A stretch of DNA of 64,000 nt from Variovorax paradoxus (GTDB lineage: Bacteria > Pseudomonadota > Gammaproteobacteria > Burkholderiales > Burkholderiaceae_C). Of this stretch, positions 1-64,000 are shown piece after piece. A model generated the notes under the pieces. It saw nothing but the letters and a program-made list of their open reading frames with translations, was not told the origin of the DNA and ran no database searches. The position numbers and the translations under genes were made by a program. Positions within the stretch are counted from its first letter, which is position 1; every line of letters starts with the position of its first letter. The stretch lies in contig NZ_CP123990.1 of NCBI RefSeq assembly GCF_029919115.1, positions 1,488,001 through 1,552,000 on the forward strand, written 5' to 3'.

Positions 1-12
1 TTGAGCCTTCAT
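1..12 (-). CDS. Possible 5' end of a gene leaving the window
   Basis: Only four codons (ATG AAG GCT CAA) lie in the window on the minus strand. They are preceded by an AAAGGTG-like ribosome site at a suitable distance. Nothing can be said of the product. Bases 13-200 contain no convincing gene. Confidence 0.3.
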
Positions 13-200
13 CTGGTTCACCTTTCAGTGCAAGGCGCCAAGGCTGCGGCGGCTCATGCGCGCCAGGTGTCGGACAGCGGCGCGCAGCCCTGTCGCGAAA
101 CTCCCGCAGCACACATCGCTTGCACCAATGCGGCGCCGGCCTACGTATTTGTGCTCCCGGCCGCACTCGCGCCGCAGCCCGAAGCGCTAAAGATCCGGGC

Positions 201-722
201 ATGCAAACCAGCGAAACGATGTCTCCGGAAATGGATGCGCAGAGCGGGAGCCGTGCGAAGTCGGCCATCAGGACCGGCCTGATTGCGGGCGCGTTCGCCA
301 GCGTGGCTTCGACCATTGCGCTGGGGGTATGCGGACGCTACGAGGCCGGCAGCTCCACCGCAACAACCAATGCCATCAGCCACTGGGTATGGGACCGCGA
401 GGCCCTGTTCCGCAAGTCGCCCTCATTGCGCCACACGGTGCTCGGCTATGCCATTCACCACGGCTCGGCAACCTTCTGGGCGGTTCTCTATGCGTGGCTT
501 CATGCCAACCGGCGGCCTGCCCGATCGGTGCCTGCTGCGCTCGGAGGCGCCGGCGTGGCCGCGGCCACCGCGTGCGCGGTCGACTACCTGGCGACACCCC
601 GGCGGCTGACGCCCGGCTTCGAGCATCACCTGTCCAAAAGCGCCATGGCGGCGGTGTACGCGAGCTTTGCGGTCGGCCTGGCGCTGGGCTGCGCGGTGGC
701 CAACCGCGAGCACCGGCAGTGA
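201..722 (+). CDS. Hypothetical small membrane protein
   Basis: This 173-residue protein is not recognised as a named family. After a polar N-terminus it shows about four hydrophobic stretches (roughly residues 24-44, 80-98, 108-126 and 150-168), so it is probably an inner-membrane protein. Histidines sit near the membrane segments (AIHHGSATF, FEHHLSK). The ATG at 201 was chosen because upstream codons in the same frame look non-coding; a second ATG lies at 234. It ends 35 bp before the next gene, with which it may be co-transcribed. Confidence 0.6.
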   Translation: MQTSETMSPEMDAQSGSRAKSAIRTGLIAGAFASVASTIALGVCGRYEAGSSTATTNAISHWVWDREALFRKSPSLRHTVLGYAIHHGSATFWAVLYAWLHANRRPARSVPAALGGAGVAAATACAVDYLATPRRLTPGFEHHLSKSAMAAVYASFAVGLALGCAVANREHRQ

Positions 723-757
723 GGCCCCGCTGGCCGCGGCACGGGGAAGGGCAAAGA

Positions 758-2098
758 GTGAGGGTCGTGATCGTCGGCGCATCCGGATTTCTCGGGCGCG
801 CGTTCGCCGAAGCCTTCGCACACCGCGGGGCGGACTTGCTGTGTACCGCGCGCGACGCCGGCAAGGCGCGTGCGGAGGCCGGCTGGCCGCAGACCCACAC
901 GCACTGGATCTCTGCCGACCTGGCGGAGGTTCCGCCGGCTTCCTTCTGGATGGAGCACCTGCGCCCCGGCGACATCGTCGTCAACGCGGCCGGCATATTG
1001 CGCGAGCGGCGGGCGGGCGATTTCGAGGCCATTCACCACCTGGGCCCCGCGCAGCTCTTCGATGCCTGTGTCCAGGCAGGGGCCGCGCTGGTGATCCAGG
1101 TTTCGGCACTCGGCGCTACGCCCGCCGCACCTGGCGGCTATCACCGCAGCAAAGGCGCGGCCGATCGCCACCTGCGGCAGTGCCGCGTGGCTTCGGCCAT
1201 CGTGCAGCCTTCGCTGGTGTGGGGCGACGAAGGCGCGAGCGCGGGCCTCTTTGCCACCTTGGCCGTCATGCCCATGCTGCTGCTGCCGGGCGGCGGCCAC
1301 CAATGGCTGCAGCCCGTGCACTTGCACGACGTGGTCGCGGGCGTGCTGGCGCTGGCCGAGGCACGGCCCGTGGGCAGCCGCACCATCGCCTTCGTGGGGC
1401 CCGAGCCGGTGAGCCTGCGCACCTACCTGGCCGACCTGCGGCGCCAACTCGGCTATGCGCACCAGGCCTGGGTGCTGCCGCTGCCCGAGCGCCTTTTCAG
1501 GCTTGGCGCAACGCTGGCCGGGCGGTGGAAAGGCAGCTTTCTCGACCCCGAGACCGCGGGCATGCTGCTGCAAGGCAATGCCGCACCCGCGGCCGACCTG
1601 CAGGCCTGGCTCGGGCGCGCGCCGCGCTCGCACCGCGCTTTCGTTCCGGCCCATGGCGTGCAGGCGCTGCGCCGCGCGGCCTGGCTGCAATGGATGCTGC
1701 CGCTGCTGCGGTGGTCCGTTGCGCTGGTGTGGATCTGGACTTTCGTCGTCTCCATCGGGCTTTATCCGCGCGGCCAGAGTCTTGCGCTGCTGGCCCGCGT
1801 GGGCGCCAGCGGCCTATGGGCCGAACTGCTGCTCGACGGCGCCGCGCTGTTCGACCTGGCCCTCGGCATCGGCACGATCGCGCTGCCCGCCGCCTGGCGC
1901 AGCCGGGTGCTTTGGCCGCTGCAGCTTGCGTTGATCGCCTTCTACACGGCCGCCATCACATGGGCCATGCCGGAGTTCTGGCTGCATCCCTTCGGCCCGC
2001 TCTCCAAGAACCTGCCGATGTGCGCAGCCATCGCCTTGCTCTGGGCCATGGAGCCGTCCACGCGCCGTGGCACGCATGCCCCACCCGAGCCACCTTGA
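758..2098 (+). CDS. SDR/NAD(P)-binding protein with DoxX-like membrane C-terminus
   Basis: The 446-residue protein has an N-terminal Rossmann domain with GASGFLG at residues 7-13, as in atypical short-chain dehydrogenases related to NADH-ubiquinone oxidoreductase subunit or nucleoside-sugar epimerase-like proteins. The C-terminal third carries about four hydrophobic segments resembling a DoxX-like domain. The GTG at 758 is preceded by GGGGAAGG, which fixes the start; longer in-frame extensions overlap the upstream gene. This fusion architecture is common in proteobacteria, but its substrate is not established. The next gene encodes a DUF2269 membrane protein 10 bp downstream, so the pair is probably co-transcribed. 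Confidence 0.8.
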   Translation: MRVVIVGASGFLGRAFAEAFAHRGADLLCTARDAGKARAEAGWPQTHTHWISADLAEVPPASFWMEHLRPGDIVVNAAGILRERRAGDFEAIHHLGPAQLFDACVQAGAALVIQVSALGATPAAPGGYHRSKGAADRHLRQCRVASAIVQPSLVWGDEGASAGLFATLAVMPMLLLPGGGHQWLQPVHLHDVVAGVLALAEARPVGSRTIAFVGPEPVSLRTYLADLRRQLGYAHQAWVLPLPERLFRLGATLAGRWKGSFLDPETAGMLLQGNAAPAADLQAWLGRAPRSHRAFVPAHGVQALRRAAWLQWMLPLLRWSVALVWIWTFVVSIGLYPRGQSLALLARVGASGLWAELLLDGAALFDLALGIGTIALPAAWRSRVLWPLQLALIAFYTAAITWAMPEFWLHPFGPLSKNLPMCAAIALLWAMEPSTRRGTHAPPEPP

Positions 2099-2108
2099 AA
2101 GCCGCACC

Positions 2109-2585
2109 ATGGAATACCTCGTCCTGAAATACGTGCACGTGATCTCGTCGACCCTGCTGTTCGGCACCGGCATCGGCTCGGCCTTCTACCTGCTGGCCAC
2201 CACCTTGTCGTGCGATGTGCGGGCGGTGGCGGTCGTCTCGCGCATGGTGGTGCGTGCCGACTGGCTCTTCACGGCCACCACGGCCGTGCTGCAGCCGGCC
2301 ACCGGCTTGTGGCTGGTGCATCGCATGGGCATGCCCTTTTCCACGCCGTGGATCGAGGCCTCGCTGGTCTGCTACGTGCTGGCCATTGCATGCTGGCTGC
2401 CCGTCGTCTGGCTGCAGATGCGGCTGCGCGACCTGGCGGCAGAAGCGGCAGAGCGCAACACGCCGCTGCCGCCGCGCTACTGGCTTTTGTTCAAGTGGTG
2501 GGTGGCGCTGGGCGTGCCGGCGTTCTTTCTCTTTCTTGCGCTCTTCTGGCTGATGATCGCCAAGCCCGCGCTCGGCGGCGCCTGA
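2109..2585 (+). CDS. DUF2269 family integral membrane protein
   Basis: This 158-residue protein has four hydrophobic helices. The N-terminus (LKYVHVISSTLLFGTGIG) is typical of DUF2269 proteins, which contain a conserved membrane histidine and glycines. The function of the family is unknown. It follows the SDR/DoxX-like gene closely. The ATG at 2109 is preferred over one at 2067 because it begins at the conserved family N-terminus and does not overlap the gene upstream. Confidence 0.8.
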   Translation: MEYLVLKYVHVISSTLLFGTGIGSAFYLLATTLSCDVRAVAVVSRMVVRADWLFTATTAVLQPATGLWLVHRMGMPFSTPWIEASLVCYVLAIACWLPVVWLQMRLRDLAAEAAERNTPLPPRYWLLFKWWVALGVPAFFLFLALFWLMIAKPALGGA

Positions 2586-2849
2586 TCAGACCGTGGCTTT
2601 TGCGCGTTCGATGATTCCGCGCACCATGAACGAAAGGGTGCACAGGTAGCGCGCATCGGCCGAGAGCGATCGGCTCATCGCCAGGGCCAGTTTCTCGAAG
2701 TCCTTGTCGGCCGGGCCGCCCTGGCCCGTATCGCCGCTTTGCCTCGCAAGCGCCTCGGTAATGCGGTTTTGCGCCTGCAGGTAGTCGGCCCGGAGCAGCA
2801 CGCTGCGCGCAAGGAGCACGTCCAGGTTCAAAAGGTCCAGTGCGGTCAT
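2586..2849 (-). CDS. Hypothetical protein
   Basis: This 87-residue, mostly helical protein has no recognised motif. It starts 27 bp after the ZIP transporter gene on the same strand, so it is probably co-transcribed with it. Its stop abuts the stop of the convergent DUF2269 gene. The sequence (DLLNLDVLLARSVLLRADYLQ) looks soluble and amphipathic. Confidence 0.65.
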   Translation of the reverse strand: MTALDLLNLDVLLARSVLLRADYLQAQNRITEALARQSGDTGQGGPADKDFEKLALAMSRSLSADARYLCTLSFMVRGIIERAKATV

Positions 2850-2876
2850 GTGGCGTGTCCTTTCTGTGTCCCTTCT

Positions 2877-3782
2877 TCAACCCAGCGCCGTATCCAGCAC
2901 CATCATCAGCACGAATCCGACCATCAGGCCGCCCGTCGCGTAGGCTTCGTGCCCCTGCCGGTGCGATTCCGGAATGATCTCGTGGCTGATGACGAACAGC
3001 ATGGCGCCCGCGGCCAGCGCAAGGCCCCAGGGCAGCAGGCTGGCCGTGAGCGTCACCACCGTGGCGCCCAGCACCGCCATCAGCGGCTCCACCAGCCCCG
3101 AAGCCACACCCAGGCCCACGGAAAGGAACCGGCTGTAGCCGACCCCGCGCAGCGCCAGCGCCACCACCATGCCTTCGGGCACGTCCTGGATGGAGATGCC
3201 CGTTGCCAGCGCGGTGGCCGCCACTGCGTCGGAGCCCGCAAAGGCCACGCCGATGGCGAGCCCCTCGGGCAGGTTGTGCAAGGCAATGGCCAGCACAAAG
3301 AGCCATACGCGCTTCAGCTTTCTTGCCCTGGGCCCCTCGAGGCCTTTGACGAAATGCTCGTGCGGAACCAGGCGGTCGATGGCCAGCAGCAGCGCTGCGC
3401 CCAGCAGCACGCCTGCGCCGACGATTCCTCCGGCAGCCCATGCGCCGGCGCCTTGTGCCCGCGCGGCATCCAGGCTCGGAATCACCAGCGAGAACGACGT
3501 GGCGGCAAGCATCACGCCGGCGCCGAAGCCCAGCATGGTGTCGCAGCTGCGCTGGGAGAACTGCTGCGAAAGCGCGATGGGCAGCGTGCCCAGTGCCGTG
3601 GCCAGCGCGGCCAGGCTGCCGCCGAGCAAGGCACCACGCACGCGCGGGTCGCCGCGCATGATCGCCTCGGCCGCCTCGAAGGCCAAAAGCCCCAGGCCCA
3701 GTGCAACGATGCAAAAGCCAAGCACTCGCCGCACCGGTCGCATCCTGGGGCCTCGCGCAAACAGCAGATCAAGGGTCGTCAT
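2877..3782 (-). CDS. ZIP family metal (zinc) transporter
   Basis: The 301-residue inner-membrane protein should import divalent metal, probably Zn2+. The family signatures in the metal-binding helices are visible: HNLPEG at residues 169-174 and QDVPEG at 199-204. A late HEIIPES motif completes the set. About eight hydrophobic segments are present. A His/charged loop (LVPHEHF, near 138-144) precedes the fourth segment. The ATG at 3782 is preferred; a longer in-frame reading runs through an intergenic terminator-like hairpin. It resembles the bacterial ZupT/GufA branch. Confidence 0.88.
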   Translation of the reverse strand: MTTLDLLFARGPRMRPVRRVLGFCIVALGLGLLAFEAAEAIMRGDPRVRGALLGGSLAALATALGTLPIALSQQFSQRSCDTMLGFGAGVMLAATSFSLVIPSLDAARAQGAGAWAAGGIVGAGVLLGAALLLAIDRLVPHEHFVKGLEGPRARKLKRVWLFVLAIALHNLPEGLAIGVAFAGSDAVAATALATGISIQDVPEGMVVALALRGVGYSRFLSVGLGVASGLVEPLMAVLGATVVTLTASLLPWGLALAAGAMLFVISHEIIPESHRQGHEAYATGGLMVGFVLMMVLDTALG

Positions 3783-3805
3783 CTTCAAACAGGCGATACG
3801 CTCGC

Positions 3806-3836
3806 AAAAAAGGCGGCGGCCACCATGGCCGCCGCC
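3806..3836 (-). terminator. Rho-independent terminator
   Basis: A perfect 11-bp stem with a 3-base loop (3812-3836) is followed, on the minus strand, by six T residues (3811-3806). It lies about 200 bp past the end of the phosphatase/phosphoribosyltransferase operon and 24 bp before the ZIP start codon. It should end the upstream transcript or act as a leader attenuator for the ZIP gene. Confidence 0.75.
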
Positions 3837-4032
3837 AAACTCGCACCCACGGGAAAAATATGGTTGCCGAGCCGGTGGGTTCACCCAGCCGCAGATTCAG
3901 GGTGCCCAAGAGCGCCGGGCGTAGGAACGTTTCTCGTGTGGGTGGCAGCGCAGACTACATGGGCGGCCTTTGAGCGCACTGCGCTGAAGACTTCTGTTCG
4001 CATGGGCTGCACGAGCGCGAGCGCGAACGGCT

Positions 4033-5814
4033 TCAGGCGATTTCTTCAAGACCGCGCCGGAGCGCCTGGGTGTAGCGCTTGCACTGCGCGTCGAGGCGGG
4101 TCTGCTCGATGGGATCATGAGCGTCTTGCGCTGCCATCGAGTAGTGGCCGAGCTGGAACGCGAGGTATGCCGGTGTGTAGAACCTCAGCAGCTGAACATC
4201 GATCGGGCAATCGCGCCTTGAGAGACCGTCCAGCAGCGCTGCCAGCTCATCTGCGTCAAGCCCAAACTCGACCTGTGCGCCGGCAACATCCCAAGCCGGG
4301 TCCTGGCAGCCGACCAGGTCGTGGCCGGCATGGTGATCTACGGCGTCGGTCTTCAACAGGCGGTCTTCGACCGCCAGCCATTCCCATGCGTGCATGCGGT
4401 CGTCCGTTTTTACGCGGCGCACTCGGCCTTGCAGCCGCTCCGCTTGGCCCTGGTAGCGCATCCATGCGCCCGCAAGTTCGCTGCCCAGGGCTTCGCCGCT
4501 GTTGTGGTGTCCCATTTCATACAGTGCCTGCAGCGATGCGCCGCTTTCCTGCGAAGCGGGAAAGCTGCGCGCCCGAAAGGCGATGTAGCCGGCGAGGCGT
4601 TCGATCAGCCGGCCCCGAAGTTCCGCGGATTGCAAGCGAATGGGCGAGAGCGGCGCCATCTCGCCATGCCATCGTTCCACCATGAAGCCGTGGCAAAGGC
4701 CGGCCACGGAGGGGGAGAAACCAGCTTCCGCCAACTTCACGGCGCAAGCGAAGCGTTGCCGCGCCGCGTGGCCGAGGCCGCCGAACTTCACGAGCCACGT
4801 GCCTGAGTTGCCGCGCGCGAGAAACTTGCGTCGCTCCTGCCATGGATGGGCCGGGGGCATCTCGTTGGAGGCGTGGTCGTGCCCACGCCGCCATCCGCCC
4901 CCGGTGACGTCGGCAAGCGGCGAATGGAGCGGGCCGACCAGCGCTTCGACCCAGCCCTGCAGCCGATGCGCGGGTTTCGCGGCGTTCAGGATGAGTTCGT
5001 CGAACCCCATCACGTGCACTGCAGCAGCCTGCCTCCACAGTGCACGCGTCCCGTCGCTGGCTTGCGCGCCCGGACCATTCGCATGCCCCGGAAAGAGATG
5101 GATGTGGTCCGCGGGCACGCCTTCGTCGCGCAGGCGCCGTATCACGCCCGCCATCGACGAACCCGAGAGCCCCGGCCCTTCGTCGACGATGGCGTGATGC
5201 GCCGCCGGGCTTGCAAGCGGTGCATCGGCCAGCGAAACGCGCCGATCGAACGGATGCCCCACCGGCCGCAGCGTCACCGGCGAAGGGGCTTCGAGCGCCA
5301 CTGCCGCCATGGCGGCCAGGCTGGTGCCGATGCTGCGCAGGCCTATCACGCGCCACGGCTCGAGCCGCGTCCGAAGCCGCTTCGCAGCGACGAAGTGGCC
5401 TTCCGGATACAGCGCATAGAACGCGTATCCCTCGGGCTGCTTCACCCGCAGTTCGATGGATGGAAGCACTGCTTCGAACGCGGCAAGCATCTCTTCCGCG
5501 CGGCCTTCTTCATCCGCGGGCTGCATGGCGGAAAAACCTGTTTCCCAGGAATGGGCGCACAGCCCGGCCACCGCCATGGTGAGCGCCATGGCGGCATGGG
5601 TTTCGGGCGATTGCACGTCGCGCCTTCCCGCCGCAAGAAAGCGCGCATCCGCAACGCCCTGCACGAGCTCTCCCGCCTCGATGAGCGCATCCACCAGCAG
5701 CCCATGCCTGCCGATGCCCGCCGGAGAAGCCCGCGCGTGCGAAAGCTGGCTGCGCAGCCTGGCCAGCTTTTGTGCGGCCGGCTCCTGCCGTGTGGCGTCT
5801 CCGTAGACGAGCAT
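4033..5814 (-). CDS. Phosphoribosyltransferase-like/kinase-like multidomain protein
   Basis: This 593-residue protein has no assigned function. Residues 130-225 look like a type I phosphoribosyltransferase core: a GYAFYALYPEG strand, IGLRSIGTS, then VDEGPGLSGSSM (210-221), which fits the PRPP-binding loop (hydrophobic, acidic pair, small residues, SG.S). The second half contains ARGNSGTWLVKFGGLG and HGFMVERWHGE, which recall the glycine loop, lysine strand and hinge of aminoglycoside-phosphotransferase-like kinases; this is a weak resemblance. The start codon overlaps the stop of the phosphatase gene (TGATG), so translation is coupled. A role in nucleotide or small-molecule phosphate metabolism is inferred from domains only. 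Confidence 0.7.
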   Translation of the reverse strand: MLVYGDATRQEPAAQKLARLRSQLSHARASPAGIGRHGLLVDALIEAGELVQGVADARFLAAGRRDVQSPETHAAMALTMAVAGLCAHSWETGFSAMQPADEEGRAEEMLAAFEAVLPSIELRVKQPEGYAFYALYPEGHFVAAKRLRTRLEPWRVIGLRSIGTSLAAMAAVALEAPSPVTLRPVGHPFDRRVSLADAPLASPAAHHAIVDEGPGLSGSSMAGVIRRLRDEGVPADHIHLFPGHANGPGAQASDGTRALWRQAAAVHVMGFDELILNAAKPAHRLQGWVEALVGPLHSPLADVTGGGWRRGHDHASNEMPPAHPWQERRKFLARGNSGTWLVKFGGLGHAARQRFACAVKLAEAGFSPSVAGLCHGFMVERWHGEMAPLSPIRLQSAELRGRLIERLAGYIAFRARSFPASQESGASLQALYEMGHHNSGEALGSELAGAWMRYQGQAERLQGRVRRVKTDDRMHAWEWLAVEDRLLKTDAVDHHAGHDLVGCQDPAWDVAGAQVEFGLDADELAALLDGLSRRDCPIDVQLLRFYTPAYLAFQLGHYSMAAQDAHDPIEQTRLDAQCKRYTQALRRGLEEIA

Positions 5815-6344
5815 CAGCGGCTGCGCATGTGGCGGTATGCAATGGCCTGGAACGAATCGAAATCGGGTACCTCCCACGGCGCGCGCCGCAGCTCGCGATG
5901 GCGCGCCAGCCATTCGCTCCAGCATGCGAACTGCGCGGGGGAGGGCGACACCAGAGCCCTGCGGTTTTTCATGAGCTCCAGCGCATCGAGCGGGCGCTCG
6001 CCGCGAAACACCATTACGCACAGCGCGAGCGTGGCCGAGCGGCCGATCCCGTGTTCGCAGTGAATGAGCACGCGTTCGCCGCGGTCGAGCGCGGCGCTGG
6101 CAAAGGCCACGCCTTCGTCGAGATTCTCGGCATCGACGCCGCACATGTCTTCGGTCGGCAAGTGAAGCAGCGTCATGCCGTGGCGGCGGAGCACAGCCTC
6201 GTCGTCCTTCGCTTCATTGCGCAGGTCGACCACCGCGCGGATGCGGTGCGCAGAGGCGAGTTCTTCGGCGCGCTCCGACGGAAAGCTGCCGCCCACGGCA
6301 AGCTCCTGCGTGATCCAGCTGAAGTTGGGTGTCCAGGTCGTCAT
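5814..6344 (-). CDS. Dual-specificity/tyrosine phosphatase family protein
   Basis: The 176-residue cytosolic protein carries the cysteine phosphatase signature HCEHGIGRS, with nucleophile Cys96 and phosphate-binding Arg102. Asp66, 30 residues upstream, is placed to be the general acid. It matches compact DSP-like phosphatases acting on proteins, nucleotides or phosphoinositides; the substrate is unknown. It is translationally coupled (TGATG) to the phosphoribosyltransferase/kinase-like gene. The ATG at 6344 begins at the conserved region (TTWTPNFSWITQELAVGG). In-frame ATGs at 6371 and 6383 are alternatives, and none has a clear ribosome site. Confidence 0.82.
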   Translation of the reverse strand: MTTWTPNFSWITQELAVGGSFPSERAEELASAHRIRAVVDLRNEAKDDEAVLRRHGMTLLHLPTEDMCGVDAENLDEGVAFASAALDRGERVLIHCEHGIGRSATLALCVMVFRGERPLDALELMKNRRALVSPSPAQFACWSEWLARHRELRRAPWEVPDFDSFQAIAYRHMRSR

Positions 6345-6548
6345 CGTGCGCAGTCGTCGAAAAAAGTTCATGGCAACCGGCATGCCCGGGGCGTGCCGCC
6401 TTTGTTCCGGCACACCACGTTATGTCTGCTCATCAATGCAGTCAACCATGCCCCACGGTGCTGTCCTGTTCCTTCCTCGAAAAATTTCTGCTAGGTTTTT
6501 TCAACACGCTTACACCACCACGAACATCGGCACTCATCCGTTCTCTCC

Positions 6549-7934
6549 ATGAAAATTTCAGTCCTCGGTACCGGCTATGTAGGTCTCGTCACGGGCAGCT
6601 GCCTGGCGGAAATCGGCAATGAAGTCGTCTGCTTCGACGTCGATCAACGCAAGGTCGAAATCCTGCAGTCGGGCGGTGTTCCGATTCACGAGGAAGGGCT
6701 GCCGCAGCTCATCGAACGCAATGTGCGCACCGGCCGCCTGCACTTCACGAACGACGTTGCGCGCGCCGTGCACCACGGCGACCTGATCTTCATCGCGGCC
6801 GGTACGCCGCCGGGCGAAGACGGCAGTGCCGACCTGCAATACGTGTTCGCGGCCGGCCGCAGCATCGGGCGCCATATGCAGGGCTTCAAGGTGGTGGTCG
6901 AAAAGTCCACCGTGCCGGTGGGTACCGCAGGCAAGCTGCGCGCAGCCATCGAGGAAGAGCTTTCGGAGCGCCGCAGCAACGGCGACCATGCGGCGGGCAG
7001 CGGCTTGCAGGGGCTCCCGGTCGCCATCGTGTCCAACCCCGAATTCCTCAAGGAGGGCGCGGCCGTCGACGACTTCATGCGGCCCGACCGCATCGTGGTC
7101 GGCACCGAGCCCGGAGAAGCGGGCCGGCAGGCGAGGGAAGTGATGACCCGCCTGTATGCCCCCTTCAACCGCCAGCGCGACCGCATGATCCACATGGACG
7201 TGAAGGCGGCCGAGTTCACCAAGTACGCGGCCAACGCCATGCTCGCCACGCGCATCAGCTTCATGAACGAGCTTGCAAATCTTGCAGAAAAAGTGGGCGT
7301 CGACATCGAGCAGGTGCGCCGCGGCATAGGCTCCGATCCGCGCATCGGCTACAGCTTTCTCTACGCGGGGTTGGGCTACGGCGGCAGCTGCTTTCCAAAG
7401 GACGTGCAGGCCCTGGTGCACACCGCCGCCACGCACGGCCAGCGGCTGCAGGTGCTGGAGGCCGTGCGCGCGGTGAACGACGCGCAAAAGCAGGTGCTCA
7501 TAGAAAAGATCGTCCGCCGCTTTGGCGAAGACTTGCGCGGCCGCCGGTTCGGCGTGTGGGGCCTTGCCTTCAAGCCCGACACCGACGACATGCGCGAAGC
7601 GCCGAGCCGCCTGGTGATCAAGGCGCTGCTGGTTCGCGGCGCCGAGGTTGTTGCGCACGACCCGGTCGCCATTGCGGAGGCACGCAAAGTCCTTGCGGGC
7701 GACCTGGACGGAATGCCCGAGCTGATTGCCCGCCTGCGCTACGTCGAAAACCCGATGCAGGCGGCCGAAGATGCCGATGCACTGGTCATTCTCACGGACT
7801 GGAAAGCCTTCAAGAGTCCGAGCTTCAGCGCATTGAAGGCAGCGCTCAGGCAGCCGCTGATCTTTGACGGGCGCAACCTGTACGACCCCGATATCCGCCT
7901 GCAAGGCTTCGACTACCTGGCCATCGGCCGCTGA
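6549..7934 (+). CDS. ugd: UDP-glucose 6-dehydrogenase
   Basis: This 461-residue enzyme oxidises UDP-glucose to UDP-glucuronate using two NAD+. The N-terminal Rossmann motif [10 protein letters not shown] (residues 7-16), the EKSTVPVGT segment, and the catalytic cysteine in [10 protein letters not shown] (Cys281) are all present. The C-terminal UDP-binding region has [16 protein letters not shown]. Length is normal for the bacterial family. UDP-glucuronate decarboxylase follows 40 bp downstream, so the pair should produce UDP-xylose for the glycan cluster. No clear promoter was identified in the preceding roughly 200 bp. Confidence 0.95.
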
Positions 7935-7974
7935 ACAAAGACAAACAGACAAACGGACAACAGGAGCTTCGATC

Positions 7975-9030
<1,056 letters not shown>

Positions 9031-9901
9031 CGCCGGACCATGCTCGCGCAGAACTCGGCAAACTCCTCGGGTTGCTGCGGCGGGCTGGTGTGGTGCGGCG
9101 CAATGCCGCGGTGTTCGGGCGTGAAGCAGAAGGTCAGCGTCACGTCGAAGTCTTCCAGCGCGCGCATCTGGCGGTCGAACCACTGCTCGGCGTTCGGCCG
9201 AAAACTGTCGGCCCAGCTCAGCCCGGTGCGCAGGTGGCGCACGCCCAGCCGCTCGAGCCAGCGCACCGCTTCGTCGAGGCGGTGGTCTTCGAAGTGGAAC
9301 CACTGGCAAATGCCCATGGAAGGCGTATAGCTCGCAAACTGCTCGCACGCGAGCTTGGGCGTGCCGTCTTCGCGCAGCAGGCCCATGTGAAAGTGGCGGT
9401 AGTAGCTGGAGCCCTCGGCCTCGCGGTGCCGCGTGGTCGCGGGCCAGGCCTGGGGCAGGTCGTAGAGCGAATACCAGAAGATGCGCGGCACCCGGCCGAT
9501 CAGCAACTCCGCCGTGCGGCGCAACCCGAACTCCTGCACTTCTTCAGCGCCGAAGGTCGACACGCCCACTTCGGTCACCCACACCGGCAGGTGCGTCACG
9601 GCCTCTATCTCTGCGATGCGTTGCGGCCATTCGTGGATCTGCCAGTTGTTCCAGTCCAGCGGAAAGCCGTGCACCGCCACCGCGTCGAGCCCGTCGAGCA
9701 CGCCCCTGTCGCGCAGCCCCGCCATGAAGTGCGCATCGATAGGCGAAATGCCGCCGAGCACCTGCGTGAGCGTGCCGTTCTCCGCGCGCACGGCACTCGA
9801 TGCCAGCTTGACCATGTGCGCATAGGCCGACCAGTCGGGGTCGAGCTCAAGGTCCCAATGCGACTTGTTGTTGGGCTCGTTCCAGAACTTGACGGCTTCG
9901 A

Positions 9902-11053
9902 TCATGCGAGCTTGCTCCTGTTGGCATGGCGCGCCGCACGTTCATGCGCGCGGGGGTTGCGTTCGGGCGGGGCGGCGGCTTCGGCGTCGCCGCGGATGAA
10001 TGCCTCCACCAGTTCGCGCGCCTCGTCGTCGGTGAACTGCTGGGGCGGAGACTTCATGAAATAGCTCGAAGGTGCGAGCACAGCGCCGCCAACGCCGCGG
10101 TCGAGCGCGAGCTTGGCGCAGCGCACTGCGTCGATTACCACGCCGGCGGAATTGGGCGAGTCCCACACCTCGAGCTTCACCTCGCACTGCAGCGGCACGT
10201 TGCCGAACGTCGTGCCCTCCATGCGGATGTAGCACCACTTGCGGTCGTCCAGCCACGGCACGTGGTCGCTCGGGCCCACGTGCACGTCGGTCGCCTTCAT
10301 GGGGTGGCCGAGCTGGCTGGTCACGGCCTGCGTCTTCGAGATCTTCTTGGACAGCAGCCGCTCGCGTTCGAGCATGTTCAGAAAGTCGGTGTTGCCGCCA
10401 AAGTTGAGCTGGTAGGTGCGGTCCAGCCGAACGCCGCGCTTTCTGAACAGGTCCGTCAAGATGCGGTGCACGATGGTCGCGCCCACCTGCGACTTGATGT
10501 CGTCGCCGATGATCGGCAGGCCGCGCTCGGCAAAGCGCCTTTCCCATTCGGGCCGCGACGCAATGAACACCGGCACGCAATTGACAAAGGCGCAGCCGGC
10601 CTCCAGCACCTGCTCGGCATACCATTGCGTGGCTTTCTCGGAACCCACGGGAAGGTAGGAAACCACCACGTCGGTCCGCGTCTCTTTCAGGATCTTCGCC
10701 ACGTTCTGCGCCTTGCCGGGCGCAAGCGGCACCACCTCCTTCAGATAGGTGCCGATGCCGTCATGCGTGGGGCCGCGGTGCACCGGCACGCCCAGCTTGG
10801 GCACGTCCGCAAAGCGGATGGTGTTGTTGGGCGCTTCGTAGATGGCTTCGCCCAGGTCGCGCCCGACCTTTCGCGCATGCACGTCGAAGGCCGCGCTGAA
10901 CTCGATGTCGGACGGGCGGTAGCCCGCGAGGTCGAGGTGCATCAGGCCGGGAATGAAGTCGGTGCCCTGGGCGTTGCCATAGAAGTGGACACCCTGCACC
11001 AATGACGAGGCGCAGTTGCCCACACCGACGATTGCGACACGAATCTTGCTCAT
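9902..11053 (-). CDS. ino1: Myo-inositol-1-phosphate synthase
   Basis: This 383-residue enzyme cyclises glucose 6-phosphate to inositol phosphate with NAD+. It is of the short actinobacterial/archaeal type: N-terminal [16 protein letters not shown], then [11 protein letters not shown], a lysine-rich active-site segment ([14 protein letters not shown]) and [19 protein letters not shown]. Such synthases are uncommon in beta-proteobacteria. It is coupled (ATGA) to the glycoside hydrolase and sits between UDP-xylose synthesis and the glycosyltransferase operon. That placement suggests inositol is a building block or acceptor in the glycan. The first 29 codons lie inside a direct repeat copied again at 11146-11213. 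Confidence 0.92.
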
Positions 11054-11213
11054 GTTGGAAACCTTTGCGAGAGCCGCCGCGCGTGCGCAGGGGGCTTCAA
11101 ACGAGCGTAGATTGCGAAGGAACAAAGCTTCGGCTTGTGTTCAATCCGACGATTGCGACACGAATCTTGCTCATGTTGGAAACCTTTGCGAGAGCCGCCG
11201 CGCGTGCGCAGGG
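11025..11213. repeat. 68-bp direct repeat copying the ino1 start region
   Basis: The 68 bp at 11025-11092, which include the ino1 start codon, recur without mismatch at 11146-11213. The 53 bp between the copies include one copy (11100-11145) of a 46-bp unit that also forms the nearby palindrome. The second copy would encode only a short dead-end ino1 fragment on the minus strand. The arrangement could be real local amplification or an assembly error. Confidence 0.9.
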
Positions 11214-11334
11214 CGGACGTGATTGAACACAAGCCGAAGCTTTGTTCCTTCGCAATCTACGCTCGTTAACGAGCGTAGATTGCGAAGGAACAAAGCTTCG
11301 GCTTGTGTTCAATCACGTCCGCCCTGCGCACGCG
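11201..11334. repeat. Perfect 134-bp palindrome without spacer
   Basis: The 67 bp at 11201-11267 are followed immediately by their exact reverse complement at 11268-11334; the centre is GTTAAC. The inner 46 bp of each arm match a third copy at 11100-11145. Perfect spacerless palindromes of this size are normally unstable in bacteria, so this may be an assembly or library artefact. If real, it would form a large cruciform or hairpin between ino1 and the divergent epimerase operon. Confidence 0.9.
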
Positions 11335-11517
11335 AAACGGCTTCGATGCACAGAGCCAACTCAGCAGTGGCGTAACAGGGCAACGCGCCTACACACAGGT
11401 AAGTACCTTCGCACATCAACGCGGCATTTTTCCGTCGAATTTAGGGCTTCGCCGAGGCGTTGGAAAAGAAGACTTCTCCCTCGACAACCCGCCGGCGTTC
11501 AAACAAAAAGGGGTTTC
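11335..11517 (+). other. Intergenic leader upstream of the glycan operon
   Basis: No gene is seen here. Together with the repeats this makes 464 bp between ino1 and the epimerase gene. Its AT-richer stretch (about 11430-11460) is the likeliest place for the promoter of the ten-gene glycan operon, but no confident -35/-10 pair could be picked. Confidence 0.35.
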
Positions 11518-12632
<1,115 letters not shown>

Positions 12633-12636
<4 letters not shown>

Positions 12637-13766
12637 ACAGCCGGGACGCAGTACTCACTCCCCGGCGTGCGCTCAACGGCAAGGATCGGGCTACGCTCAT
12701 CACGGGTGGCGCGGGCTTCGTGGGGGCCAACCTCGCGCACCGGCTGCTGTCCGAAGGCCACCGCGTGCTGGTGTTCGACAACCTCTCGCGCCCCGGCGTG
12801 GAACGCAACCTCGACTGGCTGCGGCAGAACCACCCGACCGGGCTCGACGTGGCGGTGGCCGACATTCGCGATGCCACCGCGGTGGAGCGCGCAGTCGCAC
12901 GGGCCGACCATGTGTTTCACTTTGCTGCGCAGGTCGCTGTAACCACGAGCCTGGTCGATCCGCGCGAAGACTTTGCGGTCAACGCATTGGGCACGCTCAA
13001 CGTGCTCGAGGCAGCCCGCGCGCAGCCGGTGCCGCCGTCGGTGCTGATGACCTCGACCAACAAGGTCTATGGCGGGCTGGAGGATGTGGAGCTCAAGCTG
13101 GAGGGCCAGCGCTATGGACCGGTGACGGCCGACATCGCGAGCCACGGCATTTCCGAAGCGCGGCCGCTCGACTTTCACAGCCCCTACGGTTGCTCCAAGG
13201 GAACGGCCGACCAGTATGTGCACGACTACGCGCGCAGCTACGGCATGAAGACCGTGGTCTTCCGCATGAGCTGCATCTACGGCCAGCGCCAGTTCGGCAC
13301 CGAAGACCAGGGCTGGGTGGCGCACTTCCTGTTGCGCGCGCTCGACGGCGAACCCATCACGCTCTTCGGCGACGGCAAGCAGGTGCGCGACATCCTGTTC
13401 GTCGACGACCTGGTCGAAGCCTTCGTGCTGGCGCAACGCAACATCGGCAAGCTGGCGGGCGGCGCCTTCAACATCGGCGGCGGGCCGCGCAACGTGATCA
13501 GCCTGCTCGATCTGCTGGACCAGATCGAAGTGCTCGAAGGCAAGCGGCCCGAAACCGCGCATGAAGACTGGCGCACCGGCGACCAGCGCTACTACGTCTC
13601 GGACACGCGCCGCTTCGAGGCGGCCACGGGTTGGCGGCCCGCCGTCGATGCGCGGCAAGGTATCGAGCGGCTGCACCAGTGGCTGCGCGAGATGCGGTCC
13701 CGGCCCTCCGTTGCCCGCAAGGCGGGCCAGCGGCGCCCTGTGGTGCTTGCAGCGGCCGGGAGGTGA
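12633..13766 (+). CDS. NAD-dependent epimerase, CDP-paratose 2-epimerase-like
   Basis: The 377-residue extended SDR has TLITGGAGFVGANLAHRL at the N-terminus, the catalytic motif SPYGCSKGTADQY (YxxxK), and MSCIYGQRQFGTEDQGWVAHF. The last phrase is characteristic of CDP-tyvelose/paratose 2-epimerase relatives. It probably makes a deoxy- or epimerised hexose nucleotide. The preceding gene overlaps by 4 bp and the next begins 2 bp downstream, so the operon is translationally coupled. The C-terminal 30 residues are basic and not conserved-looking. Confidence 0.83.
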
Positions 13767-13768
13767 GC

Positions 13769-14722
13769 ATGCTCGCAAGTGTCATTGCTTCGCCGGGGCA
13801 AGCCGTGCTTCGGCAGGTGGAAACGCCCGAGCCCGCCGCTGGCCAGGTGCTGCTCAAGCTCGAGGGATCGGGCGTGTGCGCATCCAGCCTCCCGCTGTGG
13901 GAAGGCCGCTCGTGGTTCGAATACCCGCAGCCGGCCGGTGCACCGGGGCACGAAGGCTGGGGCCGCGTGGCAGCGGTGGGCGAGGGCGTGCAAGGCCTGG
14001 CGGTAGGCGACCGCGTGGCCGCGCTCACCTACCGCGCGCATGCCGAGTACGACCTGGCCGATGCGGGTTCGGTGGTGCCGCTGCCGGCCTCGCTCGCCGA
14101 TGTGGCGATGCCTGGCGAACCGCTGGGCTGTGCGGTCAACATCTTCCGCCGCAGCGACATCCAGGCCGGCCAGACCGTTGCAATCGTCGGCATCGGCTTT
14201 CTCGGCGCCGTTCTCACGCGGCTTGCCGCCCAGGCCGGCGCACGGGTCATTGCCATATCGCGCCGGCCGTTTGCGCTGGAGGTCGCGCGCCAGGCGGGTG
14301 CCGCACACACCATCGTGATGGACGACCACTGGCGCATCCTCGACGAGGTGAAGCGCCTCACCGGCGAGAAGATGTGCGAGCGCACCATCGAGGCCGTCGG
14401 GCTGCAATGGCCGCTCGACCTGGCCGGCGAAATCACGGGCGAGCGCGGCCGCCTCGTGATAGCGGGCTACCACCAGGACGGAACGCGCCAGGTCAACATG
14501 CAGATGTGGAACTGGCGCGGCATCGATGTGATCAATGCGCATGAGCGCGATCCGCGCATGTATGTGCAGGGCATCCGCGAAGCCGTCGACATGATGGCCG
14601 CGGGCGTGCTCGATGCCGAGCCGCTCTTTACCCACCGCCTGCCGCTCGACAGGCTGGGCGAGGCGCTGGAGCTCACGCGCACGCGGCCCGACGGTTTTCT
14701 GAAAGCGGTGGTGACCACGTGA
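13769..14722 (+). CDS. Zinc-dependent alcohol dehydrogenase family (MDR) protein
   Basis: This 317-residue medium-chain dehydrogenase has a GroES-like N-terminus with GVCASS and PGHEGWGRV, positions that hold catalytic zinc ligands. It lacks the cysteine-rich structural zinc loop. The Rossmann domain follows (VAIVGIGFLGAVLTRLA). Within this operon it probably oxidises or reduces a sugar or polyol, perhaps inositol or a sugar-derived alcohol; that is inference from context. It overlaps the next gene by 4 bp (GTGA). Confidence 0.8.
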   Translation: MLASVIASPGQAVLRQVETPEPAAGQVLLKLEGSGVCASSLPLWEGRSWFEYPQPAGAPGHEGWGRVAAVGEGVQGLAVGDRVAALTYRAHAEYDLADAGSVVPLPASLADVAMPGEPLGCAVNIFRRSDIQAGQTVAIVGIGFLGAVLTRLAAQAGARVIAISRRPFALEVARQAGAAHTIVMDDHWRILDEVKRLTGEKMCERTIEAVGLQWPLDLAGEITGERGRLVIAGYHQDGTRQVNMQMWNWRGIDVINAHERDPRMYVQGIREAVDMMAAGVLDAEPLFTHRLPLDRLGEALELTRTRPDGFLKAVVTT

Positions 14723-15783
14723 GGGCCGCGCACATGGTGAATGCGCAGGAGCCGGGGATGGCGACTTCGCCGTCCGCGGGCACGCAGGCAGCGCCGCTTC
14801 GACGGCCCCGGCTCGGCTTTCTGGGCGTTGGCTGGATCGGCAGGAACCGCATGGAAGCCATTGCGAAAGACGGCTTGGCGGAGATCGCTGCAGTGGCGGA
14901 TGCGGCGGCTGATGCATGCGAAGCCGCCTGCGCGCTGGCGCCCGGCGCGGCCAGCTTGCGCTCGCTCGATGCGCTGCTCGAACGCGATCTCGACGGGCTC
15001 GTGATCGCCACGCCAAGCGCGCTCCATGCCCGGCAGGCCGAGGCGGCGCTTGCGCGCGGCGTGGCAGTGTTCTGCCAGAAGCCGCTGGCACGTACCGCGG
15101 AGGAAACCAGAGGCGTGATCGACGCGGCCAGGCTCGCCGACCGGCTGCTGGGCGTCGACCTGTCGTACCGGCGCACGGCCGGCATGCAGCGCATCCGCGA
15201 GCTGGTGTCCGGTGGGGAGATCGGCGATGTGTACGCGGTCGACCTGGTGTTCCACAACGCCTATGGCCCCGACAAGCCCTGGTTCCGCGACCCGGTGCTT
15301 TCGGGCGGCGGCTGCGTGATCGACCTGGGCATCCACATGGTCGACCTGGCGCTCTGGACCTTGGGCTTTCCGCGTGTCGAGGCGGTGTCGAGCCGCCTTC
15401 ATGCGGGCGGCCGGCGCCTGGCGCTGCCTTCGGCGGTTGTCGAAGACCATGCGGTGGCGCAGATCGATCTCGCGGGCGGTTGCGTGGCGCGGCTCGCGTG
15501 CTCGTGGAACCTGCCGGCGGGCCGGGGCGCCGTCATCGAAGCCAACTTTCACGGCACGCGCGGGGGCGCCTCGTTCCGCAACGTGAACGGCTCGTTCTAC
15601 GACTTTGTCGCCGAGCGCTTCGACGGCACGCGTGCAATCCCGCTCGCCTCGCCGCCTGAAGACTGGGGCGGGCGCGCCGCTGTGCACTGGGCGCGCGCGC
15701 TCGCGAACGGCGGTGCCTTCGATCCCGAGATCGAGCGGCTGACCGAAGTGGCGGCTGTGCTGGATGCAATCTATGAACGCTGA
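14719..15783 (+). CDS. Gfo/Idh/MocA family oxidoreductase
   Basis: The 354-residue protein has an N-terminal NAD(P)-binding GFLGVGWIGRNRM segment. The family lysine motif EKP is present as CQKPLA, with Gln in place of the usual Glu. A C-terminal alpha/beta domain holds GGGCVIDLGIHMVDLALW, with the catalytic histidine. Members act on sugars, amino sugars and inositols, so use of inositol or a nucleotide-sugar fits the cluster. The GTG at 14719 overlaps the previous stop; in-frame ATGs at 14734 and 14758 are alternatives. Confidence 0.83.
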   Translation: MRAAHMVNAQEPGMATSPSAGTQAAPLRRPRLGFLGVGWIGRNRMEAIAKDGLAEIAAVADAAADACEAACALAPGAASLRSLDALLERDLDGLVIATPSALHARQAEAALARGVAVFCQKPLARTAEETRGVIDAARLADRLLGVDLSYRRTAGMQRIRELVSGGEIGDVYAVDLVFHNAYGPDKPWFRDPVLSGGGCVIDLGIHMVDLALWTLGFPRVEAVSSRLHAGGRRLALPSAVVEDHAVAQIDLAGGCVARLACSWNLPAGRGAVIEANFHGTRGGASFRNVNGSFYDFVAERFDGTRAIPLASPPEDWGGRAAVHWARALANGGAFDPEIERLTEVAAVLDAIYER

Positions 15784-16942
15784 AACACCGCAACAAGCGC
15801 CGCGCCATGTGCTGATGACGGCCGATACGGTCGGCGGCGTCTGGAGCCACGCATTGGAGCTTGCCGCGGCGCTCGGCGAGCGGGGCGTGCGCGTGTCGCT
15901 GGCCACCTTGGGGGCGCTGCCCACACCGGCGCAGCGCGCGCAGGCCGCGTCGCTCCCGGGCCTGGAACTGCACGAGAGCGGCTGGTGCCTGGAGTGGATG
16001 GAGAACCCGTGGGACGACGTGCGCCGCGCGGGCCAATGGCTCCTCGGCCTCGAACGCGAACTGGCTCCGGACGTGGTGCACCTGAACCAATTCGCCTTCG
16101 GCACGCTGCCGTTCGCAGCACCGAAGCTCGTGGTGGCTCATTCGTGCGTGGCCTCATGGTGGCGCGCCGTGCATCGCCAGCTTGCGCCGGCGAGCTGGGA
16201 CACTTACCGGCGCACGGTGCGGCAAGGGCTCGACGGCGCGGACCTCGTCGGCGCACCGACGGAAGCCATGCTCTCGTCGCTCGCACTCGACTACGGGTAC
16301 ATCCACGGCGGCCTCGTGCTGCCCAACGGCCGCAGCGCGGCGATGTTCGCTCCCGGCGACAAGGAGCCGGTCATTCTCTCGGCCGGCAGGCTGTGGGACG
16401 CCGCCAAGAACGTGTCGGCACTGCAGGCCGTGGCCACCCGTTTGCCTTGGCCCGTGTGCGTGGCTGGATCGGCATCGGCACCGGGTGCCGGCGAGAAAAG
16501 CATCCAGGCGCCCAGCGTGCTGTGGCTCGGCGAACTGGCTCCCGACGACATGGCCGCGCAGTTCGCGCGTGCATCGATCTATGCCTTGCCCGCACGCTAC
16601 GAGCCCTTCGGCCTCTCGGCGCTCGAGGCGGCGCTTTCGCAATGCGCGCTGGTGCTGGGCGACGTGCCGAGCCTGCGCGAAGTCTGGGGCGACGCCGCGC
16701 TGTATGTGCAGCCGGACGACCACGATGCGCTGCACGCGGCCTTGATGCAGCTGATCGACGATGCGCCGCTGCGCCAGCAGATGGCGCATCGGGCGGCGGA
16801 ACGTGCGCGGCATTTCACGCCGGCGCGCATGGCGGACGCCTACATGTCAGCCTACGGCCGCTTGCTCGCGCCGGCAGCGTCCCGCGCGGGCGGCGCCGGC
16901 CGCGCCCGAAGAAAAACAAAGGAGGCCGCATGCGCTTCGTGA
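15773..16942 (+). CDS. Glycosyltransferase family 4 protein
   Basis: This 389-residue GT-B enzyme begins with MTADTVGGVWSHALELAAAL, the acceptor-side glycine loop of GT4 proteins. The donor-binding region is SAGRLWDAAKNVSAL followed by PARYEPFGLSALEAAL, the E-x7-E motif that contacts the nucleotide-sugar. It is cytosolic or membrane-peripheral. It overlaps its upstream neighbour by 11 bp and its downstream neighbour by 13 bp. GT4 includes MshA-type enzymes that glycosylate inositol phosphate, which is notable given ino1 nearby, but specificity cannot be read from sequence. Confidence 0.87.
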   Translation: MNAETPQQAPRHVLMTADTVGGVWSHALELAAALGERGVRVSLATLGALPTPAQRAQAASLPGLELHESGWCLEWMENPWDDVRRAGQWLLGLERELAPDVVHLNQFAFGTLPFAAPKLVVAHSCVASWWRAVHRQLAPASWDTYRRTVRQGLDGADLVGAPTEAMLSSLALDYGYIHGGLVLPNGRSAAMFAPGDKEPVILSAGRLWDAAKNVSALQAVATRLPWPVCVAGSASAPGAGEKSIQAPSVLWLGELAPDDMAAQFARASIYALPARYEPFGLSALEAALSQCALVLGDVPSLREVWGDAALYVQPDDHDALHAALMQLIDDAPLRQQMAHRAAERARHFTPARMADAYMSAYGRLLAPAASRAGGAGRARRKTKEAACAS

Positions 16943-18051
16943 TGTTCTGCCATTCGCTCGTATCCGACTGGAACCATGGCAACGCGCATTTCTTGCGCGG
17001 CGTGTGCAGCGAGCTGCTCGCGCGCGGCCACGAGCTTGCGGTGTACGAGCCGAAAGGCGCCTGGAGCCGCACCAACCTGCAGGCCGAGCACGGCCAGGCG
17101 CCGCTCGAAGAGTTCGCGCGGGTGTACCCGGAACTGCACAGCACCACCTATGACCCCGCCACGCTCAATCTCGACGAGGCGCTGCAAGACGCGGACGTGG
17201 TGCTGGTGCATGAATGGAACGACCATGCGCTGGTGCGCCGCATCGGCCTTCACCGGCGGGGCGGCGGCAGCTACCGGCTTTTCTTTCACGACACGCACCA
17301 CCGCTCGGTGACCGAAGAAAAGAGCATGGCCGGCTACGACCTTTCGCACTACGACGGCGTGCTGGCCTTCGGCAACGTGATCCGCGACCTGTACCGCAAG
17401 AAGGGCTGGGCGCGCCGTGCGTGGACCTGGCACGAAGCCGCCGACATCCGCCACTTCCATCCGATACCGGATGAAGTGGAAGAGGGCGACCTGGTCTGGA
17501 TAGGCAACTGGGGCGACGACGAACGCGAGGCCGAGCTCGACGAGTTCCTGCTCCAGCCGGTGCACGACCTGCGGTTGAAGGCGCGCGTGCACGGCGTGCG
17601 CTACCCCGACAGGGCGCTCGACCGCCTGCGCGCGGCCCGCATCCACTTCGGCGGCTGGCTCCCCAACTACCGGGCGCCGCGCGTCTTTGCCCGCCATCGC
17701 GTCACGGTGCACGTGCCGCGCAGGCCTTACGTTCAGGCATTGCCGGGCATTCCGACCATTCGGGTGTTCGAGGCGCTGGCCTGCGGCATTCCGCTGGTTT
17801 CCGCGCCGTGGAACGATGCCGAGGGCCTCTTCACGCCCGGCCGCGATTTTCTGGTGGCCGACGACGGCGCCGCCATGCGTCGCCATCTGCGCGACGTGCT
17901 GCACGACCCCGACCTGGCGCGCGCGCTGCGCGAGCAGGGCCTGGAAACCGTGCTTGCCCGCCACACCTGCGCCCACCGCGTCGACGAGCTGCTGGCCATT
18001 CACGCCGAACTCGAAGGCGAACCCACCCACCTCCGGAGCATTCCCGCATGA
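16930..18051 (+). CDS. Glycosyltransferase, CgeB-like
   Basis: The 373-residue protein opens with MRFVMFCHSLVSDWNHGNAHFLRG, a pattern repeated in the next two genes, so the three are paralogues. The C-terminal half (GIPTIRVFEALACGIPLVSAPW) matches the glycosyltransferase 1_2/CgeB donor-binding fold. An internal HDTHHR segment is of unknown role. It is likely to add one sugar to the glycan. An AGGAGG-like site precedes the ATG, inside the previous gene. Confidence 0.82.
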   Translation: MRFVMFCHSLVSDWNHGNAHFLRGVCSELLARGHELAVYEPKGAWSRTNLQAEHGQAPLEEFARVYPELHSTTYDPATLNLDEALQDADVVLVHEWNDHALVRRIGLHRRGGGSYRLFFHDTHHRSVTEEKSMAGYDLSHYDGVLAFGNVIRDLYRKKGWARRAWTWHEAADIRHFHPIPDEVEEGDLVWIGNWGDDEREAELDEFLLQPVHDLRLKARVHGVRYPDRALDRLRAARIHFGGWLPNYRAPRVFARHRVTVHVPRRPYVQALPGIPTIRVFEALACGIPLVSAPWNDAEGLFTPGRDFLVADDGAAMRRHLRDVLHDPDLARALREQGLETVLARHTCAHRVDELLAIHAELEGEPTHLRSIPA

Positions 18052-19154
18052 AGAAAAAGATGAACATCGCCTTCTTTGCCTCCAGCCTCGTGTCGGCCTA
18101 CTGGAACGGCGCCGCCACCTATTACCGCGGCATGGTTCGCGCGCTGCACGAGCGTGGCCATCGCGTGCGCTTCTACGAGCCCGATGCCTTCGGCCGTCAG
18201 CAGCACCGCGACATGGACGACCCCGACTGGGCGGAGGTCATCGTCTATCCGGGCGAGGGCGATGCCAATGCACGCCGCATGGTCGAGCATGCACGCGGCG
18301 CCGACCTGGTGGTCAAGGCCAGCGGCGTGGGCGTGTTCGATGCGCTGCTCGAAGAGGCCGTGCTCGACTTGCAGGGCCCGGGCACGCGCGTCGTGTTTTG
18401 GGACGTCGATGCGCCCGCCACGCTCGACCGGCTGCAGGCCAATGCGGCGGACCCTTTCCATGCGCTGGTGCCGCGCTACGACATGGTGCTGACCTACGGC
18501 GGCGGCGAGCCCGTGGTGCAGGCCTACCGCCGCGCCGGCGCGCGCGATTGCATTCCGATCTACAACGCGCTCGATCCCTCCACGCATCATCCGGTCGGGC
18601 CCGATGCACGCTTCGACGCAGACCTTGGCTTCCTTGGTAACCGCCTGCCGGACCGCGAGGCGCGCGTGGAAGAGTTCTTTCTGCGTGCCGCCAGCCTGCT
18701 GCCCGAGCAGCGCTTTCTGCTGGGCGGCAGCGGCTGGAGCGACAAGGCCATGCCGAGCAATGTGCGCTATGTCGGCCATGTGTATACCGCCGACCACAAC
18801 GCATTCAACCGCACGCCCATGGCCGTGCTCAACGTGAGCCGAGACAGCATGGCGCGCTACGGTTTTTCGCCGGCCACCCGCGTGTTCGAGGCGGCCGGCT
18901 CCGCCGCCTGCCTGATCACCGATGCGTGGGAGGGCATAGAGCTTTTTCTCGAGCCCGGAAAGGAAGTGCTGGTGGCCGCCGACGGCCAAGAAGTGGCGGC
19001 GCATGTGCGCGAGCTCGATGCCGCTGGCGCGCGCCGCATCGGCGAGGCCGCCTACCGGCGCGTGCTGGCCGAGCACACCTATGCCCACCGCGCCGCCCAA
19101 CTGGAGGCGCTGCTCGAAGGCCGTGATGCGGCACAGGCCCTGGAGGTTGCATGA
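18048..19154 (+). CDS. Glycosyltransferase, CgeB-like
   Basis: This 368-residue paralogue begins MKKKMNIAFFASSLVSAYWNGAATYYRG and ends with the CgeB-type donor region (SPATRVFEAAGSAACLITDAWEGIELFLEPG). The phrase LNVSRDSMARYGFSPATRVFEA is shared in form with the next gene. It overlaps both flanking genes by 4 bp. The repeated architecture suggests successive sugar additions by related enzymes. The sugar donor is unknown. Confidence 0.83.
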   Translation: MKKKMNIAFFASSLVSAYWNGAATYYRGMVRALHERGHRVRFYEPDAFGRQQHRDMDDPDWAEVIVYPGEGDANARRMVEHARGADLVVKASGVGVFDALLEEAVLDLQGPGTRVVFWDVDAPATLDRLQANAADPFHALVPRYDMVLTYGGGEPVVQAYRRAGARDCIPIYNALDPSTHHPVGPDARFDADLGFLGNRLPDREARVEEFFLRAASLLPEQRFLLGGSGWSDKAMPSNVRYVGHVYTADHNAFNRTPMAVLNVSRDSMARYGFSPATRVFEAAGSAACLITDAWEGIELFLEPGKEVLVAADGQEVAAHVRELDAAGARRIGEAAYRRVLAEHTYAHRAAQLEALLEGRDAAQALEVA

Positions 19155-20248
19155 GCATGCAGGCTTCACCGCTCAAGATCGTCATCCTCGGGCTCTCGAT
19201 CACTTCGTCGTGGGGCAACGGGCACGCCACCACCTACCGCGGCCTGGTGCGCGAACTGGTGCGGCGCGGCCACGACGTGCTGTTTCTCGAACGCGACGTG
19301 CCCTGGTATGCCGGGCACCGCGACCTGCCCGATCCGCCTTTCGGCCGCACCGTGCTGTACGCGGACCTTGCCAGCCTGCAGCGCGACCATGCAGCACACG
19401 TCGGCGAGGCTGACCTCGTGATCGTCGGCTCCTTCGTGCCCGACGGCGTGGCTGTCGGCGACTGGGTGCAGGCCGAGGCGCCGGGCCGAACTGCCTTCTA
19501 CGACATCGACACGCCGGTGACGCTGGCCGCGCTCGCGCGCGGGGGCACGACCTACCTGGAGGCGCGGCAGATTGCGGGCTACGACATGTACCTGTCGTTC
19601 ACAGGCGGCCCGACGCTCGACCGGCTGGAGCGCGAGTTCGGCTCGCCAGCGGCGCGCATGCTCTATTGCTCGGTCGATCCCGAGCTGTACTACCCCGAGC
19701 CCGTGGCGCAGGATTGCGATCTCGGCTACATGGGCACCTACAGCGACGACCGGCAGCCCACGCTCGAGGCGCTGCTGCTTTCACCCGCGCGGCAGTGGGT
19801 GCAAGGGCGCTTCGAAGTGGCCGGGGCGCAATACCCCGGCAGCATCGAATGGCCGGCGAACGTGCGCTACACAGCGCATCTGCCGCCGGCCCTGCACCGC
19901 GGCTTCTATAACCGGCAGCGCTTTACGCTGAACGTGACCCGCGCCGACATGATCCAGGCCGGCTGGTCGCCCAGCGTGCGAATCTTCGAAGCGGCAGCGT
20001 GCGGCACGCCGATCATCAGCGACCGCTGGGACGGCATCGAATCGCTGCTGGCGCCGGGCGAGGAGATCTTCCTGGCCGATTCACCCGGCGAGGTGCTGCG
20101 GCTCCTGCGCGAGCTGCCGGAGGAAGAGCGCCGCGCCGTGGGCGAGCGTGCTCGCCGGCGCATTCTCTCGGAGCACACCGCCGCTCACCGGGCCGCCGAG
20201 CTCGAAGGCTACGCACGCACGCTGCTGCAAGTGCGCGAGACGGCTTGA
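19151..20248 (+). CDS. Glycosyltransferase, CgeB-like
   Basis: The 365-residue protein is the third of three tandem CgeB-like transferases. Its N-terminal ITSSWGNGHATTYRGLVRELVRRGHDV parallels the other two, and its C-terminal half has LNVTRADMIQAGWSPSVRIFEAAACGTPIISDRWDGIESLL. It ends 12 bp before the methyltransferase gene. Tandem duplication followed by divergence is the simplest origin of the three genes. Confidence 0.84.
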   Translation: MSMQASPLKIVILGLSITSSWGNGHATTYRGLVRELVRRGHDVLFLERDVPWYAGHRDLPDPPFGRTVLYADLASLQRDHAAHVGEADLVIVGSFVPDGVAVGDWVQAEAPGRTAFYDIDTPVTLAALARGGTTYLEARQIAGYDMYLSFTGGPTLDRLEREFGSPAARMLYCSVDPELYYPEPVAQDCDLGYMGTYSDDRQPTLEALLLSPARQWVQGRFEVAGAQYPGSIEWPANVRYTAHLPPALHRGFYNRQRFTLNVTRADMIQAGWSPSVRIFEAAACGTPIISDRWDGIESLLAPGEEIFLADSPGEVLRLLRELPEEERRAVGERARRRILSEHTAAHRAAELEGYARTLLQVRETA

Positions 20249-20260
20249 AGAAAAGGAGGC

Positions 20261-21085
20261 ATGCACGTGCACAACCACAAACAGACCGCCGCAACCGCCG
20301 AGCAAGACCCCGGCCGCATCCGCCAGCAGATCGAGGCCCTCGGCCCCTGGTTTCACAACCTGCACCTGCCGGGCGGCGTGCAGACCCTGCCCAAGCACTT
20401 TCTGGGGGGGGACTTTCCCAACTTCAAGTGGCAGGAGATCAAGCCTTTCGTTCCCGAAGACCTCAGCGGATGGCGCGTGCTCGATGTCGGGTGCAACGCG
20501 GGCTTCTACAGCTTCGAGCTGGCCCGGCGCGGTGCGTCGGTGCTGGGCATCGATGTCGACGCGCACTACCTTGCGCAGGCTCGGTGGGCCGCCGGCCAGC
20601 TCGGGCTGGAGTCGCAGGTGGAGTTTCGCGAAATGCAGGTGTACGACCTGGCACGTTCCGACGAAACCTTCGACCTGGTCTGGTTCATGGGCGTTTTCTA
20701 TCACCTGCGGTATCCGCTGCTCGCACTCGACCTGCTGGCCGAGCGCACGCGCCGCATCATGATGTTCCAGACGCTCACCATGCCGGGCGACTCCGTCTAT
20801 ACCGAAACGGCGGACTGCAACATCGACGACCGCACGCCGCTGCTCGAAAGCGGATGGCCGCGCATGGCCTTCATCGAGCACCGGCTCGCCAACGACCCGA
20901 CCAACTGGTGGGCGCCCAACCATGCCGGCGTGGAGGCCATGCTGCGTTCCAGCGGGCTTCGCGTCGAGGCCCGGCCGGGGCATGAGATCTACCTGTGCGT
21001 GCCCGATGCACAGGCGCAGGGTGCCCGCGCCATCTATGGTTCGCAATACGAGTCGGCCACGGGAGCGATCCGTGGCGGCGGCTGA
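20261..21085 (+). CDS. SAM-dependent methyltransferase (TIGR04290/Rta_06860-like)
   Basis: The 274-residue class I methyltransferase has the SAM-binding motif VLDVGCNAGFYSFELARRGASVLGID and a post-motif FDLVWFMGVFYHLRYPL reminiscent of CmoB-like enzymes. From memory it resembles the family named after a Ramlibacter gene that travels with CgeB-type glycosyltransferases. O-methylation of the finished glycan is the likely role, inferred from position. An AAAGGAGG site lies before the ATG. Confidence 0.83.
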   Translation: MHVHNHKQTAATAEQDPGRIRQQIEALGPWFHNLHLPGGVQTLPKHFLGGDFPNFKWQEIKPFVPEDLSGWRVLDVGCNAGFYSFELARRGASVLGIDVDAHYLAQARWAAGQLGLESQVEFREMQVYDLARSDETFDLVWFMGVFYHLRYPLLALDLLAERTRRIMMFQTLTMPGDSVYTETADCNIDDRTPLLESGWPRMAFIEHRLANDPTNWWAPNHAGVEAMLRSSGLRVEARPGHEIYLCVPDAQAQGARAIYGSQYESATGAIRGGG

Positions 21086-21632
21086 ACCGGCCACGGAAGG
21101 CCAAGCATCGGAGGCGCCGGTAGCGGGCGTGGTCGACCGCAACATTGCCGCGCTGGTGCGGCGGCGCCAGCAGCAGAAGATATCGACCGGCCTGCAGGAC
21201 CGGATTGCCGACGCCATTACCCGCTTTGCCGGCAGCATGAAGTTCGTGTACCTGCACCTGCTGATCTACGGGGGCTGGATCGTCATCAACCTGGGGTGGG
21301 TACCCATGGTGCGCGCATTCGACCCGACCTTCGTGGTGCTGGCCATGGTGGCGTCGGTCGAGGCCATCTTCATCTCCACCTTCGTGATGATCAGCCAGAA
21401 CCGCATGGCGGCGCTGGCCGACCAGCGCGCCGACCTCGATCTTCAGATCAGCCTCTTGGGCGAGCACGAGATCACGAAGGTCATCACCCTGGTCACGGAG
21501 ATCGCAAAGCGCATGGACATTCCGGCGGCGCACGACCCGGAGCTCGACGAGCTCCGCGAGAACGTTTCGCCGGAGCGGGTGCTCGACCGCATCGAGCGCC
21601 CTTCGAAAGAGCCCGGGCAGCCGGAGGGGTAG
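21072..21632 (+). CDS. DUF1003 family membrane protein
   Basis: This 186-residue protein carries the DUF1003 core: a basic helix, then two hydrophobic helices (FVYLHLLIYGGWIVINLGW and FVVLAMVASVEAIFISTFVM) followed by SQNRMAALADQRADLDLQISLLGEHE. The family is of unknown function. It overlaps the methyltransferase by 14 bp and uses a GTG start at 21072, so it is the last gene of the operon. Acidic and helical residues at the C-terminus are cytosolic. Confidence 0.82.
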   Translation: MAAAEPATEGQASEAPVAGVVDRNIAALVRRRQQQKISTGLQDRIADAITRFAGSMKFVYLHLLIYGGWIVINLGWVPMVRAFDPTFVVLAMVASVEAIFISTFVMISQNRMAALADQRADLDLQISLLGEHEITKVITLVTEIAKRMDIPAAHDPELDELRENVSPERVLDRIERPSKEPGQPEG

Positions 21633-21665
21633 GGCAGCCCTTCCGGACCCGCCCGCTCTTTCTAC

Positions 21666-22259
21666 TTACTTCTTGCCGGTGATTCCCTGCGCCGTCGTCA
21701 GGTGGCCGTGAACCACGGGCAGCGTCTTGGCTGCATAGGCCTTCAGGTCCGCATCGGCCGCATTGCGCTGCACCTTCTGCAGCATTTCATGCGTCTTCTT
21801 GTGGTCGGAAAGGCCCGCCATCGACATGTACTGCTTGTCGAAGGTTTCGCCGCTCAGGGCCTTCAGCGCGGTTGCGGTGGCCTTGTGCTTGGCGTCGGGC
21901 TCGGTCGGCAGCTCCACGCCTTTCTTCGATGCGATTTCCTGCAGTTCGCTCAGCGCCTTGGTGTGGTCGTCGACCATGGTCTTGCCGAACTGCTTCACCT
22001 CGTCCTTCGAGGCTTTCTCCTGGGCGAGCTTTCCGGTTTCGATCTCGGCGAGATTGGCCTGCGCAATGTCTCTCATAAAGCGCTGATCGCCCTTCGACGG
22101 CTTGCCTGCCTGGTCCGACTTGCCGGCGGCGCTGCGTGTTTCCGTGGCCTGGTCGCCGCGCGAGCTCGCGCTCTGGGCGGCGGCGGGAAGAGTCGCAGCA
22201 AATGCGCAAGCGGCCACTGCGGCCATGCCGAAACGGAAGGCAGTGCTTTGGATGGTCAT
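21666..22259 (-). CDS. DUF4142 domain exported protein
   Basis: The 197-residue protein has a signal peptide (basic start, hydrophobic core near residues 8-26, cleavage after AAAQ). The mature part has the ferritin-like helical DUF4142 pattern (FMRDIAQANLAEIETGKLAQEKASKDEVKQFGKTMVDDH). Family members are periplasmic stress-linked proteins of unclear activity. The ATG at 22259 has AAGGAG eleven bases upstream. A sigma-54-type promoter at 22325-22338 precedes it, placing it in the proposed RpoN2 regulon. Confidence 0.87.
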   Translation of the reverse strand: MTIQSTAFRFGMAAVAACAFAATLPAAAQSASSRGDQATETRSAAGKSDQAGKPSKGDQRFMRDIAQANLAEIETGKLAQEKASKDEVKQFGKTMVDDHTKALSELQEIASKKGVELPTEPDAKHKATATALKALSGETFDKQYMSMAGLSDHKKTHEMLQKVQRNAADADLKAYAAKTLPVVHGHLTTAQGITGKK

Positions 22260-22324
22260 CGATGTACTCCTTGAAGGTGATGATTTCGGGCCCGCCCGTT
22301 GGAGCGGGATCCGCTCCTTGCGGG

Positions 22325-22338
22325 GCAACGCGCATGCC
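22325..22338 (-). promoter_or_regulatory. Sigma-54 -24/-12 promoter (DUF4142 gene)
   Basis: GGCATGCGCGTTGC on the minus strand fits GG-N10-GC with TTGC at -12. The predicted start is near 22314, 55 bp before the ATG. It is back to back with the promoter at 22351-22364. Confidence 0.7.
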
Positions 22339-22350
22339 CGGCGCGATGCG

Positions 22351-22364
22351 GGCATGCCGCTTGC
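22351..22364 (+). promoter_or_regulatory. Sigma-54 -24/-12 promoter (gene at 22423)
   Basis: GGCATGCCGCTTGC matches the sigma-54 consensus. Transcription should start near 22376, 47 bp before the ATG at 22423. Confidence 0.7.
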
Positions 22365-22422
22365 CGCCCGCGTTTGTCCCTGTTCTTCCCTTCATTCTTT
22401 TCAACGCCCTGGACGTCCTGTC

Positions 22423-22707
22423 ATGAAAAGATCGCAATCGCGCATGGGCCATGCGAGCGAGTGCTATGAACTGCTTGAATTCCTGTCGCGCCGCCAGATG
22501 CCCGTGGTGTGCTCGGAACCCGATGACATTCACAAGATCCTTGCACTGCGCAGCGCGTCGCTGCTGCAGGCAATGACGGAGCCGACGGTGGTGTTGCGCA
22601 CCGGCGAGCGGCGGATCGAACGCGCCATCGTGACCGCGATCACCGCCGAAGGCCGCGCGGCCTGCATGATGCGCAGCGCCAATGCGCTGACGCCCGGGCG
22701 CCGCTGA
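22423..22707 (+). CDS. Hypothetical protein of the RpoN2 region
   Basis: This 94-residue soluble protein has no recognised domain. It has a helical N-terminus (HASECYELLEFLSRRQMP) and a beta-rich centre (PTVVLRTGERRIERAIVTAITAEGRAA), the latter resembling the two small hypotheticals at 22992 and 23241 in general style. The ATG at 22423 is supported by the sigma-54-type promoter 59 bp upstream. The gene is monocistronic. Confidence 0.6.
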   Translation: MKRSQSRMGHASECYELLEFLSRRQMPVVCSEPDDIHKILALRSASLLQAMTEPTVVLRTGERRIERAIVTAITAEGRAACMMRSANALTPGRR

Positions 22708-22740
22708 GGGCGCTTGCCGCCGCTTGTTGCGGCGGATGCT

Positions 22741-22995
22741 TCAGAGCTGGCCCTGGCCGTCGCCCGTGCGGTCGTGCACCCAGCGCATGGCTTGCTGCTG
22801 CGCATGGCGCAGCGCCTCTGCTTCGGTGGCGTAGGCGATCTCGTCGGTGTCGTTGGGCAGCATGGTTTCCTGGGTGGCCGTTCCCTCGCCGAGGCAGACG
22901 ACCTCGGGGCGGTACACACCCGTGGCCATGCGGCGGGCGCAGTACGCGAAGCGCCAGCCGCGGTAGAAGAATTCGTGGCGCTGCTCTTCGTTCAT
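22741..22995 (-). CDS. Hypothetical protein, end of the rpoN2 operon
   Basis: The 84-residue protein is unrecognised. It has a basic, aromatic N-terminus (FFYRGWRFAYCARRM) and an acidic helical C-terminal half (DEIAYATEAEALRHAQQQAMRWVHDR). Its start overlaps the previous gene by 4 bp, so it is translationally coupled. It is the fourth gene in line from rpoN2. Confidence 0.6.
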   Translation of the reverse strand: MNEEQRHEFFYRGWRFAYCARRMATGVYRPEVVCLGEGTATQETMLPNDTDEIAYATEAEALRHAQQQAMRWVHDRTGDGQGQL

Positions 22996-23225
22996 TGCGG
23001 GTGCTCCGCCGCGGCGGATGAATCGGCGCCGCGGATCGCGCTCCATCCGGCGGGCGTGAGCGCGCGGACTTCGCCGAACTGCCCGTCGCAAGAGTCCGGC
23101 GGATAGAAGCGCACATCCACGTGCCCGGTGGCCGCGAGCCGGCGCAGCACGCGCACCTTGGACGGCCGTGCCACGAAGATGGGAAGCCGCTTGCGGGCCA
23201 GTCTTTCGAGATAGCGGTAGGACAT
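22992..23225 (-). CDS. Hypothetical protein in the rpoN2 operon
   Basis: This 77-residue protein is basic at the N-terminus. Its C-terminal LTPAGWSAIRG resembles the LTPDGRSALG of the next-upstream small gene, so the two may share a fold. It begins 15 bp after that gene's stop, preceded by an AGAGAGGGG-type site, and overlaps the following gene by 4 bp. Confidence 0.6.
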   Translation of the reverse strand: MSYRYLERLARKRLPIFVARPSKVRVLRRLAATGHVDVRFYPPDSCDGQFGEVRALTPAGWSAIRGADSSAAAEHPQ

Positions 23226-23240
23226 GCGGTACCCCTCTCT

Positions 23241-23501
23241 TTACTGCTGCAACTGCTGCAATTGCGGAATGGCCTGCACGCCGCGTTTGAAGCTGTCCAC
23301 GGGCGCTCCGAGCGCGCTGCGTCCGTCGGGTGTCAGGGCGAGAAAGCGGCCCACCTCGCGGCCTCCGGCATCGGGCTTGAGGGTCAGCGCCGCAACCAGC
23401 CCGGCGGCCCGCAGCACCAGCAGGTTGTCGATGTCGTGGGTGTCGGTCAGCGTCGCGGGCGCGGGATGCTTTGCGAGCACACGCAGAAATTCAATGGACA
23501 T
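23241..23501 (-). CDS. Hypothetical protein downstream of rpoN2
   Basis: The 86-residue protein has a helix-strand pattern (IDNLLVLRAAGLVAALTLKPDAGGREVGRFLALTPDGRSAL) reminiscent of a small winged-helix or regulator fold, though no family is certain. It starts 17 bp after rpoN2 with a GGAG site, so it is co-transcribed. The C-terminus ends in a run of glutamines and leucines. Confidence 0.6.
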   Translation of the reverse strand: MSIEFLRVLAKHPAPATLTDTHDIDNLLVLRAAGLVAALTLKPDAGGREVGRFLALTPDGRSALGAPVDSFKRGVQAIPQLQQLQQ

Positions 23502-23518
23502 GTTTTCTCCTTTGCGGG

Positions 23519-24982
23519 CTAGGCCGCAGCTCCCAGTTCTCCCCCATGGACGCGGCGGCGCTCGAAGGGGTCGATGTTCATGCTCTGGCGGTACTTGGTG
23601 ACGGTGCGGCGCGCAATGCGAAAGCCCTGCTGCGCCAACTGGCGTGCCAGCGCCGCATCGCTTAGCGGCGCCACGGGTTTTTCGACGGCAATGAGCTCGC
23701 GGATGAGCCCCTGCAGTGCCACCGGCGCGCTCGCGCCCCCGGCGGCGTGCTCGAGCCCGCGCGAGAAGAAGTGCTGCAGTTCGAAGATGCCGACGGGCGT
23801 GGCCATGTACTTGTTGTGCACGGTGCGCGAAACGGTGGACGGATGCACGCCCACTTCTTCGGCAATTTCGCGCAGCCCGAGCGGCTTCATGGCGAGCGGG
23901 CCGTGCTCGAAGAACATCTTCTGCCGCTCGACGATGGCGCGCGCCACCTCCAGAATGGTGGATGCGCGCTGCGACACGCTGCCCACCATCCAGCGCGCTT
24001 GCTCCAGGCATTCCTTCATGGCGGCGCACTGGCCGGTGCCGTGTTTCTCGCCATGCTGCTCGAGCAGTTGCGCGTAGGCCGAGTTCACCTTCACGCGGGG
24101 CAGGGCGCTGGCGTTGAGCGAGGTCCGCCAGGTGCCGCGCACCTTCTTCACGGTCACGTCGGGTATCACGATGCGCGCCGCCGTCTCGCCGAATTGCCAG
24201 CCCGGGTGCGGGCTCAGGCGCCGGATGCAATCGATTGCGCACTGCACTTCCTGCGGCGCCGCATCGAGCGCCTTGGCCAGTTTGCCGACGTCATGAGTGG
24301 CAAGCAGGCCGATGTGCGCTTCGAGAATACGGCGCGCGAGTTGCCGGATGACTGTTCCCGATTCGTTCGCATGCGCTGGAGAAGCCTCGAGTTGCAGGCA
24401 AAGGCATTCGGCCACGCTGCGCGCCGCCACGCCCGCAGGGTCGAGCGCCTGCACGCGGCGCAGGGCCGTGCGCAGTTCGCGCTCCGCATCCGCGCCGGTT
24501 TCTCCGAGCGCGGAGCCCACCTCTTCGAGCGAAATGCGAAGGTAGCCGTCGTCGTCCAACGCCTCGACCACGGCGCGCGCAAATGCCATTTCGCGCGCGG
24601 AAATGCGCAGTACGCCAAGTTGCCCGTGCAGGTGGGCGCGCAGCGAATCCGGCAGCGGCACGCGCTGCATCAGGTCGAAGCTCTCGTCATGCGACAGGTG
24701 CCTGTCGCCCGAGGCCGGGGCCGCGGTAATCCTGTCGAAGGCCGCCGCCGCTTCGATGTCGGCGGCAGCATCGGCCGCGGCCGGCACGGTTTCGGCGATG
24801 GATTCGTGGCCTTCTTGCGCGAGCGGTTCAATCTCGAGAAACGGGTTCAGCTCGGCTGCGTCGCGCAGCGCCTGCGCGTACTCCTGCGAGGACATCTGCA
24901 GCAGCCGAACGGCCTGCTGCAGGCGGGGGGAAAAGATAGGGGCCTGCACCTGGCGGGCCTGCAAAACAATCGACGTGTTCAT
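23519..24982 (-). CDS. rpoN: RNA polymerase sigma-54 factor (second copy, RpoN2)
   Basis: The 487-residue sigma-54 has all regions. The Gln-rich activator-interacting region I (FSPRLQQAVRLLQMSSQEY) is followed by an Ala/Glu-rich linker and the core-binding domain. The helix-turn-helix is seen in LREIAEEVGVHPSTVSRTVHNKYMATPVGIFEL. The RpoN box ARRTVTKYR at residues 457-465 differs from canonical ARRTVAKYR by A to T, and the tail is atypical. The usual rpoN neighbours (lptB, hpf, pts genes) are absent, so this is probably a paralogue. It has its own sigma-54-type promoter and heads a four-gene operon. Confidence 0.92.
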   Translation of the reverse strand: MNTSIVLQARQVQAPIFSPRLQQAVRLLQMSSQEYAQALRDAAELNPFLEIEPLAQEGHESIAETVPAAADAAADIEAAAAFDRITAAPASGDRHLSHDESFDLMQRVPLPDSLRAHLHGQLGVLRISAREMAFARAVVEALDDDGYLRISLEEVGSALGETGADAERELRTALRRVQALDPAGVAARSVAECLCLQLEASPAHANESGTVIRQLARRILEAHIGLLATHDVGKLAKALDAAPQEVQCAIDCIRRLSPHPGWQFGETAARIVIPDVTVKKVRGTWRTSLNASALPRVKVNSAYAQLLEQHGEKHGTGQCAAMKECLEQARWMVGSVSQRASTILEVARAIVERQKMFFEHGPLAMKPLGLREIAEEVGVHPSTVSRTVHNKYMATPVGIFELQHFFSRGLEHAAGGASAPVALQGLIRELIAVEKPVAPLSDAALARQLAQQGFRIARRTVTKYRQSMNIDPFERRRVHGGELGAAA

Positions 24983-25024
24983 GTTTCTCCGTAGCGCCTC
25001 CGGTTCTCGGGGCGGGATGGCTGC

Positions 25025-25038
25025 GCAACGGTCGTGCC
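25025..25038 (-). promoter_or_regulatory. Sigma-54 -24/-12 promoter of rpoN2
   Basis: GGCACGACCGTTGC preceded by T fits TGGCACG-N4-TTGC exactly. The predicted start is near 25013, 31 bp before the rpoN2 ATG, implying autoregulation. A perfect 12-bp palindrome AAAACTAGTTTT lies at 25065-25076, about 57 bp upstream of that start, and could be an operator. Confidence 0.75.
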
Positions 25039-25195
25039 AGGGTATTTCTCGCTCGCATGGGTCGAAAACTAGTTTTAAAGTACGCATAAAAGGGTTCGCG
25101 CGCGCCTTCGGCGCCGGGGTGTTGGAAGCCTTGCGGCAAATCTTGCGGTTCTCCGGGGGCAGACAGGGGTGGGGCGTTTGTCGGAAACTCATGCA

Positions 25196-25567
25196 ATGAA
25201 AAATTCATCGGGAGACAGGGGGCAGCCCGCGGCGTGGCCGGCGCTGCTGACCGGCGCTTGCCTTGCCATTGCGGGGCTCGCGGGGCTGGGACTCGCGTTT
25301 CGGCAGAAATCCCGCACCGCACGGGCTGCGGAAGAAAAGCTGGCGCTGCATCGAGCGCGCTTGGCTCGCCAGGCACTGTGCGCTCAGCGCCTTGAACACG
25401 ATCTTCGAAGCCCGGTGGGCGCCATGGCCGTGGCCTTGGAGCTTTTGCGGACCTCCGACGACACCGACACCCAACGCGAAGCCCTGGAAGTGCTGGAGCG
25501 GCAGGTCGCGCGTATGACGTCTCTGACAGAGCAAGTGCACGAATTCGCACAGGGCTTGGACGATTGA
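25196..25567 (+). CDS. Membrane histidine-kinase-like protein lacking an ATPase domain
   Basis: The 123-residue protein has one N-terminal membrane segment (about 14-35), a basic linker, and a histidine-kinase dimerisation helix with RLEHDLRSPVGAM, in which His68 is the phosphoacceptor-like residue. The ATP-binding domain is absent, and the ORF ends normally, so this is not an obvious frameshift. It is divergent from rpoN2 and precedes the sigma-54-dependent response regulator. It may accept or remove phosphate from that regulator. Confidence 0.7.
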   Translation: MKNSSGDRGQPAAWPALLTGACLAIAGLAGLGLAFRQKSRTARAAEEKLALHRARLARQALCAQRLEHDLRSPVGAMAVALELLRTSDDTDTQREALEVLERQVARMTSLTEQVHEFAQGLDD

Positions 25568-25631
25568 ACCGTCCGGCGTTTCTTGCCGGGCGGCGCAAGA
25601 TTCGAAGTGGGACATCTACGCGCGAAAGAAA

Positions 25632-27122
<1,491 letters not shown>

Positions 27123-27403
27123 GAAGGCGCCTGCGGCTGCGCCGGCGTGTTCCGACGGGAGCATGAGGACGGACCCGCGGCGGAGGACGCGCCGCGCATT
27201 CGCGCGCGATAGCGTTCCTTCCAGCCGCGCAGCCGCAACCTGTAGGCCGCGGCGCCTGCGGGATCGAAGTCGGTTCCCAGATAATTCGCCGGGTTTTCAA
27301 GTGGATGGCAGGCGAAATAGCTGCTGAGTTCGTTCATGCGTGTCTCCGGGTGCGTGAAGGTTCTCGCTAGGCGAAAGGTCTCGCGCAAGGCGTTCACCGC
27401 CCG

Positions 27404-27417
27404 GCAAACTGCGTGCC
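27404..27417 (-). promoter_or_regulatory. Sigma-54 -24/-12 promoter (hypothetical gene at 27337)
   Basis: GGCACGCAGTTTGC on the minus strand matches the consensus. The start is predicted near 27393, 56 bp before the ATG. It is divergent from the promoter at 27437-27450, 20 bp away. Confidence 0.7.
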
Positions 27418-27436
27418 GAGGTGCCGCCGCCGGGCC

Positions 27437-27450
27437 GGTACGCCGTTTGC
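27437..27450 (+). promoter_or_regulatory. Sigma-54 -24/-12 promoter of the CheB/CheR hybrid kinase
   Basis: GGTACGCCGTTTGC matches GG-N10-GC with TTGC at -12. The start near 27462 leaves a very short leader containing AGGAG (27463-27467). Confidence 0.68.
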
Positions 27451-27475
27451 CGGAGAGCAAGTAGGAGAAAGCGCT

Positions 27476-30400
27476 TTGGATGAAATGAACCCCGACCATG
27501 CCGAGGAAGCGCTGGGCGATCAGATCGACGACGCCGTGCCGTCGCGCGGCTATCGCATGCTGCCCGTTGTCGGGCTTGGCGGCTCGGCGGGCAGCATCGA
27601 GGCGGTGGGCGAGTTCCTGGAGGGCATGCCCACCGACACGGGCATGGCCTTCGTGGTGGTGCTCTACCTGCCCGCGGCGCATGAGAACGCACTGGCGCAG
27701 GTGCTGGCGCGCTCCACCCGCATGCGGGTGGTGCCGGTCGGCGGCAGGGAGCGCATCGAGCCCGACACGGTGTATGTGGTTCCGCCCGGCAAGACGCTGC
27801 GCACCCGCGGCGAGCTCATCGAACTGGCGGCGCTTCCGCCGGGCCAGGGCCGCCACATGGCGGTCGACTTCTTCTTTCGAACGCTGGCCGATACCCACGG
27901 GCCCCACGCCATTGCGGTGGTTCTTTCGGGTGTGGACAGCGACGGCACCATCGGCGTCAAGCGGATCAAGGAGCGCGGCGGCCTGACGGTGGCGCAAGAC
28001 CCGCAGGAAACCCGCCACAACGGCATGGCGCAGTCGGCCATTGCCACCGGCATGGTCGACTGGGTGCTGCCCGTGCGCGAAATGGGCGCGCGCATTCACG
28101 CCTACTACCGCATCGAGCGGCAGCTGAAGCTGCCGCCCGAGCAGCTGCCGGACGGCGAAGACGACGCACCGCCCGCGCCCGATGTGGACGAGGCGGCCTT
28201 TCGCGAAGTGCTGGCCTTCGTGCGAAGCCGCAGCGGGCGCGATTTTGTCAACTACAAGCGGGCCACCGTGCTGCGGCGCATCGGCCGCCGCATGCAGGTA
28301 AACGGCGTGAGCGATCTTGCCGCCTACCTGGACTGCCTGCGCACGCGCCCCGGCGAGGCCGGCGCGCTGCTGCAGGACATGCTGATCAGCGTGACCAATT
28401 TCTTCCGCGACGGCGAATGCTTTTCGGCGCTGGAAGGCATGGTGCACGAGCTGTTCCGCAGCAAGACCTCGGCCGACACCATCCGCGTGTGGGTGGTGGC
28501 CTGCGCCACGGGCGAAGAGGCCTATTCGATTGCGATGCTGCTCAGCGAGCACGCCCGCATGCTGGAAAGCCCGCCGACCATCCAGATCTTTGCCACCGAC
28601 CTGGACGAGGACGCGGTGCGCGCCGCCCGTGAAGGCATCTACCCCATGGTCAGCGAGGCGGATGTGTCGGAAGAGCGGTTGCGGCGCTTCTTCATCCGCG
28701 AGCAGCGCGGCTACCGCGTGCGCCGCGAGTTGCGAGAGATGGTGCTGTTCGCGGTGCACGACGTGCTGAAGGATTCGCCGTTCTCGCGCATCGACCTGGT
28801 CACCTGCCGCAACCTGCTCATCTACCTCAACCGGGAGGCGCAGGCCCGCGTGTTCGAGACGCTGCACTTTGCGATGGTGCCCGGCGGCCGGTTGTTCATC
28901 GGCGCATCGGAGGCGGTGGACGAAGACAGCCCGCTCTTCGCTGTGCTCGACAAGAAGCACCGCATCTACGCGCACCGCCATGCGCCCAAGGCCGCGTTGC
29001 CGGTGCCCACCGGCCGCAGCAGCACCGCGCTGGCGCTGGACGCCAAGCGCGCGCTGCCCGTGATTCCAGGGGCGGCCTTTGCGCAGCTGCAACGCAGCGC
29101 AATGGCGCCGCTCTCCGATGGCCGCAGCATGACCTGGGGCGAGCTGCACCTGCGGCTGCTCGACCGGCTGGCGCCGCCTTCCATCCTGCTGGACTCGGAC
29201 CACGAGATGCTGCATATCTCGCCCGCGGCAACGCCGTTCCTGCACTTCAGCGGCGGCGAGCCGTCGCGCAACGTGCTGCGCGCCATCGTGCCTGACCTGA
29301 AGGCCGAGCTGCAGACCGCGCTTTACCACGTGAACGAAAGGCGACAGCCGGTGGAGGTGGCGCCGGTGCGCGTGCGGCTGAACCATGGCGAAGCCGAGGT
29401 TTCGCTCCATGTGATGCCGGTGGAAGAAATCGGCGGCGGCCTGCTGGTGCTGCTGCGCCAGGCCGACCCCGCGAGCGCGCGCGGCAGCATTGTGGTTCCG
29501 CGTGTGGATGCAGAGCCCCTTGCCGAGCACCTGGAGCGCGAGGTGACGCGTTTGAAGTCGCAGTTGCGCGAAACCGTGGAGCAGTACGAGACATCGACCG
29601 AGGAACTCAAGGCGAGCAACGAGGAACTGCACGCCATGAACGAAGAGCTGCATTCGGCGACCGAAGAGCTCGAGACCAGCCGCGAAGAACTGCAATCCAT
29701 CAACGAAGAGCTCACCACCGTCAACCACGAGCTCAAGAGCAAGGTGGACGACCTGGGCCAGGCCAACAGCGACATGCTGAACCTGATGGATGCGACCGCC
29801 ATAGCCACGGTGTTTCTGGACCGCGAGTTCCGCGTGACCCGCTTCACGCCCAGCGCGGTGGCCATCTTCAAGCTGATTGCCACCGACGTGGGGCGGCCGC
29901 TCTCCGACCTGACCACGCCGCTGGACTACCCGCAGCTTGCGGCGGATGCGCGCAAGGTGCTCCAGACGCTGCAGCCTTCGGAGCGGGAGGTGGGCGACGC
30001 CGCCGGCAACTGGTACCTGGCGCGCGTGCGGCCCTACCGCACCATCGAAGACCGCATTGCGGGCGTGGTGCTCACCTTCGTCGACATCACCGAGCGCAAG
30101 GAAGCGCAGGAGTCGCTGCGGCAGTCGCAGGAGCGCTTCAGCGCCATCGTCAACCAGGCCTCGGTGGGCGTGGCGCAAACCCGCCTCGACGGCGAAATTA
30201 CCTTTGCCAACACCTGCTATCACCAGCTCATGGGCTACGGCGAGAACGAACTCGCCGGCGTGAGCGCGCTCGACCTGGTGCACGCCGCCGACAAGCCGGC
30301 AATCTCGGCGCTGTTCGCGCGGCTGGCACAGCATGGCGAGCCGTTCCAGAGCGAGAGCCGCAATGTCCGCAAGGACGGCTCCTTCATCTGGCTGCACAAG

Positions 30401-32098
30401 AGCGTGACCGTGCTCACCAACGCGGGCGGCAAGCCCGACTCCGCGCTCATCGTGTGCAACGACATCAGCGAGCGCAGGGCCGCTGAAGAAGCGCTGCGCG
30501 AAAGCGAGGAGCGCTTCCGGCTGATGCTCGAAAACGCGGTCGACTACGCGATCTTCTCGGTCGACATGGAGCGCTGCGTCAAAAGCTGGAACACCGGCGC
30601 CGAGCGGCTCCTCGGCTATACCGAGGCCGAGATCCTCGGCCGTTCGGCCGACATCATCTTTACCGAGGAAGACCGCGCGGCGGGCGCCCCGCAGGAAGAG
30701 GCGCGCACCGCGCTCACCGCCGGCCGGGCGGCCGACGACCGGCTGCACCAGCGCAAGGACGGCTCTCGTTTCTGGGCCAGCGGCGCGCTCATGCCCATGC
30801 ACAACGGCGAGGGCGCGGTCATCGGCATGGTGAAGGTGCTGCGCGACCAGAGCGAGCAGCGCGCGGCGCAGCAGGAGGTGGAGCAAAGCCGCGGCGAATT
30901 GCTCGATGCGCTGCGCGCCAACGAGGCCGCGCGGCAGGCGCTCGAGGCCGCCGATGCCGCCAAGGACCGCTTTCTGGCCGTGCTTTCGCATGAACTGCGC
31001 AACCCGCTCGCATCGATCAGCGGCGCCGCCGAACTGCTGGCACCCGAGGAGCTTCCCACGCAGGAGCAGGCGCGCGCCGCGCGCGTAGTGCGGCGCCAGG
31101 CGGCGGCCATGAAGGTGCTGCTGGGCGACCTGCTCGATGTCTCCAGCCTGCGCCGGGGCCGGCTGGTGCTGCGCCGCGAGAGGGTCACGGCGCAGAGCAT
31201 CGTCGATGCGGCGCTGGAGGCCACCCGCCCGCTGATGGAGCAGGGGCGCCACAAGCTCGAACTGGACATCTTCGCCGCCGAGATTCCGCTCGACGCCGAC
31301 CCGATGCGCCTGACGCAGGTGATCTCGAACCTGCTGTCCAACGCGGCCAAGTACACGCCGGAAAGAGGCGAGATCCAACTGGCGGTGCATGCCGATGCGG
31401 ATGCCGGCCATGCGATCTTCACCGTCACGGACAACGGCATCGGCATGGACCCGGACACGGTCGACACGATGTTCGAGATGTTCACGCAGAGCGTGCACGC
31501 GCACGAGCGCTCGGCGGGCGGGCTGGGCATTGGCCTGGCGCTGGTGCGCAATATCGTCGAGCTGCATGGCGGCACGGTCACCGGCGAGAGCAGGGGGCTC
31601 GGCCATGGGAGCCGGTTCACCGTGCGTATTCCGCTTGCGGAGCCGCTTGCATCCGACACCGTGGCGGGGCACGTGAAATCCGAGCCTGGCTCGCCGGATG
31701 CTGCGTCAGAGGCCGCTCCGCAGCGCGTGCTGCTCGCGGACGACAACGTGGACGCCCTGTGGGGCATGGCGCGCATGCTGTCGATTTCCGGCTTCAGCGT
31801 CAAAACCGCCGACAACGGGGTCGATGCACTTCGGGTGGCGGAGCACTTCCGGCCCGATGCGGCCGTGCTCGACATCGGCATGCCCGGGCTCGACGGGCAC
31901 GAGGTGGCGCGCCGGATTCGCGCACAGCCCTGGGGGCGCGGCATGCTTCTTGTGGCGGCCACGGGGTGGAGCCAGCCTGAGGACAAGCTTGCCGCACTGG
32001 AGGCGGGGTTCGACGAGCACCTGGTGAAGCCGGTGGCCGCGGCAGACGTCCAGCGCCTGCTGCGGGCGCGCGACGGGGCAGCGGCGGCAAGCGGCTAA
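27476..32098 (+). CDS. CheB/CheR-PAS-histidine kinase-receiver hybrid protein
   Basis: The 1540-residue soluble protein combines a CheB methylesterase domain (Ser37; Asp in GVDSDG), a CheR methyltransferase domain (SVTNFFRD, CATGEEAYSIA, CRNLLIYL), a long coiled coil (ETSTEELKASNEELH...), several PAS domains, a histidine kinase (His near 1172, N-box NLLSNAAKYTP) and a receiver (Asp near 1466 in VLDIGMPGLDG). The catalytic His of CheB is Tyr64 here, so esterase activity is doubtful. The TTG at 27476 sits 8 bp from AGGAG, which decides the start over the ATG at 27485. No chemoreceptor gene is nearby. It is under a sigma-54-type promoter and so belongs to the stress regulon. Confidence 0.9.
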   Translation: MDEMNPDHAEEALGDQIDDAVPSRGYRMLPVVGLGGSAGSIEAVGEFLEGMPTDTGMAFVVVLYLPAAHENALAQVLARSTRMRVVPVGGRERIEPDTVYVVPPGKTLRTRGELIELAALPPGQGRHMAVDFFFRTLADTHGPHAIAVVLSGVDSDGTIGVKRIKERGGLTVAQDPQETRHNGMAQSAIATGMVDWVLPVREMGARIHAYYRIERQLKLPPEQLPDGEDDAPPAPDVDEAAFREVLAFVRSRSGRDFVNYKRATVLRRIGRRMQVNGVSDLAAYLDCLRTRPGEAGALLQDMLISVTNFFRDGECFSALEGMVHELFRSKTSADTIRVWVVACATGEEAYSIAMLLSEHARMLESPPTIQIFATDLDEDAVRAAREGIYPMVSEADVSEERLRRFFIREQRGYRVRRELREMVLFAVHDVLKDSPFSRIDLVTCRNLLIYLNREAQARVFETLHFAMVPGGRLFIGASEAVDEDSPLFAVLDKKHRIYAHRHAPKAALPVPTGRSSTALALDAKRALPVIPGAAFAQLQRSAMAPLSDGRSMTWGELHLRLLDRLAPPSILLDSDHEMLHISPAATPFLHFSGGEPSRNVLRAIVPDLKAELQTALYHVNERRQPVEVAPVRVRLNHGEAEVSLHVMPVEEIGGGLLVLLRQADPASARGSIVVPRVDAEPLAEHLEREVTRLKSQLRETVEQYETSTEELKASNEELHAMNEELHSATEELETSREELQSINEELTTVNHELKSKVDDLGQANSDMLNLMDATAIATVFLDREFRVTRFTPSAVAIFKLIATDVGRPLSDLTTPLDYPQLAADARKVLQTLQPSEREVGDAAGNWYLARVRPYRTIEDRIAGVVLTFVDITERKEAQESLRQSQERFSAIVNQASVGVAQTRLDGEITFANTCYHQLMGYGENELAGVSALDLVHAADKPAISALFARLAQHGEPFQSESRNVRKDGSFIWLHKSVTVLTNAGGKPDSALIVCNDISERRAAEEALRESEERFRLMLENAVDYAIFSVDMERCVKSWNTGAERLLGYTEAEILGRSADIIFTEEDRAAGAPQEEARTALTAGRAADDRLHQRKDGSRFWASGALMPMHNGEGAVIGMVKVLRDQSEQRAAQQEVEQSRGELLDALRANEAARQALEAADAAKDRFLAVLSHELRNPLASISGAAELLAPEELPTQEQARAARVVRRQAAAMKVLLGDLLDVSSLRRGRLVLRRERVTAQSIVDAALEATRPLMEQGRHKLELDIFAAEIPLDADPMRLTQVISNLLSNAAKYTPERGEIQLAVHADADAGHAIFTVTDNGIGMDPDTVDTMFEMFTQSVHAHERSAGGLGIGLALVRNIVELHGGTVTGESRGLGHGSRFTVRIPLAEPLASDTVAGHVKSEPGSPDAASEAAPQRVLLADDNVDALWGMARMLSISGFSVKTADNGVDALRVAEHFRPDAAVLDIGMPGLDGHEVARRIRAQPWGRGMLLVAATGWSQPEDKLAALEAGFDEHLVKPVAAADVQRLLRARDGAAAASG

Positions 32099-32125
32099 AG
32101 GGGCGACTAGCGGGCGCGCAAGCCG

Positions 32126-32139
32126 GGCACGCCGCTTGC
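32126..32139 (+). promoter_or_regulatory. Sigma-54 -24/-12 promoter of the CheB gene
   Basis: GGCACGCCGCTTGC is an exact match to the local consensus. The start near 32151 means translation must begin at the ATG at 32187 and not at the upstream in-frame TTG at 32136. Confidence 0.75.
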
Positions 32140-32186
32140 CCTGCAGGAAGACAACGTACTTATTCGTGTACTTCTGCTGCTCAGGA

Positions 32187-33197
32187 ATGCTGAACTCTGT
32201 TCCCCAAAACCAAGCCATCTTTATTGGCGCTTCCGTAGGCGGCGTCTATGCAATGCTCGATCTGGTCGCTGAATTGCCGGCCGACTTTCCCGCGCCGATT
32301 TTCTTCGTGCAGCACATCGGCGCCCACCGCAGCCACCTTGCGTCCCTGCTCAACGACCGCGGTCCGAACCGCGCCGTCGAGGCAAAGCAGGGCGACGTGG
32401 CCGCACCCGGCACCATCTACATCGCACCGCCCGACCACCACATGCTGCTCGAGGGCGGCGTGGTTCGCCTGACCCGCGGACCCAAGGAACACCATGCCCG
32501 CCCCGCCATCGACCCGTTGTTCCGTTCCGCCGCGCTGGATTGCGGCCCGCGCGCCGTTGGCGTGGTTCTTACCGGCAGGCTCGACGACGGCAGCGCCGGC
32601 CTGCGTGCCATCAAGGACTGCGGCGGCATTGCCGTCGTGCAGGACCCGGCCGAAGCGCATGAGCCCAGCATGCCGCAAAGCGCGATGGCGGCGGTGCAGG
32701 TGGACCACGTCGTCGCGTTGCGCGGCATGGGCAAGCTCCTGTTCCAGTTGGCGCAACCGAGGCCCGACCTGCCGGCCTTCGAAGCGCCTGCCGCGCTGCG
32801 CCGCGAATATGCCGTGGGTCTTGGAGACCGCACCGTGGAAAACCTGAAGGTGATCGGCGAGCCCTCCATGTTCAGCTGCCCCGACTGCGGGGGCGTGCTG
32901 TTCGAGCTGCACGACAAGCACCCGGTGCGCTACCGCTGTCACACGGGCCACGCCTTCAGCGCACGCAGTCTTGCGGCCACGCAGGAAGAGGTGACCGACG
33001 CCGCGCTGTGGACCAGCCTGCGCGCCATGCAGGAGAAGGAAGCCATGCTGCGGCGGCTGGCCGAGGTCCAGAAGGCGGACGGCGTCGGCAACGCCGAGAA
33101 CTCGCTGCGCGAAGCCGACGAGCTCGCGGCGGTGAGCGCCGCATTGCGCAAGCTCACCGTGAGAGCGCCCAGCCCGGCCAGTTTCGACGCGAGCTGA
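32187..33197 (+). CDS. CheB-type protein-glutamate methylesterase with zinc-ribbon-like tail
   Basis: This 336-residue protein has a CheB catalytic domain with Ser16 (GASVGG), His43 (FVQHIG) and Asp in TGRLDDGSAG, so the triad is complete. There is no receiver domain. The C-terminal part adds a CPDC...CHTGH cluster (FSCPDCGGVLFELHD...YRCHTGHAF) suggesting metal binding, then a helix. Such stand-alone CheB proteins accompany CheB/CheR hybrid kinases. The partner substrate is unknown as no receptor gene is seen. It has its own sigma-54-type promoter. Confidence 0.86.
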   Translation: MLNSVPQNQAIFIGASVGGVYAMLDLVAELPADFPAPIFFVQHIGAHRSHLASLLNDRGPNRAVEAKQGDVAAPGTIYIAPPDHHMLLEGGVVRLTRGPKEHHARPAIDPLFRSAALDCGPRAVGVVLTGRLDDGSAGLRAIKDCGGIAVVQDPAEAHEPSMPQSAMAAVQVDHVVALRGMGKLLFQLAQPRPDLPAFEAPAALRREYAVGLGDRTVENLKVIGEPSMFSCPDCGGVLFELHDKHPVRYRCHTGHAFSARSLAATQEEVTDAALWTSLRAMQEKEAMLRRLAEVQKADGVGNAENSLREADELAAVSAALRKLTVRAPSPASFDAS

Positions 33198-33215
33198 GCG
33201 GTTCAGGCACGCGCG

Positions 33216-34145
33216 CTACTTCTTCGGCATTGCCGGCCCGTTGGCGCCGTTGGCGCCGTCGGCCAGCGCCGGGCCTTCGCCCATGCCCAGCTCCGCGCCC
33301 GTGAGCGGATCGCCGTCGGGGCGCGACTGCGTGCGCGCCGCCATCTGCTGCAGCACCGGTGCATCCGCATCGCTGAGCTCCACCGTGGCCAGGCCGTCGC
33401 CGCCGTCCACCGGCCCCGACTCTTGCGTGACGGGCACGAAGTCCCACCGCTCGCCCTGGTTCCAGGGGCCGCGCAGGTCCGCATCGCTCTTGGACATGCG
33501 GAAGTACACGTTGGTGAAGCGCGGGTCGCCGGGCAGCTTGCCCGGCGGGAAGTTGGGCTCGATGGAATACAGCGCCTTCTCGAAAGACTTCTGGTGCGCG
33601 ATCTCGCGCGTCATCAGGAAGGTCAGCGCGTCCTTCACGCCCGGATCGTCGGTGAGGTTGATGAGGCGTTCGTACACGATCTTGGCGCGCGCCTCGGCCG
33701 CGATGTTGGAGCGCAGGTCCGCCGTGGGCTCGCCGATGGTGTCGATGTAGGCGGCCGTCCATGGCACGCCGGCCGAGTTGACCAGCGGCGGGCCGCCGCC
33801 GTAGAGCACCTGCGTGATGTGGCTGTCGTTGCCCGCGCCGGTGATGGTGCGGTACATCTCGCCTTGCTCTTCCACGCCTTCGGCCAGCCGCCCCTTCGCA
33901 CCCTTGTTGAGCATGCCGACGATGGTGCCGATGATCTCGAGGTGGCTCAGCTCTTCGGTCGAGATGTCGAACAGCATGTCCTTTCGCCCGGGGTCGTCGT
34001 CGCCGAGCGCCTGGGTGAAGTAGCGGCATGCCGCGGCCAGCTCGCCTTGCGGGCCGCCGAACTGCTCGAGCATGAGGTTGGCGAGGCCGGGATTGGTCTC
34101 GCTCACGCGTACCGTGTATTGCAGTCGCTTGTTGTGAGAAAACAT
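33216..34145 (-). CDS. Manganese catalase
   Basis: The 309-residue ferritin-like enzyme disproportionates hydrogen peroxide at a dimanganese site. The ligand helices are visible: GPQGELAAACRYFTQAL, STEELSHLEIIGTIV, AEARAKIVYERL and MTREIAHQKSFEKAL. Length and C-terminal extension are normal for the family. AAGGAG precedes the ATG at 34145. A sigma-54-type promoter lies at 34225-34238, divergent from the DUF892 gene. It fits peroxide defence in the stress region. Confidence 0.92.
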   Translation of the reverse strand: MFSHNKRLQYTVRVSETNPGLANLMLEQFGGPQGELAAACRYFTQALGDDDPGRKDMLFDISTEELSHLEIIGTIVGMLNKGAKGRLAEGVEEQGEMYRTITGAGNDSHITQVLYGGGPPLVNSAGVPWTAAYIDTIGEPTADLRSNIAAEARAKIVYERLINLTDDPGVKDALTFLMTREIAHQKSFEKALYSIEPNFPPGKLPGDPRFTNVYFRMSKSDADLRGPWNQGERWDFVPVTQESGPVDGGDGLATVELSDADAPVLQQMAARTQSRPDGDPLTGAELGMGEGPALADGANGANGPAMPKK

Positions 34146-34224
34146 GGGGACTCCTTGCGTTGGTTGGGTCTGGGTCTGTTGAACGAACGGCCGCGCCCTT
34201 CGGCACCACCGCGCTTTTCTTGCG

Positions 34225-34238
34225 GCAAGCGGCGTGCC
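34225..34238 (-). promoter_or_regulatory. Sigma-54 -24/-12 promoter of the Mn-catalase gene
   Basis: GGCACGCCGCTTGC on the minus strand is identical to the CheB gene's element. The start is near 34214, 69 bp before the ATG. The site is quasi-palindromic, so the plus strand also reads GG-N10-GC (34224-34237), but with GTGC at -12. Confidence 0.73.
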
Positions 34239-34356
34239 CCCCACGCGTGCGGCAAAGACTGACAAGGCGTTGCGAAGCAGCCTTGCTTGGCCCCTTTGCA
34301 CGCACCACAAACATCGGCCTTGTTTCTTCCACCAACTCGTTTTTTCAGGAACCAAC

Positions 34357-34854
34357 ATGCCCGTCAAAAGCCTCTCCGATCTTTTCATCCACGAGCTCTC
34401 CGACACCTACAGCGCAGAAAAGCAGATGACGCGCTCGCTGCCCAAGCTGGCCCGCGCCGCCACCGACGAGGGCCTGGCCTCGGCCTTCGAAACGCACCTG
34501 GAAGAGACGCGCGGCCAGGTCGAGCGCATCGAACAGATTGCCGAGCTGCTGCAGATCAAGATCAAGCGCATCAAGTGCGAAGGCATGGCCGGCCTGGTCG
34601 AGGAAGGCGATTCGCTGATCGATCAGATCGAGAAGGGCCCGGTGCTCGACGCCGCCTTGATCGGCGCGGCGCGCAAGGTGGAGCACTACGAGATCGCGGG
34701 CTACAACTCGCTGTGCACGCTGGCCAAGAAACTCGGGCACACAGAAGCCGTGTCGCTGCTCGAAGCCTCGCTGGCCGAGGAAACCGCCACGGACGGCAAG
34801 CTCAGCGCGCTGGCCGAGGCGCAGGCCATGGAAGAGGCCATTGCCGAGGAGTGA
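34357..34854 (+). CDS. DUF892/YciE-like ferritin-family stress protein
   Basis: This 165-residue four-helix protein has the DUF892 pattern (LFIHELSDTYSAEKQMTRSLPKLARAA, HLEETRGQVERIEQI, and a C-terminal HTEAVSLLEASLAEETATDGKL), with the Glu and His residues spaced like ferritin-like metal ligands. Relatives such as YciE are induced by osmotic and stationary stress. No clear sigma-54 promoter is seen on its strand, though the catalase element is partly symmetric. It sits between catalase and the KGG protein. Confidence 0.87.
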   Translation: MPVKSLSDLFIHELSDTYSAEKQMTRSLPKLARAATDEGLASAFETHLEETRGQVERIEQIAELLQIKIKRIKCEGMAGLVEEGDSLIDQIEKGPVLDAALIGAARKVEHYEIAGYNSLCTLAKKLGHTEAVSLLEASLAEETATDGKLSALAEAQAMEEAIAEE

Positions 34855-34896
34855 GCCAGGAGCCCGCTTTCCTGCCCGCAACCCGCCGTAGAGGCG

Positions 34897-34910
34897 GGCA
34901 CGCCGTTTGC
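34897..34910 (+). promoter_or_regulatory. Sigma-54 -24/-12 promoter of the KGG protein gene
   Basis: GGCACGCCGTTTGC matches the consensus. The predicted start is near 34922, 58 bp before the ATG at 34980. Confidence 0.73.
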
Positions 34911-34979
34911 CCCATGTGAGGTCGGCGCGCAACGGTTGCGCGCACAGGCCCGCACTGTGTTCGCGGAGCGAAGGAAAGC

Positions 34980-35198
34980 ATGTCAATGAACGATCAAGAA
35001 GGGCGCATTCGCAGCCGGCGCGGCTTTGCAGGAATGGACCCCGAACGCCAGAGAGAGATCGCCAGGAAGGGCGGGCGCACCGCCCACGAACTGGGGCTCG
35101 CCCATGAATTCACCCCCGAGGAAGCCCGCAATGCGAGGGCCAAGAGCCTGAGCGCGCGGGCGCAGGGAGCCGCCGCGGCCACGCCGCAGCAGGAGTAA
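34980..35198 (+). CDS. KGG domain stress-induced protein (GsiB/con-10-like)
   Basis: The 72-residue hydrophilic protein has the KGG repeat (GFAGMDPERQREIARKGG) and the follow-on AHELGLAHEFTPEEARNARAKS. It resembles stress or desiccation proteins of the GsiB/con-10 type, intrinsically disordered and LEA-like. AAGGA precedes the ATG at 34980. The upstream sigma-54-type promoter assigns it to the RpoN2 regulon. Confidence 0.87.
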   Translation: MSMNDQEGRIRSRRGFAGMDPERQREIARKGGRTAHELGLAHEFTPEEARNARAKSLSARAQGAAAATPQQE

Positions 35199-35224
35199 GT
35201 AGATTAGATAGCGGACCGCCGCGG

Positions 35225-35812
35225 TCAGGCGATTGCAGCGCGCAGGGCGGCGGGCTCGAAGGTCCTTGCAAGCACGGCATCGAACCCGGCGATTCCACCC
35301 TTGTCCTGCTGGTCTTGCGCCAGCGGTGAACCCCACACGGCCACCATGCGGCCTTCGAAGCCGGCGTCTCGCGCGCGCCGGCCCATCGCCAGCCCCGAGC
35401 CGGTCGAGGTCCGCACGTCGACCACCGCGATTTCAGGCGCTCGCTTCATGAGGACGTTGTAGCCGCCGTCGCTGCTTGCGGCAAGGTCGACCTTGTAGCC
35501 CGCGTCCGAAAGAAGCCCACTCAGCACCGCCAGCAGCTTGGCATCGTCCGACACCACCAGTGCTCGGCCGGGTTCGCCTGCGGCCCGCTGCGCGTGGACG
35601 ACGAGTTCGCTCATCCGGGCCGAGAGCTGGCGGACCTGCCTCGACACCACGACCGCCGCTTCGTGCAGCACGTCGTGCGGAAGTTCGACCCGGGCGAGCA
35701 CCTCGCTCGCGGACGAGATCGCGGCCAGCGCATTGCGCGCGTCGTGCACGCAGCGGCTCAGATCCTTCGAGTCGTCGACCATGGAAGATTGGGACATGTG
35801 AATCTGGAACAT
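35225..35812 (-). CDS. Histidine-helix plus receiver-like signalling protein
   Basis: The 195-residue protein joins a kinase-type dimerisation helix (CVHDARNALAAISSASEVL, His as potential phosphoacceptor) to a receiver-like domain (ALVVSDDAKLLAVL; VVDVRTSTGSG with the Asp; the usual Lys before Pro is replaced, ARTFEP). No ATPase domain is present. It recalls the small kinase-like protein at 25196. The start is uncertain: 35812 or 35797, since the predicted transcript begins near 35821. A TTG at 35884 inside the hexamer repeat is unlikely. Confidence 0.72.
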   Translation of the reverse strand: MFQIHMSQSSMVDDSKDLSRCVHDARNALAAISSASEVLARVELPHDVLHEAAVVVSRQVRQLSARMSELVVHAQRAAGEPGRALVVSDDAKLLAVLSGLLSDAGYKVDLAASSDGGYNVLMKRAPEIAVVDVRTSTGSGLAMGRRARDAGFEGRMVAVWGSPLAQDQQDKGGIAGFDAVLARTFEPAALRAAIA

Positions 35813-35832
35813 TGAAGGCGACACTTTCCATG

Positions 35833-35846
35833 GCATACGGCGTGCC
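35833..35846 (-). promoter_or_regulatory. Probable sigma-54 -24/-12 promoter
   Basis: GGCACGCCGTATGC on the minus strand matches the local consensus except ATGC for TTGC at -12. It is directly upstream of the histidine-helix/receiver gene and just downstream of the hexamer repeats. Confidence 0.6.
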
Positions 35847-35854
35847 CGGCGCGA

Positions 35855-35884
35855 GGGCAAGGGCAAGGGCAAGGGCAAGGGCAA
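35855..35884. repeat. Five tandem copies of the hexamer GGGCAA
   Basis: Five perfect GGGCAA units (35855-35884) are followed by a partial sixth. They lie immediately upstream of the -24 element of the minus-strand gene starting at 35812. Copy number could vary by slippage and shift spacing to upstream activator sites. Confidence 0.85.
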
Positions 35885-36053
35885 GGGCCGCCGCGCGTTC
35901 CGCTATTTGCCGCAAGTTTTGCCGGCACGCAAGGCTCGGTATGCGGCTTACAGCGGCCTCGGCGCCAGGACGACAAGGTGCGCCGCGGTGTCGGCCATCA
36001 TGAATCGCAAGCCCGCTGTGCAATGCCGCCGAGCAGGTATCCAGGAGTAAAGA

Positions 36054-36290
36054 ATGACCCGTCCTCCCGAACAATCGCCCGTGAACATCGACCAGAACCG
36101 CGCCGTGGGGCAAGACAGCCCTGAAGAGGGAAGCGAGATCGGCCGCGAGGCGAACAAGCGCCACGGCTATCCGGGCTCGCGCGACATCGGCACCAATGCC
36201 TCGCAAAGCATGCAGGTGGGCGAGAAGCCTCCGCCGAGAGATGCGCCAAAACCGCACAAGGGCGAAACCAATCCGGACGCGCGCCGCTAG
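36054..36290 (+). CDS. Hypothetical hydrophilic protein
   Basis: This 78-residue protein is rich in Pro, Glu, Asn and Arg and is predicted to be disordered, a composition seen in small stress proteins. No domain is recognised. An AGGAG site precedes the ATG at 36054. A weak sigma-54-like element (GGTATGCGGCTTAC, 35938-35951) lies about 103 bp upstream but lacks the -12 GC. Confidence 0.62.
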   Translation: MTRPPEQSPVNIDQNRAVGQDSPEEGSEIGREANKRHGYPGSRDIGTNASQSMQVGEKPPPRDAPKPHKGETNPDARR

Positions 36291-36311
36291 GGCGCACTGG
36301 CAACCCCTGGG

Positions 36312-37211
36312 TCAGCCGACCACGGCCTCCAGGAATTCGATCAGCGCCTTCGACGGATCGTCCCGCGCCAGCGGGATCATCTCGATGCCCCACTGCGCGA
36401 GCACGGCCTGCTGCACCTCGTTGGCCGAGGGCGAGAAAAGGTACGAAACCGGCTGCGCCACGTCGGGCACCGACTGCTTCCACAGCCGCGAGAGCTTGTA
36501 GAACAGGTAGCGGATGTTCACGTCCGCGAGGCTGTAGCCGATGAAGACCACCGAGCGCCCGAGCACGTCGGCGCGCAGCTTGATGTCCAGCGGCGACTCG
36601 AAGTCAAGCCGGGCGAAGTAGCTGCTTTCGTCGAGCACGATGGAGGCGTCGTCCTCCAGGTCGCCGTGGAACTTGATGATCTGCGTGACGCCGGGGTGCA
36701 GCTTGGCAAGGTCGGCAACGCTCACGATCTTGGTGTACTTCACCTTGTGGTGCTCGAAAGCGGTCTCCAGCCAGCGGTCGTAGTTGGTGGTGTAGATGAT
36801 CGGGAAGCGGCCCTTGGCCAGCAGCTCATGGATGCGCGAGCTTTCCACCCGAACGTCGCCGCTGTGCCACTCGCGGTCCATCCAGCTGCGCAGCGGGCCG
36901 ATGCTGCCATGCCGAAGGCGGAAGTATTCGGCCAGCGTCAAATAGCCCCCCTTGTCGCCGAAGGAGTGCGCATCGATGCCGAGCTCGCGTGCCATGTGCT
37001 CGATGAGCGCCGACCACGGCGGCAGGCCCAGCCCCATCGAGATGCCCGCGCCCACGAACAGCACGACCTTGCCGCGCCGGTGGGCTTCGCGCAGCTGGGC
37101 GAGCTTTTCGTCGTCGGGCTTTTGCACCGCGATGCGCAGCGCCGCGGCCCGCGGCTTCGAGCGGGACTTTGAGCGCTTGGCGGTGCGTCGCGAAGGCGCG
37201 GTAGAACCCAT
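36312..37211 (-). CDS. SIR2-like NAD-binding family protein
   Basis: The 299-residue protein matches the SIR2_2 group rather than classical deacetylases. It has a basic N-terminus, then VVLFVGAGISMGLGLPPW (NAD loop), the TTNYDRWLE motif (Asn-Tyr-Asp) and FHGDLED with the catalytic-type His, and a C-terminal GYSLADVNIRYLFYKL. It lacks the Cys4 zinc site. Related domains hydrolyse NAD+ in anti-phage systems (for example Thoeris ThsA and SIR2-HerA), but members without a defence partner are also widespread. No partner nuclease, TIR or ATPase gene adjoins it. Confidence 0.8.
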   Translation of the reverse strand: MGSTAPSRRTAKRSKSRSKPRAAALRIAVQKPDDEKLAQLREAHRRGKVVLFVGAGISMGLGLPPWSALIEHMARELGIDAHSFGDKGGYLTLAEYFRLRHGSIGPLRSWMDREWHSGDVRVESSRIHELLAKGRFPIIYTTNYDRWLETAFEHHKVKYTKIVSVADLAKLHPGVTQIIKFHGDLEDDASIVLDESSYFARLDFESPLDIKLRADVLGRSVVFIGYSLADVNIRYLFYKLSRLWKQSVPDVAQPVSYLFSPSANEVQQAVLAQWGIEMIPLARDDPSKALIEFLEAVVG

Positions 37212-37373
37212 GGAAAGACGAATACGTTGTGAAAGGCACATGCAGCATGCCGGTGCGGAGCGCCGCCGCCTGTGGGCGCTATCCGACGGGGCCTGTGGGC
37301 GTCTGCTGGCGCGGTGCCTTTGCATGCAGCAGATGCTTGCTGCCGTGTTCCACTTTTTACGGGGCAGACAGGC

Positions 37374-37631
37374 ATGAACAAGGATTCGGTCAAGCAGATC
37401 CGGCCCGGAGCGTTCTCGGAGTCGGTCGCGGGCGAAGAAGACCCGGGCGCATCGGTGGACCTGGTGCAGCCCCCGCCGATGCAGCCCGGCGACGAGGCTC
37501 CGCCCGGCGCTCCCGGTACCGGCGAAACCGTGTGCCGCCTGTGCGGCGGCAGCGGGCGCCGTAACAGCGGCGAAAGCTGCCCCGAGTGCGGCGGCACGGG
37601 CAAGGTGAACGTGGGCGTTGGCGGCGGGTGA
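37374..37631 (+). CDS. Small DnaJ-type CxxCxGxG zinc-motif protein
   Basis: The 85-residue protein has a Pro/Gly/Ala-rich N-terminal half and two CxxC pairs (CRLCGGSGR and CPECGGTGK) that form a single DnaJ-like zinc module. No J domain is present. Such proteins are usually hypothetical; a redox or folding role is inferred. It is isolated between divergent SIR2 and convergent FrhB-like genes. Confidence 0.72.
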   Translation: MNKDSVKQIRPGAFSESVAGEEDPGASVDLVQPPPMQPGDEAPPGAPGTGETVCRLCGGSGRRNSGESCPECGGTGKVNVGVGGG

Positions 37632-37648
37632 TCGAGAGGCCGCGGGCT

Positions 37649-39079
37649 TCAGCCGCCCCGGTCGTCCGGCGCCAGCCGGGCCACCCAGGAGCCGATGCGC
37701 CCCCGTGAATAGGCCAGTGCGTGGTAGAGCGACAGCGCACCGCGCGCCCAGTGCACGTAGAGCGAACGGCCGCCCGCCCGTCGCGTGGCCGCGAACAGCT
37801 GCCGACTCCATCGGGTGATGGCGGCGCGCATGCGGTAGATGAGCTTTCGGCGCCAGGGCAACGTCCGGCCGGGGCGCACCCGCTTGACGGGCTGCAGAAC
37901 GCCTCCCCTCCAGCCGCGCCGCTGCCAGCTGAGGCGATAGGCCAGGCCTTCGCGCCGCTGGCGAAAACCCGCGGCCTGCGTTTGCGCAAGAAACGCCGCA
38001 TCGACCGGCGTCAGTTGCAGGCGCCCAGCGGCCATGGCGCTGGCAACGAGTTCGTGCAGCACCGGCGAGCGAACGATCACCACGTTGGTTCCGCGGCCGT
38101 CCGACGCGTAGGGCTCCACCCATGCATCGCCGAAGGAGATGTCCGCCGTTTCCGAAACCACGTCGTCGCAGAAATTGCAGGCCTCGTTCTGGAAGAAGCC
38201 CGATCCCCAGTCGCCCTCCGCCAGGTGGAACCAGTCGCGCTGCACGCTGCGGCCGTCGCGCAGCACGAACTGCGCGGTGTACCAGTTGGCGGGCCGCCGC
38301 TCGTTTTTCAGCCGGTATTCCACGCTGCGGATGTCCGCGACGTTCACGCCCATCTGGTAGGCGAAGCTCTCGACCAGGCGCGCGCTCTTCATGTGGCCGC
38401 AAACCAGGCCCAGCGTGAATGCAAGGCGCTCGCGCATCAGCGGGTCTTCGCGCCGCAGCAGCTGCACGGCCTTGATGAAGCAGGGCACGCCGACCACGGC
38501 ATAGCGGCCCGGAACGGCGCGAATCGTCTCGAGCACTTCCGACATTTCGACCGGGTAGTAGCGCGACTTGGCGCCGGTGCCGATCTCCTCGGGCGTGCGC
38601 GACAGGCCGTAGCGAAAGAAGCGGTCGCCACCGGACGGCAGCACATGGGCCACCGCATCGACCAAGCCCGCACGCAGCAGCTCCGCGGCGGTCCAGCTGA
38701 CCATGCCGCCGGAACTGCCTTGCGCGCGAAAGTCTGCTTCGTCGGCATGCCCCACGTAGGCACCGTCGAAGCGGCCCACCAGTGGATCGTCATGAACGGC
38801 ACCGGGGAACAGGTCGGCCGCGAGTTCGGTTTCGTTGCGCGCCGATGGAGAGAAAGGGCAGGTGCGAGAGAAGGCCGTGGGGCCCATGCGCAGCCACTCC
38901 GCGGGGCCCTGGGGCTTGAGCTCGCCATACCCGTCGAGCCGCATGAGGGGCGCCTCGCTGCCGGTCGCAGAGGGTGCCGGCTCCGCGCTGCGCGACTGCG
39001 CGACGCAGCTGCCGCACCCGATGCAAAGGCCCGAGCGCACGATGCTGGCGGGTGTCGGCTGCAGCCGCCGTTCATGCAT
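37649..39079 (-). CDS. FrhB-like iron-sulfur protein (F420 hydrogenase beta-subunit family)
   Basis: This 476-residue protein has CIGCGSC near the N-terminus, a later CPF, a central GVPCFIKAVQLL and a NFCDDVVSETADISFGDAW block, the hallmarks of the FrhB/FdhB family that binds flavin and Fe-S clusters. Bacterial members are often found next to polysaccharide pyruvyl transferases in exopolysaccharide clusters. It overlaps the upstream pyruvyl transferase gene by 8 bp and is transcribed with it. The final 100 residues are basic and less conserved. Confidence 0.85.
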   Translation of the reverse strand: MHERRLQPTPASIVRSGLCIGCGSCVAQSRSAEPAPSATGSEAPLMRLDGYGELKPQGPAEWLRMGPTAFSRTCPFSPSARNETELAADLFPGAVHDDPLVGRFDGAYVGHADEADFRAQGSSGGMVSWTAAELLRAGLVDAVAHVLPSGGDRFFRYGLSRTPEEIGTGAKSRYYPVEMSEVLETIRAVPGRYAVVGVPCFIKAVQLLRREDPLMRERLAFTLGLVCGHMKSARLVESFAYQMGVNVADIRSVEYRLKNERRPANWYTAQFVLRDGRSVQRDWFHLAEGDWGSGFFQNEACNFCDDVVSETADISFGDAWVEPYASDGRGTNVVIVRSPVLHELVASAMAAGRLQLTPVDAAFLAQTQAAGFRQRREGLAYRLSWQRRGWRGGVLQPVKRVRPGRTLPWRRKLIYRMRAAITRWSRQLFAATRRAGGRSLYVHWARGALSLYHALAYSRGRIGSWVARLAPDDRGG

Positions 39080-40178
39080 GGGCGCGCTCCCGTGCGGGCG
39101 CATCCGACTCCTCCCGCAGCGCTTGGTGGAGGAAGCCTGCCGACGAGGCACGCAGGGCCGCGATGCGAGCCTCGACCGAAGGCGCGAGCGGTTCGGACAA
39201 CACCGCGTCGCAGTGCGAAGCCGGCGTGCCGGCATCCGCCAAATGATGCTGCGCGCCGAGCGCAAACAGCAGGTCGCGGATCTTGATGGCGCGGTAGGCC
39301 GAGTCCTCGCAGAGAAACGGCTTGCGGTTTCGCAGCGCGAAGACGCAGCCGTGAAAGAAGTTGGTTGCCACCGCGTCCGCGTCGGCCATGAAGCGCGCGA
39401 AGTCTTCGGGGCCGGCGGTGAGCCACTGGGTGTCGGCCCAGTCGTTGCGGTAGCCGATGCTCACCAGGCGCATGTTGCGCTTGCGCGCCCACTCGCGCAT
39501 GCGCACCACGAACCAGTCGCTGAAGTTGTGGCCGTACACGGCCACATGGCGCGGCGCCTGCCCGCTCTTGCGGGGCCGATCGCCGGATGCCGGCGGCGCG
39601 AATTGCAGGCAAGGGTCGAGCACCAGTTCGGGTGTGTGCCCCAGTGCCTTGCCCAGCAGCGCGCGCGAGTTGGCGTCGCGCACCGACACGCTGTGAAATT
39701 TGTGCAGCATGCTTGCCCACTGTTGCAGCAAACCTTGCTCGGCCGGGTAGTTGCCGAAGCTCGCCGCATAGGCAACGAGCCGCCTGGTGCGGATCCGCTC
39801 GCCGAAGAAAAGCGGGCAGCGCCCATACCAGGGATGGGAGAGGTTCCACACCTCGTCGCTGCCGACCACCACCGCGTCGAACGCCTCCATGTCCTGCGGG
39901 TTCTCCAGCACAAATGGGCGCGAGAGCGGGAGCGAGGCGATCGACGCCAGGAACTTGCGTGTCTTGTGCGCATAGAGCTTGCGGTCCGCACCAGAGACCG
40001 GGGTGGGCAGCACCGGCTGAAGGGCGCAGCGCCATTCGGCCATGTTCACGCGGTGCGAGTGATGGTCGAGCAGCACGGCGCGGTGGCCCATGTTCCGAAG
40101 CGCTTCTGCCAGCAGGCGCGCCTGCCAGTACGAGCCGTAGTTGATGCAGCGATGAAAGGTGAGCACGCCGATGTTCAT
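39072..40178 (-). CDS. Polysaccharide pyruvyl transferase family protein
   Basis: The 368-residue protein begins INIGV-like (MNIGVLTFHRCINYGSYWQARLL), a standard start of the family that adds pyruvate ketals to glycan sugars. It has AVVVGSDEVWNL, a VRDANSRALLGKALG motif and NFFHGCVFALRNRKPF near the end. It pairs with the FrhB-like gene. An in-frame ATG at 40259 would add 27 residues with a weak site. The distance from the main glycan cluster (20 kb) leaves the substrate open. Confidence 0.85.
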   Translation of the reverse strand: MNIGVLTFHRCINYGSYWQARLLAEALRNMGHRAVLLDHHSHRVNMAEWRCALQPVLPTPVSGADRKLYAHKTRKFLASIASLPLSRPFVLENPQDMEAFDAVVVGSDEVWNLSHPWYGRCPLFFGERIRTRRLVAYAASFGNYPAEQGLLQQWASMLHKFHSVSVRDANSRALLGKALGHTPELVLDPCLQFAPPASGDRPRKSGQAPRHVAVYGHNFSDWFVVRMREWARKRNMRLVSIGYRNDWADTQWLTAGPEDFARFMADADAVATNFFHGCVFALRNRKPFLCEDSAYRAIKIRDLLFALGAQHHLADAGTPASHCDAVLSEPLAPSVEARIAALRASSAGFLHQALREESDAPARERAHA

Positions 40179-40348
40179 CGGCTGCGCTGCGGGAGGCGCC
40201 GGCGCATGGGCTGACGAATCGAAGGCAAGGACAAGGGAGGTGAGGGCGGGCGGTTGCATCGCTCCGAAGCTAGGCATTGCATCGCGAGCGACACGTCGGA
40301 CGACGTGCCGTCGGCCGGTGCGAGCACCCTGTGGCGATGGCAGTCGTC

Positions 40349-41128
40349 CTACTTGCCGGGGGGCGGCGCCCCGTGCCCAGCGTGGGGCTCGGCGCCCGTG
40401 GGGTCCGCAAGCTGCACCGCCTTGCCGTTTTGCCAGTTGTCCGCGCCTTCGGCAATGGCGGGAGCGGGTATGTCTTCGCGGTTCTTTTTCTTCTCCGCGG
40501 AATCGACGCCGAAGCGCTTGTCGCGCTGCGCCACCATGTCGGCGTTGGCTTGGCCGTCGGCGGTGAATCCCATCATGAGCTGCGGCACGCCGGTAGGGAG
40601 TTCCTTGTGCATGTCTGTGTGCCAGGTGTGAAAGGTCTTGCCGTAGGTGCCGATGAGTTTCTTCATGAGCTCGTGTTCGGCGGCCTGCGGAATGCCGGGC
40701 GCGATGAGCTGCCCGGACTTCACCTCGTGCACATGGCTGTGCCACAGGGCCTTTTCCTGCGGCGGAAGCGACTTGAAGAGCCGCTCGCTCACGATGTATT
40801 CGACGCCCATGATCCTGGCGTTCTTCACGTTGCCGTCGTAGATCACGCACTGGATCAGCTCTTCGTTCAGCACCGAGCAGTAGTGGTGCGCCTCCATCTG
40901 GGCCTGCATGTTGCCGCTGTAGAAATGAAAGCCGTCCAGGTACGCGTTCAGCGCATCGAGCGGCGGCTTGTCCTGCAGGGCGGCGGCGCCGGCTTCTAGC
41001 GTGGCAGTTTTTGCGCTCTTGCCGGCACCCGGCGATTCGACGGCGGAACCGGTGTTGCTGCCGCCGCAGGCCGTGAGCAGTGCGCCCAGGGCAAGCGGAA
41101 GGAGAAATCGCAATGGCATGGCTTGCAT
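40349..41128 (-). CDS. OBAP-like (DUF1264) lipoprotein
   Basis: The 259-residue protein has a lipoprotein signal peptide with lipobox LTACGG and then the OBAP/DUF1264 core (HHYCSVLNEELIQCVIYD, MGVEYIVSERLFKSLPPQEKALWHSHVHEVKSG). Plant and fungal relatives are oil-body proteins; bacterial function is unknown. It is probably anchored in the outer or inner membrane facing the periplasm. A second start at 41119 is possible. Confidence 0.82.
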   Translation of the reverse strand: MQAMPLRFLLPLALGALLTACGGSNTGSAVESPGAGKSAKTATLEAGAAALQDKPPLDALNAYLDGFHFYSGNMQAQMEAHHYCSVLNEELIQCVIYDGNVKNARIMGVEYIVSERLFKSLPPQEKALWHSHVHEVKSGQLIAPGIPQAAEHELMKKLIGTYGKTFHTWHTDMHKELPTGVPQLMMGFTADGQANADMVAQRDKRFGVDSAEKKKNREDIPAPAIAEGADNWQNGKAVQLADPTGAEPHAGHGAPPPGK

Positions 41129-41253
41129 GGTGGGTTCTCAAGAAGGAGAAGAGAAAACCGCGACCATGCGCCGCGGGCGCCCGTCGGCGGCAAGATGCGG
41201 CCGACGCGGTGTGTAGGAACAGCGCGAAAACCCTGCCGTGTGCGGGCTTGTCC

Positions 41254-41267
41254 GGCGCGCACGGTGC
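41254..41267 (+). promoter_or_regulatory. Possible weak sigma-54 promoter
   Basis: GGCGCGCACGGTGC has GG-N10-GC spacing with GTGC at -12, a poor match. It lies 130 bp before the second CheB/CheR hybrid gene. Confidence 0.3.
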
Positions 41268-41396
41268 AAACCGCAAAAATCAGGGAAAAAAACCGACTGC
41301 AAATCCGGAATATGGCGGCCACAAGGGGCAGAATTTCAAGATCGAATGCCGCCGCGCGGCAGGCTCCGGGGCTGCGGCTCCCGCAATGACATCCCA

Positions 41397-44300
41397 ATGC
41401 CCAAATCGAATCCGCCTTCGCCTTCCTCCGCCGATGAACGCAAGCTCACGCCCAGCACGCTGAGTTTTCCGGTCGTCGGCATTGGCGCCTCCGCGGGCGG
41501 GCTGGAGGCGCTGATCCGCTTCTTCGAGCAGATGCCGGCCGACGCGGGCATGGCCTTCGTCGTCATCCTGCACCTGTCGCCCACGCATGAAAGCAATGCG
41601 GCCGCCATACTGCAGCGCTCCACGCAAATGCCTGTGATGCAGGTCACGCAGCCGGTGCCGGTCGAGGCGGACCATGTGTACGTGATTCCGCCCGGCGTCG
41701 ACCTGACGATGAACGACGGCCACCTGCAGGCCACGCCCAGCGAGCGGATCAAGGGCCTGCACCTGGCCGTGGACGTGTTCTTTCGCACCATGGCCGAAGT
41801 GCACAAGGAGCGGGCCGTCTGCATCGTGATGTCGGGCACCGGCAGCGACGGCGCGGTGGGGCTCACGCGCGTGAAGGAGCACGGCGGCATTGCCATGGCG
41901 CAGTCGCCCGAAGACGCGGCGCATGACGGCATGCCGCGCGCCGCCATTGCCACCGGCATGGTCGACATCGTGCTGCCCGCGGCCGAGATGGGCGAGCACC
42001 TGGTCCAGCATTGGCTCAACGCACAGCGCATTCGCATGCCCTACGACGGGCATGCGGAACTCGTCCAGGAGCCCGACACGGGCGAGGCGGCCAGGCGGGC
42101 CGAGAAAGCGTTGCAGGAGATCATGGGCCTGCTGCGCACCTACACGCGGCACGACTTTCGCCACTACAAGCGCGCGACAGTGCTGCGGCGCATCGAGCGC
42201 CGGCTGCAGGTGAACCGCCTGGCCGACCTGCCGGCCTACCGCAACTTTTTGCACGACCATCCCGAAGAGGCGACTCCGTTGCTGCAGGACATGCTCATCA
42301 GCGTGACCAATTTCTTTCGCGACCCCGAAGCCTTCGAGGGGCTGGAGCAAGATGCGCTTCCCAGGCTGATCGAAGCCAGGCAGCCGGGCGAGCAGGTGCG
42401 CGCCTGGGTGGCGGGCTGCGCCACCGGCGAGGAGGCGTATTCGCTGAGCATCCTGCTGCGCGAGCAGATCGACAAGCAGGCCAAGCCGCTGGACATACAG
42501 ATCTTTGCCACCGACATCGACGGGCGGGCCATTGCCACGGCGCGCCGGGGCCTTTATGCGCAGGGTATCGCCGAGGACATTTCGCCCTCGCGGCTGCAGC
42601 AGTTCTTCGTGCCCGAACAAGACCAGTACCGCGTGGCGACCACGGTGCGCGAGCCGGTGCTCTTTGCGCTGCACAACCTGCTGCGCGATCCGCCGTTCTC
42701 GCGGCTGGACATCATCTGCTGCCGCAACCTGCTGATCTACCTGGACCGCGCGGCGCAAGCGCATGTGCTGGAGATGTTCCGCATTGCGCTGCGGCCGGGG
42801 GGCTACCTGTTCCTGGGCACTTCGGAATCGATCGACGCGGTGGGCAGCCTGTTCACCGCGGTCGACAAGAAGAACCGCATCTACCGCGCGAACCCAGAGT
42901 TGCCGAGCGGGCGCCACATGCCGCTCATCAGCGATGCGCCGTTCAAGCCAGGCGCACCCAGCCCCATGGAAGCGCTGCGCTCCCCCAAGCGCGCCGAACG
43001 CTTGAGCTTTGCCGAGCTGCACCAGCGCGCGCTCGAGCAGTTCTCGCCGCCCAGCGTGCTCATCAACAGCGAGCACGAGGTGCTGCACCTCTCTAGCGGT
43101 GTCGGCCGGTTTCTGGAGCGCGCCGGCGGCGAGCCATCGAACAACCTGCTGAACAACGTGCGGCCAGATCTGCGGCTGGAGCTGCGCACCGCGCTTTTCA
43201 AGGCCGCGCAAACTGACCGCAGTGTTGAAACGCGGCTGGTACAAAGCCGGGACGACGGGCGGCAGGTGTTCCTGAACATCACGGTGCGCCCGCTGCAGCA
43301 GGGCGAGGGCGAGAGCGAAGACAAGAACGCACCGCGCCTCACGCTGGTGGTTTTCGACGAGGTGGAAGACAGCATGCGCCCCGAAGGCGGCGAGCCGGCC
43401 GATGCGGCGCGCGAGCTGCTCATCGGCCAGATGGAAGACCAGATCCGGCAGCTCAAGCTGCACCTGCAGGAAACCATCGAAGGCGCCGAAACCTCGACCG
43501 AGGAACTGAAGGCCTCCAACGAGGAGCTGCAGGCCATCAACGAAGAGTTGCGCTCCGCCACCGAAGAGCTCGAGACCAGCAAAGAAGAGCTGCAGTCGAT
43601 GAACGAGGAACTCGTGACGGTGAACTTCGAGCTCAAGATGAAGGTGGAAGAGCGCGGGCACATCAACGACGACCTGCAGAACCTCATTACGTCGTCGGAG
43701 ATTGCAACGGTGTTCGTGAGCCGCGGCATGCACATCAAGCGCTACACGCCGCACGCGAGCAAGCTGTTCAACCTGATTCCGTCGGACCTGGGGCGCTCGC
43801 TGTTCGACATCACGAGCCGGCTCAACTACCCGGAGCTTGCGGAAGACACGGCCGCGGCCTTCAAGGACCTGCGCATTACCGAGCGGCACGTTGCCAGCGT
43901 GGACGGGCGCCACTTCATGGCGCGAATACTCCCGTACCGCACGGCAGAAGACAAGATCGAAGGCGCGATCCTCAACTTCTTCGACATTACCGAACTGCGT
44001 GCCGCGGAAGAGAAGGTGCGCGCGGGCGAAGAGCGGCTGCGCATGGTGGCCGCCACCACGCGCGACTTTGCCATCATCACCTGCGACGAGCAGGGCCAGA
44101 TCACCACCTGGAACGCAGGCGCCCAGCGCATCTTCGGCTACAGCGAGGAAGAGATGATCGGCCGGCCGCTGGCGGTGATCTTCACCGCCGAAGACCAGGC
44201 CAACGGCGTGCCCGAGCGCGAGATGCGCCGCGCGGTGGAACTGGGCCGGGCCGAAGACGAGCGATGGCACCAGCGAAAGGACGGCAGCCGTTTTTTCTGC

Positions 44301-45545
44301 AGCGGTGTCACCACGCCCATGGAACCCGCCGCGGGCGGTGGCTTTGCCAAGATCGCGCGCGACATGACGGGCACCAAGCAGCATGAGCTCGCCCAGGAGC
44401 ACCGGCTCTTTAAGGAGAAGAAGGCCAGCCTCAGCGCGCAGGCGGCCAACGAGCTGAAGGACAAGTTTTTGGCGGTGATGTCGCACGAGCTGAAGCAGCC
44501 GCTCAACCTCATCCAGATGAATGCCGAGTTGCTGATGCACATGCCGGCCACCGCGGAGGTGCCGGCGGTGCGGCGGCTGGGCGAAACCATCAAGCGCGCC
44601 GTGGCCAGCCAGACGCGCATCATCAACGACCTGCTCGACCTTTCGCGCATCCGCACCGGCAAGCTGCGGCTGAATCGCGTGCCCGTCGACCTGGGCGAGC
44701 TGGTGCAGACCACGGCGCAGGCCGCGGTGAACGATGTGGCCGGCAAGAAGCTGACGCTGGACGCGAACTGCGAAGCCGGCGTGCTGTGCAACGGCGACCG
44801 CATACGCATGGAGCAGATCGTGTGGAACCTGCTCAGCAACGCCGTGAAGTTCACGCCCGGCGGCGGCCGCATCACGGTGCGCGTTGCGGCCGACGAGAAC
44901 TTCGGCAAGCTGATCGTGGCCGACACCGGCTGCGGCATTGCGCCGGAGTTTCTGCCGCACGTGTTCGGCATGTTCAACCAGGCCAGCAGCGACGCGACGC
45001 CTCCCAATGGCGGGCTGGGCATCGGCCTGGCGTTGGTTCATGAATTGACGCGGGCCCACGGTGGCCGCGTCGAAGTGCATTCACCGGGGCTGGGCCTGGG
45101 GGCCGAGTTCAGCGTGTGGCTGCCGCGCGTGGGAGCGGCGGTCGAAGTGGTGGTGGAACAAGCCCCGGCCGAAGTGAGCCTGCGCGGCTGGCGCGTGCTT
45201 GCGGTGGACGACTATGCCGACGCGCTGGCCCCGTTTGCCGAGGTGCTGAGGCTCGAGGGTGCGATTGTGGATATTGCGCCAAGCGCAAAAAAGGGCCTGG
45301 AGCTGCTCGAATCGAATGCCTACGACCTGCTGGTGTCCGACCTCGGCATGCCCGAGATGGACGGCTACCAGTTCATTGCCGAAGTGCGGCGGCGGCCGGA
45401 GACCCGCGAGCTGCGCTCCATTGCCATGTCGGGCTTCGGCCGGCGTGCCGACGCACGCCGCGCGCTGGAGGCAGGCTTCAATGCGCACTTGCCCAAGCCC
45501 GCCTCCATCGACGAGCTCAAGGCGGCCATCGGCAAGCTGCAGTGA
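41397..45545 (+). CDS. CheB/CheR-PAS-histidine kinase-receiver hybrid protein (second copy)
   Basis: The 1382-residue soluble protein repeats the architecture of the hybrid at 27476. It has CheB (Ser32, His59, GTGSDG Asp, so the triad is intact), CheR (SVTNFFRD, CATGEEAYSLS, CRNLLIYLD), a coiled coil (AETSTEELKASNEEL...), PAS domains, histidine kinase with His near 1030 (HELKQPL) and N-box NLLSNAVKFTP, and receiver with Asp near 1315 (LLVSDLGMPEMDG). The two hybrids share domain order but differ clearly in sequence. No chemoreceptor is nearby. The promoter is only weakly sigma-54-like. Confidence 0.9.
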   Translation: MPKSNPPSPSSADERKLTPSTLSFPVVGIGASAGGLEALIRFFEQMPADAGMAFVVILHLSPTHESNAAAILQRSTQMPVMQVTQPVPVEADHVYVIPPGVDLTMNDGHLQATPSERIKGLHLAVDVFFRTMAEVHKERAVCIVMSGTGSDGAVGLTRVKEHGGIAMAQSPEDAAHDGMPRAAIATGMVDIVLPAAEMGEHLVQHWLNAQRIRMPYDGHAELVQEPDTGEAARRAEKALQEIMGLLRTYTRHDFRHYKRATVLRRIERRLQVNRLADLPAYRNFLHDHPEEATPLLQDMLISVTNFFRDPEAFEGLEQDALPRLIEARQPGEQVRAWVAGCATGEEAYSLSILLREQIDKQAKPLDIQIFATDIDGRAIATARRGLYAQGIAEDISPSRLQQFFVPEQDQYRVATTVREPVLFALHNLLRDPPFSRLDIICCRNLLIYLDRAAQAHVLEMFRIALRPGGYLFLGTSESIDAVGSLFTAVDKKNRIYRANPELPSGRHMPLISDAPFKPGAPSPMEALRSPKRAERLSFAELHQRALEQFSPPSVLINSEHEVLHLSSGVGRFLERAGGEPSNNLLNNVRPDLRLELRTALFKAAQTDRSVETRLVQSRDDGRQVFLNITVRPLQQGEGESEDKNAPRLTLVVFDEVEDSMRPEGGEPADAARELLIGQMEDQIRQLKLHLQETIEGAETSTEELKASNEELQAINEELRSATEELETSKEELQSMNEELVTVNFELKMKVEERGHINDDLQNLITSSEIATVFVSRGMHIKRYTPHASKLFNLIPSDLGRSLFDITSRLNYPELAEDTAAAFKDLRITERHVASVDGRHFMARILPYRTAEDKIEGAILNFFDITELRAAEEKVRAGEERLRMVAATTRDFAIITCDEQGQITTWNAGAQRIFGYSEEEMIGRPLAVIFTAEDQANGVPEREMRRAVELGRAEDERWHQRKDGSRFFCSGVTTPMEPAAGGGFAKIARDMTGTKQHELAQEHRLFKEKKASLSAQAANELKDKFLAVMSHELKQPLNLIQMNAELLMHMPATAEVPAVRRLGETIKRAVASQTRIINDLLDLSRIRTGKLRLNRVPVDLGELVQTTAQAAVNDVAGKKLTLDANCEAGVLCNGDRIRMEQIVWNLLSNAVKFTPGGGRITVRVAADENFGKLIVADTGCGIAPEFLPHVFGMFNQASSDATPPNGGLGIGLALVHELTRAHGGRVEVHSPGLGLGAEFSVWLPRVGAAVEVVVEQAPAEVSLRGWRVLAVDDYADALAPFAEVLRLEGAIVDIAPSAKKGLELLESNAYDLLVSDLGMPEMDGYQFIAEVRRRPETRELRSIAMSGFGRRADARRALEAGFNAHLPKPASIDELKAAIGKLQ

Positions 45546-45566
45546 GCGTGTGCAGGTGTGCGCGGG

Positions 45567-46928
45567 TCAGGCACCGTGCCGCAGCAGGAAGCCGCTGGCA
45601 GGCGCAATCCATTCGACCTCGTTGCCGGCATGCACGGCGGTTGGGTCGGCTGCGCCGGTGAACAGCGTGCGTTCCTCGGGCAGCAGAAACTGAAGCGCGG
45701 GAGCTGAGGTGCCGCCGGGGCCGGGAAGGGCCACCAGCGTGGCGCCGCCCAGGTCGAGCGATTCGCCAGGAGCAGGCCACAGCACCACGGCGCCAGGCCA
45801 CGATGATCGCAGGCTTTCGAGCGCTTCCTCGGCCGCCTCTGTGCGCGGTGCGGTCGAGAGCAGCCATCGCACCTCTCCCGGCGCCGCTTTGCGCAGCAAC
45901 TCGTTCGCCGCCGTGCCGTGGGGCAGCGGGTCGATCAATGCCCACGGGCCCCTTTCGCCGCCGACGAAATAGCTGTTCGATCCCGGCTCCGCCGACGACG
46001 CGCCGGCGCCCGTGATCCGCCGCACGCGCGCGGACAACTGCATGGCCAAGCCGGCCTCGAGCGCATAGCGCGCTTGGCCGTTGCCGTGCGGGTCGAGGCG
46101 GCCGATTTCCTGATAGGCCGCCTCGTCGATGTTCACCGCGCGGCGCCCCGCGGGTCCGTCGGCCAGGCGAGGCATGTTCAGCACAATGCCGGCCAGGCCG
46201 CGCGCATGCGCCATGCAGCTGGCGGTGCTCTCGAATGCGGCGAGCTGCTCGAGCGTGCGGCGCGTCACGTTCATCAGCTTGAGCCCGCGGTCTGGGTGCA
46301 CCGCATCGGCCGGCTTGAGCCACATGTGCTCGACGGTCTCGCGGCCGTCCGGCTTCACGCTTTGACCGGCGGGCATCTGCGCGATGAAAAAGCGGGTGTC
46401 GAAGCGTCGCGGCATGCCTGGCGGCGTGAGCCAGTGGCTGAAGTAGGCGAGCCGGTCGACCGCGAGGCGCCAGCCTTGCGCATCGCACATGGCCAGTAGT
46501 GCGTCGGTGCCTTGTTCGGCTGCATGGCGCATGGCCTCCAGGCGGGAAGCGGGCAGGCGGTCCAACTCGACCACGCGGTCTTCGGCGTCGCTTACGAACA
46601 GCACGCCCGCTTCCTCGAAGCACTCGCGCACCGCGGCGGCGTAGTAGTCGAGGCCGCCTTCGGCCACACCAAGCCGCGCGCTCGCGGCTGCGTCGTCGAG
46701 GCCCTTGCACATCAGGTGCAGGCTGCGGTCGTGCGTGTCGACCACGCCGCCGGGGAACACGCTGGCGCCGCTGTTCTGGTCGTCGGCTTTTTCAGCGCGG
46801 CGCAGCATCAGCACTTCCATGCCATGGGCGCCGTCGCGCAAGAGAATCAACGTGGCCGCAATGCGGATGGGGCGGGGCGCGGGCCGGGGCGGGTTTGCCG
46901 GGGTCGTCTCCGAAGGCTTGGCATTCAT
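45567..46928 (-). CDS. Nudix hydrolase fused to a degenerate metallo-beta-lactamase-like domain
   Basis: The 453-residue protein starts with a Nudix domain (RIAATLILLRDG; AAAVRECFEEAGVLF box, with a shorter Nudix signature but REC-EE-G intact). A Nudix-associated middle follows. The C-terminal 170 residues align in style with a metallo-beta-lactamase fold (NSYFVGGERGPWALIDPLP...LLSTAPRTEAAEE...FTGAADP), but the metal-binding HxHxDH is absent. Fusions of this kind (RNase Z-like/LACTB2 relatives) are known. Only the Nudix half is likely to be active. Confidence 0.78.
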   Translation of the reverse strand: MNAKPSETTPANPPRPAPRPIRIAATLILLRDGAHGMEVLMLRRAEKADDQNSGASVFPGGVVDTHDRSLHLMCKGLDDAAASARLGVAEGGLDYYAAAVRECFEEAGVLFVSDAEDRVVELDRLPASRLEAMRHAAEQGTDALLAMCDAQGWRLAVDRLAYFSHWLTPPGMPRRFDTRFFIAQMPAGQSVKPDGRETVEHMWLKPADAVHPDRGLKLMNVTRRTLEQLAAFESTASCMAHARGLAGIVLNMPRLADGPAGRRAVNIDEAAYQEIGRLDPHGNGQARYALEAGLAMQLSARVRRITGAGASSAEPGSNSYFVGGERGPWALIDPLPHGTAANELLRKAAPGEVRWLLSTAPRTEAAEEALESLRSSWPGAVVLWPAPGESLDLGGATLVALPGPGGTSAPALQFLLPEERTLFTGAADPTAVHAGNEVEWIAPASGFLLRHGA

Positions 46929-46974
46929 GGGCGACGATTGTCGGCCAACGAGCGCCGGGCCTGCCTTGCTGCGT

Positions 46975-47166
46975 TCAGTCCTTGGGCGTCAGCTGTCCGG
47001 CCGCGCCGCCCGCGGAAGAGTTGGCGGACCTGCCGAGCGATGCGCCTTCGTTGACCTTGGGCGTGGCCACCGGGCCTTCGGATTTCTTCGTGGCCGGGGC
47101 CCGCTGGCTCGTTGCGGGCTGAACGGTGCGCGGGCTGCGGATGGGGTTTGGCTTGGATGGGCTCAT
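46975..47166 (-). CDS. Small basic hypothetical protein
   Basis: The 63-residue protein is rich in Ser, Pro, Lys and Ala, with no domain, and looks disordered. A strong AGGAGG site precedes the ATG at 47166, which supports translation. Its neighbours are unrelated. Confidence 0.55.
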   Translation of the reverse strand: MSPSKPNPIRSPRTVQPATSQRAPATKKSEGPVATPKVNEGASLGRSANSSAGGAAGQLTPKD

Positions 47167-47262
47167 GCGTACCTCCTGAATGAACCCACGTTACCGGCGC
47201 CGCCGTGGGCACCGGTGTCGGACAGCCTGCATGCCGGCGTAGGACGCGGCGCGAGCAGCGCC

Positions 47263-47985
47263 CTAGATGGCGCGCTGGTTCACCCGCTGGGCGAGCTGTT
47301 CGGCGCTTTCGCGGCGCTCGCTGTAGCGGTCGACCAGGTAGCCGGCCGCATCGCGCGTGAGCAGCGTGAACTTCACGAGTTCTTCCATCACGTCGACAAC
47401 CCGCTCGTAATACGAAGAGGGCTTCATGCGCCCGGCTTCGTCGAATTCGAGAAAAGCCTTGGCGACGGAGGACTGGTTGGGAATGGCCAGCATGCGCATC
47501 CAGCGCCCGAGCACGCGCAACTGGTTGACCGCGTTGAACGACTGCGAGCCGCCCGACACCTGCATGACGGCCAGCGTCTTGCCCTGCGTGGGGCGAACGG
47601 CGCCGATGCTCAGCGGAATCCAGTCGATCTGCGCCTTCATGATGCCGGTCATGGACCCATGGCGTTCTGGCGAGCACCACACCATGCCTTCGGCCCATTG
47701 CGCCAGGTCGCGCAGCTCTTGTACCTTGGGGTGGTCGTCGGGAGCGCTGTCGGGCAGGGGCAGCCCGGCCGGGTTGAAGATGCGCGTCTCGCCGCCCATG
47801 GCTTGCAGCAGCCGCGCGGCCTCTTCGGTCAAGAGGCGGCTGTACGAGCGGTCGCGCAGCGAACCGTAGAGCAGCAGGAAGCGCGGCGCATGGCGCGCCG
47901 GTGCGTTCCTGGAGAGCCGCTCGAGCGTGGGCCGGTCGAACAGCCCGGCATCGATGTTCGGTAACTCAGGCAGCGGGTTTGACAC
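47263..47985 (-). CDS. arsH: ArsH, NADPH-dependent FMN reductase/organoarsenical oxidase
   Basis: This 240-residue flavodoxin-fold enzyme has [25 protein letters not shown] (FMN phosphate loop), [23 protein letters not shown] and [23 protein letters not shown]. ArsH oxidises trivalent methylarsenicals and reduces quinones. Its start overlaps the arsC 3' end by 20 bp, so the two are co-translated. Confidence 0.94.
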
Positions 47986-48412
47986 GGCGGCCCTCCGCGT
48001 CGATGACGGCTTCGCCGTCTTCCTTGTTGAACGCGCCCTTTTGCGGCGAGGGAAGAATGTCGAGCACTTCTTCGGAAGGGCGGCACAGCCGCGTACCCAG
48101 CGGCGTAGCCACGATGGGGCGGTTGATCAGGATGGGATGCGCAAGCATGACGTCGACCAGTTGTTGATCCGTCCACTTTGGATCGGCCAGCCCGAGTTCG
48201 GCATAGGGCGTTCCCTTTTCGCGCAGCAATTCGCGCGGCGCCATCTTCATGGCGGCGAGCAGTTCGAGCAGCGTCTCCTTGCTGGGCGGCGTCTTCAGGT
48301 ATTCGACGACGCGGGGCTCTTCGCCGCTGTTGCGGATGAGCGCCAGCGTGTTGCGCGAAGTGCCGCACGCAGGGTTGTGGAAGATGGTGATGGAGGGGTT
48401 GGGCGATTGCAT
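47966..48412 (-). CDS. arsC: Glutaredoxin-linked arsenate reductase ArsC
   Basis: The 148-residue protein is of the R773-plasmid type: [12 protein letters not shown] with catalytic Cys16, and the later Arg residues of [17 protein letters not shown] that bind arsenate. It reduces arsenate to arsenite using glutathione and glutaredoxin. It heads the arsC-arsH operon, divergent from arsR. Confidence 0.94.
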
Positions 48413-48441
48413 CTTTCTGATTATGCAACTATTATTGAATT
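48413..48441. promoter_or_regulatory. arsC/arsR divergent control region
   Basis: The 29 bp between the two start codons are strikingly AT-rich for this genome, with ATTAT repeated either side of GCAACT. This is the obvious ArsR operator and promoter overlap; arsR has no clear ribosome site here. Confidence 0.5.
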
Positions 48442-48765
48442 ATGGAAGAACATGATGTCGTCAAGTCTCTTGCCGCACTGGCCCAGCCCGTGCGCCTGCA
48501 GGTTTTTCGTGCGCTGGTGGTGGCAGGGCCTGCGGGGCTTACGCCCGGTGCCTTGGTCGAGGCGCTCGAAGTGCAGGCGACCAGCCTGTCGTTCCACCTC
48601 AAGGAGCTGACGCATTCAGGCCTTGTGACGCAGGAGCGCAGCGGCCGCAACCTCATCTATCGCGCAGCCGTTGAACAGATGAACGCGCTCATCGGCTACC
48701 TCACCGAAAACTGCTGCCAGGGCGAGGCTTGCCTGCCAGCGGTGGCCCAGGCATGTGCGTGCTGA
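48442..48765 (+). CDS. arsR: ArsR/SmtB family arsenite-responsive repressor
   Basis: The 107-residue winged-helix repressor has the DNA-recognition helix TSLSFHLKELTHSGLV. The inducer site is C-terminal: the vicinal pair Cys91-Cys92 and Cys97, with further cysteines at the end, similar to the Cys95/96/102 arrangement of the Acidithiobacillus ferrooxidans ArsR. It should repress both divergent operons until arsenite binds. Confidence 0.92.
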   Translation: MEEHDVVKSLAALAQPVRLQVFRALVVAGPAGLTPGALVEALEVQATSLSFHLKELTHSGLVTQERSGRNLIYRAAVEQMNALIGYLTENCCQGEACLPAVAQACAC

Positions 48766-48766
48766 G

Positions 48767-49849
48767 ATGAGCACCCATGCCGCTACGGCCCTTGCATCTT
48801 CCGCTCCGCCACCCGCCATCGGCTTCTTCGAGCGCTACCTCACGATCTGGGTCGCGCTGTGCATCGTGGTGGGCATTGCGCTGGGCCAATGGCTGCCCGG
48901 CGTGTTCCGCGGCATCGCCTCGCTCGAGGTGGCCAAGGTCAACGTGCCGGTGGGCGTGCTGATCTGGGTGATGATCATCCCGATGCTGCTGAAGATCGAC
49001 TTCGCAGCGCTCGGGCAGGTGAAGGCGCATTGGCGCGGCATCGGCGTTACGCTGTTCATCAACTGGGCGGTCAAGCCGTTTTCGATGGCGCTTCTAGGCT
49101 GGATCTTCATTCGCCATGTGTTCGCGCCGTTGCTGCCGCCATCGCAGCTCGACAGCTACATCGCGGGCCTCATCCTGCTGGCGGCCGCGCCGTGCACGGC
49201 CATGGTGTTCGTGTGGAGCCAGCTGTGCAAGGGCGACCCGTACTTCACCCTCTCGCAGGTGGCGCTCAACGACGCGATCATGGTGGTGGCCTTCGCGCCG
49301 GTGGTTGCGCTGCTGCTCGGGCTCTCGTCGATCACCGTGCCCTGGGACACGCTGCTGGCGTCGGTCGGCCTGTACATCGTGGTGCCGGTGATCATTGCGC
49401 AAGTGCTGCGCAAGCAACTGCTCAAGAAGGGCACGGCGCACTTCCAGGCCGTGGCGGCGCGGCTCGGGCCGTGGTCGATCTCGGCGCTGCTGCTCACGCT
49501 GGTGCTGCTGTTCGCGTTCCAGGGCGAAGCCATCATCGGCCAGCCGCTGGTGATTGCGCTGCTCGCGGTGCCCATCCTCATCCAGGTGTTCCTGAATTCG
49601 GGCTTGGCCTACCTGCTCAATCGCAAGCTGGGCGTGGCGCACTGCGTGGCCGGTCCGTCGGCGCTGATCGGCGCCAGCAATTTCTTCGAGCTTGCGGTGG
49701 CCACGGCCATCAGCCTGTTCGGCTTTCAATCGGGCGCTGCGCTGGCCACCGTGGTGGGCGTGTTGATCGAGGTGCCGGTGATGCTGCTGGTGGTTGCCGT
49801 GGTCAACCGGTCGCACGGGTGGTACGAAAAAGGTGCCAAGGCGCGCTGA
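48767..49849 (+). CDS. acr3: Arsenite efflux transporter Acr3
   Basis: This 360-residue inner-membrane protein has about ten helices. It shows the conserved Cys in APCTAMVFVWSQLCKGD (Cys143) and FNSGLAYLLN-type motifs. It exports arsenite using the proton motive force. It starts 1 bp after the arsR stop, so it is in one operon with it. The ATG at 48767 is preferred over the in-frame one at 48755, which overlaps arsR. Confidence 0.95.
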   Translation: MSTHAATALASSAPPPAIGFFERYLTIWVALCIVVGIALGQWLPGVFRGIASLEVAKVNVPVGVLIWVMIIPMLLKIDFAALGQVKAHWRGIGVTLFINWAVKPFSMALLGWIFIRHVFAPLLPPSQLDSYIAGLILLAAAPCTAMVFVWSQLCKGDPYFTLSQVALNDAIMVVAFAPVVALLLGLSSITVPWDTLLASVGLYIVVPVIIAQVLRKQLLKKGTAHFQAVAARLGPWSISALLLTLVLLFAFQGEAIIGQPLVIALLAVPILIQVFLNSGLAYLLNRKLGVAHCVAGPSALIGASNFFELAVATAISLFGFQSGAALATVVGVLIEVPVMLLVVAVVNRSHGWYEKGAKAR

Positions 49850-49960
49850 CGGGCAAGGGCAGGCAGCGCACGTCTCCATCGCAGGGCGTGTTCTCCGACA
49901 AGATGAAGGCGGCTTTCGGGCCATGATTCGTCGACTTCCTTCTTGTTTCATGCAGCGCCC

Positions 49961-50740
49961 GTGAAGATTGCGACCTTCAACGTCAACGGCATCAACAGTC
50001 GGCTTCCACGCCTGCTCGAGTGGCTTGAAGAGTCCCGTCCCGACGTCGCCTGCCTGCAGGAGCTCAAGTCGCCGGACACGAATTTTCCGGAGGCGGCCAT
50101 CCGCGAGGCGGGCTACGGCGTGGTGTTCCATGGCCAGCGCTCATGGAACGGCGTGGCCATCCTCGCGCGCGGAAGGGAGCCGATCGAAACCGGCCGCGGG
50201 CTCGACGGAAACTCCGAAGACAGCCAGAGCCGCTACCTCGAAGCCGTGGTGAACGGCGTGGTGATCGGTTGCCTGTATTTGCCCAACGGCAATCCGCAGC
50301 CCGGCCCCAAGTTCGACTACAAGCTCGAATGGTTCGAGCGGCTCAATGCCCATGCCAGCCGGCTCTACGGCTCTGGCCTGCCGGTAGTCCTGGCCGGCGA
50401 CTTCAACGTGGTGCCGACCGACGCCGACATCTACAACCCGGCTTCGTGGCGCAATGACGCGCTGCTGCAGCCCGAAAGCCGCGCCGCCTTCGCGCGCCTG
50501 CTCGCTCAGGGCTGGACCGACGCGATCCGTACCCGCCACCCCGGCGAGGCGATCTACACCTATTGGGACTACTGGCGCAACCGCTGGCCGCGCAACGCGG
50601 GGCTGCGTATCGACCACTTGCTGCTCAACGAAGAACTCGCGCCCCTGCTCGCCGACGCGAATGTGGACCGCGATGTGCGCGGCCGTCCCGGTGCCAGCGA
50701 CCATGCGCCGGTGTGGATCGAACTCGAATTGCCCTTCTAG
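49961..50740 (+). CDS. xth: Exodeoxyribonuclease III
   Basis: The 259-residue enzyme has the family motifs FNVNGINSR, LQELKSPD (metal Glu), GDFNVVP, RIDHLLL and SDHAPV. It processes abasic sites and 3' ends in base-excision repair. GTG at 49961 begins at the conserved VKIATFNVNGIN. The AP2-like gene begins 11 bp downstream and could be co-transcribed. Confidence 0.93.
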   Translation: MKIATFNVNGINSRLPRLLEWLEESRPDVACLQELKSPDTNFPEAAIREAGYGVVFHGQRSWNGVAILARGREPIETGRGLDGNSEDSQSRYLEAVVNGVVIGCLYLPNGNPQPGPKFDYKLEWFERLNAHASRLYGSGLPVVLAGDFNVVPTDADIYNPASWRNDALLQPESRAAFARLLAQGWTDAIRTRHPGEAIYTYWDYWRNRWPRNAGLRIDHLLLNEELAPLLADANVDRDVRGRPGASDHAPVWIELELPF

Positions 50741-50751
50741 AATTCTTTCCG

Positions 50752-51477
50752 ATGCCAAAAGGTGTTCCCAATCCAGCGCCCATGTACGGGATCTATGCCC
50801 GCCCGTGGGGCTTCGAGGTTTCCATCGTCAGGCGAGGGGTCAGGTATTTCCAGCAGTTCGGCAAGGCCAGCTACGGCGGTACCGAGCATGCGCTGCGGCG
50901 GGCGCAGGAATGGCGCGATTCCATTGTGAGAAGCGTGCCCCCCGTTGCGCGGCGCGAGCGGGCAGAAAAGCTCCGGGCCAGCAACACCACCGGCGTGCCC
51001 GGTGTCTTCTGCCTGGTGTCGCCCGACGGAAGAGGGCTGTCGTGGCTTGCCAAGACCTACATCGCGGCCGAAGAAATACTGCGCGCCAATTTTCCGATTC
51101 ACAGCTGGGGCGACGCGGCGCGCAACCTGGCCATCCAGGAACGGGCGAAGCAGCTGAAGCACATGACCGGCCTTGCGGCCCTGCATCCGGCTGAAGAAGC
51201 AATCCGCAAGTCGCACGGCGCGGCGTCCACGGTTTCGGGGCCTCCCAAGCGCTCCCGCTCCGAGATCATGCGCAAGTCGAATTCGAGCGGCGTGACCGGC
51301 GTGCACTTCAAGCGGCCAAGGGCCGACCACCCCGGCTATTGGCTGGCCATTACCTATACGGCAGGCAAGGGCAGCGTGAGCAAGGCGTTCTCGGTCAAGG
51401 CCCATGGTTACGATGAAGCCAAGAGGCTGGCCGCTGCGGAACGCACTCGTCAGTTGGCCCAAAAGGGCATCGGATGA
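50752..51477 (+). CDS. AP2/ERF-like repeat protein
   Basis: The 241-residue protein contains about three AP2-like units: residues 10-60, 78-130 (SNTTGVPGVF...LAKTYIA) and 176-235 (SNSSGVTGVHF...LAITYTA). Each has the SxxxGVxGV phrase, a three-strand core and a helix ending AARNLAIQER or AKRLAAAER. In bacteria AP2 domains occur in homing endonucleases and in DNA-binding proteins without nuclease domains; no nuclease motif is seen. It is basic overall, which fits DNA binding. Confidence 0.68.
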   Translation: MPKGVPNPAPMYGIYARPWGFEVSIVRRGVRYFQQFGKASYGGTEHALRRAQEWRDSIVRSVPPVARRERAEKLRASNTTGVPGVFCLVSPDGRGLSWLAKTYIAAEEILRANFPIHSWGDAARNLAIQERAKQLKHMTGLAALHPAEEAIRKSHGAASTVSGPPKRSRSEIMRKSNSSGVTGVHFKRPRADHPGYWLAITYTAGKGSVSKAFSVKAHGYDEAKRLAAAERTRQLAQKGIG

Positions 51478-51560
51478 TCCGGCGCTTACATTTATGCGCT
51501 AACCTGCCGCCCGTATAAGTAAATTTGATTAATTGAATTCCACTGCCGGAACGACCACCC

Positions 51561-52304
51561 GTGACTACCCAAACAGCGGCGAACGCCAGGTCTCCCGAGC
51601 CTGATTCCGGGTTCGTGATGGCTTTCCAGCCGATCGTGGACTTCGAGCGCAGGGAAATCTTTGCGCACGAAGCGCTGGTGCGCGGCACGTCGGGGGAGGG
51701 CGCCATCGAGGTGCTGTCGCGCGTGAGTCCGCGGCACCGGTTCGCGTTTCACGAGGCGTGCCGCATCAAGGCCATCGAGTCCGCTTCCGCACTGGGCATG
51801 CAGACAAGGCTCAGCCTGAACGTGTGGCCCAACGACATCACGGAGCGCATCGACTGCTTTCACACCGCCATGGACACGGCCCGGCGGTGCAACTTTCCGG
51901 TGCACCGCCTGATGTTCGAGATTGCCGAGTGCGAACATGTGGCCGATCTGCCGGCGCTTGCTGCAGCCTTTCGCGCCCACAAGGCCTACGGCTTCACTTC
52001 CGCCATCGACGACTTCGGCGCCGCCTATGCGGGATTCGAGCTGCTGGCCGGCTTCCAGCCCGACCTCGTGAAGATCGACATGGGCCTGGTGCGCAACATC
52101 CACACCGATCCGGTCCGGCTCAGCATCGTGAAAGGCTTTGTCGGCACCTGCGCCGAGCTTGACATCCGGTTGGTGGCCGAAGGGGTGGAAAGCTCCGAAG
52201 AGGTGCACGCGCTGCAGGCGCTGGGCGTGGGGCTGTTCCAGGGCTTCCTGTTTGCCAAGCCGGCCGTTGCCATGCTGCCGCCCGTGGCATGGGATGCCGC
52301 CTGA
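51561..52304 (+). CDS. EAL domain c-di-GMP phosphodiesterase
   Basis: This 247-residue protein is a lone EAL domain. The catalytic set is intact: EALVRG (37-42), NVWPND, FEIAECE, IDDFGAAYAG, VKIDMGLVRNI, AEGVES and QGFLFAKP. It should hydrolyse c-di-GMP. The start is a GTG at 51561. An AT-rich stretch upstream (about 51520-51545) is a promoter candidate. It is convergent with the ATPase gene. Confidence 0.9.
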   Translation: MTTQTAANARSPEPDSGFVMAFQPIVDFERREIFAHEALVRGTSGEGAIEVLSRVSPRHRFAFHEACRIKAIESASALGMQTRLSLNVWPNDITERIDCFHTAMDTARRCNFPVHRLMFEIAECEHVADLPALAAAFRAHKAYGFTSAIDDFGAAYAGFELLAGFQPDLVKIDMGLVRNIHTDPVRLSIVKGFVGTCAELDIRLVAEGVESSEEVHALQALGVGLFQGFLFAKPAVAMLPPVAWDAA

Positions 52305-52349
52305 GCCGCACTGAAGCAGCGCCGGCACCACGCGTGCGGCGCTGAGCCC

Positions 52350-54242
52350 TCAGACGTTGCTGGTTGCGCGGACCTCCTCGATGGTGGTCTTCCCGGCCAA
52401 GACCTTTTCGATGCCGTCCTGGCGCAAGGTGCGCAAGCCCTCGCGCAGGGCCGCTTCCTGCAGCTCTTCGGCGCGGGCGCCCCCCTGAACCAGGCGGCGC
52501 AGCGTTTTCGAGATCACCATCAGTTCGTGGATGCCCACGCGCCCGCTGAAGCCGGTGTTGTCGCAGTGCTTGCAGCCGGTGCTTGAATAGGCGAGCAGCT
52601 GGCCGTTCTGGCCGTAGTGGCGGTGCCAGCCATGGCGTACCGACTCGCGCTCAGCCGGGGTATCGTGCACGCCGAACGAGTGCATGTAGTCGGCCAGCAG
52701 TTCCTCTGCTTCTTCAGGGCGCATCGGCCGGCTGGTCACGCAGTGGCTGCAAAGGCGGCGCACCAGGCGCTGCGCCAGCACCGCCAGCAGCGAGTCCGCA
52801 AAGTTGAACGGGTCCATGCCCATGTCCAGCAGCCGGGTCACGGTTTCGGGCGCGCTGTTGGTGTGCAGCGTCGAAAGCACCAGGTGGCCCGTCAACGAAG
52901 CCTCGATGGCGGTCTTGGCGGTTTCCTCGTCGCGTATCTCGCCGACCATGATCACGTCCGGGTCGGCGCGCACAAAGGCCCGCAGCGCCTTGGCAAAGGT
53001 CCACTCGATGCGCGGATTGACCTGCACCTGGCGCAGGCCCGGCTGGGTAATTTCGATGGGGTCTTCAGCCGTCCAGATCTTTCGCTCGGGCGTGTTGATG
53101 TGCATCAGCGCCGAGTGCAGCGTCGTGGTCTTGCCCGAGCCCGTGGGGCCCACGCAAAGCACCATGCCGTAGGGACGCTCCACCGCCCTGGTGAACTCCG
53201 CGAGGTTGCGCTCGGAAAGGCCGAGCTGCTCCAGCGCAATGGGCTTGGCCGAAGCCAGGATGCGCATGACCACGTCTTCCAGGCCGTTGGTGGTGGGGAT
53301 GGTGGCCACGCGCAGCTCGATGCGGTGCTGCGGCGAGTATTTGGCAAAGTTGATCTTGCCGTCCTGCGGCTTGCGCTTTTCGCTGATGTCCAGGTCGCAC
53401 ATGATCTTCACGCGCGCGACCACCGCGTTGCGGTAGCTGGCCGGCAGTTCCAGGTGGGTGCGCAGCCGTCCGTCGCGGCGAAACCGGATGCGGGTCTTTT
53501 CTTGCCCCGGGTAGCTTTCGATATGAATGTCGGACACGCCTTCGCGGTGCGCGTCGACGATCATGCTGTTGATCATTCGCACCAGCGAGTTGTCCGACTG
53601 CTCGATGGTCTTTTCTTCTTCGACCGCGGGGGCGGGACGTTCCTTTTCGAGGGTGACCAGCAGCTCGCTGGTGGCGGCGGGCTCGAACTCGAGCGGCCGG
53701 GACGGGTCGTGCACGACGGTCGGATCGAGAACGGTGTCGCTGCCGATTTTTCCGTAGGCCTTGTAGAGCACCGTGTCCAGCACCAGGCATTCGCCGATCA
53801 CCGGCACCACCTTCAGTTGCGAGATGAATTCCACCTCGTCGATGGCGGCATGCCGGCTGGCCGGGTCGTCCATGGCAAGGATGAGGCGGCCCTCGTGCAG
53901 CATGAGCGGCATGACTTGCAGGCGGCGGGCAACCCCGTGGCTGATGGTGCGCAAGGCATCGATGGAGACCGGAAATACGTGCAGGTTGACCAGCGGGTAG
54001 CCCATCTTGCGCACCAGTGCGGCCTTCAGCTGCTCCCGCGTGACCACGCCCATGCGAACCAGTGTTTCGCCCAGCGGCACGCTGCGGTCGAGTTGCTGCT
54101 GGGCCAGGCCCGCGCGCAGCTGCTCTTCGGTAATCGTGCCCAGCGCCATCAGCGCCTGGCCGATGCGCAGGATCGGCATGCGGCTTTGAATTTCGAGAGC
54201 GTGCAGCAGCTGCTCGGGCGTGACGATTTCGGTCGGCGACAT
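52350..54242 (-). CDS. Type II secretion/type IV pilus-like ATPase with MshEN domains
   Basis: The 630-residue protein has two N-terminal MshEN-like modules (RIGQALMALGTITEEQLRAGLAQQ and PLGETLVRMGVVTREQLKAAL), motifs that bind c-di-GMP in MshE. A GspE/PilB ATPase follows with Walker A GPTGSGKTTTLH (near 365-376), Walker B DPDVIMVGEIRDEET, and a zinc site from CSHC (about 500) and CKHC (about 558). It powers pseudopilus or pilus assembly. No secretin, pilin or platform gene adjoins it, so it is orphaned. The ATG at 54242 is preferred. Confidence 0.88.
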   Translation of the reverse strand: MSPTEIVTPEQLLHALEIQSRMPILRIGQALMALGTITEEQLRAGLAQQQLDRSVPLGETLVRMGVVTREQLKAALVRKMGYPLVNLHVFPVSIDALRTISHGVARRLQVMPLMLHEGRLILAMDDPASRHAAIDEVEFISQLKVVPVIGECLVLDTVLYKAYGKIGSDTVLDPTVVHDPSRPLEFEPAATSELLVTLEKERPAPAVEEEKTIEQSDNSLVRMINSMIVDAHREGVSDIHIESYPGQEKTRIRFRRDGRLRTHLELPASYRNAVVARVKIMCDLDISEKRKPQDGKINFAKYSPQHRIELRVATIPTTNGLEDVVMRILASAKPIALEQLGLSERNLAEFTRAVERPYGMVLCVGPTGSGKTTTLHSALMHINTPERKIWTAEDPIEITQPGLRQVQVNPRIEWTFAKALRAFVRADPDVIMVGEIRDEETAKTAIEASLTGHLVLSTLHTNSAPETVTRLLDMGMDPFNFADSLLAVLAQRLVRRLCSHCVTSRPMRPEEAEELLADYMHSFGVHDTPAERESVRHGWHRHYGQNGQLLAYSSTGCKHCDNTGFSGRVGIHELMVISKTLRRLVQGGARAEELQEAALREGLRTLRQDGIEKVLAGKTTIEEVRATSNV

Positions 54243-54363
54243 GAATTTGAATCTCCTATGAGGCGATTCTGGGGGGCTCAAGCAGGCTTGTCAGCAGGAG
54301 CACACCGCATGCGAAGACCCGTAGCCGCACAACATCACTACCAAAGTTCTCAACTGAAGCGCG

Positions 54364-57300
54364 TCAATCCGAAAAGCCGTATGTATTGCGCCCCGCGGAC
54401 TTTGCGCGGTACAGCGCCGCATCGGCATTGGCGAGCAGGTCCGACGGCGTGGCGGGCGGCTCGTTCGCGGGGTGGAACGCCACGCCGATGCTGGTGGTGA
54501 CCCGAAGGCTCCGCCCATCGATCTCGAACGCCGTGCCTCCTATCTGCTCGACGATCTTTTGCGCGATGGCCGCGGCCGCTTCTCTTGTGTGCAGGTTTTC
54601 GAGCACCACCACGAACTCGTCGCCGGCAAGGCGCGCCACGGTGTCGGTGCTCCGCACGCTGGCCAGCAGGCGGCGCGCGTATTCCACCAGCACGCCGTCG
54701 CCCGTTGCGTGCCCGAGGGTGTCGTTGATGGTCTTGAAGCGGTCGACGTCCAGGAACAGCACCGCCAGCCCGCTTTGCGTGCGCTGCGCCCGGGCAATGG
54801 CGCCGGGCAGGAACTCGTTGAACGCGAGCCGGTTCGACAGGCCGGTGAGCGTGTCGGCGCGTGCCAGGTCGCTCAGCTTGCGCTCCACCGCCTTCAGCGC
54901 GCTGATGTCGAAGCTCAGCGAGAAGATGCCGCGCGTAATGCCGTCGGGCCCCGTGTCTGGCACATAGCTCACGCGTGTGATGCGGTCCGAATCCTTGGTG
55001 CGCATGTAGCCTTCGAATTCGACCCGCTCGCCCGCCAGAGCCCGCTGGATCATGGGCTTGCGCGAGATATACAGCTCGGGGCCGGCCACCTCGCCGATGT
55101 GGCGGCCGAGGATGGTGGAAGGCTCCACGCCCAGCCAGTCCCGGTAGGTGGCGTTCGCGAAGGTGATCTTTTCCTCGCGGTCGATGTAGGTAATGAGAGC
55201 CGGCAGGTTGTCGGTGATGGTGCGCAGGCGCATTTCGCTTTCGGCCTGCCGCACTTCGGCCTTCTTCAACGCGGTGATGTTGAAGGTCATGAGATAGAAA
55301 CCCATCACCTTGCCGTCCAGGTCCTTGTCCGGAATCAGGTTGACCTGGAAATAGCCGGTCTTGCCATGCAGCGGCGTGCGCACCGGAAACCTCACTGCCT
55401 TGCCCTCGCGCACCATGGGAAGGTAGGGCTGCTGCTGCCGGTACACGGTGTCGCCCACGGCCCTGCGCAGGTTCACGCCGATGAGCGGGCCGTCGTCCAG
55501 GCCCGCCATGCGCCGCGCCCGCACGTTCGCAAAAAGGCAGTTCTCGTCGCTGTCGAAGTAGCCGACAAGCGCCGGAATGTTGTCGGTTACGTCGCGCAGC
55601 CGCTTCTGCTGCTCGGTCAGGGCCTTGCGGATGTTCACCTCGTCGGTGATGTCGAAGGTCATCGCGAACACGCCTTGCACCACGCCGTTGGTGTCGCGGT
55701 CGGGAATGTAGTGCGCCTTGAAGGTGCGGTCGCCAATGCCTATGGCCGGGTCGCCCGATTTTTCGATGACCACGGTTTCACCGGCAAGCGCGCGCCGGTA
55801 AGAGTCGGCAACCACCGCGAAATCTTCGGAGCCGCGCACCTCCGGCATCGAGCGGCCGATCATGGCCCTGTCCTTGTGCAGCGCCTTGACCTTTGCGTTG
55901 ACGAAGGTGTACCTGAGCGACGAATCGACGTGCGACACCAAGGCGGGGATGTTGTCCGCAATGATGCGGACCTGCGCCTCGCTGTGGGCAAGGCTCATTT
56001 CGATCTGCTTGCGCTCCGTCACGTCGGAGGTCATGGCGTAGTAGCCGCGAACCTGCCCGGCCTGGTCGCGGTCGGGAATAAGCTCCGTCTGGTAGTAGCG
56101 GTCTTGTTCGCCGAGGCGCGCGTCGCCCCGGCTCTCGAAGCTGACCGCCTCGCCTGCCATCACGCGGCGAACCGCGGCGTCCAGCGCCTCGTTATCGCCC
56201 GGGACGCTGGCCGTGCGCCCGATGAGCTGCGCGGCGCCCCGGTCGAGCTTTCTGCAGAGCGGCGCGTTCACGAAGGTATAGCGGCCTTGCGCATCCACGT
56301 GCGACACCATCGCCGGAAGGTTGTCGGTAATGTCGCGCAGGAACTTCTCGCTCGTCTTGCGCTGGCGCATCAACTCGTCGAAAGTGCGCGCAAGATCGCC
56401 TATCTCGTTGCGAGGGTAGGTGCGCGGCACGGTACTTTCCATGGCCGCGTTGTCGACGTCCAGCATGTGCCGGTGCAGGTACTTGAGCGGCCTGAGCTGC
56501 CGGCTGACCACTCCCAATGCAACCGCGCCGGCCACCACCGCGAGCACCAGGGCGCCCACCCAGGCGCCACGCTCGATGGCGCCCACGCGGGCAAACGCTT
56601 CCGCGGTGGGGTACATCGCCCCGATGATCCAGTTGGTCTGCTGGATGCGCTTGAAGGCATACAGGCCCGGCACCCCCGCATGGTTGACGCCTTCGGCCGC
56701 GCCTTCGTAGCCCTCCAGGGGGCGGTCGATCTCGGGGTTGCCCATGCCCTTGAGACCTGTCTGGTTGATGATGAGCTCGGTGCGGGGGTGGTCGATCACC
56801 ACGCCGTCCGTGCTGGTGATGAAGAGGTAGCCGGTTTCGCCGAACTTCACATCGCCGAGCTCGCCCAGCAGGTTGCGCTCCTTCAGGTTGATGGCGCCCG
56901 AGATCACGTATTCCACCGCGCCCGCAGAGTCCAGCACCGGCTGGGTGATTGCGATTTGCGCCAGGCCGCTCAGCCGGTTGAGATAGGGCTCGGAGATGAC
57001 GCTGGCCTTGGACGCGACGGTCTGCCGGAAGTACGGGCGGTCCTTGATGTTCACGCTGCCTTGTTGCTGCGCGCCGCTGAGGCTGGCAATCAGGTCGCCG
57101 TCGGCTGTAAAGAATGCGACGTTGCTGAATGCCTTGCGCAGCGGCTGGTGCTTTTCAAGAAAGGCCTGCAGTGCCGCCGTGTCGGTGAAGCGCTGCGACT
57201 CGACGCTGTTGGCAAAAGTCTCGAGCAGGGTGCGCCGGCTGATGAACTTCTGGTTGACCGTGTTTGCAACGGCCGACAGCCGCGCGAACTCCTCGCTTTC

Positions 57301-57444
57301 GATCGAGGCCTTCATGCTCGCCTTGACCAGATGCAGGGCCACCGCGCCAATGGTGAACGTGGCCGCCAGGACCACCAGGGCAACGCCAAGGCCGAGGCGT
57401 GTATTCAAGCTGATGCGAATGTTCCGTAGACCTGATAAGTTCAT
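54364..57444 (-). CDS. Membrane diguanylate cyclase with Cache, HAMP and PAS domains
   Basis: The 1026-residue protein has an N-terminal membrane helix (about 13-38), a periplasmic double-Cache-like sensor, a second helix near 290-315, a HAMP-like linker, about four PAS units with repeated NLPAxVxHVD/YIDREE phrases, and a C-terminal cyclase. The active-site motif is AGDEF (940-944; canonical GGDEF). The RSTD (931-934) five residues before it matches the inhibitory RxxD site. It should make c-di-GMP in response to an external ligand. It is divergent from nothing; its stop is 121 bp from the ATPase start. Confidence 0.9.
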   Translation of the reverse strand: MNLSGLRNIRISLNTRLGLGVALVVLAATFTIGAVALHLVKASMKASIESEEFARLSAVANTVNQKFISRRTLLETFANSVESQRFTDTAALQAFLEKHQPLRKAFSNVAFFTADGDLIASLSGAQQQGSVNIKDRPYFRQTVASKASVISEPYLNRLSGLAQIAITQPVLDSAGAVEYVISGAINLKERNLLGELGDVKFGETGYLFITSTDGVVIDHPRTELIINQTGLKGMGNPEIDRPLEGYEGAAEGVNHAGVPGLYAFKRIQQTNWIIGAMYPTAEAFARVGAIERGAWVGALVLAVVAGAVALGVVSRQLRPLKYLHRHMLDVDNAAMESTVPRTYPRNEIGDLARTFDELMRQRKTSEKFLRDITDNLPAMVSHVDAQGRYTFVNAPLCRKLDRGAAQLIGRTASVPGDNEALDAAVRRVMAGEAVSFESRGDARLGEQDRYYQTELIPDRDQAGQVRGYYAMTSDVTERKQIEMSLAHSEAQVRIIADNIPALVSHVDSSLRYTFVNAKVKALHKDRAMIGRSMPEVRGSEDFAVVADSYRRALAGETVVIEKSGDPAIGIGDRTFKAHYIPDRDTNGVVQGVFAMTFDITDEVNIRKALTEQQKRLRDVTDNIPALVGYFDSDENCLFANVRARRMAGLDDGPLIGVNLRRAVGDTVYRQQQPYLPMVREGKAVRFPVRTPLHGKTGYFQVNLIPDKDLDGKVMGFYLMTFNITALKKAEVRQAESEMRLRTITDNLPALITYIDREEKITFANATYRDWLGVEPSTILGRHIGEVAGPELYISRKPMIQRALAGERVEFEGYMRTKDSDRITRVSYVPDTGPDGITRGIFSLSFDISALKAVERKLSDLARADTLTGLSNRLAFNEFLPGAIARAQRTQSGLAVLFLDVDRFKTINDTLGHATGDGVLVEYARRLLASVRSTDTVARLAGDEFVVVLENLHTREAAAAIAQKIVEQIGGTAFEIDGRSLRVTTSIGVAFHPANEPPATPSDLLANADAALYRAKSAGRNTYGFSD

Positions 57445-57557
57445 TGGCGTGGACAGGCACCGCGATGGAATCCGCGCTGCGCATGTAGTGTGTCAGAAGC
57501 AGAATTTCCCGAAGTTCACGCAATCCCCCATATGTTGCTGCGCTGCCCCGTGCGGCC

Positions 57558-59289
57558 TCACATCTCGTCCCGCTTGAGCAGGTAGTCGAGCGTGCCCACG
57601 CGAAACCACCGGTAGCCATACGATTCGATCACCATGCAATGTTTTCCTTTGGCATTGGCGCGGCTGTGCGCGTTCGACAGCAGATTGATGAGTTGCCCGC
57701 CATGCAGGCCCAGCGCCTTTGCATCGAGCTTGATCTCCAGCGGATTCGCATCGAAATTGTGGATGAACAGCACCGCATTGCCGCGCCATTCGTAGCGCAC
57801 CACCAGCACCGCATGTTCCTCGTTGGGAATCACCTCGAAGTCGCCCCATCCGATCTCGGGCACTTCCTTGCGCATGCGAAACACGCGCTCCATCCAGTTG
57901 AGCAGCGAGTCCGGGTCGCGCCGCTGCGCCGCCACGTTCACATGCTCGAAGCCGTAGGCACCGCCCGTAACCACCGGAAGCACCGGCTTCGACGAGGTGG
58001 TGAACCCGCCCTGTTTCTCGGTGGACCACTGCATGGGCGTTCGCGCGCAGTTGCGCTCCGGCAGGCTCAGGTCGTCGCCCATGCCGATCTCGTCGCCGTA
58101 GCGCATGACGGGCGTGCCCGGCAGGGTGAGCATCAGGCTGTAGGCCAGTTCCAGCCGCCGCCGGTTGCCGCCGAGCATGGGCGCAAGGCGGCGGCGTATG
58201 CCGCGGTCGTAGAGCTGCATGTTCTTGTCGGGGCCGAAGGCCTCGAACACGCGCTTGCGCTGCGCGGGGCGCAGGCGCCCCAGGTCGAGCTCGTCGTGGT
58301 TGCGCAGGAACATGACCCACTGCGAAGTGGCGGGGCGCTCCCGGGTGGCCTCCAATGCCTTGACCAGCGGCCGCGTGTCGCCCACGGCCATGGCATAGAA
58401 CAGGTTCTGGTTCACCTGGAAGTTGAACATCATGTGCAGCCGCTCGCCCTCGTCGCCGAAGTACGCCATGTTGGTCTTGGGCAGCACGTTGGCTTCGGCC
58501 AGGATGATCGCGTCCCCACGGCGCCACTGAAGCAATTCGCGAAACTGCCGCAGCATGTCGAACCGCTCGGTGGGGTACACGACCTTCGGCCCCTTGGCAC
58601 CGATCACGAACGGCACGGCGTCCATGCGAAAGCCCGAAACGCCAAGCTGCGTCCAGAAGCCCATGATCTTCAGGATCTCGGCCTGCACCTGGGGGTTGGC
58701 CGTGTTCAGGTCGGGCTGGAATTCGTAGAAGCGGTGAAAGTACCAGCGCCTTGCAAGCTTGTCGAAAGTCCAGGTGGATTTCTGCACACCCGGAAAGACC
58801 ACACCGTCGGTGGAGCGGGGCGGCTTCTTGTCCGACCACACATACCAGTCGTGGTATTTTGATTTCCGGCTCTTGCGCGCATCCTGAAACCACGGGTGCT
58901 GGTCGGACGTGTGGTTGACCACCAAGTCCATCAGCACGCGCATGCCCAGCTGCTCGGCCGAATGCGTGAACTCGACGAAGTCGCCGAGCGTGCCGAAGCG
59001 GGGGTCTACGTTGTAATAGTCCGAAACATCGTAGCCGTCGTCCCGGCCGGGAGAGCGTGCCGAAGCGGGGGTCTACGTTGTAATAGTCCGAAACATCGTA
59101 GCCGTCGTCCCGGCCGGGAGATGGATGGAACGGCATGAGCCACAGCGTTGTCACGCCCAGGCCGTGAAGGTACTCCAGCCTGCGTGTCAGGCCTTCGAAG
59201 TCGCCGCAGCCGTCCCCGTTGGAGTCCATGAAGGTCCCCACCGAGAGGCAGTACACCAGGGCGTTCTTGTACCAAAGGTCGTTGATCAT
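57558..59289 (-). pseudogene. Trehalose synthase-like GH13 alpha-amylase, frameshifted
   Basis: The 5' part reads [30 protein letters not shown] in one frame and is interrupted by a 67-bp tandem duplication (58988-59121). After it the enzyme continues in another frame from about 58943 ([19 protein letters not shown]) to the stop at 57558. Collapsing one copy restores a single frame of about 554 residues, with [11 protein letters not shown] (nucleophile Asp), [10 protein letters not shown] (Glu) and RNHDELD. It resembles trehalose synthase/alpha-amylase proteins. A downstream start at 58943 would give 461 residues without the first barrel strands. Confidence 0.82.
58988..59121. repeat. 67-bp tandem duplication inside the GH13 gene
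   Basis: The 67 bp at 58988-59054 are repeated exactly at 59055-59121. 67 is not a multiple of three, so the reading frame shifts. A two-base microhomology (GA) flanks both units. Confidence 0.95.
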
Positions 59290-59348
59290 GCCGGGGGAAC
59301 CTCCCAAGATGGAAGCCTCGCAACACAGAACACACGAAAGGAAACCCG

Positions 59349-60959
59349 ATGTCGGCCGATGCTTGGTGGAAGAACGGAATCGTTTATCAGATCTATCCGC
59401 GTTCGTTCCAGGACAGCGACGGAGACGGCATCGGGGACTTGCGCGGCATCCAGAGGCGGCTTGATTATCTGGTCGAGCTGGGCGTGGATGCCGTCTGGAT
59501 ATCGCCTATCTACCCCTCACCAATGGCCGACTTCGGGTACGACATTTCCGACTACTGCAACATCGATCTGCGTTTTGGCACGCTGCAGGACTTCGATGCG
59601 CTGGCCACCGAGTGCAGGGCACGCGGCCTCAAGCTGGTGCTGGACTTCGTACCCAACCACACGTCGGCCCAGCACCCCTGGTTTGTGCAGAGCCGGGGCT
59701 CGCGCCACAACCCGAAGCGCGACTGGTACCTTTGGCGCGACCCGGCTCCCGGGGGCGGTCCGCCCAACAACTGGCTCAGCAATTTTGGCGGGCCCGCATG
59801 GACCTTCGACGAAGCCAGCGGGCAGTACTACTGCCATTCGTTCCTGAAGGAGCAGCCGGATCTCAACTGGCGCAACCCCGAAGTGCGCCAAGCCATGTAC
59901 GAGGTGCTGCGCTTCTGGTTCCGGCGCGGGGTGGACGGCTTTCGCATCGACGTGCTGTATCACCTCATCAAGGACGAGCTGTTCCGCGACAACCCGCCCA
60001 ACCCGGCCTACCAGCCCGGGGCCGACCCGTCGCACCGCCTGCTACCGCTCTACACCACCGACCGTCCGGAGATGCAGGACATCATTGTCGAGATGCGCAG
60101 CGTGGCAGACGCCTTCAGCGACGCAAGCTCGGCGCGCGTGCTGATCGGCGAGCTTTATCTTCCGCTCGAACGGCTCATGGCCTACTACGGCGCAACCTCC
60201 GAAGGCCTGTTGCAGGGCGTGCAGCTGCCGTTCAACTTCCAGCTCATCACGGCGCCCTGGCATGCGTCCGAAATCGACCGCATCGTGCGCAGCTACGAAG
60301 CGGCGCTGCCGCAAGGCGCGGCGCCCAACTGGGTGCTGGGCAACCACGACAAGCCGCGCATCGCGAGCCGCGTGGGGCAGGAGAGGGCGCGCCTCGCGGC
60401 CATGCTGCTCCTTACATTGCGCGGTACGCCCACTCTCTACTACGGCGACGAGATCGGCCTGACGGACGTTCCCATTCCGCCCGAAGAAGTGCAGGACCCG
60501 TTCGAGAAGAACGAGCCGGGCAGGGGCCTGGGGCGCGACCCGCAGCGCACGCCCATGCAGTGGAGCCGCGCGCACGCCGCCGGCTTTACCGACGGCACGC
60601 CTTGGCTGCGCCTTGGCGGCGACTGGCACATGCGCAACGTGGAGGTGCAGATGGGTGACCCTGCCTCCATGCTGCAGCTCTACAAGCGGCTGATTGCGCT
60701 GCGGCGGCACGAGCCCGCCCTGCATGAAGGCAGCCACGAGCAGCTGGACGCAGGCGCCGATGTGCTGGCCTACGCAAGAACCTCGGGAACCAGGCGGCTC
60801 GTGGTGCTGCTGAATTTCGGCATCACCGAGACCACGATCTCGGGCGAGCTGCTGCCGGCCGAGGTCGTCGTGCTGGCCTCGACGCAAGCGGACCGCACCG
60901 GCACGGTGAAAGGCAGGCTCACGCTGCAGCCTCTCGAGGGCGTGATCGTCGCGCAGTAG
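59349..60959 (+). CDS. GH13 alpha-glucosidase-like enzyme
   Basis: This 536-residue enzyme has the GH13 region signatures: [20 protein letters not shown] (nucleophile Asp), LIGELYLP (acid/base Glu), and LGNHDKPR. It resembles alpha-glucosidases or oligo-1,6-glucosidases. AAAGGAAACCCG precedes the ATG. It is divergent from the trehalose synthase-like pseudogene, suggesting an alpha-glucan or trehalose module. No signal peptide is visible, so it is cytosolic. Confidence 0.9.
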
Positions 60960-60976
60960 CTGGGCAGGGCCCGGCG

Positions 60977-62323
60977 CTACTTGCCCGACGGATAAGTCTC
61001 GGGCACTCCGGCGCTGTCGGTGGGGGCGCCGCGATCCAGTGGCTCCACTGCATGCGTGCGGTCGATGTGCAGTAGCGCATCGAACTGCACCGGCAGCCGC
61101 GCGAAGAAGTAGTGGCTTTGCCGCTCCGTCTCGGGCCGGTAGATGACGCCGATGGCGCGTTCCAGCCGCTGCTCCCTCAGCGCGAAGAAATGGCTTCCTT
61201 CGCCGCGCAAGGGCAGCATGAAGCGCTCCAGACCCGTCTCGTGCATGAGCCATTCGTAGCTGTCGGGGCGCGAGGGAACAACCTGCTTGCGCTCGGCTGG
61301 CGCGCCCCAGTCGGACGCCGCCATCACGGTGCCCGTGTGGGTGGTGAAGCCCACCAGCACCGCGTCGCGGCCCTGGCGTTCGCGCACCAGCTGGCCCACG
61401 TTGAGCTCGCCGCGCTCTTCGCCCATTTCGGTGGCGCGCGCATCGCCCAGGTGCGAGTTGTGGGCCCACACCACGATCTTCGGGCGCTCGCTGCCGCGCC
61501 AGAGGTGGCGCTCGACTTCGCCCATCGTCTCGACCATGTGGCGGTCGCGCAGGTTCCACGATGAAACGTCGCTCAGGTACATCGAGCGGTAATAGGCCTC
61601 GGCATTCTTGACGAGCCGGGCGTTCTGCTCGGCGTTGAAGGCGTCTTCCTCGTTGGCCGCGTTGCCGCTGCGCCAGGCCTCGCCGGCGGCACGCCGCATC
61701 TCGAGCAGCATGTCGACCACCGCCTGCTGGCAGGAGGCCGTGTTGCCGAGGCCCGCCATCAGGCCGTAGTTTTGCCCGCGGTCGCCGAAGCGGTCGAAGC
61801 ATCCGTAGCGCTCGCGCGCGAGCCGGGCGGCATCGGGATCGGTTCGCTCGAAGTACGCGAGCACGGCTTCCATCGAGCTCGAGAGACTGTAGAGATCGAG
61901 CCCGTAGAACCCGGTGTTTCCCTGCGGCGGGGCGGATTCATTGAAGGCGCGCTGCCATTCGACAAAGCGTGCAACTTCTTCGTTGCGCCACATCCAGGTG
62001 GGAAAGCGCCGGAAGCCGGCCAACGCTTCGGCTGCACTGGCGTCGTCGCCGGTGCCTCTTACATAGCGGTTCACGCGATACGCATCGGGCCAGTCGCCTT
62101 CGATGGCCACGGCGTTGAAGCCTTTTTCAGCCAGCAGGCGGCGCGTGATGTTCGCACGCTCGGCATAGAACTCCTGTGTGCCGTGCGAGGCTTCGCCGAG
62201 CAGCACATAGTGCGCATCGCCGATCAGGTCGAGCAGGGCGTCGTGGTCGCAGGGGTTTCCTTCCAGCGGATGCGCCGCCGAGCGCAACGCTTCCACTTCC
62301 TTCGAAATGTTGGATGGCTTCAT
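60977..62323 (-). CDS. Erythromycin esterase family protein
   Basis: The 448-residue protein has the family's LLGEASHGTQEFYAERANITRRLL and IEGDWPDAYRVNRYVRG segments with the conserved Glu and His. Despite the name, most members are not linked to macrolide resistance. Its ATG overlaps the phosphoribosyltransferase stop (ATGA), a common pairing whose joint function is unknown. It is preceded by no separate promoter. Confidence 0.87.
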   Translation of the reverse strand: MKPSNISKEVEALRSAAHPLEGNPCDHDALLDLIGDAHYVLLGEASHGTQEFYAERANITRRLLAEKGFNAVAIEGDWPDAYRVNRYVRGTGDDASAAEALAGFRRFPTWMWRNEEVARFVEWQRAFNESAPPQGNTGFYGLDLYSLSSSMEAVLAYFERTDPDAARLARERYGCFDRFGDRGQNYGLMAGLGNTASCQQAVVDMLLEMRRAAGEAWRSGNAANEEDAFNAEQNARLVKNAEAYYRSMYLSDVSSWNLRDRHMVETMGEVERHLWRGSERPKIVVWAHNSHLGDARATEMGEERGELNVGQLVRERQGRDAVLVGFTTHTGTVMAASDWGAPAERKQVVPSRPDSYEWLMHETGLERFMLPLRGEGSHFFALREQRLERAIGVIYRPETERQSHYFFARLPVQFDALLHIDRTHAVEPLDRGAPTDSAGVPETYPSGK

Positions 62324-63006
62324 CGTGCAAGGTCCTCAGGCTGTGGCGCGCGGAGGCGGCGCCCTTCCGCTTCTTCGAGCAGGCGGCAGACTTCTTCGTC
62401 GCTGGTCTGCGAAAAATCGAGATACCAGCGGCCGACACCGAGGAATGCATCGGGTACTTCAGGGCACACCACGTCGTCTGCCTCGCCGTACAAGAGTGCG
62501 CAGGCTTCGGGCGATGCCACGGGCGCCGCAACAACCACGCGGGTCGGCGCCTGGCGGCGCACCGCGCGCACGGCCACGCGCATGGTGGCGCCGGTGGCAA
62601 GTCCGTCGTCGACAAGGATCGCGATGCGGCCGCGCAGATCGGGCGCGGGGCGGCCGCCGCGGTAGGCGCGCTCGCGCCGTTCGAGCTCATGCCGTTCGTT
62701 GCGCACCACTTCATCGACTGCCTTCGCGCCAATGCCAAGCTCGCGCACCAGGTCGTTGTCGAGCACCTGTTCGCCGCCGCCCGCAATGGCGCCCATGGCG
62801 TATTCCTCGTGTCCCGGAACACCCAGCTTGCGCACCACCAGCACATCGAGCGGCGCCTGGAGTGCCTTGGCCACCTCGTGGGCTACCGGCACGCCGCCGC
62901 GCGGCAGGGCCAGCACGGTCACGTCCGGCCTGACTGCGTAGATGGCCAGCTCTTGTGCGAGCGCCTGGCCCGCATGCTCCCGGTTGCGGAAAAACTCGAA
63001 TGACAT
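62320..63006 (-). CDS. Phosphoribosyltransferase family protein
   Basis: The 228-residue type I PRTase has the PRPP loop LVDDGLATGATM (131-142), VLALPRGGVPVAHEVA, and LGVPGHEEYAMGAIA. The latter resembles the phosphoribosyltransferase often fused to, or next to, erythromycin-esterase-like proteins. Its substrate base is unknown. It leads the two-gene unit. Confidence 0.88.
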   Translation of the reverse strand: MSFEFFRNREHAGQALAQELAIYAVRPDVTVLALPRGGVPVAHEVAKALQAPLDVLVVRKLGVPGHEEYAMGAIAGGGEQVLDNDLVRELGIGAKAVDEVVRNERHELERRERAYRGGRPAPDLRGRIAILVDDGLATGATMRVAVRAVRRQAPTRVVVAAPVASPEACALLYGEADDVVCPEVPDAFLGVGRWYLDFSQTSDEEVCRLLEEAEGRRLRAPQPEDLAR

Positions 63007-63064
63007 TTCGGTGTCCTTGCGGCCACCTTAGGTTCGCCTGCGCGGAAACGCTGTAGGGGGATGC

Positions 63065-63412
63065 TCACATCGGCGTAGGCGTGCTCTGCCCCGGCCCCGA
63101 GCGGTAGCGTTTCGCCGTCTCCCAGGCGTTGACGATCAGCTCGCGCGCCTTGGGATGCTCGGGGTCGGTTACCACCCATTCCGGATACGCGTGCGGAAGG
63201 CCGGCCGCCGTCACGCGGATGGCATCGAATTCGATGGGGGAGAGCGGCGTGCTTGCGCTTGCGCGGTGGGTCAGGGTCTTGTGCAGGCCCGCTTTCCATG
63301 CATCCGGCAGGTGATCGACGGCGGGCAGCAGCGCCAGCGCGATGTGCGCCGCGCGCGGGCTCAGGGCTGCGGCGTCGGCGCGCAAACGCGCCAGGCACTC
63401 GGCACCGCTCAT
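63065..63412 (-). CDS. Hypothetical protein
   Basis: The 115-residue protein is unrecognised. It has a helical N-terminus (LARLRADAAALSPRAAHIALALLP) and an FDAIRVTAAGLPHAYPEWVVTD segment. A GGAGG site precedes the ATG at 63412. It lies 37 bp downstream of an Hsp20 gene and may be co-transcribed with it. Confidence 0.6.
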   Translation of the reverse strand: MSGAECLARLRADAAALSPRAAHIALALLPAVDHLPDAWKAGLHKTLTHRASASTPLSPIEFDAIRVTAAGLPHAYPEWVVTDPEHPKARELIVNAWETAKRYRSGPGQSTPTPM

Positions 63413-63449
63413 TTCTCACCTCCGGAGCATGCGTGCATGCGGGCTGCTC

Positions 63450-63854
63450 TCACGCCGCCTGGATCTCGATGCGCCGCGGCTGTGCGTGTTCCGCCTTTGG
63501 AATGCGCAGCTTCAGCACACCCTGCTTCAGTTCCGCCGAGATGGCGGCCGTGTCCAGCTCCTTGCTGAGCGTGAACACGCGGCGGAAGCGAGCCAGGCCT
63601 ACCTCCGTGTGGCTGGATTCCAGCCCTTCGGGAACGGCCAGGTCCGACTCCGCCTCGATGGTCAGCGTGTCGGACGCCACGTGCAGGCCGAGCTTCTCGC
63701 GCGAGACGCCGGGCAGGTCGGCAAAGAGCGTGATGCCGCCGCTGTCCTCGATGACGTCGACCGGCGGCGTCAGGGCGGCGTCGCTGTAGCGGGCGCCCTC
63801 CTTGCGGGCGAGCTCCTTCGATTCGGCGACGCGAGGCGATGTGGTGGTGTTCAT
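63450..63854 (-). CDS. Hsp20/alpha-crystallin small heat-shock protein
   Basis: This 134-residue chaperone has the alpha-crystallin core (VDVIEDSGGITLFADLPGVSREKL) and its C-terminal strand GVLKLRIPKAE, and the short tail. It holds unfolded proteins in an ATP-independent way. GGAG precedes the ATG. It follows another Hsp20 gene by 24 bp. Confidence 0.92.
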   Translation of the reverse strand: MNTTTSPRVAESKELARKEGARYSDAALTPPVDVIEDSGGITLFADLPGVSREKLGLHVASDTLTIEAESDLAVPEGLESSHTEVGLARFRRVFTLSKELDTAAISAELKQGVLKLRIPKAEHAQPRRIEIQAA

Positions 63855-63878
63855 GATCGTCTCTCCTTTCTTTGTCTG

Positions 63879-64000
63879 TCACTGAACGGTGATGCGCCGG
63901 GGCTGCGACGAAGCGCGGCGCTGCACGGTGATGTGCAGTACCCCGTCGCGGTACTTGGCCTGCACGGCATCCGGGTCGGCATCGTCGGGCAAGGTCAGCA
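63879..64000 (-). CDS. Hsp20 small heat-shock protein (partial)
   Basis: Only the C-terminal 39 residues are in the window: LTLPDDADPDAVQAKYRDGVLHITVQRR and a tail. The DGVLHITV strand is typical of Hsp20. The gene continues past the right edge and leads the small operon. Confidence 0.85.
   Translation of the reverse strand, partial: LTLPDDADPDAVQAKYRDGVLHITVQRRASSQPRRITVQ

Follow-up and report, generated by a model that had tools for sequence, protein, structure and literature searches.

A cluster of 14,625 bp (positions 21666..36290) within the window, that is, the whole 64-kb stretch of Variovorax DNA analysed, probably encodes a specialised second sigma-54 system, in which RpoN1 would act on rpoN2 and RpoN2 in turn on stress and envelope promoters with C at position -11. 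By the usual convention, -11 is the base after GC, the GC being counted as -13/-12. The genes and sites concerned, including one site of the window beyond the cluster, are as follows.

21666..22259, minus strand: DUF4142 protein, candidate target (Pfam PF13628, E 2.8e-44); site kept in 7 of 10 regions holding the gene
22325..22338, minus strand: DUF4142 -24/-12 site GGCATGCGCGTTGC, -11 C, 65 bp to start 22259
22351..22364, plus strand: -24/-12 site of the 94-aa gene GGCATGCCGCTTGC, -11 C, 58 bp to start 22423, back to back with the DUF4142 site
22423..22707, plus strand: 94-aa protein, candidate target; orthologues in 4 of 5 named Variovorax loci; no match in the Pfam or NCBIfam profile search
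23519..24982, minus strand: rpoN2, second sigma-54, by domains, clade and RpoN box
25025..25038, minus strand: rpoN2 -24/-12 site GGCACGACCGTTGC, -26 T, -11 G, canonical class, 42 bp to start 24982
25131..25139, no strand: enhancer-like dyad TTGCGGCAA, with the -24 element of rpoN2 some 100 bp downstream of it
25196..25567, plus strand: HisKA (DHp)-only protein, candidate phosphotransfer protein (Pfam PF00512 only; no ATPase domain)
25698..27122, plus strand: REC-AAA+-Fis HTH activator (bEBP) with GSFTGA loop
27092..27337, minus strand: 81-aa protein, candidate target; no match in the Pfam search; site conserved in 8 Variovorax regions including the present window
27404..27417, minus strand: -24/-12 site of the 81-aa gene GGCACGCAGTTTGC, -11 C, 66 bp to start 27337
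27437..27450, plus strand: hybrid-kinase -24/-12 site GGTACGCCGTTTGC, -11 C, 34 bp to start 27485, back to back with the 81-aa site
27485..32098, plus strand: CheB-CheR-PAS-HisKA-HATPase-REC hybrid kinase, 1537 aa (domain search), candidate target and likely signal source
32126..32139, plus strand: -24/-12 site of the cheB-like gene GGCACGCCGCTTGC, -11 C, 47 bp to start 32187
32187..33197, plus strand: CheB methylesterase-domain protein (PF01339), candidate target
33216..34145, minus strand: manganese catalase (PF05067, E 8.6e-86), candidate target; site in 10 of 14 gene-holding regions
34225..34238, minus strand: Mn-catalase -24/-12 site GGCACGCCGCTTGC, -11 C, 79 bp to start 34145
34897..34910, plus strand: KGG-gene -24/-12 site GGCACGCCGTTTGC, -11 C, 69 bp to start 34980; kept in 10 of 11 regions
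34980..35198, plus strand: KGG-repeat stress protein (PF10685), candidate target
35225..35797, minus strand: protein with a histidine helix (assigned by eye) and a receiver-like domain (PF00072, 28.8 bits, just below the cut-off of 30.2), candidate target
35833..35846, minus strand: ATGC-type -24/-12 site GGCACGCCGTATGC, -11 C, 35 bp to start 35797; retained in 6 of 10 regions, where it reads TATGC or AATGC
35907..35915, no strand: enhancer-like dyad TTGCCGCAA, preceding the 35833..35846 site by 64-69 bp
6373..6386, minus strand: extra site GGCATGCCGGTTGC, -11 C; a dual-specificity-phosphatase-like gene (5814-6296, minus strand) follows at 76 bp

Sigma-54-type sites of the cluster

The window contains nine matches to GGYAYG-N4-TTGC (shuffle mean 1.16; none of 100 shuffles reaches nine), of which eight coincide in coordinates and strand with sites named by an earlier, sequence-only reading and the other, at 6373-6386, lies outside the cluster; the ninth of the near-identical sites named there carries ATGC, as had been said. 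The genome-wide scan proposed in that reading bears out the clustering: because the whole Variovorax genome holds just 119 matches (58 + 61; reversed-pattern control 36, 16 + 20), the eight cluster sites are far beyond chance, the Poisson probability of at least eight in 14,625 bp being 7e-10 when the remaining 111 genome matches set the rate. None of the nine cluster sites falls inside a called gene and each faces its own gene, in agreement with the orientation claimed for them, while the distance to the start codon, given before as 9-70 bp, is 34-79 bp with assigned starts, our own gene caller having chosen later starts for three of the nine genes (79, 75 and 50 bp). In the two divergent pairs the -24 ends are separated by 12 bp (22338/22351) and 19 bp (27417/27437). 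With GG-N10-GC, conserved flanks and a gene-facing upstream position, the sites have the features expected of sigma-54 -24/-12 promoters.

Conservation points the same way. The 36 RpoN2 regions of the genus and family (729 kb) hold 135 promoter-position sites versus a single one for the reversed pattern, and a site upstream of rpoN2 is present in 31 of them. Orientation agrees with the gene at 73 informative unique sites versus 19, and at 83 versus 9 once small genes missed by the caller were read, up to 9 of 92 still pointing the wrong way; distances to the start are clustered (median 56 bp, quartiles 38-74, n=115). The occurrence of sigma-54-type sites before stress-type genes stands as first described, the sites being conserved and mostly correctly oriented, and the presence, enrichment, orientation and conservation of the cluster sites are established at the level of the sequence.

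Two promoter classes

Among the sites of the RpoN2 regions (genus and family), C occupies -11 in 100 of 103 target sites versus 1 of 32 rpoN2 sites (88 of 91 versus 1 of 26 in unique sequences; Fisher p 4e-21), and T occupies -26 in none of the 103 target sites versus 22 of the 32 rpoN2 sites. The predicted promoters therefore form two classes: a target class close to SGGCAYGCCGNTTGCC and marked by C at -11, and a canonical-looking rpoN2 promoter, with T at -26 and G or A at -11, of the ordinary sigma-54 type. The phrase "nine matching promoters" used earlier has to be given up, since rpoN2's own promoter differs in class at both positions. Of the six sites found no more than 120 bp from an annotated start in the RpoN2 island of Burkholderia multivorans, a single one has C at -11; this mark is therefore no rule across the wider RpoN2 clade.

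The C at -11 also turns the element into the near-dyad GGCA-N7-TGCC, and one may ask whether we are dealing with the operator of an ordinary regulator or with a short dispersed palindromic repeat and no promoter at all. Two site pairs do stand back to back, and 4 of the 21 inverted-repeat pairs of the cluster (I1, I6, I7 and I16) are opposed site pairs. We consider this reading very improbable: the dyad does not extend (-26/-10 complementarity at 26 of 91 sites, 23.9 expected; first inner pair at 1 of 91), and the orientation of the sites tracks the gene at the clustered distances given above.

A dyad, TTGC-N-GCAA, lies 30-200 bp upstream of 17 of 28 rpoN2 promoters versus 5 of 77 others, the best result among 2048 dyads tried, and most stress promoters are without it; TTGCNGCAA upstream of rpoN2 may be a site for an activator. 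The association of the dyad with a nearby activator gene (17 of 25 versus 5 of 11, p 0.27) is not significant. Since an ordinary sigma-54 promoter and a dyad precede rpoN2, the likely order would run from RpoN1 to rpoN2 and on to RpoN2-driven stress promoters.

Distribution among genomes

In Variovorax, GGYAYGCCGYTTGCC averages 3.8 per genome in 31 RpoN2-positive genomes versus 1.2 in 69 RpoN2-less ones (p 7e-8), its reversed control giving 0.48 versus 0.41. At the family level GGCAYGYCGNTTGCC averages 4.1 in 33 versus 0.87 in 167 genomes; the family control pattern is also higher with RpoN2 (0.52 versus 0.19, p 0.002), so that genome size or composition accounts for part of the difference, and when one locus per genome was taken, the two groups could not be told apart (2 of 12 RpoN2-positive versus 4 of 18 RpoN2-less loci in promoter position).

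The regulon is not "self-contained", as had been supposed. Five further -11C promoter-position sites occur elsewhere in the genome, for example before DksA/TraR-type and dual-specificity-phosphatase-like genes, and such sites persist in three Variovorax genomes that lack RpoN2. Mn-catalase is present in just three of the 36 RpoN2-less Variovorax genomes searched, which favours its tie to RpoN2; in G208, G248 and G204, which lack RpoN2, -11C sites nevertheless stand before two of four Mn-catalase genes and before one KGG gene. That the sites depend on RpoN2 and not on RpoN1 is inferred, and they could be true sigma-54 promoters read by RpoN1, or by either factor, the activator defining the regulon and RpoN2 adding dosage only. 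The retained sites would suit such an arrangement, as would the activator kept in 6 of the 69 RpoN2-less genomes, the kinase-DHp-activator trio of one RpoN2-less genome (G222, L310) and the partial substitution of RpoN1 by RpoN2 in R. solanacearum (PMC4676750). We nevertheless hold it to be unlikely, given the near-absolute -11/-26 split between rpoN2 promoter and targets, motif counts that track RpoN2 and a clade-specific RpoN box; moreover, no activator was found at E<=1e-100 in G208, G248 and G204 either, and loss of the whole system fits these genomes equally well.

RpoN2, its activator and a candidate phosphorelay

The second sigma-54 and its neighbour were both correctly recognised from the sequence. 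RpoN2 carries PF00309, PF04963 and PF04552, all above cut-off, together with the RpoN box ARRTVTKYRQ, and is 42% identical to the other RpoN of the genome over residues 88-477. It belongs to a clade of 55/55 RpoN2 proteins (support 0.79), separate from RpoN1 (21/21, support 1.0); T462 and Q466 of the box occur in 100% of RpoN2, versus A462 in 100% and E466 in 95% of RpoN1. The box, shared with the plasmid RpoN2 of B. multivorans, is taken as a marker of Burkholderiales RpoN2 (Ralstonia/Burkholderia type) by a definition of our own and not from print; no Ralstonia record is among the 25 of 227 matches listed.

The adjoining activator has a PF00072 receiver, a PF00158 AAA+ domain, a PF02954 Fis-type HTH and the GSFTGA loop of a REC-type bEBP, a loop shared by one other of the seven activators of the same genome whose loops were read. 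It is found in 30 of 31 RpoN2-positive Variovorax genomes (30 with both, 1 with RpoN2 only, 6 with the activator only, 63 with neither; p 2e-18). Its scores fall below the equivalog cut-offs for AtoC (397/714 bits), NtrC (394.3/558.6), LuxO (376.5/800) and the PrsR model PEP_resp_reg (357.5/502.6). The HisKA-only protein, whose gene adjoins the bEBP gene in relatives too, has a single hydrophobic N-terminal stretch (by eye); ChpT models give about 30 bits, far under their cut-offs of 225-240.

Accordingly arranged, the parts suggest the following course. RpoN1 and an activator, perhaps the neighbouring GSFTGA one, would switch on rpoN2, whose promoter is presumably read by RpoN1; RpoN2 with the adjoining response-regulator activator would then transcribe stress and envelope genes from -11C promoters, which it would read better than RpoN1 does. 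A phosphorelay may lead from the hybrid kinase through the DHp protein to the activator. A fuller version, which we advance only tentatively, is a two-tier cascade with a one-base code: RpoN1 would read the rpoN2 promoter (-11 G/A, enhancer TTGCNGCAA), and RpoN2, whose RpoN box is shifted and whose region I is altered, would prefer -11C with the help of its own GSFTGA activator and run a separate stress response, the CheB-CheR kinase signalling through the ATPase-less DHp protein and closing the loop by standing under the same promoters.

Discussion

The label "general stress" goes beyond its basis, which is gene content, and from the same content one can do no better than guess that peroxide, desiccation or osmotic stress is the signal. 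The cluster proteins scanned include no RpoS, EcfG or SigB sigma factor or partner-switch gene. The system might be real and yet serve envelope remodelling or a narrow cue, the stress genes being passengers of one island; glycosyltransferase-like and UDP-galactopyranose-mutase-like genes (named by eye) lie under such sites elsewhere (L218, L319), and Francke et al. link sigma-54 with the cell exterior (PMC3162934). This seems to us rather unlikely, as Mn-catalase, KGG and DUF4142 are among the window targets, the B. multivorans island has CBS, PRC-barrel, DUF892, Ku and LigD genes, and B. pseudomallei RpoN2 raises catalase E (PMC4745423).

Discrimination at -11, an RpoN1-dependent rpoN2 and a link between RpoN2 and catalase are already known in other bacteria. 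In Ralstonia solanacearum, whose two sigma-54s are 44% identical and only partly interchangeable (PMC4371752, PMC4676750), rpoN2 requires rpoN1 and is preceded by TGGCACAGCCTTTGCA, a canonical site compared here by promoter class alone (PMC4371752), and rpoN2 (Rsp1671) is among the putative targets of the GSFTGA activators Rsp1667 and Rsp1668 (PMC4371752, PMC4676750). In contrast to what is proposed for Variovorax, RpoN2 there, likened to ours by description only, is without known function (PMC4371752), and the portions of these papers that bear on it describe neither a stress island nor a set of -11C promoters (PMC4371752, PMC4676750). The sigma-54 stress link, earlier termed unusual, is not without precedent, because B. 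pseudomallei RpoN2 controls catalase E, whose gene katE is preceded by a putative RpoN box; what that paper says of the system mentions neither a cognate activator nor a promoter class or an island (PMC4745423). Plasmid-borne rpoN2 gives R. solanacearum rpoN1 mutants growth back on C4-dicarboxylates but not on other compounds (PMC4676750), and B. pseudomallei rpoN2 complements an E. coli rpoN mutant (PMC4745423); RpoN2 can therefore read some ordinary promoters.

Further afield, the RpoN1-4 paralogues of Rhodobacter/Cereibacter sphaeroides have their own activators (NifA, FleQ and the REC-type AprX) and RpoN1 and RpoN2 are discriminated partly at -11, but these alphaproteobacterial factors serve nitrogen fixation, flagella and xrpA instead of stress (PMC3162934, PMC11999139). 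Bradyrhizobium DOA9 RpoNp is likewise an accessory sigma-54 tied to stress adaptation, but is a megaplasmid copy with 22 predicted targets, in whose account the Variovorax gene set and promoter mark do not figure (PMC13207237). The PrsK-PrsR/RpoN PEP-CTERM system shares a REC-type activator and multiple rpoN copies (Aquincola RN12 has four), whereas pepA there is RpoN1-dependent (PMC9850573) and the Variovorax activator, as noted, scores below PEP_resp_reg. Our literature search found no description of a -11C RpoN2 stress regulon of this kind.

An altered signal at the stress genes and an ordinary one at rpoN2 suggest that one sigma-54 turns on another, which would run a separate stress programme. 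The role of the second sigma-54 has been termed enigmatic in Ralstonia (PMC4371752); in Variovorax, of the same order, it now has a concrete, testable candidate regulon, along with an activator to partner it and a mark on its presumed promoters, linking RpoN2 with stress-type genes in soil bacteria. If true, this would be a clear example from nature of how a few protein residues and a single promoter base can keep two sigma-54s apart.

Results

The stress cluster and its promoter elements

The sequence-only reading had proposed nine near-identical -24/-12 elements around a second rpoN. Eight of the nine fit GGYAYG-N4-TTGC where they had been placed, while the ninth is present but reads GGCACGCCGTATGC and falls outside that pattern; all nine lie outside called genes and are oriented toward their own gene, whose start is 34-79 bp off. 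The pattern has 9 matches in the window versus 1.16 expected (at least 9 in 0 of 100 shuffles), and eight sites within 14.6 kb have p 7e-10 at the genome rate. The host genome is a single contig of 5.81 Mb, of which the window is positions 1,488,001-1,552,000, and its scan returned 119 matches versus 36 for the reversed pattern, with 107 distinct sites placed on genes. Since our own codon-usage caller missed some small genes, promoter-position counts are too low and apparent wrong-way sites too many, the latter count being corrected by reading the ORFs around them. Coding matches inflate the genome counts, as GGCACGCCGCTTGCC lies inside a conserved histidine-kinase-like CDS in three Variovorax genomes (L148 1502-1515, L303 7400, L307 9410).

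The RpoN2 protein (rpoN2, 23519..24982, minus strand) carries the full set of three sigma-54 domains and shares 42% identity with the other RpoN of the genome, RpoN1, encoded at 3.18 Mb. Its gene is adjoined by those of a HisKA-only protein (the DHp protein) and a GSFTGA-bearing activator of REC-AAA+-Fis type, beyond which lies a 1537-aa CheB-CheR-PAS-HisKA-HATPase-REC hybrid kinase. Besides the hybrid kinase, the targets, that is, cluster genes other than rpoN2 with such a site, encode DUF4142, CheB, Mn-catalase, KGG and histidine-helix/receiver proteins, as well as two small proteins for which a Pfam scan gave no match. A gene for a SIR2-like domain protein (PF13289; 36312-37211, minus strand) borders the cluster.

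Conservation across relatives

Judged by RpoN2 (93-70% identity), five Variovorax contigs are the closest named relatives. We compared the surroundings of rpoN2 in 36 regions, each about 20 kb long (the window, 5 named Variovorax loci, 17 more from the genus and 13 from the family); they hold 135 promoter-position sites and 43 others, compared with 1 and 3 for the reversed pattern. A site precedes rpoN2 in 31 of the 36, and sites also precede the genes for KGG (10 of 11 regions), Mn-catalase (10 of 14), the 94-aa protein (10 of 14, in an orthologue cluster that also includes two neighbour genes), DUF4142 (7 of 10), CheB (7 of 14), the hybrid kinase (8 of 18) and the histidine-helix/receiver protein (6 of 10); that of the 81-aa gene, overlooked by the gene caller, is kept in 8 regions. 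Other regions have CBS-domain, hemerythrin-like, BON-like and glycosyltransferase genes, named by eye, under such sites. The near-dyad was also considered as an operator or a repeat, a reading rejected because of its asymmetry, its orientation and the fact that the dyad does not extend.

All 55 RpoN2 proteins fall into one group (support 0.79) and all 21 RpoN1 proteins apart (support 1.0). Sequences for this comparison came from 55 of the 59 RpoN2 sources and from 24 of the 30 loci of the class, the rest having no RpoN box of the searched form. The box is ARRTVTKYRQ in RpoN2 versus ARRTVAKYRE in RpoN1, fixed or nearly fixed, and so are further RpoN2 differences: R408 following the HTH and, in the region I that meets the activator loop, R20, A24 and V25. 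Within RpoN2 regions, every activator whose loop could be read (29 of 29) has GSFTGA, which also occurs in one other of the seven activator loops read in this genome (7 of 9 strong PF00158 matches, L404 and L408 being left out). Among 100 Variovorax genomes, 30 have RpoN2 and the activator, 1 RpoN2 alone, 6 the activator alone and 63 neither (p 2e-18), RpoN2 being called at a best match of at least 401 bits (331 in the family) and the best 16 activator candidates being scored per genome. NF009118 was set aside as an RpoN2 marker, since it also matches E. coli and Caulobacter and exceeds its cut-off in 203 of the 274 genomes of the class. Of three boxes read below 356 bits among order-level RpoN matches, two are RpoN1-type and one is ARRTVTKYRN, so that this set was not used.

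In Comamonadaceae bacterium OTU4NAUVB1 (L403, CP099607.1), rpoN2 and the activator gene are on a 424-kb plasmid. Paralogous activators, 78-80% identical, occur without rpoN2 at L309 (9275-11001) and L316 (9481-10899), next to very large genes that encode about 2400 aa and by eye look NRPS-like. In another genome, the rpoN2 found covers only the C-terminal end, about 104 residues (L314, G242:C11:134215-134526; 78% identical), on a contig that also has an activator elsewhere; decay of the module is a possible explanation.

Two promoter classes

Neither -11 (the base after GC, counted as -13/-12) nor -26 was constrained in the scan. At rpoN2 promoters (n=32), -11 is G in 25, A in 6 and C in 1, and -26 is T in 22, whereas the other targets have C at -11 in 100 of 103 cases and T at -26 in none. 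Because the 36 regions are related by descent and two of them (L067 and L215) apparently come from one genome, we also counted unique sequences, which have C at -11 in 1 of 26 rpoN2 promoters versus 88 of 91 target promoters (p 4e-21). The rpoN2 promoter thus looks canonical and those of its neighbours variant. A published precedent for two such classes is Rhodobacter sphaeroides, in which -11 partly tells RpoN1 from RpoN2 promoters (PMC3162934; PMC11999139).

Outside the cluster, 5 of 25 promoter-position sites of this genome have C at -11, as read from the site list. A further -11C site lies in the window:

6373-6386, minus strand: -11C site, 16 kb from the cluster; a dual-specificity-phosphatase-like gene (5814-6296, minus strand) starts 76 bp downstream

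Others in this genome precede a DksA/TraR zinc-finger gene (G000:C1, about 4,481,909; L199) and a weakly cellulase-like gene (G000:C1 4,142,918; L195); in the RpoN2-less G208 (L306), a -11C site precedes a larger gene whose start looks similar by eye. At L209, L210 and L211, -11C sites are also found before a gene that by eye resembles cytochrome oxidase subunit I, and before another gene further along.

Genus genomes with RpoN2 hold 3.8 copies of GGYAYGCCGYTTGCC versus 1.2 in those without (controls 0.48 and 0.41). In the family, GGCAYGYCGNTTGCC averages 4.1 versus 0.87 per genome, and since the control pattern is also higher with RpoN2 (0.52 versus 0.19, p 0.002), part of this excess reflects genome size or composition. 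Among 30 single loci from the motif search, 2 of 12 with RpoN2 and 4 of 18 without are in promoter position, many genome matches being coding. Mn-catalase was found in 3 of 36 RpoN2-less genus genomes searched, out of 69. In G208, G248 and G204, which have neither RpoN2 nor, at E<=1e-100, the activator, -11C sites precede one gene for KGG and 2 of the 4 for Mn-catalase; recent loss of the system and use of these sites by RpoN1 both fit.

An enhancer-like dyad upstream of rpoN2

25131-25139: predicted enhancer dyad TTGCGGCAA, in the rpoN2-DHp intergenic region, upstream of rpoN2
35907-35915: second copy of the dyad, upstream of the histidine-helix/receiver gene

TTGC-N-GCAA occurs 30-200 bp upstream of -24 in 17 of 28 non-redundant rpoN2 promoters versus 5 of 77 others and ranks best among 2048 dyads tried; TTGC[CG]GCAA occurs in 14 of 28 versus 2 of 77, and 11 other dyads of the same composition have 0 occurrences in any rpoN2 upstream. 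As a cluster-wide enhancer TTGCSGCAA was rejected, for the 4 copies in the window do not clearly exceed the 1.5 expected by chance (at least 4 in 8 of 100 shuffles) and the dyad marks rpoN2, not the stress promoters, most of which have none. Its association with a nearby activator gene was tested and is not significant. Stress promoters are arranged back to back in two pairs, whose -24 ends are separated by 12 and 19 bp, a gap too short to hold a usual upstream enhancer.

Discussion

In Burkholderia multivorans, the RpoN box of RpoN2 is identical to that in the window, and rpoN2 is within a stress-type island (DUF4142, DUF892, CBS, PRC-barrel, Ku, LigD). Six sites there lie at most 120 bp from annotated starts and only one has C at -11, so that the -11C mark is, at most, a feature of the branch formed by the Variovorax family. 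RpoN2 restores growth of R. solanacearum rpoN1 mutants on C4-dicarboxylates and not on other compounds (PMC4676750), and B. pseudomallei rpoN2 complements E. coli rpoN (PMC4745423); RpoN2 proteins are therefore able to read some ordinary promoters. Catalase E expression in B. pseudomallei is described there as RpoN2-dependent (PMC4745423).

Accessory sigma-54 factors, -11 discrimination and a link between RpoN2 and catalase are thus already known. For this regulon, the -11C promoter class and the kinase-DHp-activator trio, we found no description in the literature searched, which covered few subscription papers. The most likely mechanism is one in which the hybrid kinase would respond to a stress cue, its receiver would hand phosphate on to the activator through the DHp protein, and the RpoN2 holoenzyme would then open -11C promoters. 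RpoN2 itself would be supplied by RpoN1, transcribing rpoN2 at its canonical promoter, an order that agrees with Ralstonia solanacearum, where the rpoN2 site is TGGCACAGCCTTTGCA and an rpoN1 mutation abolishes rpoN2 expression (PMC4371752).
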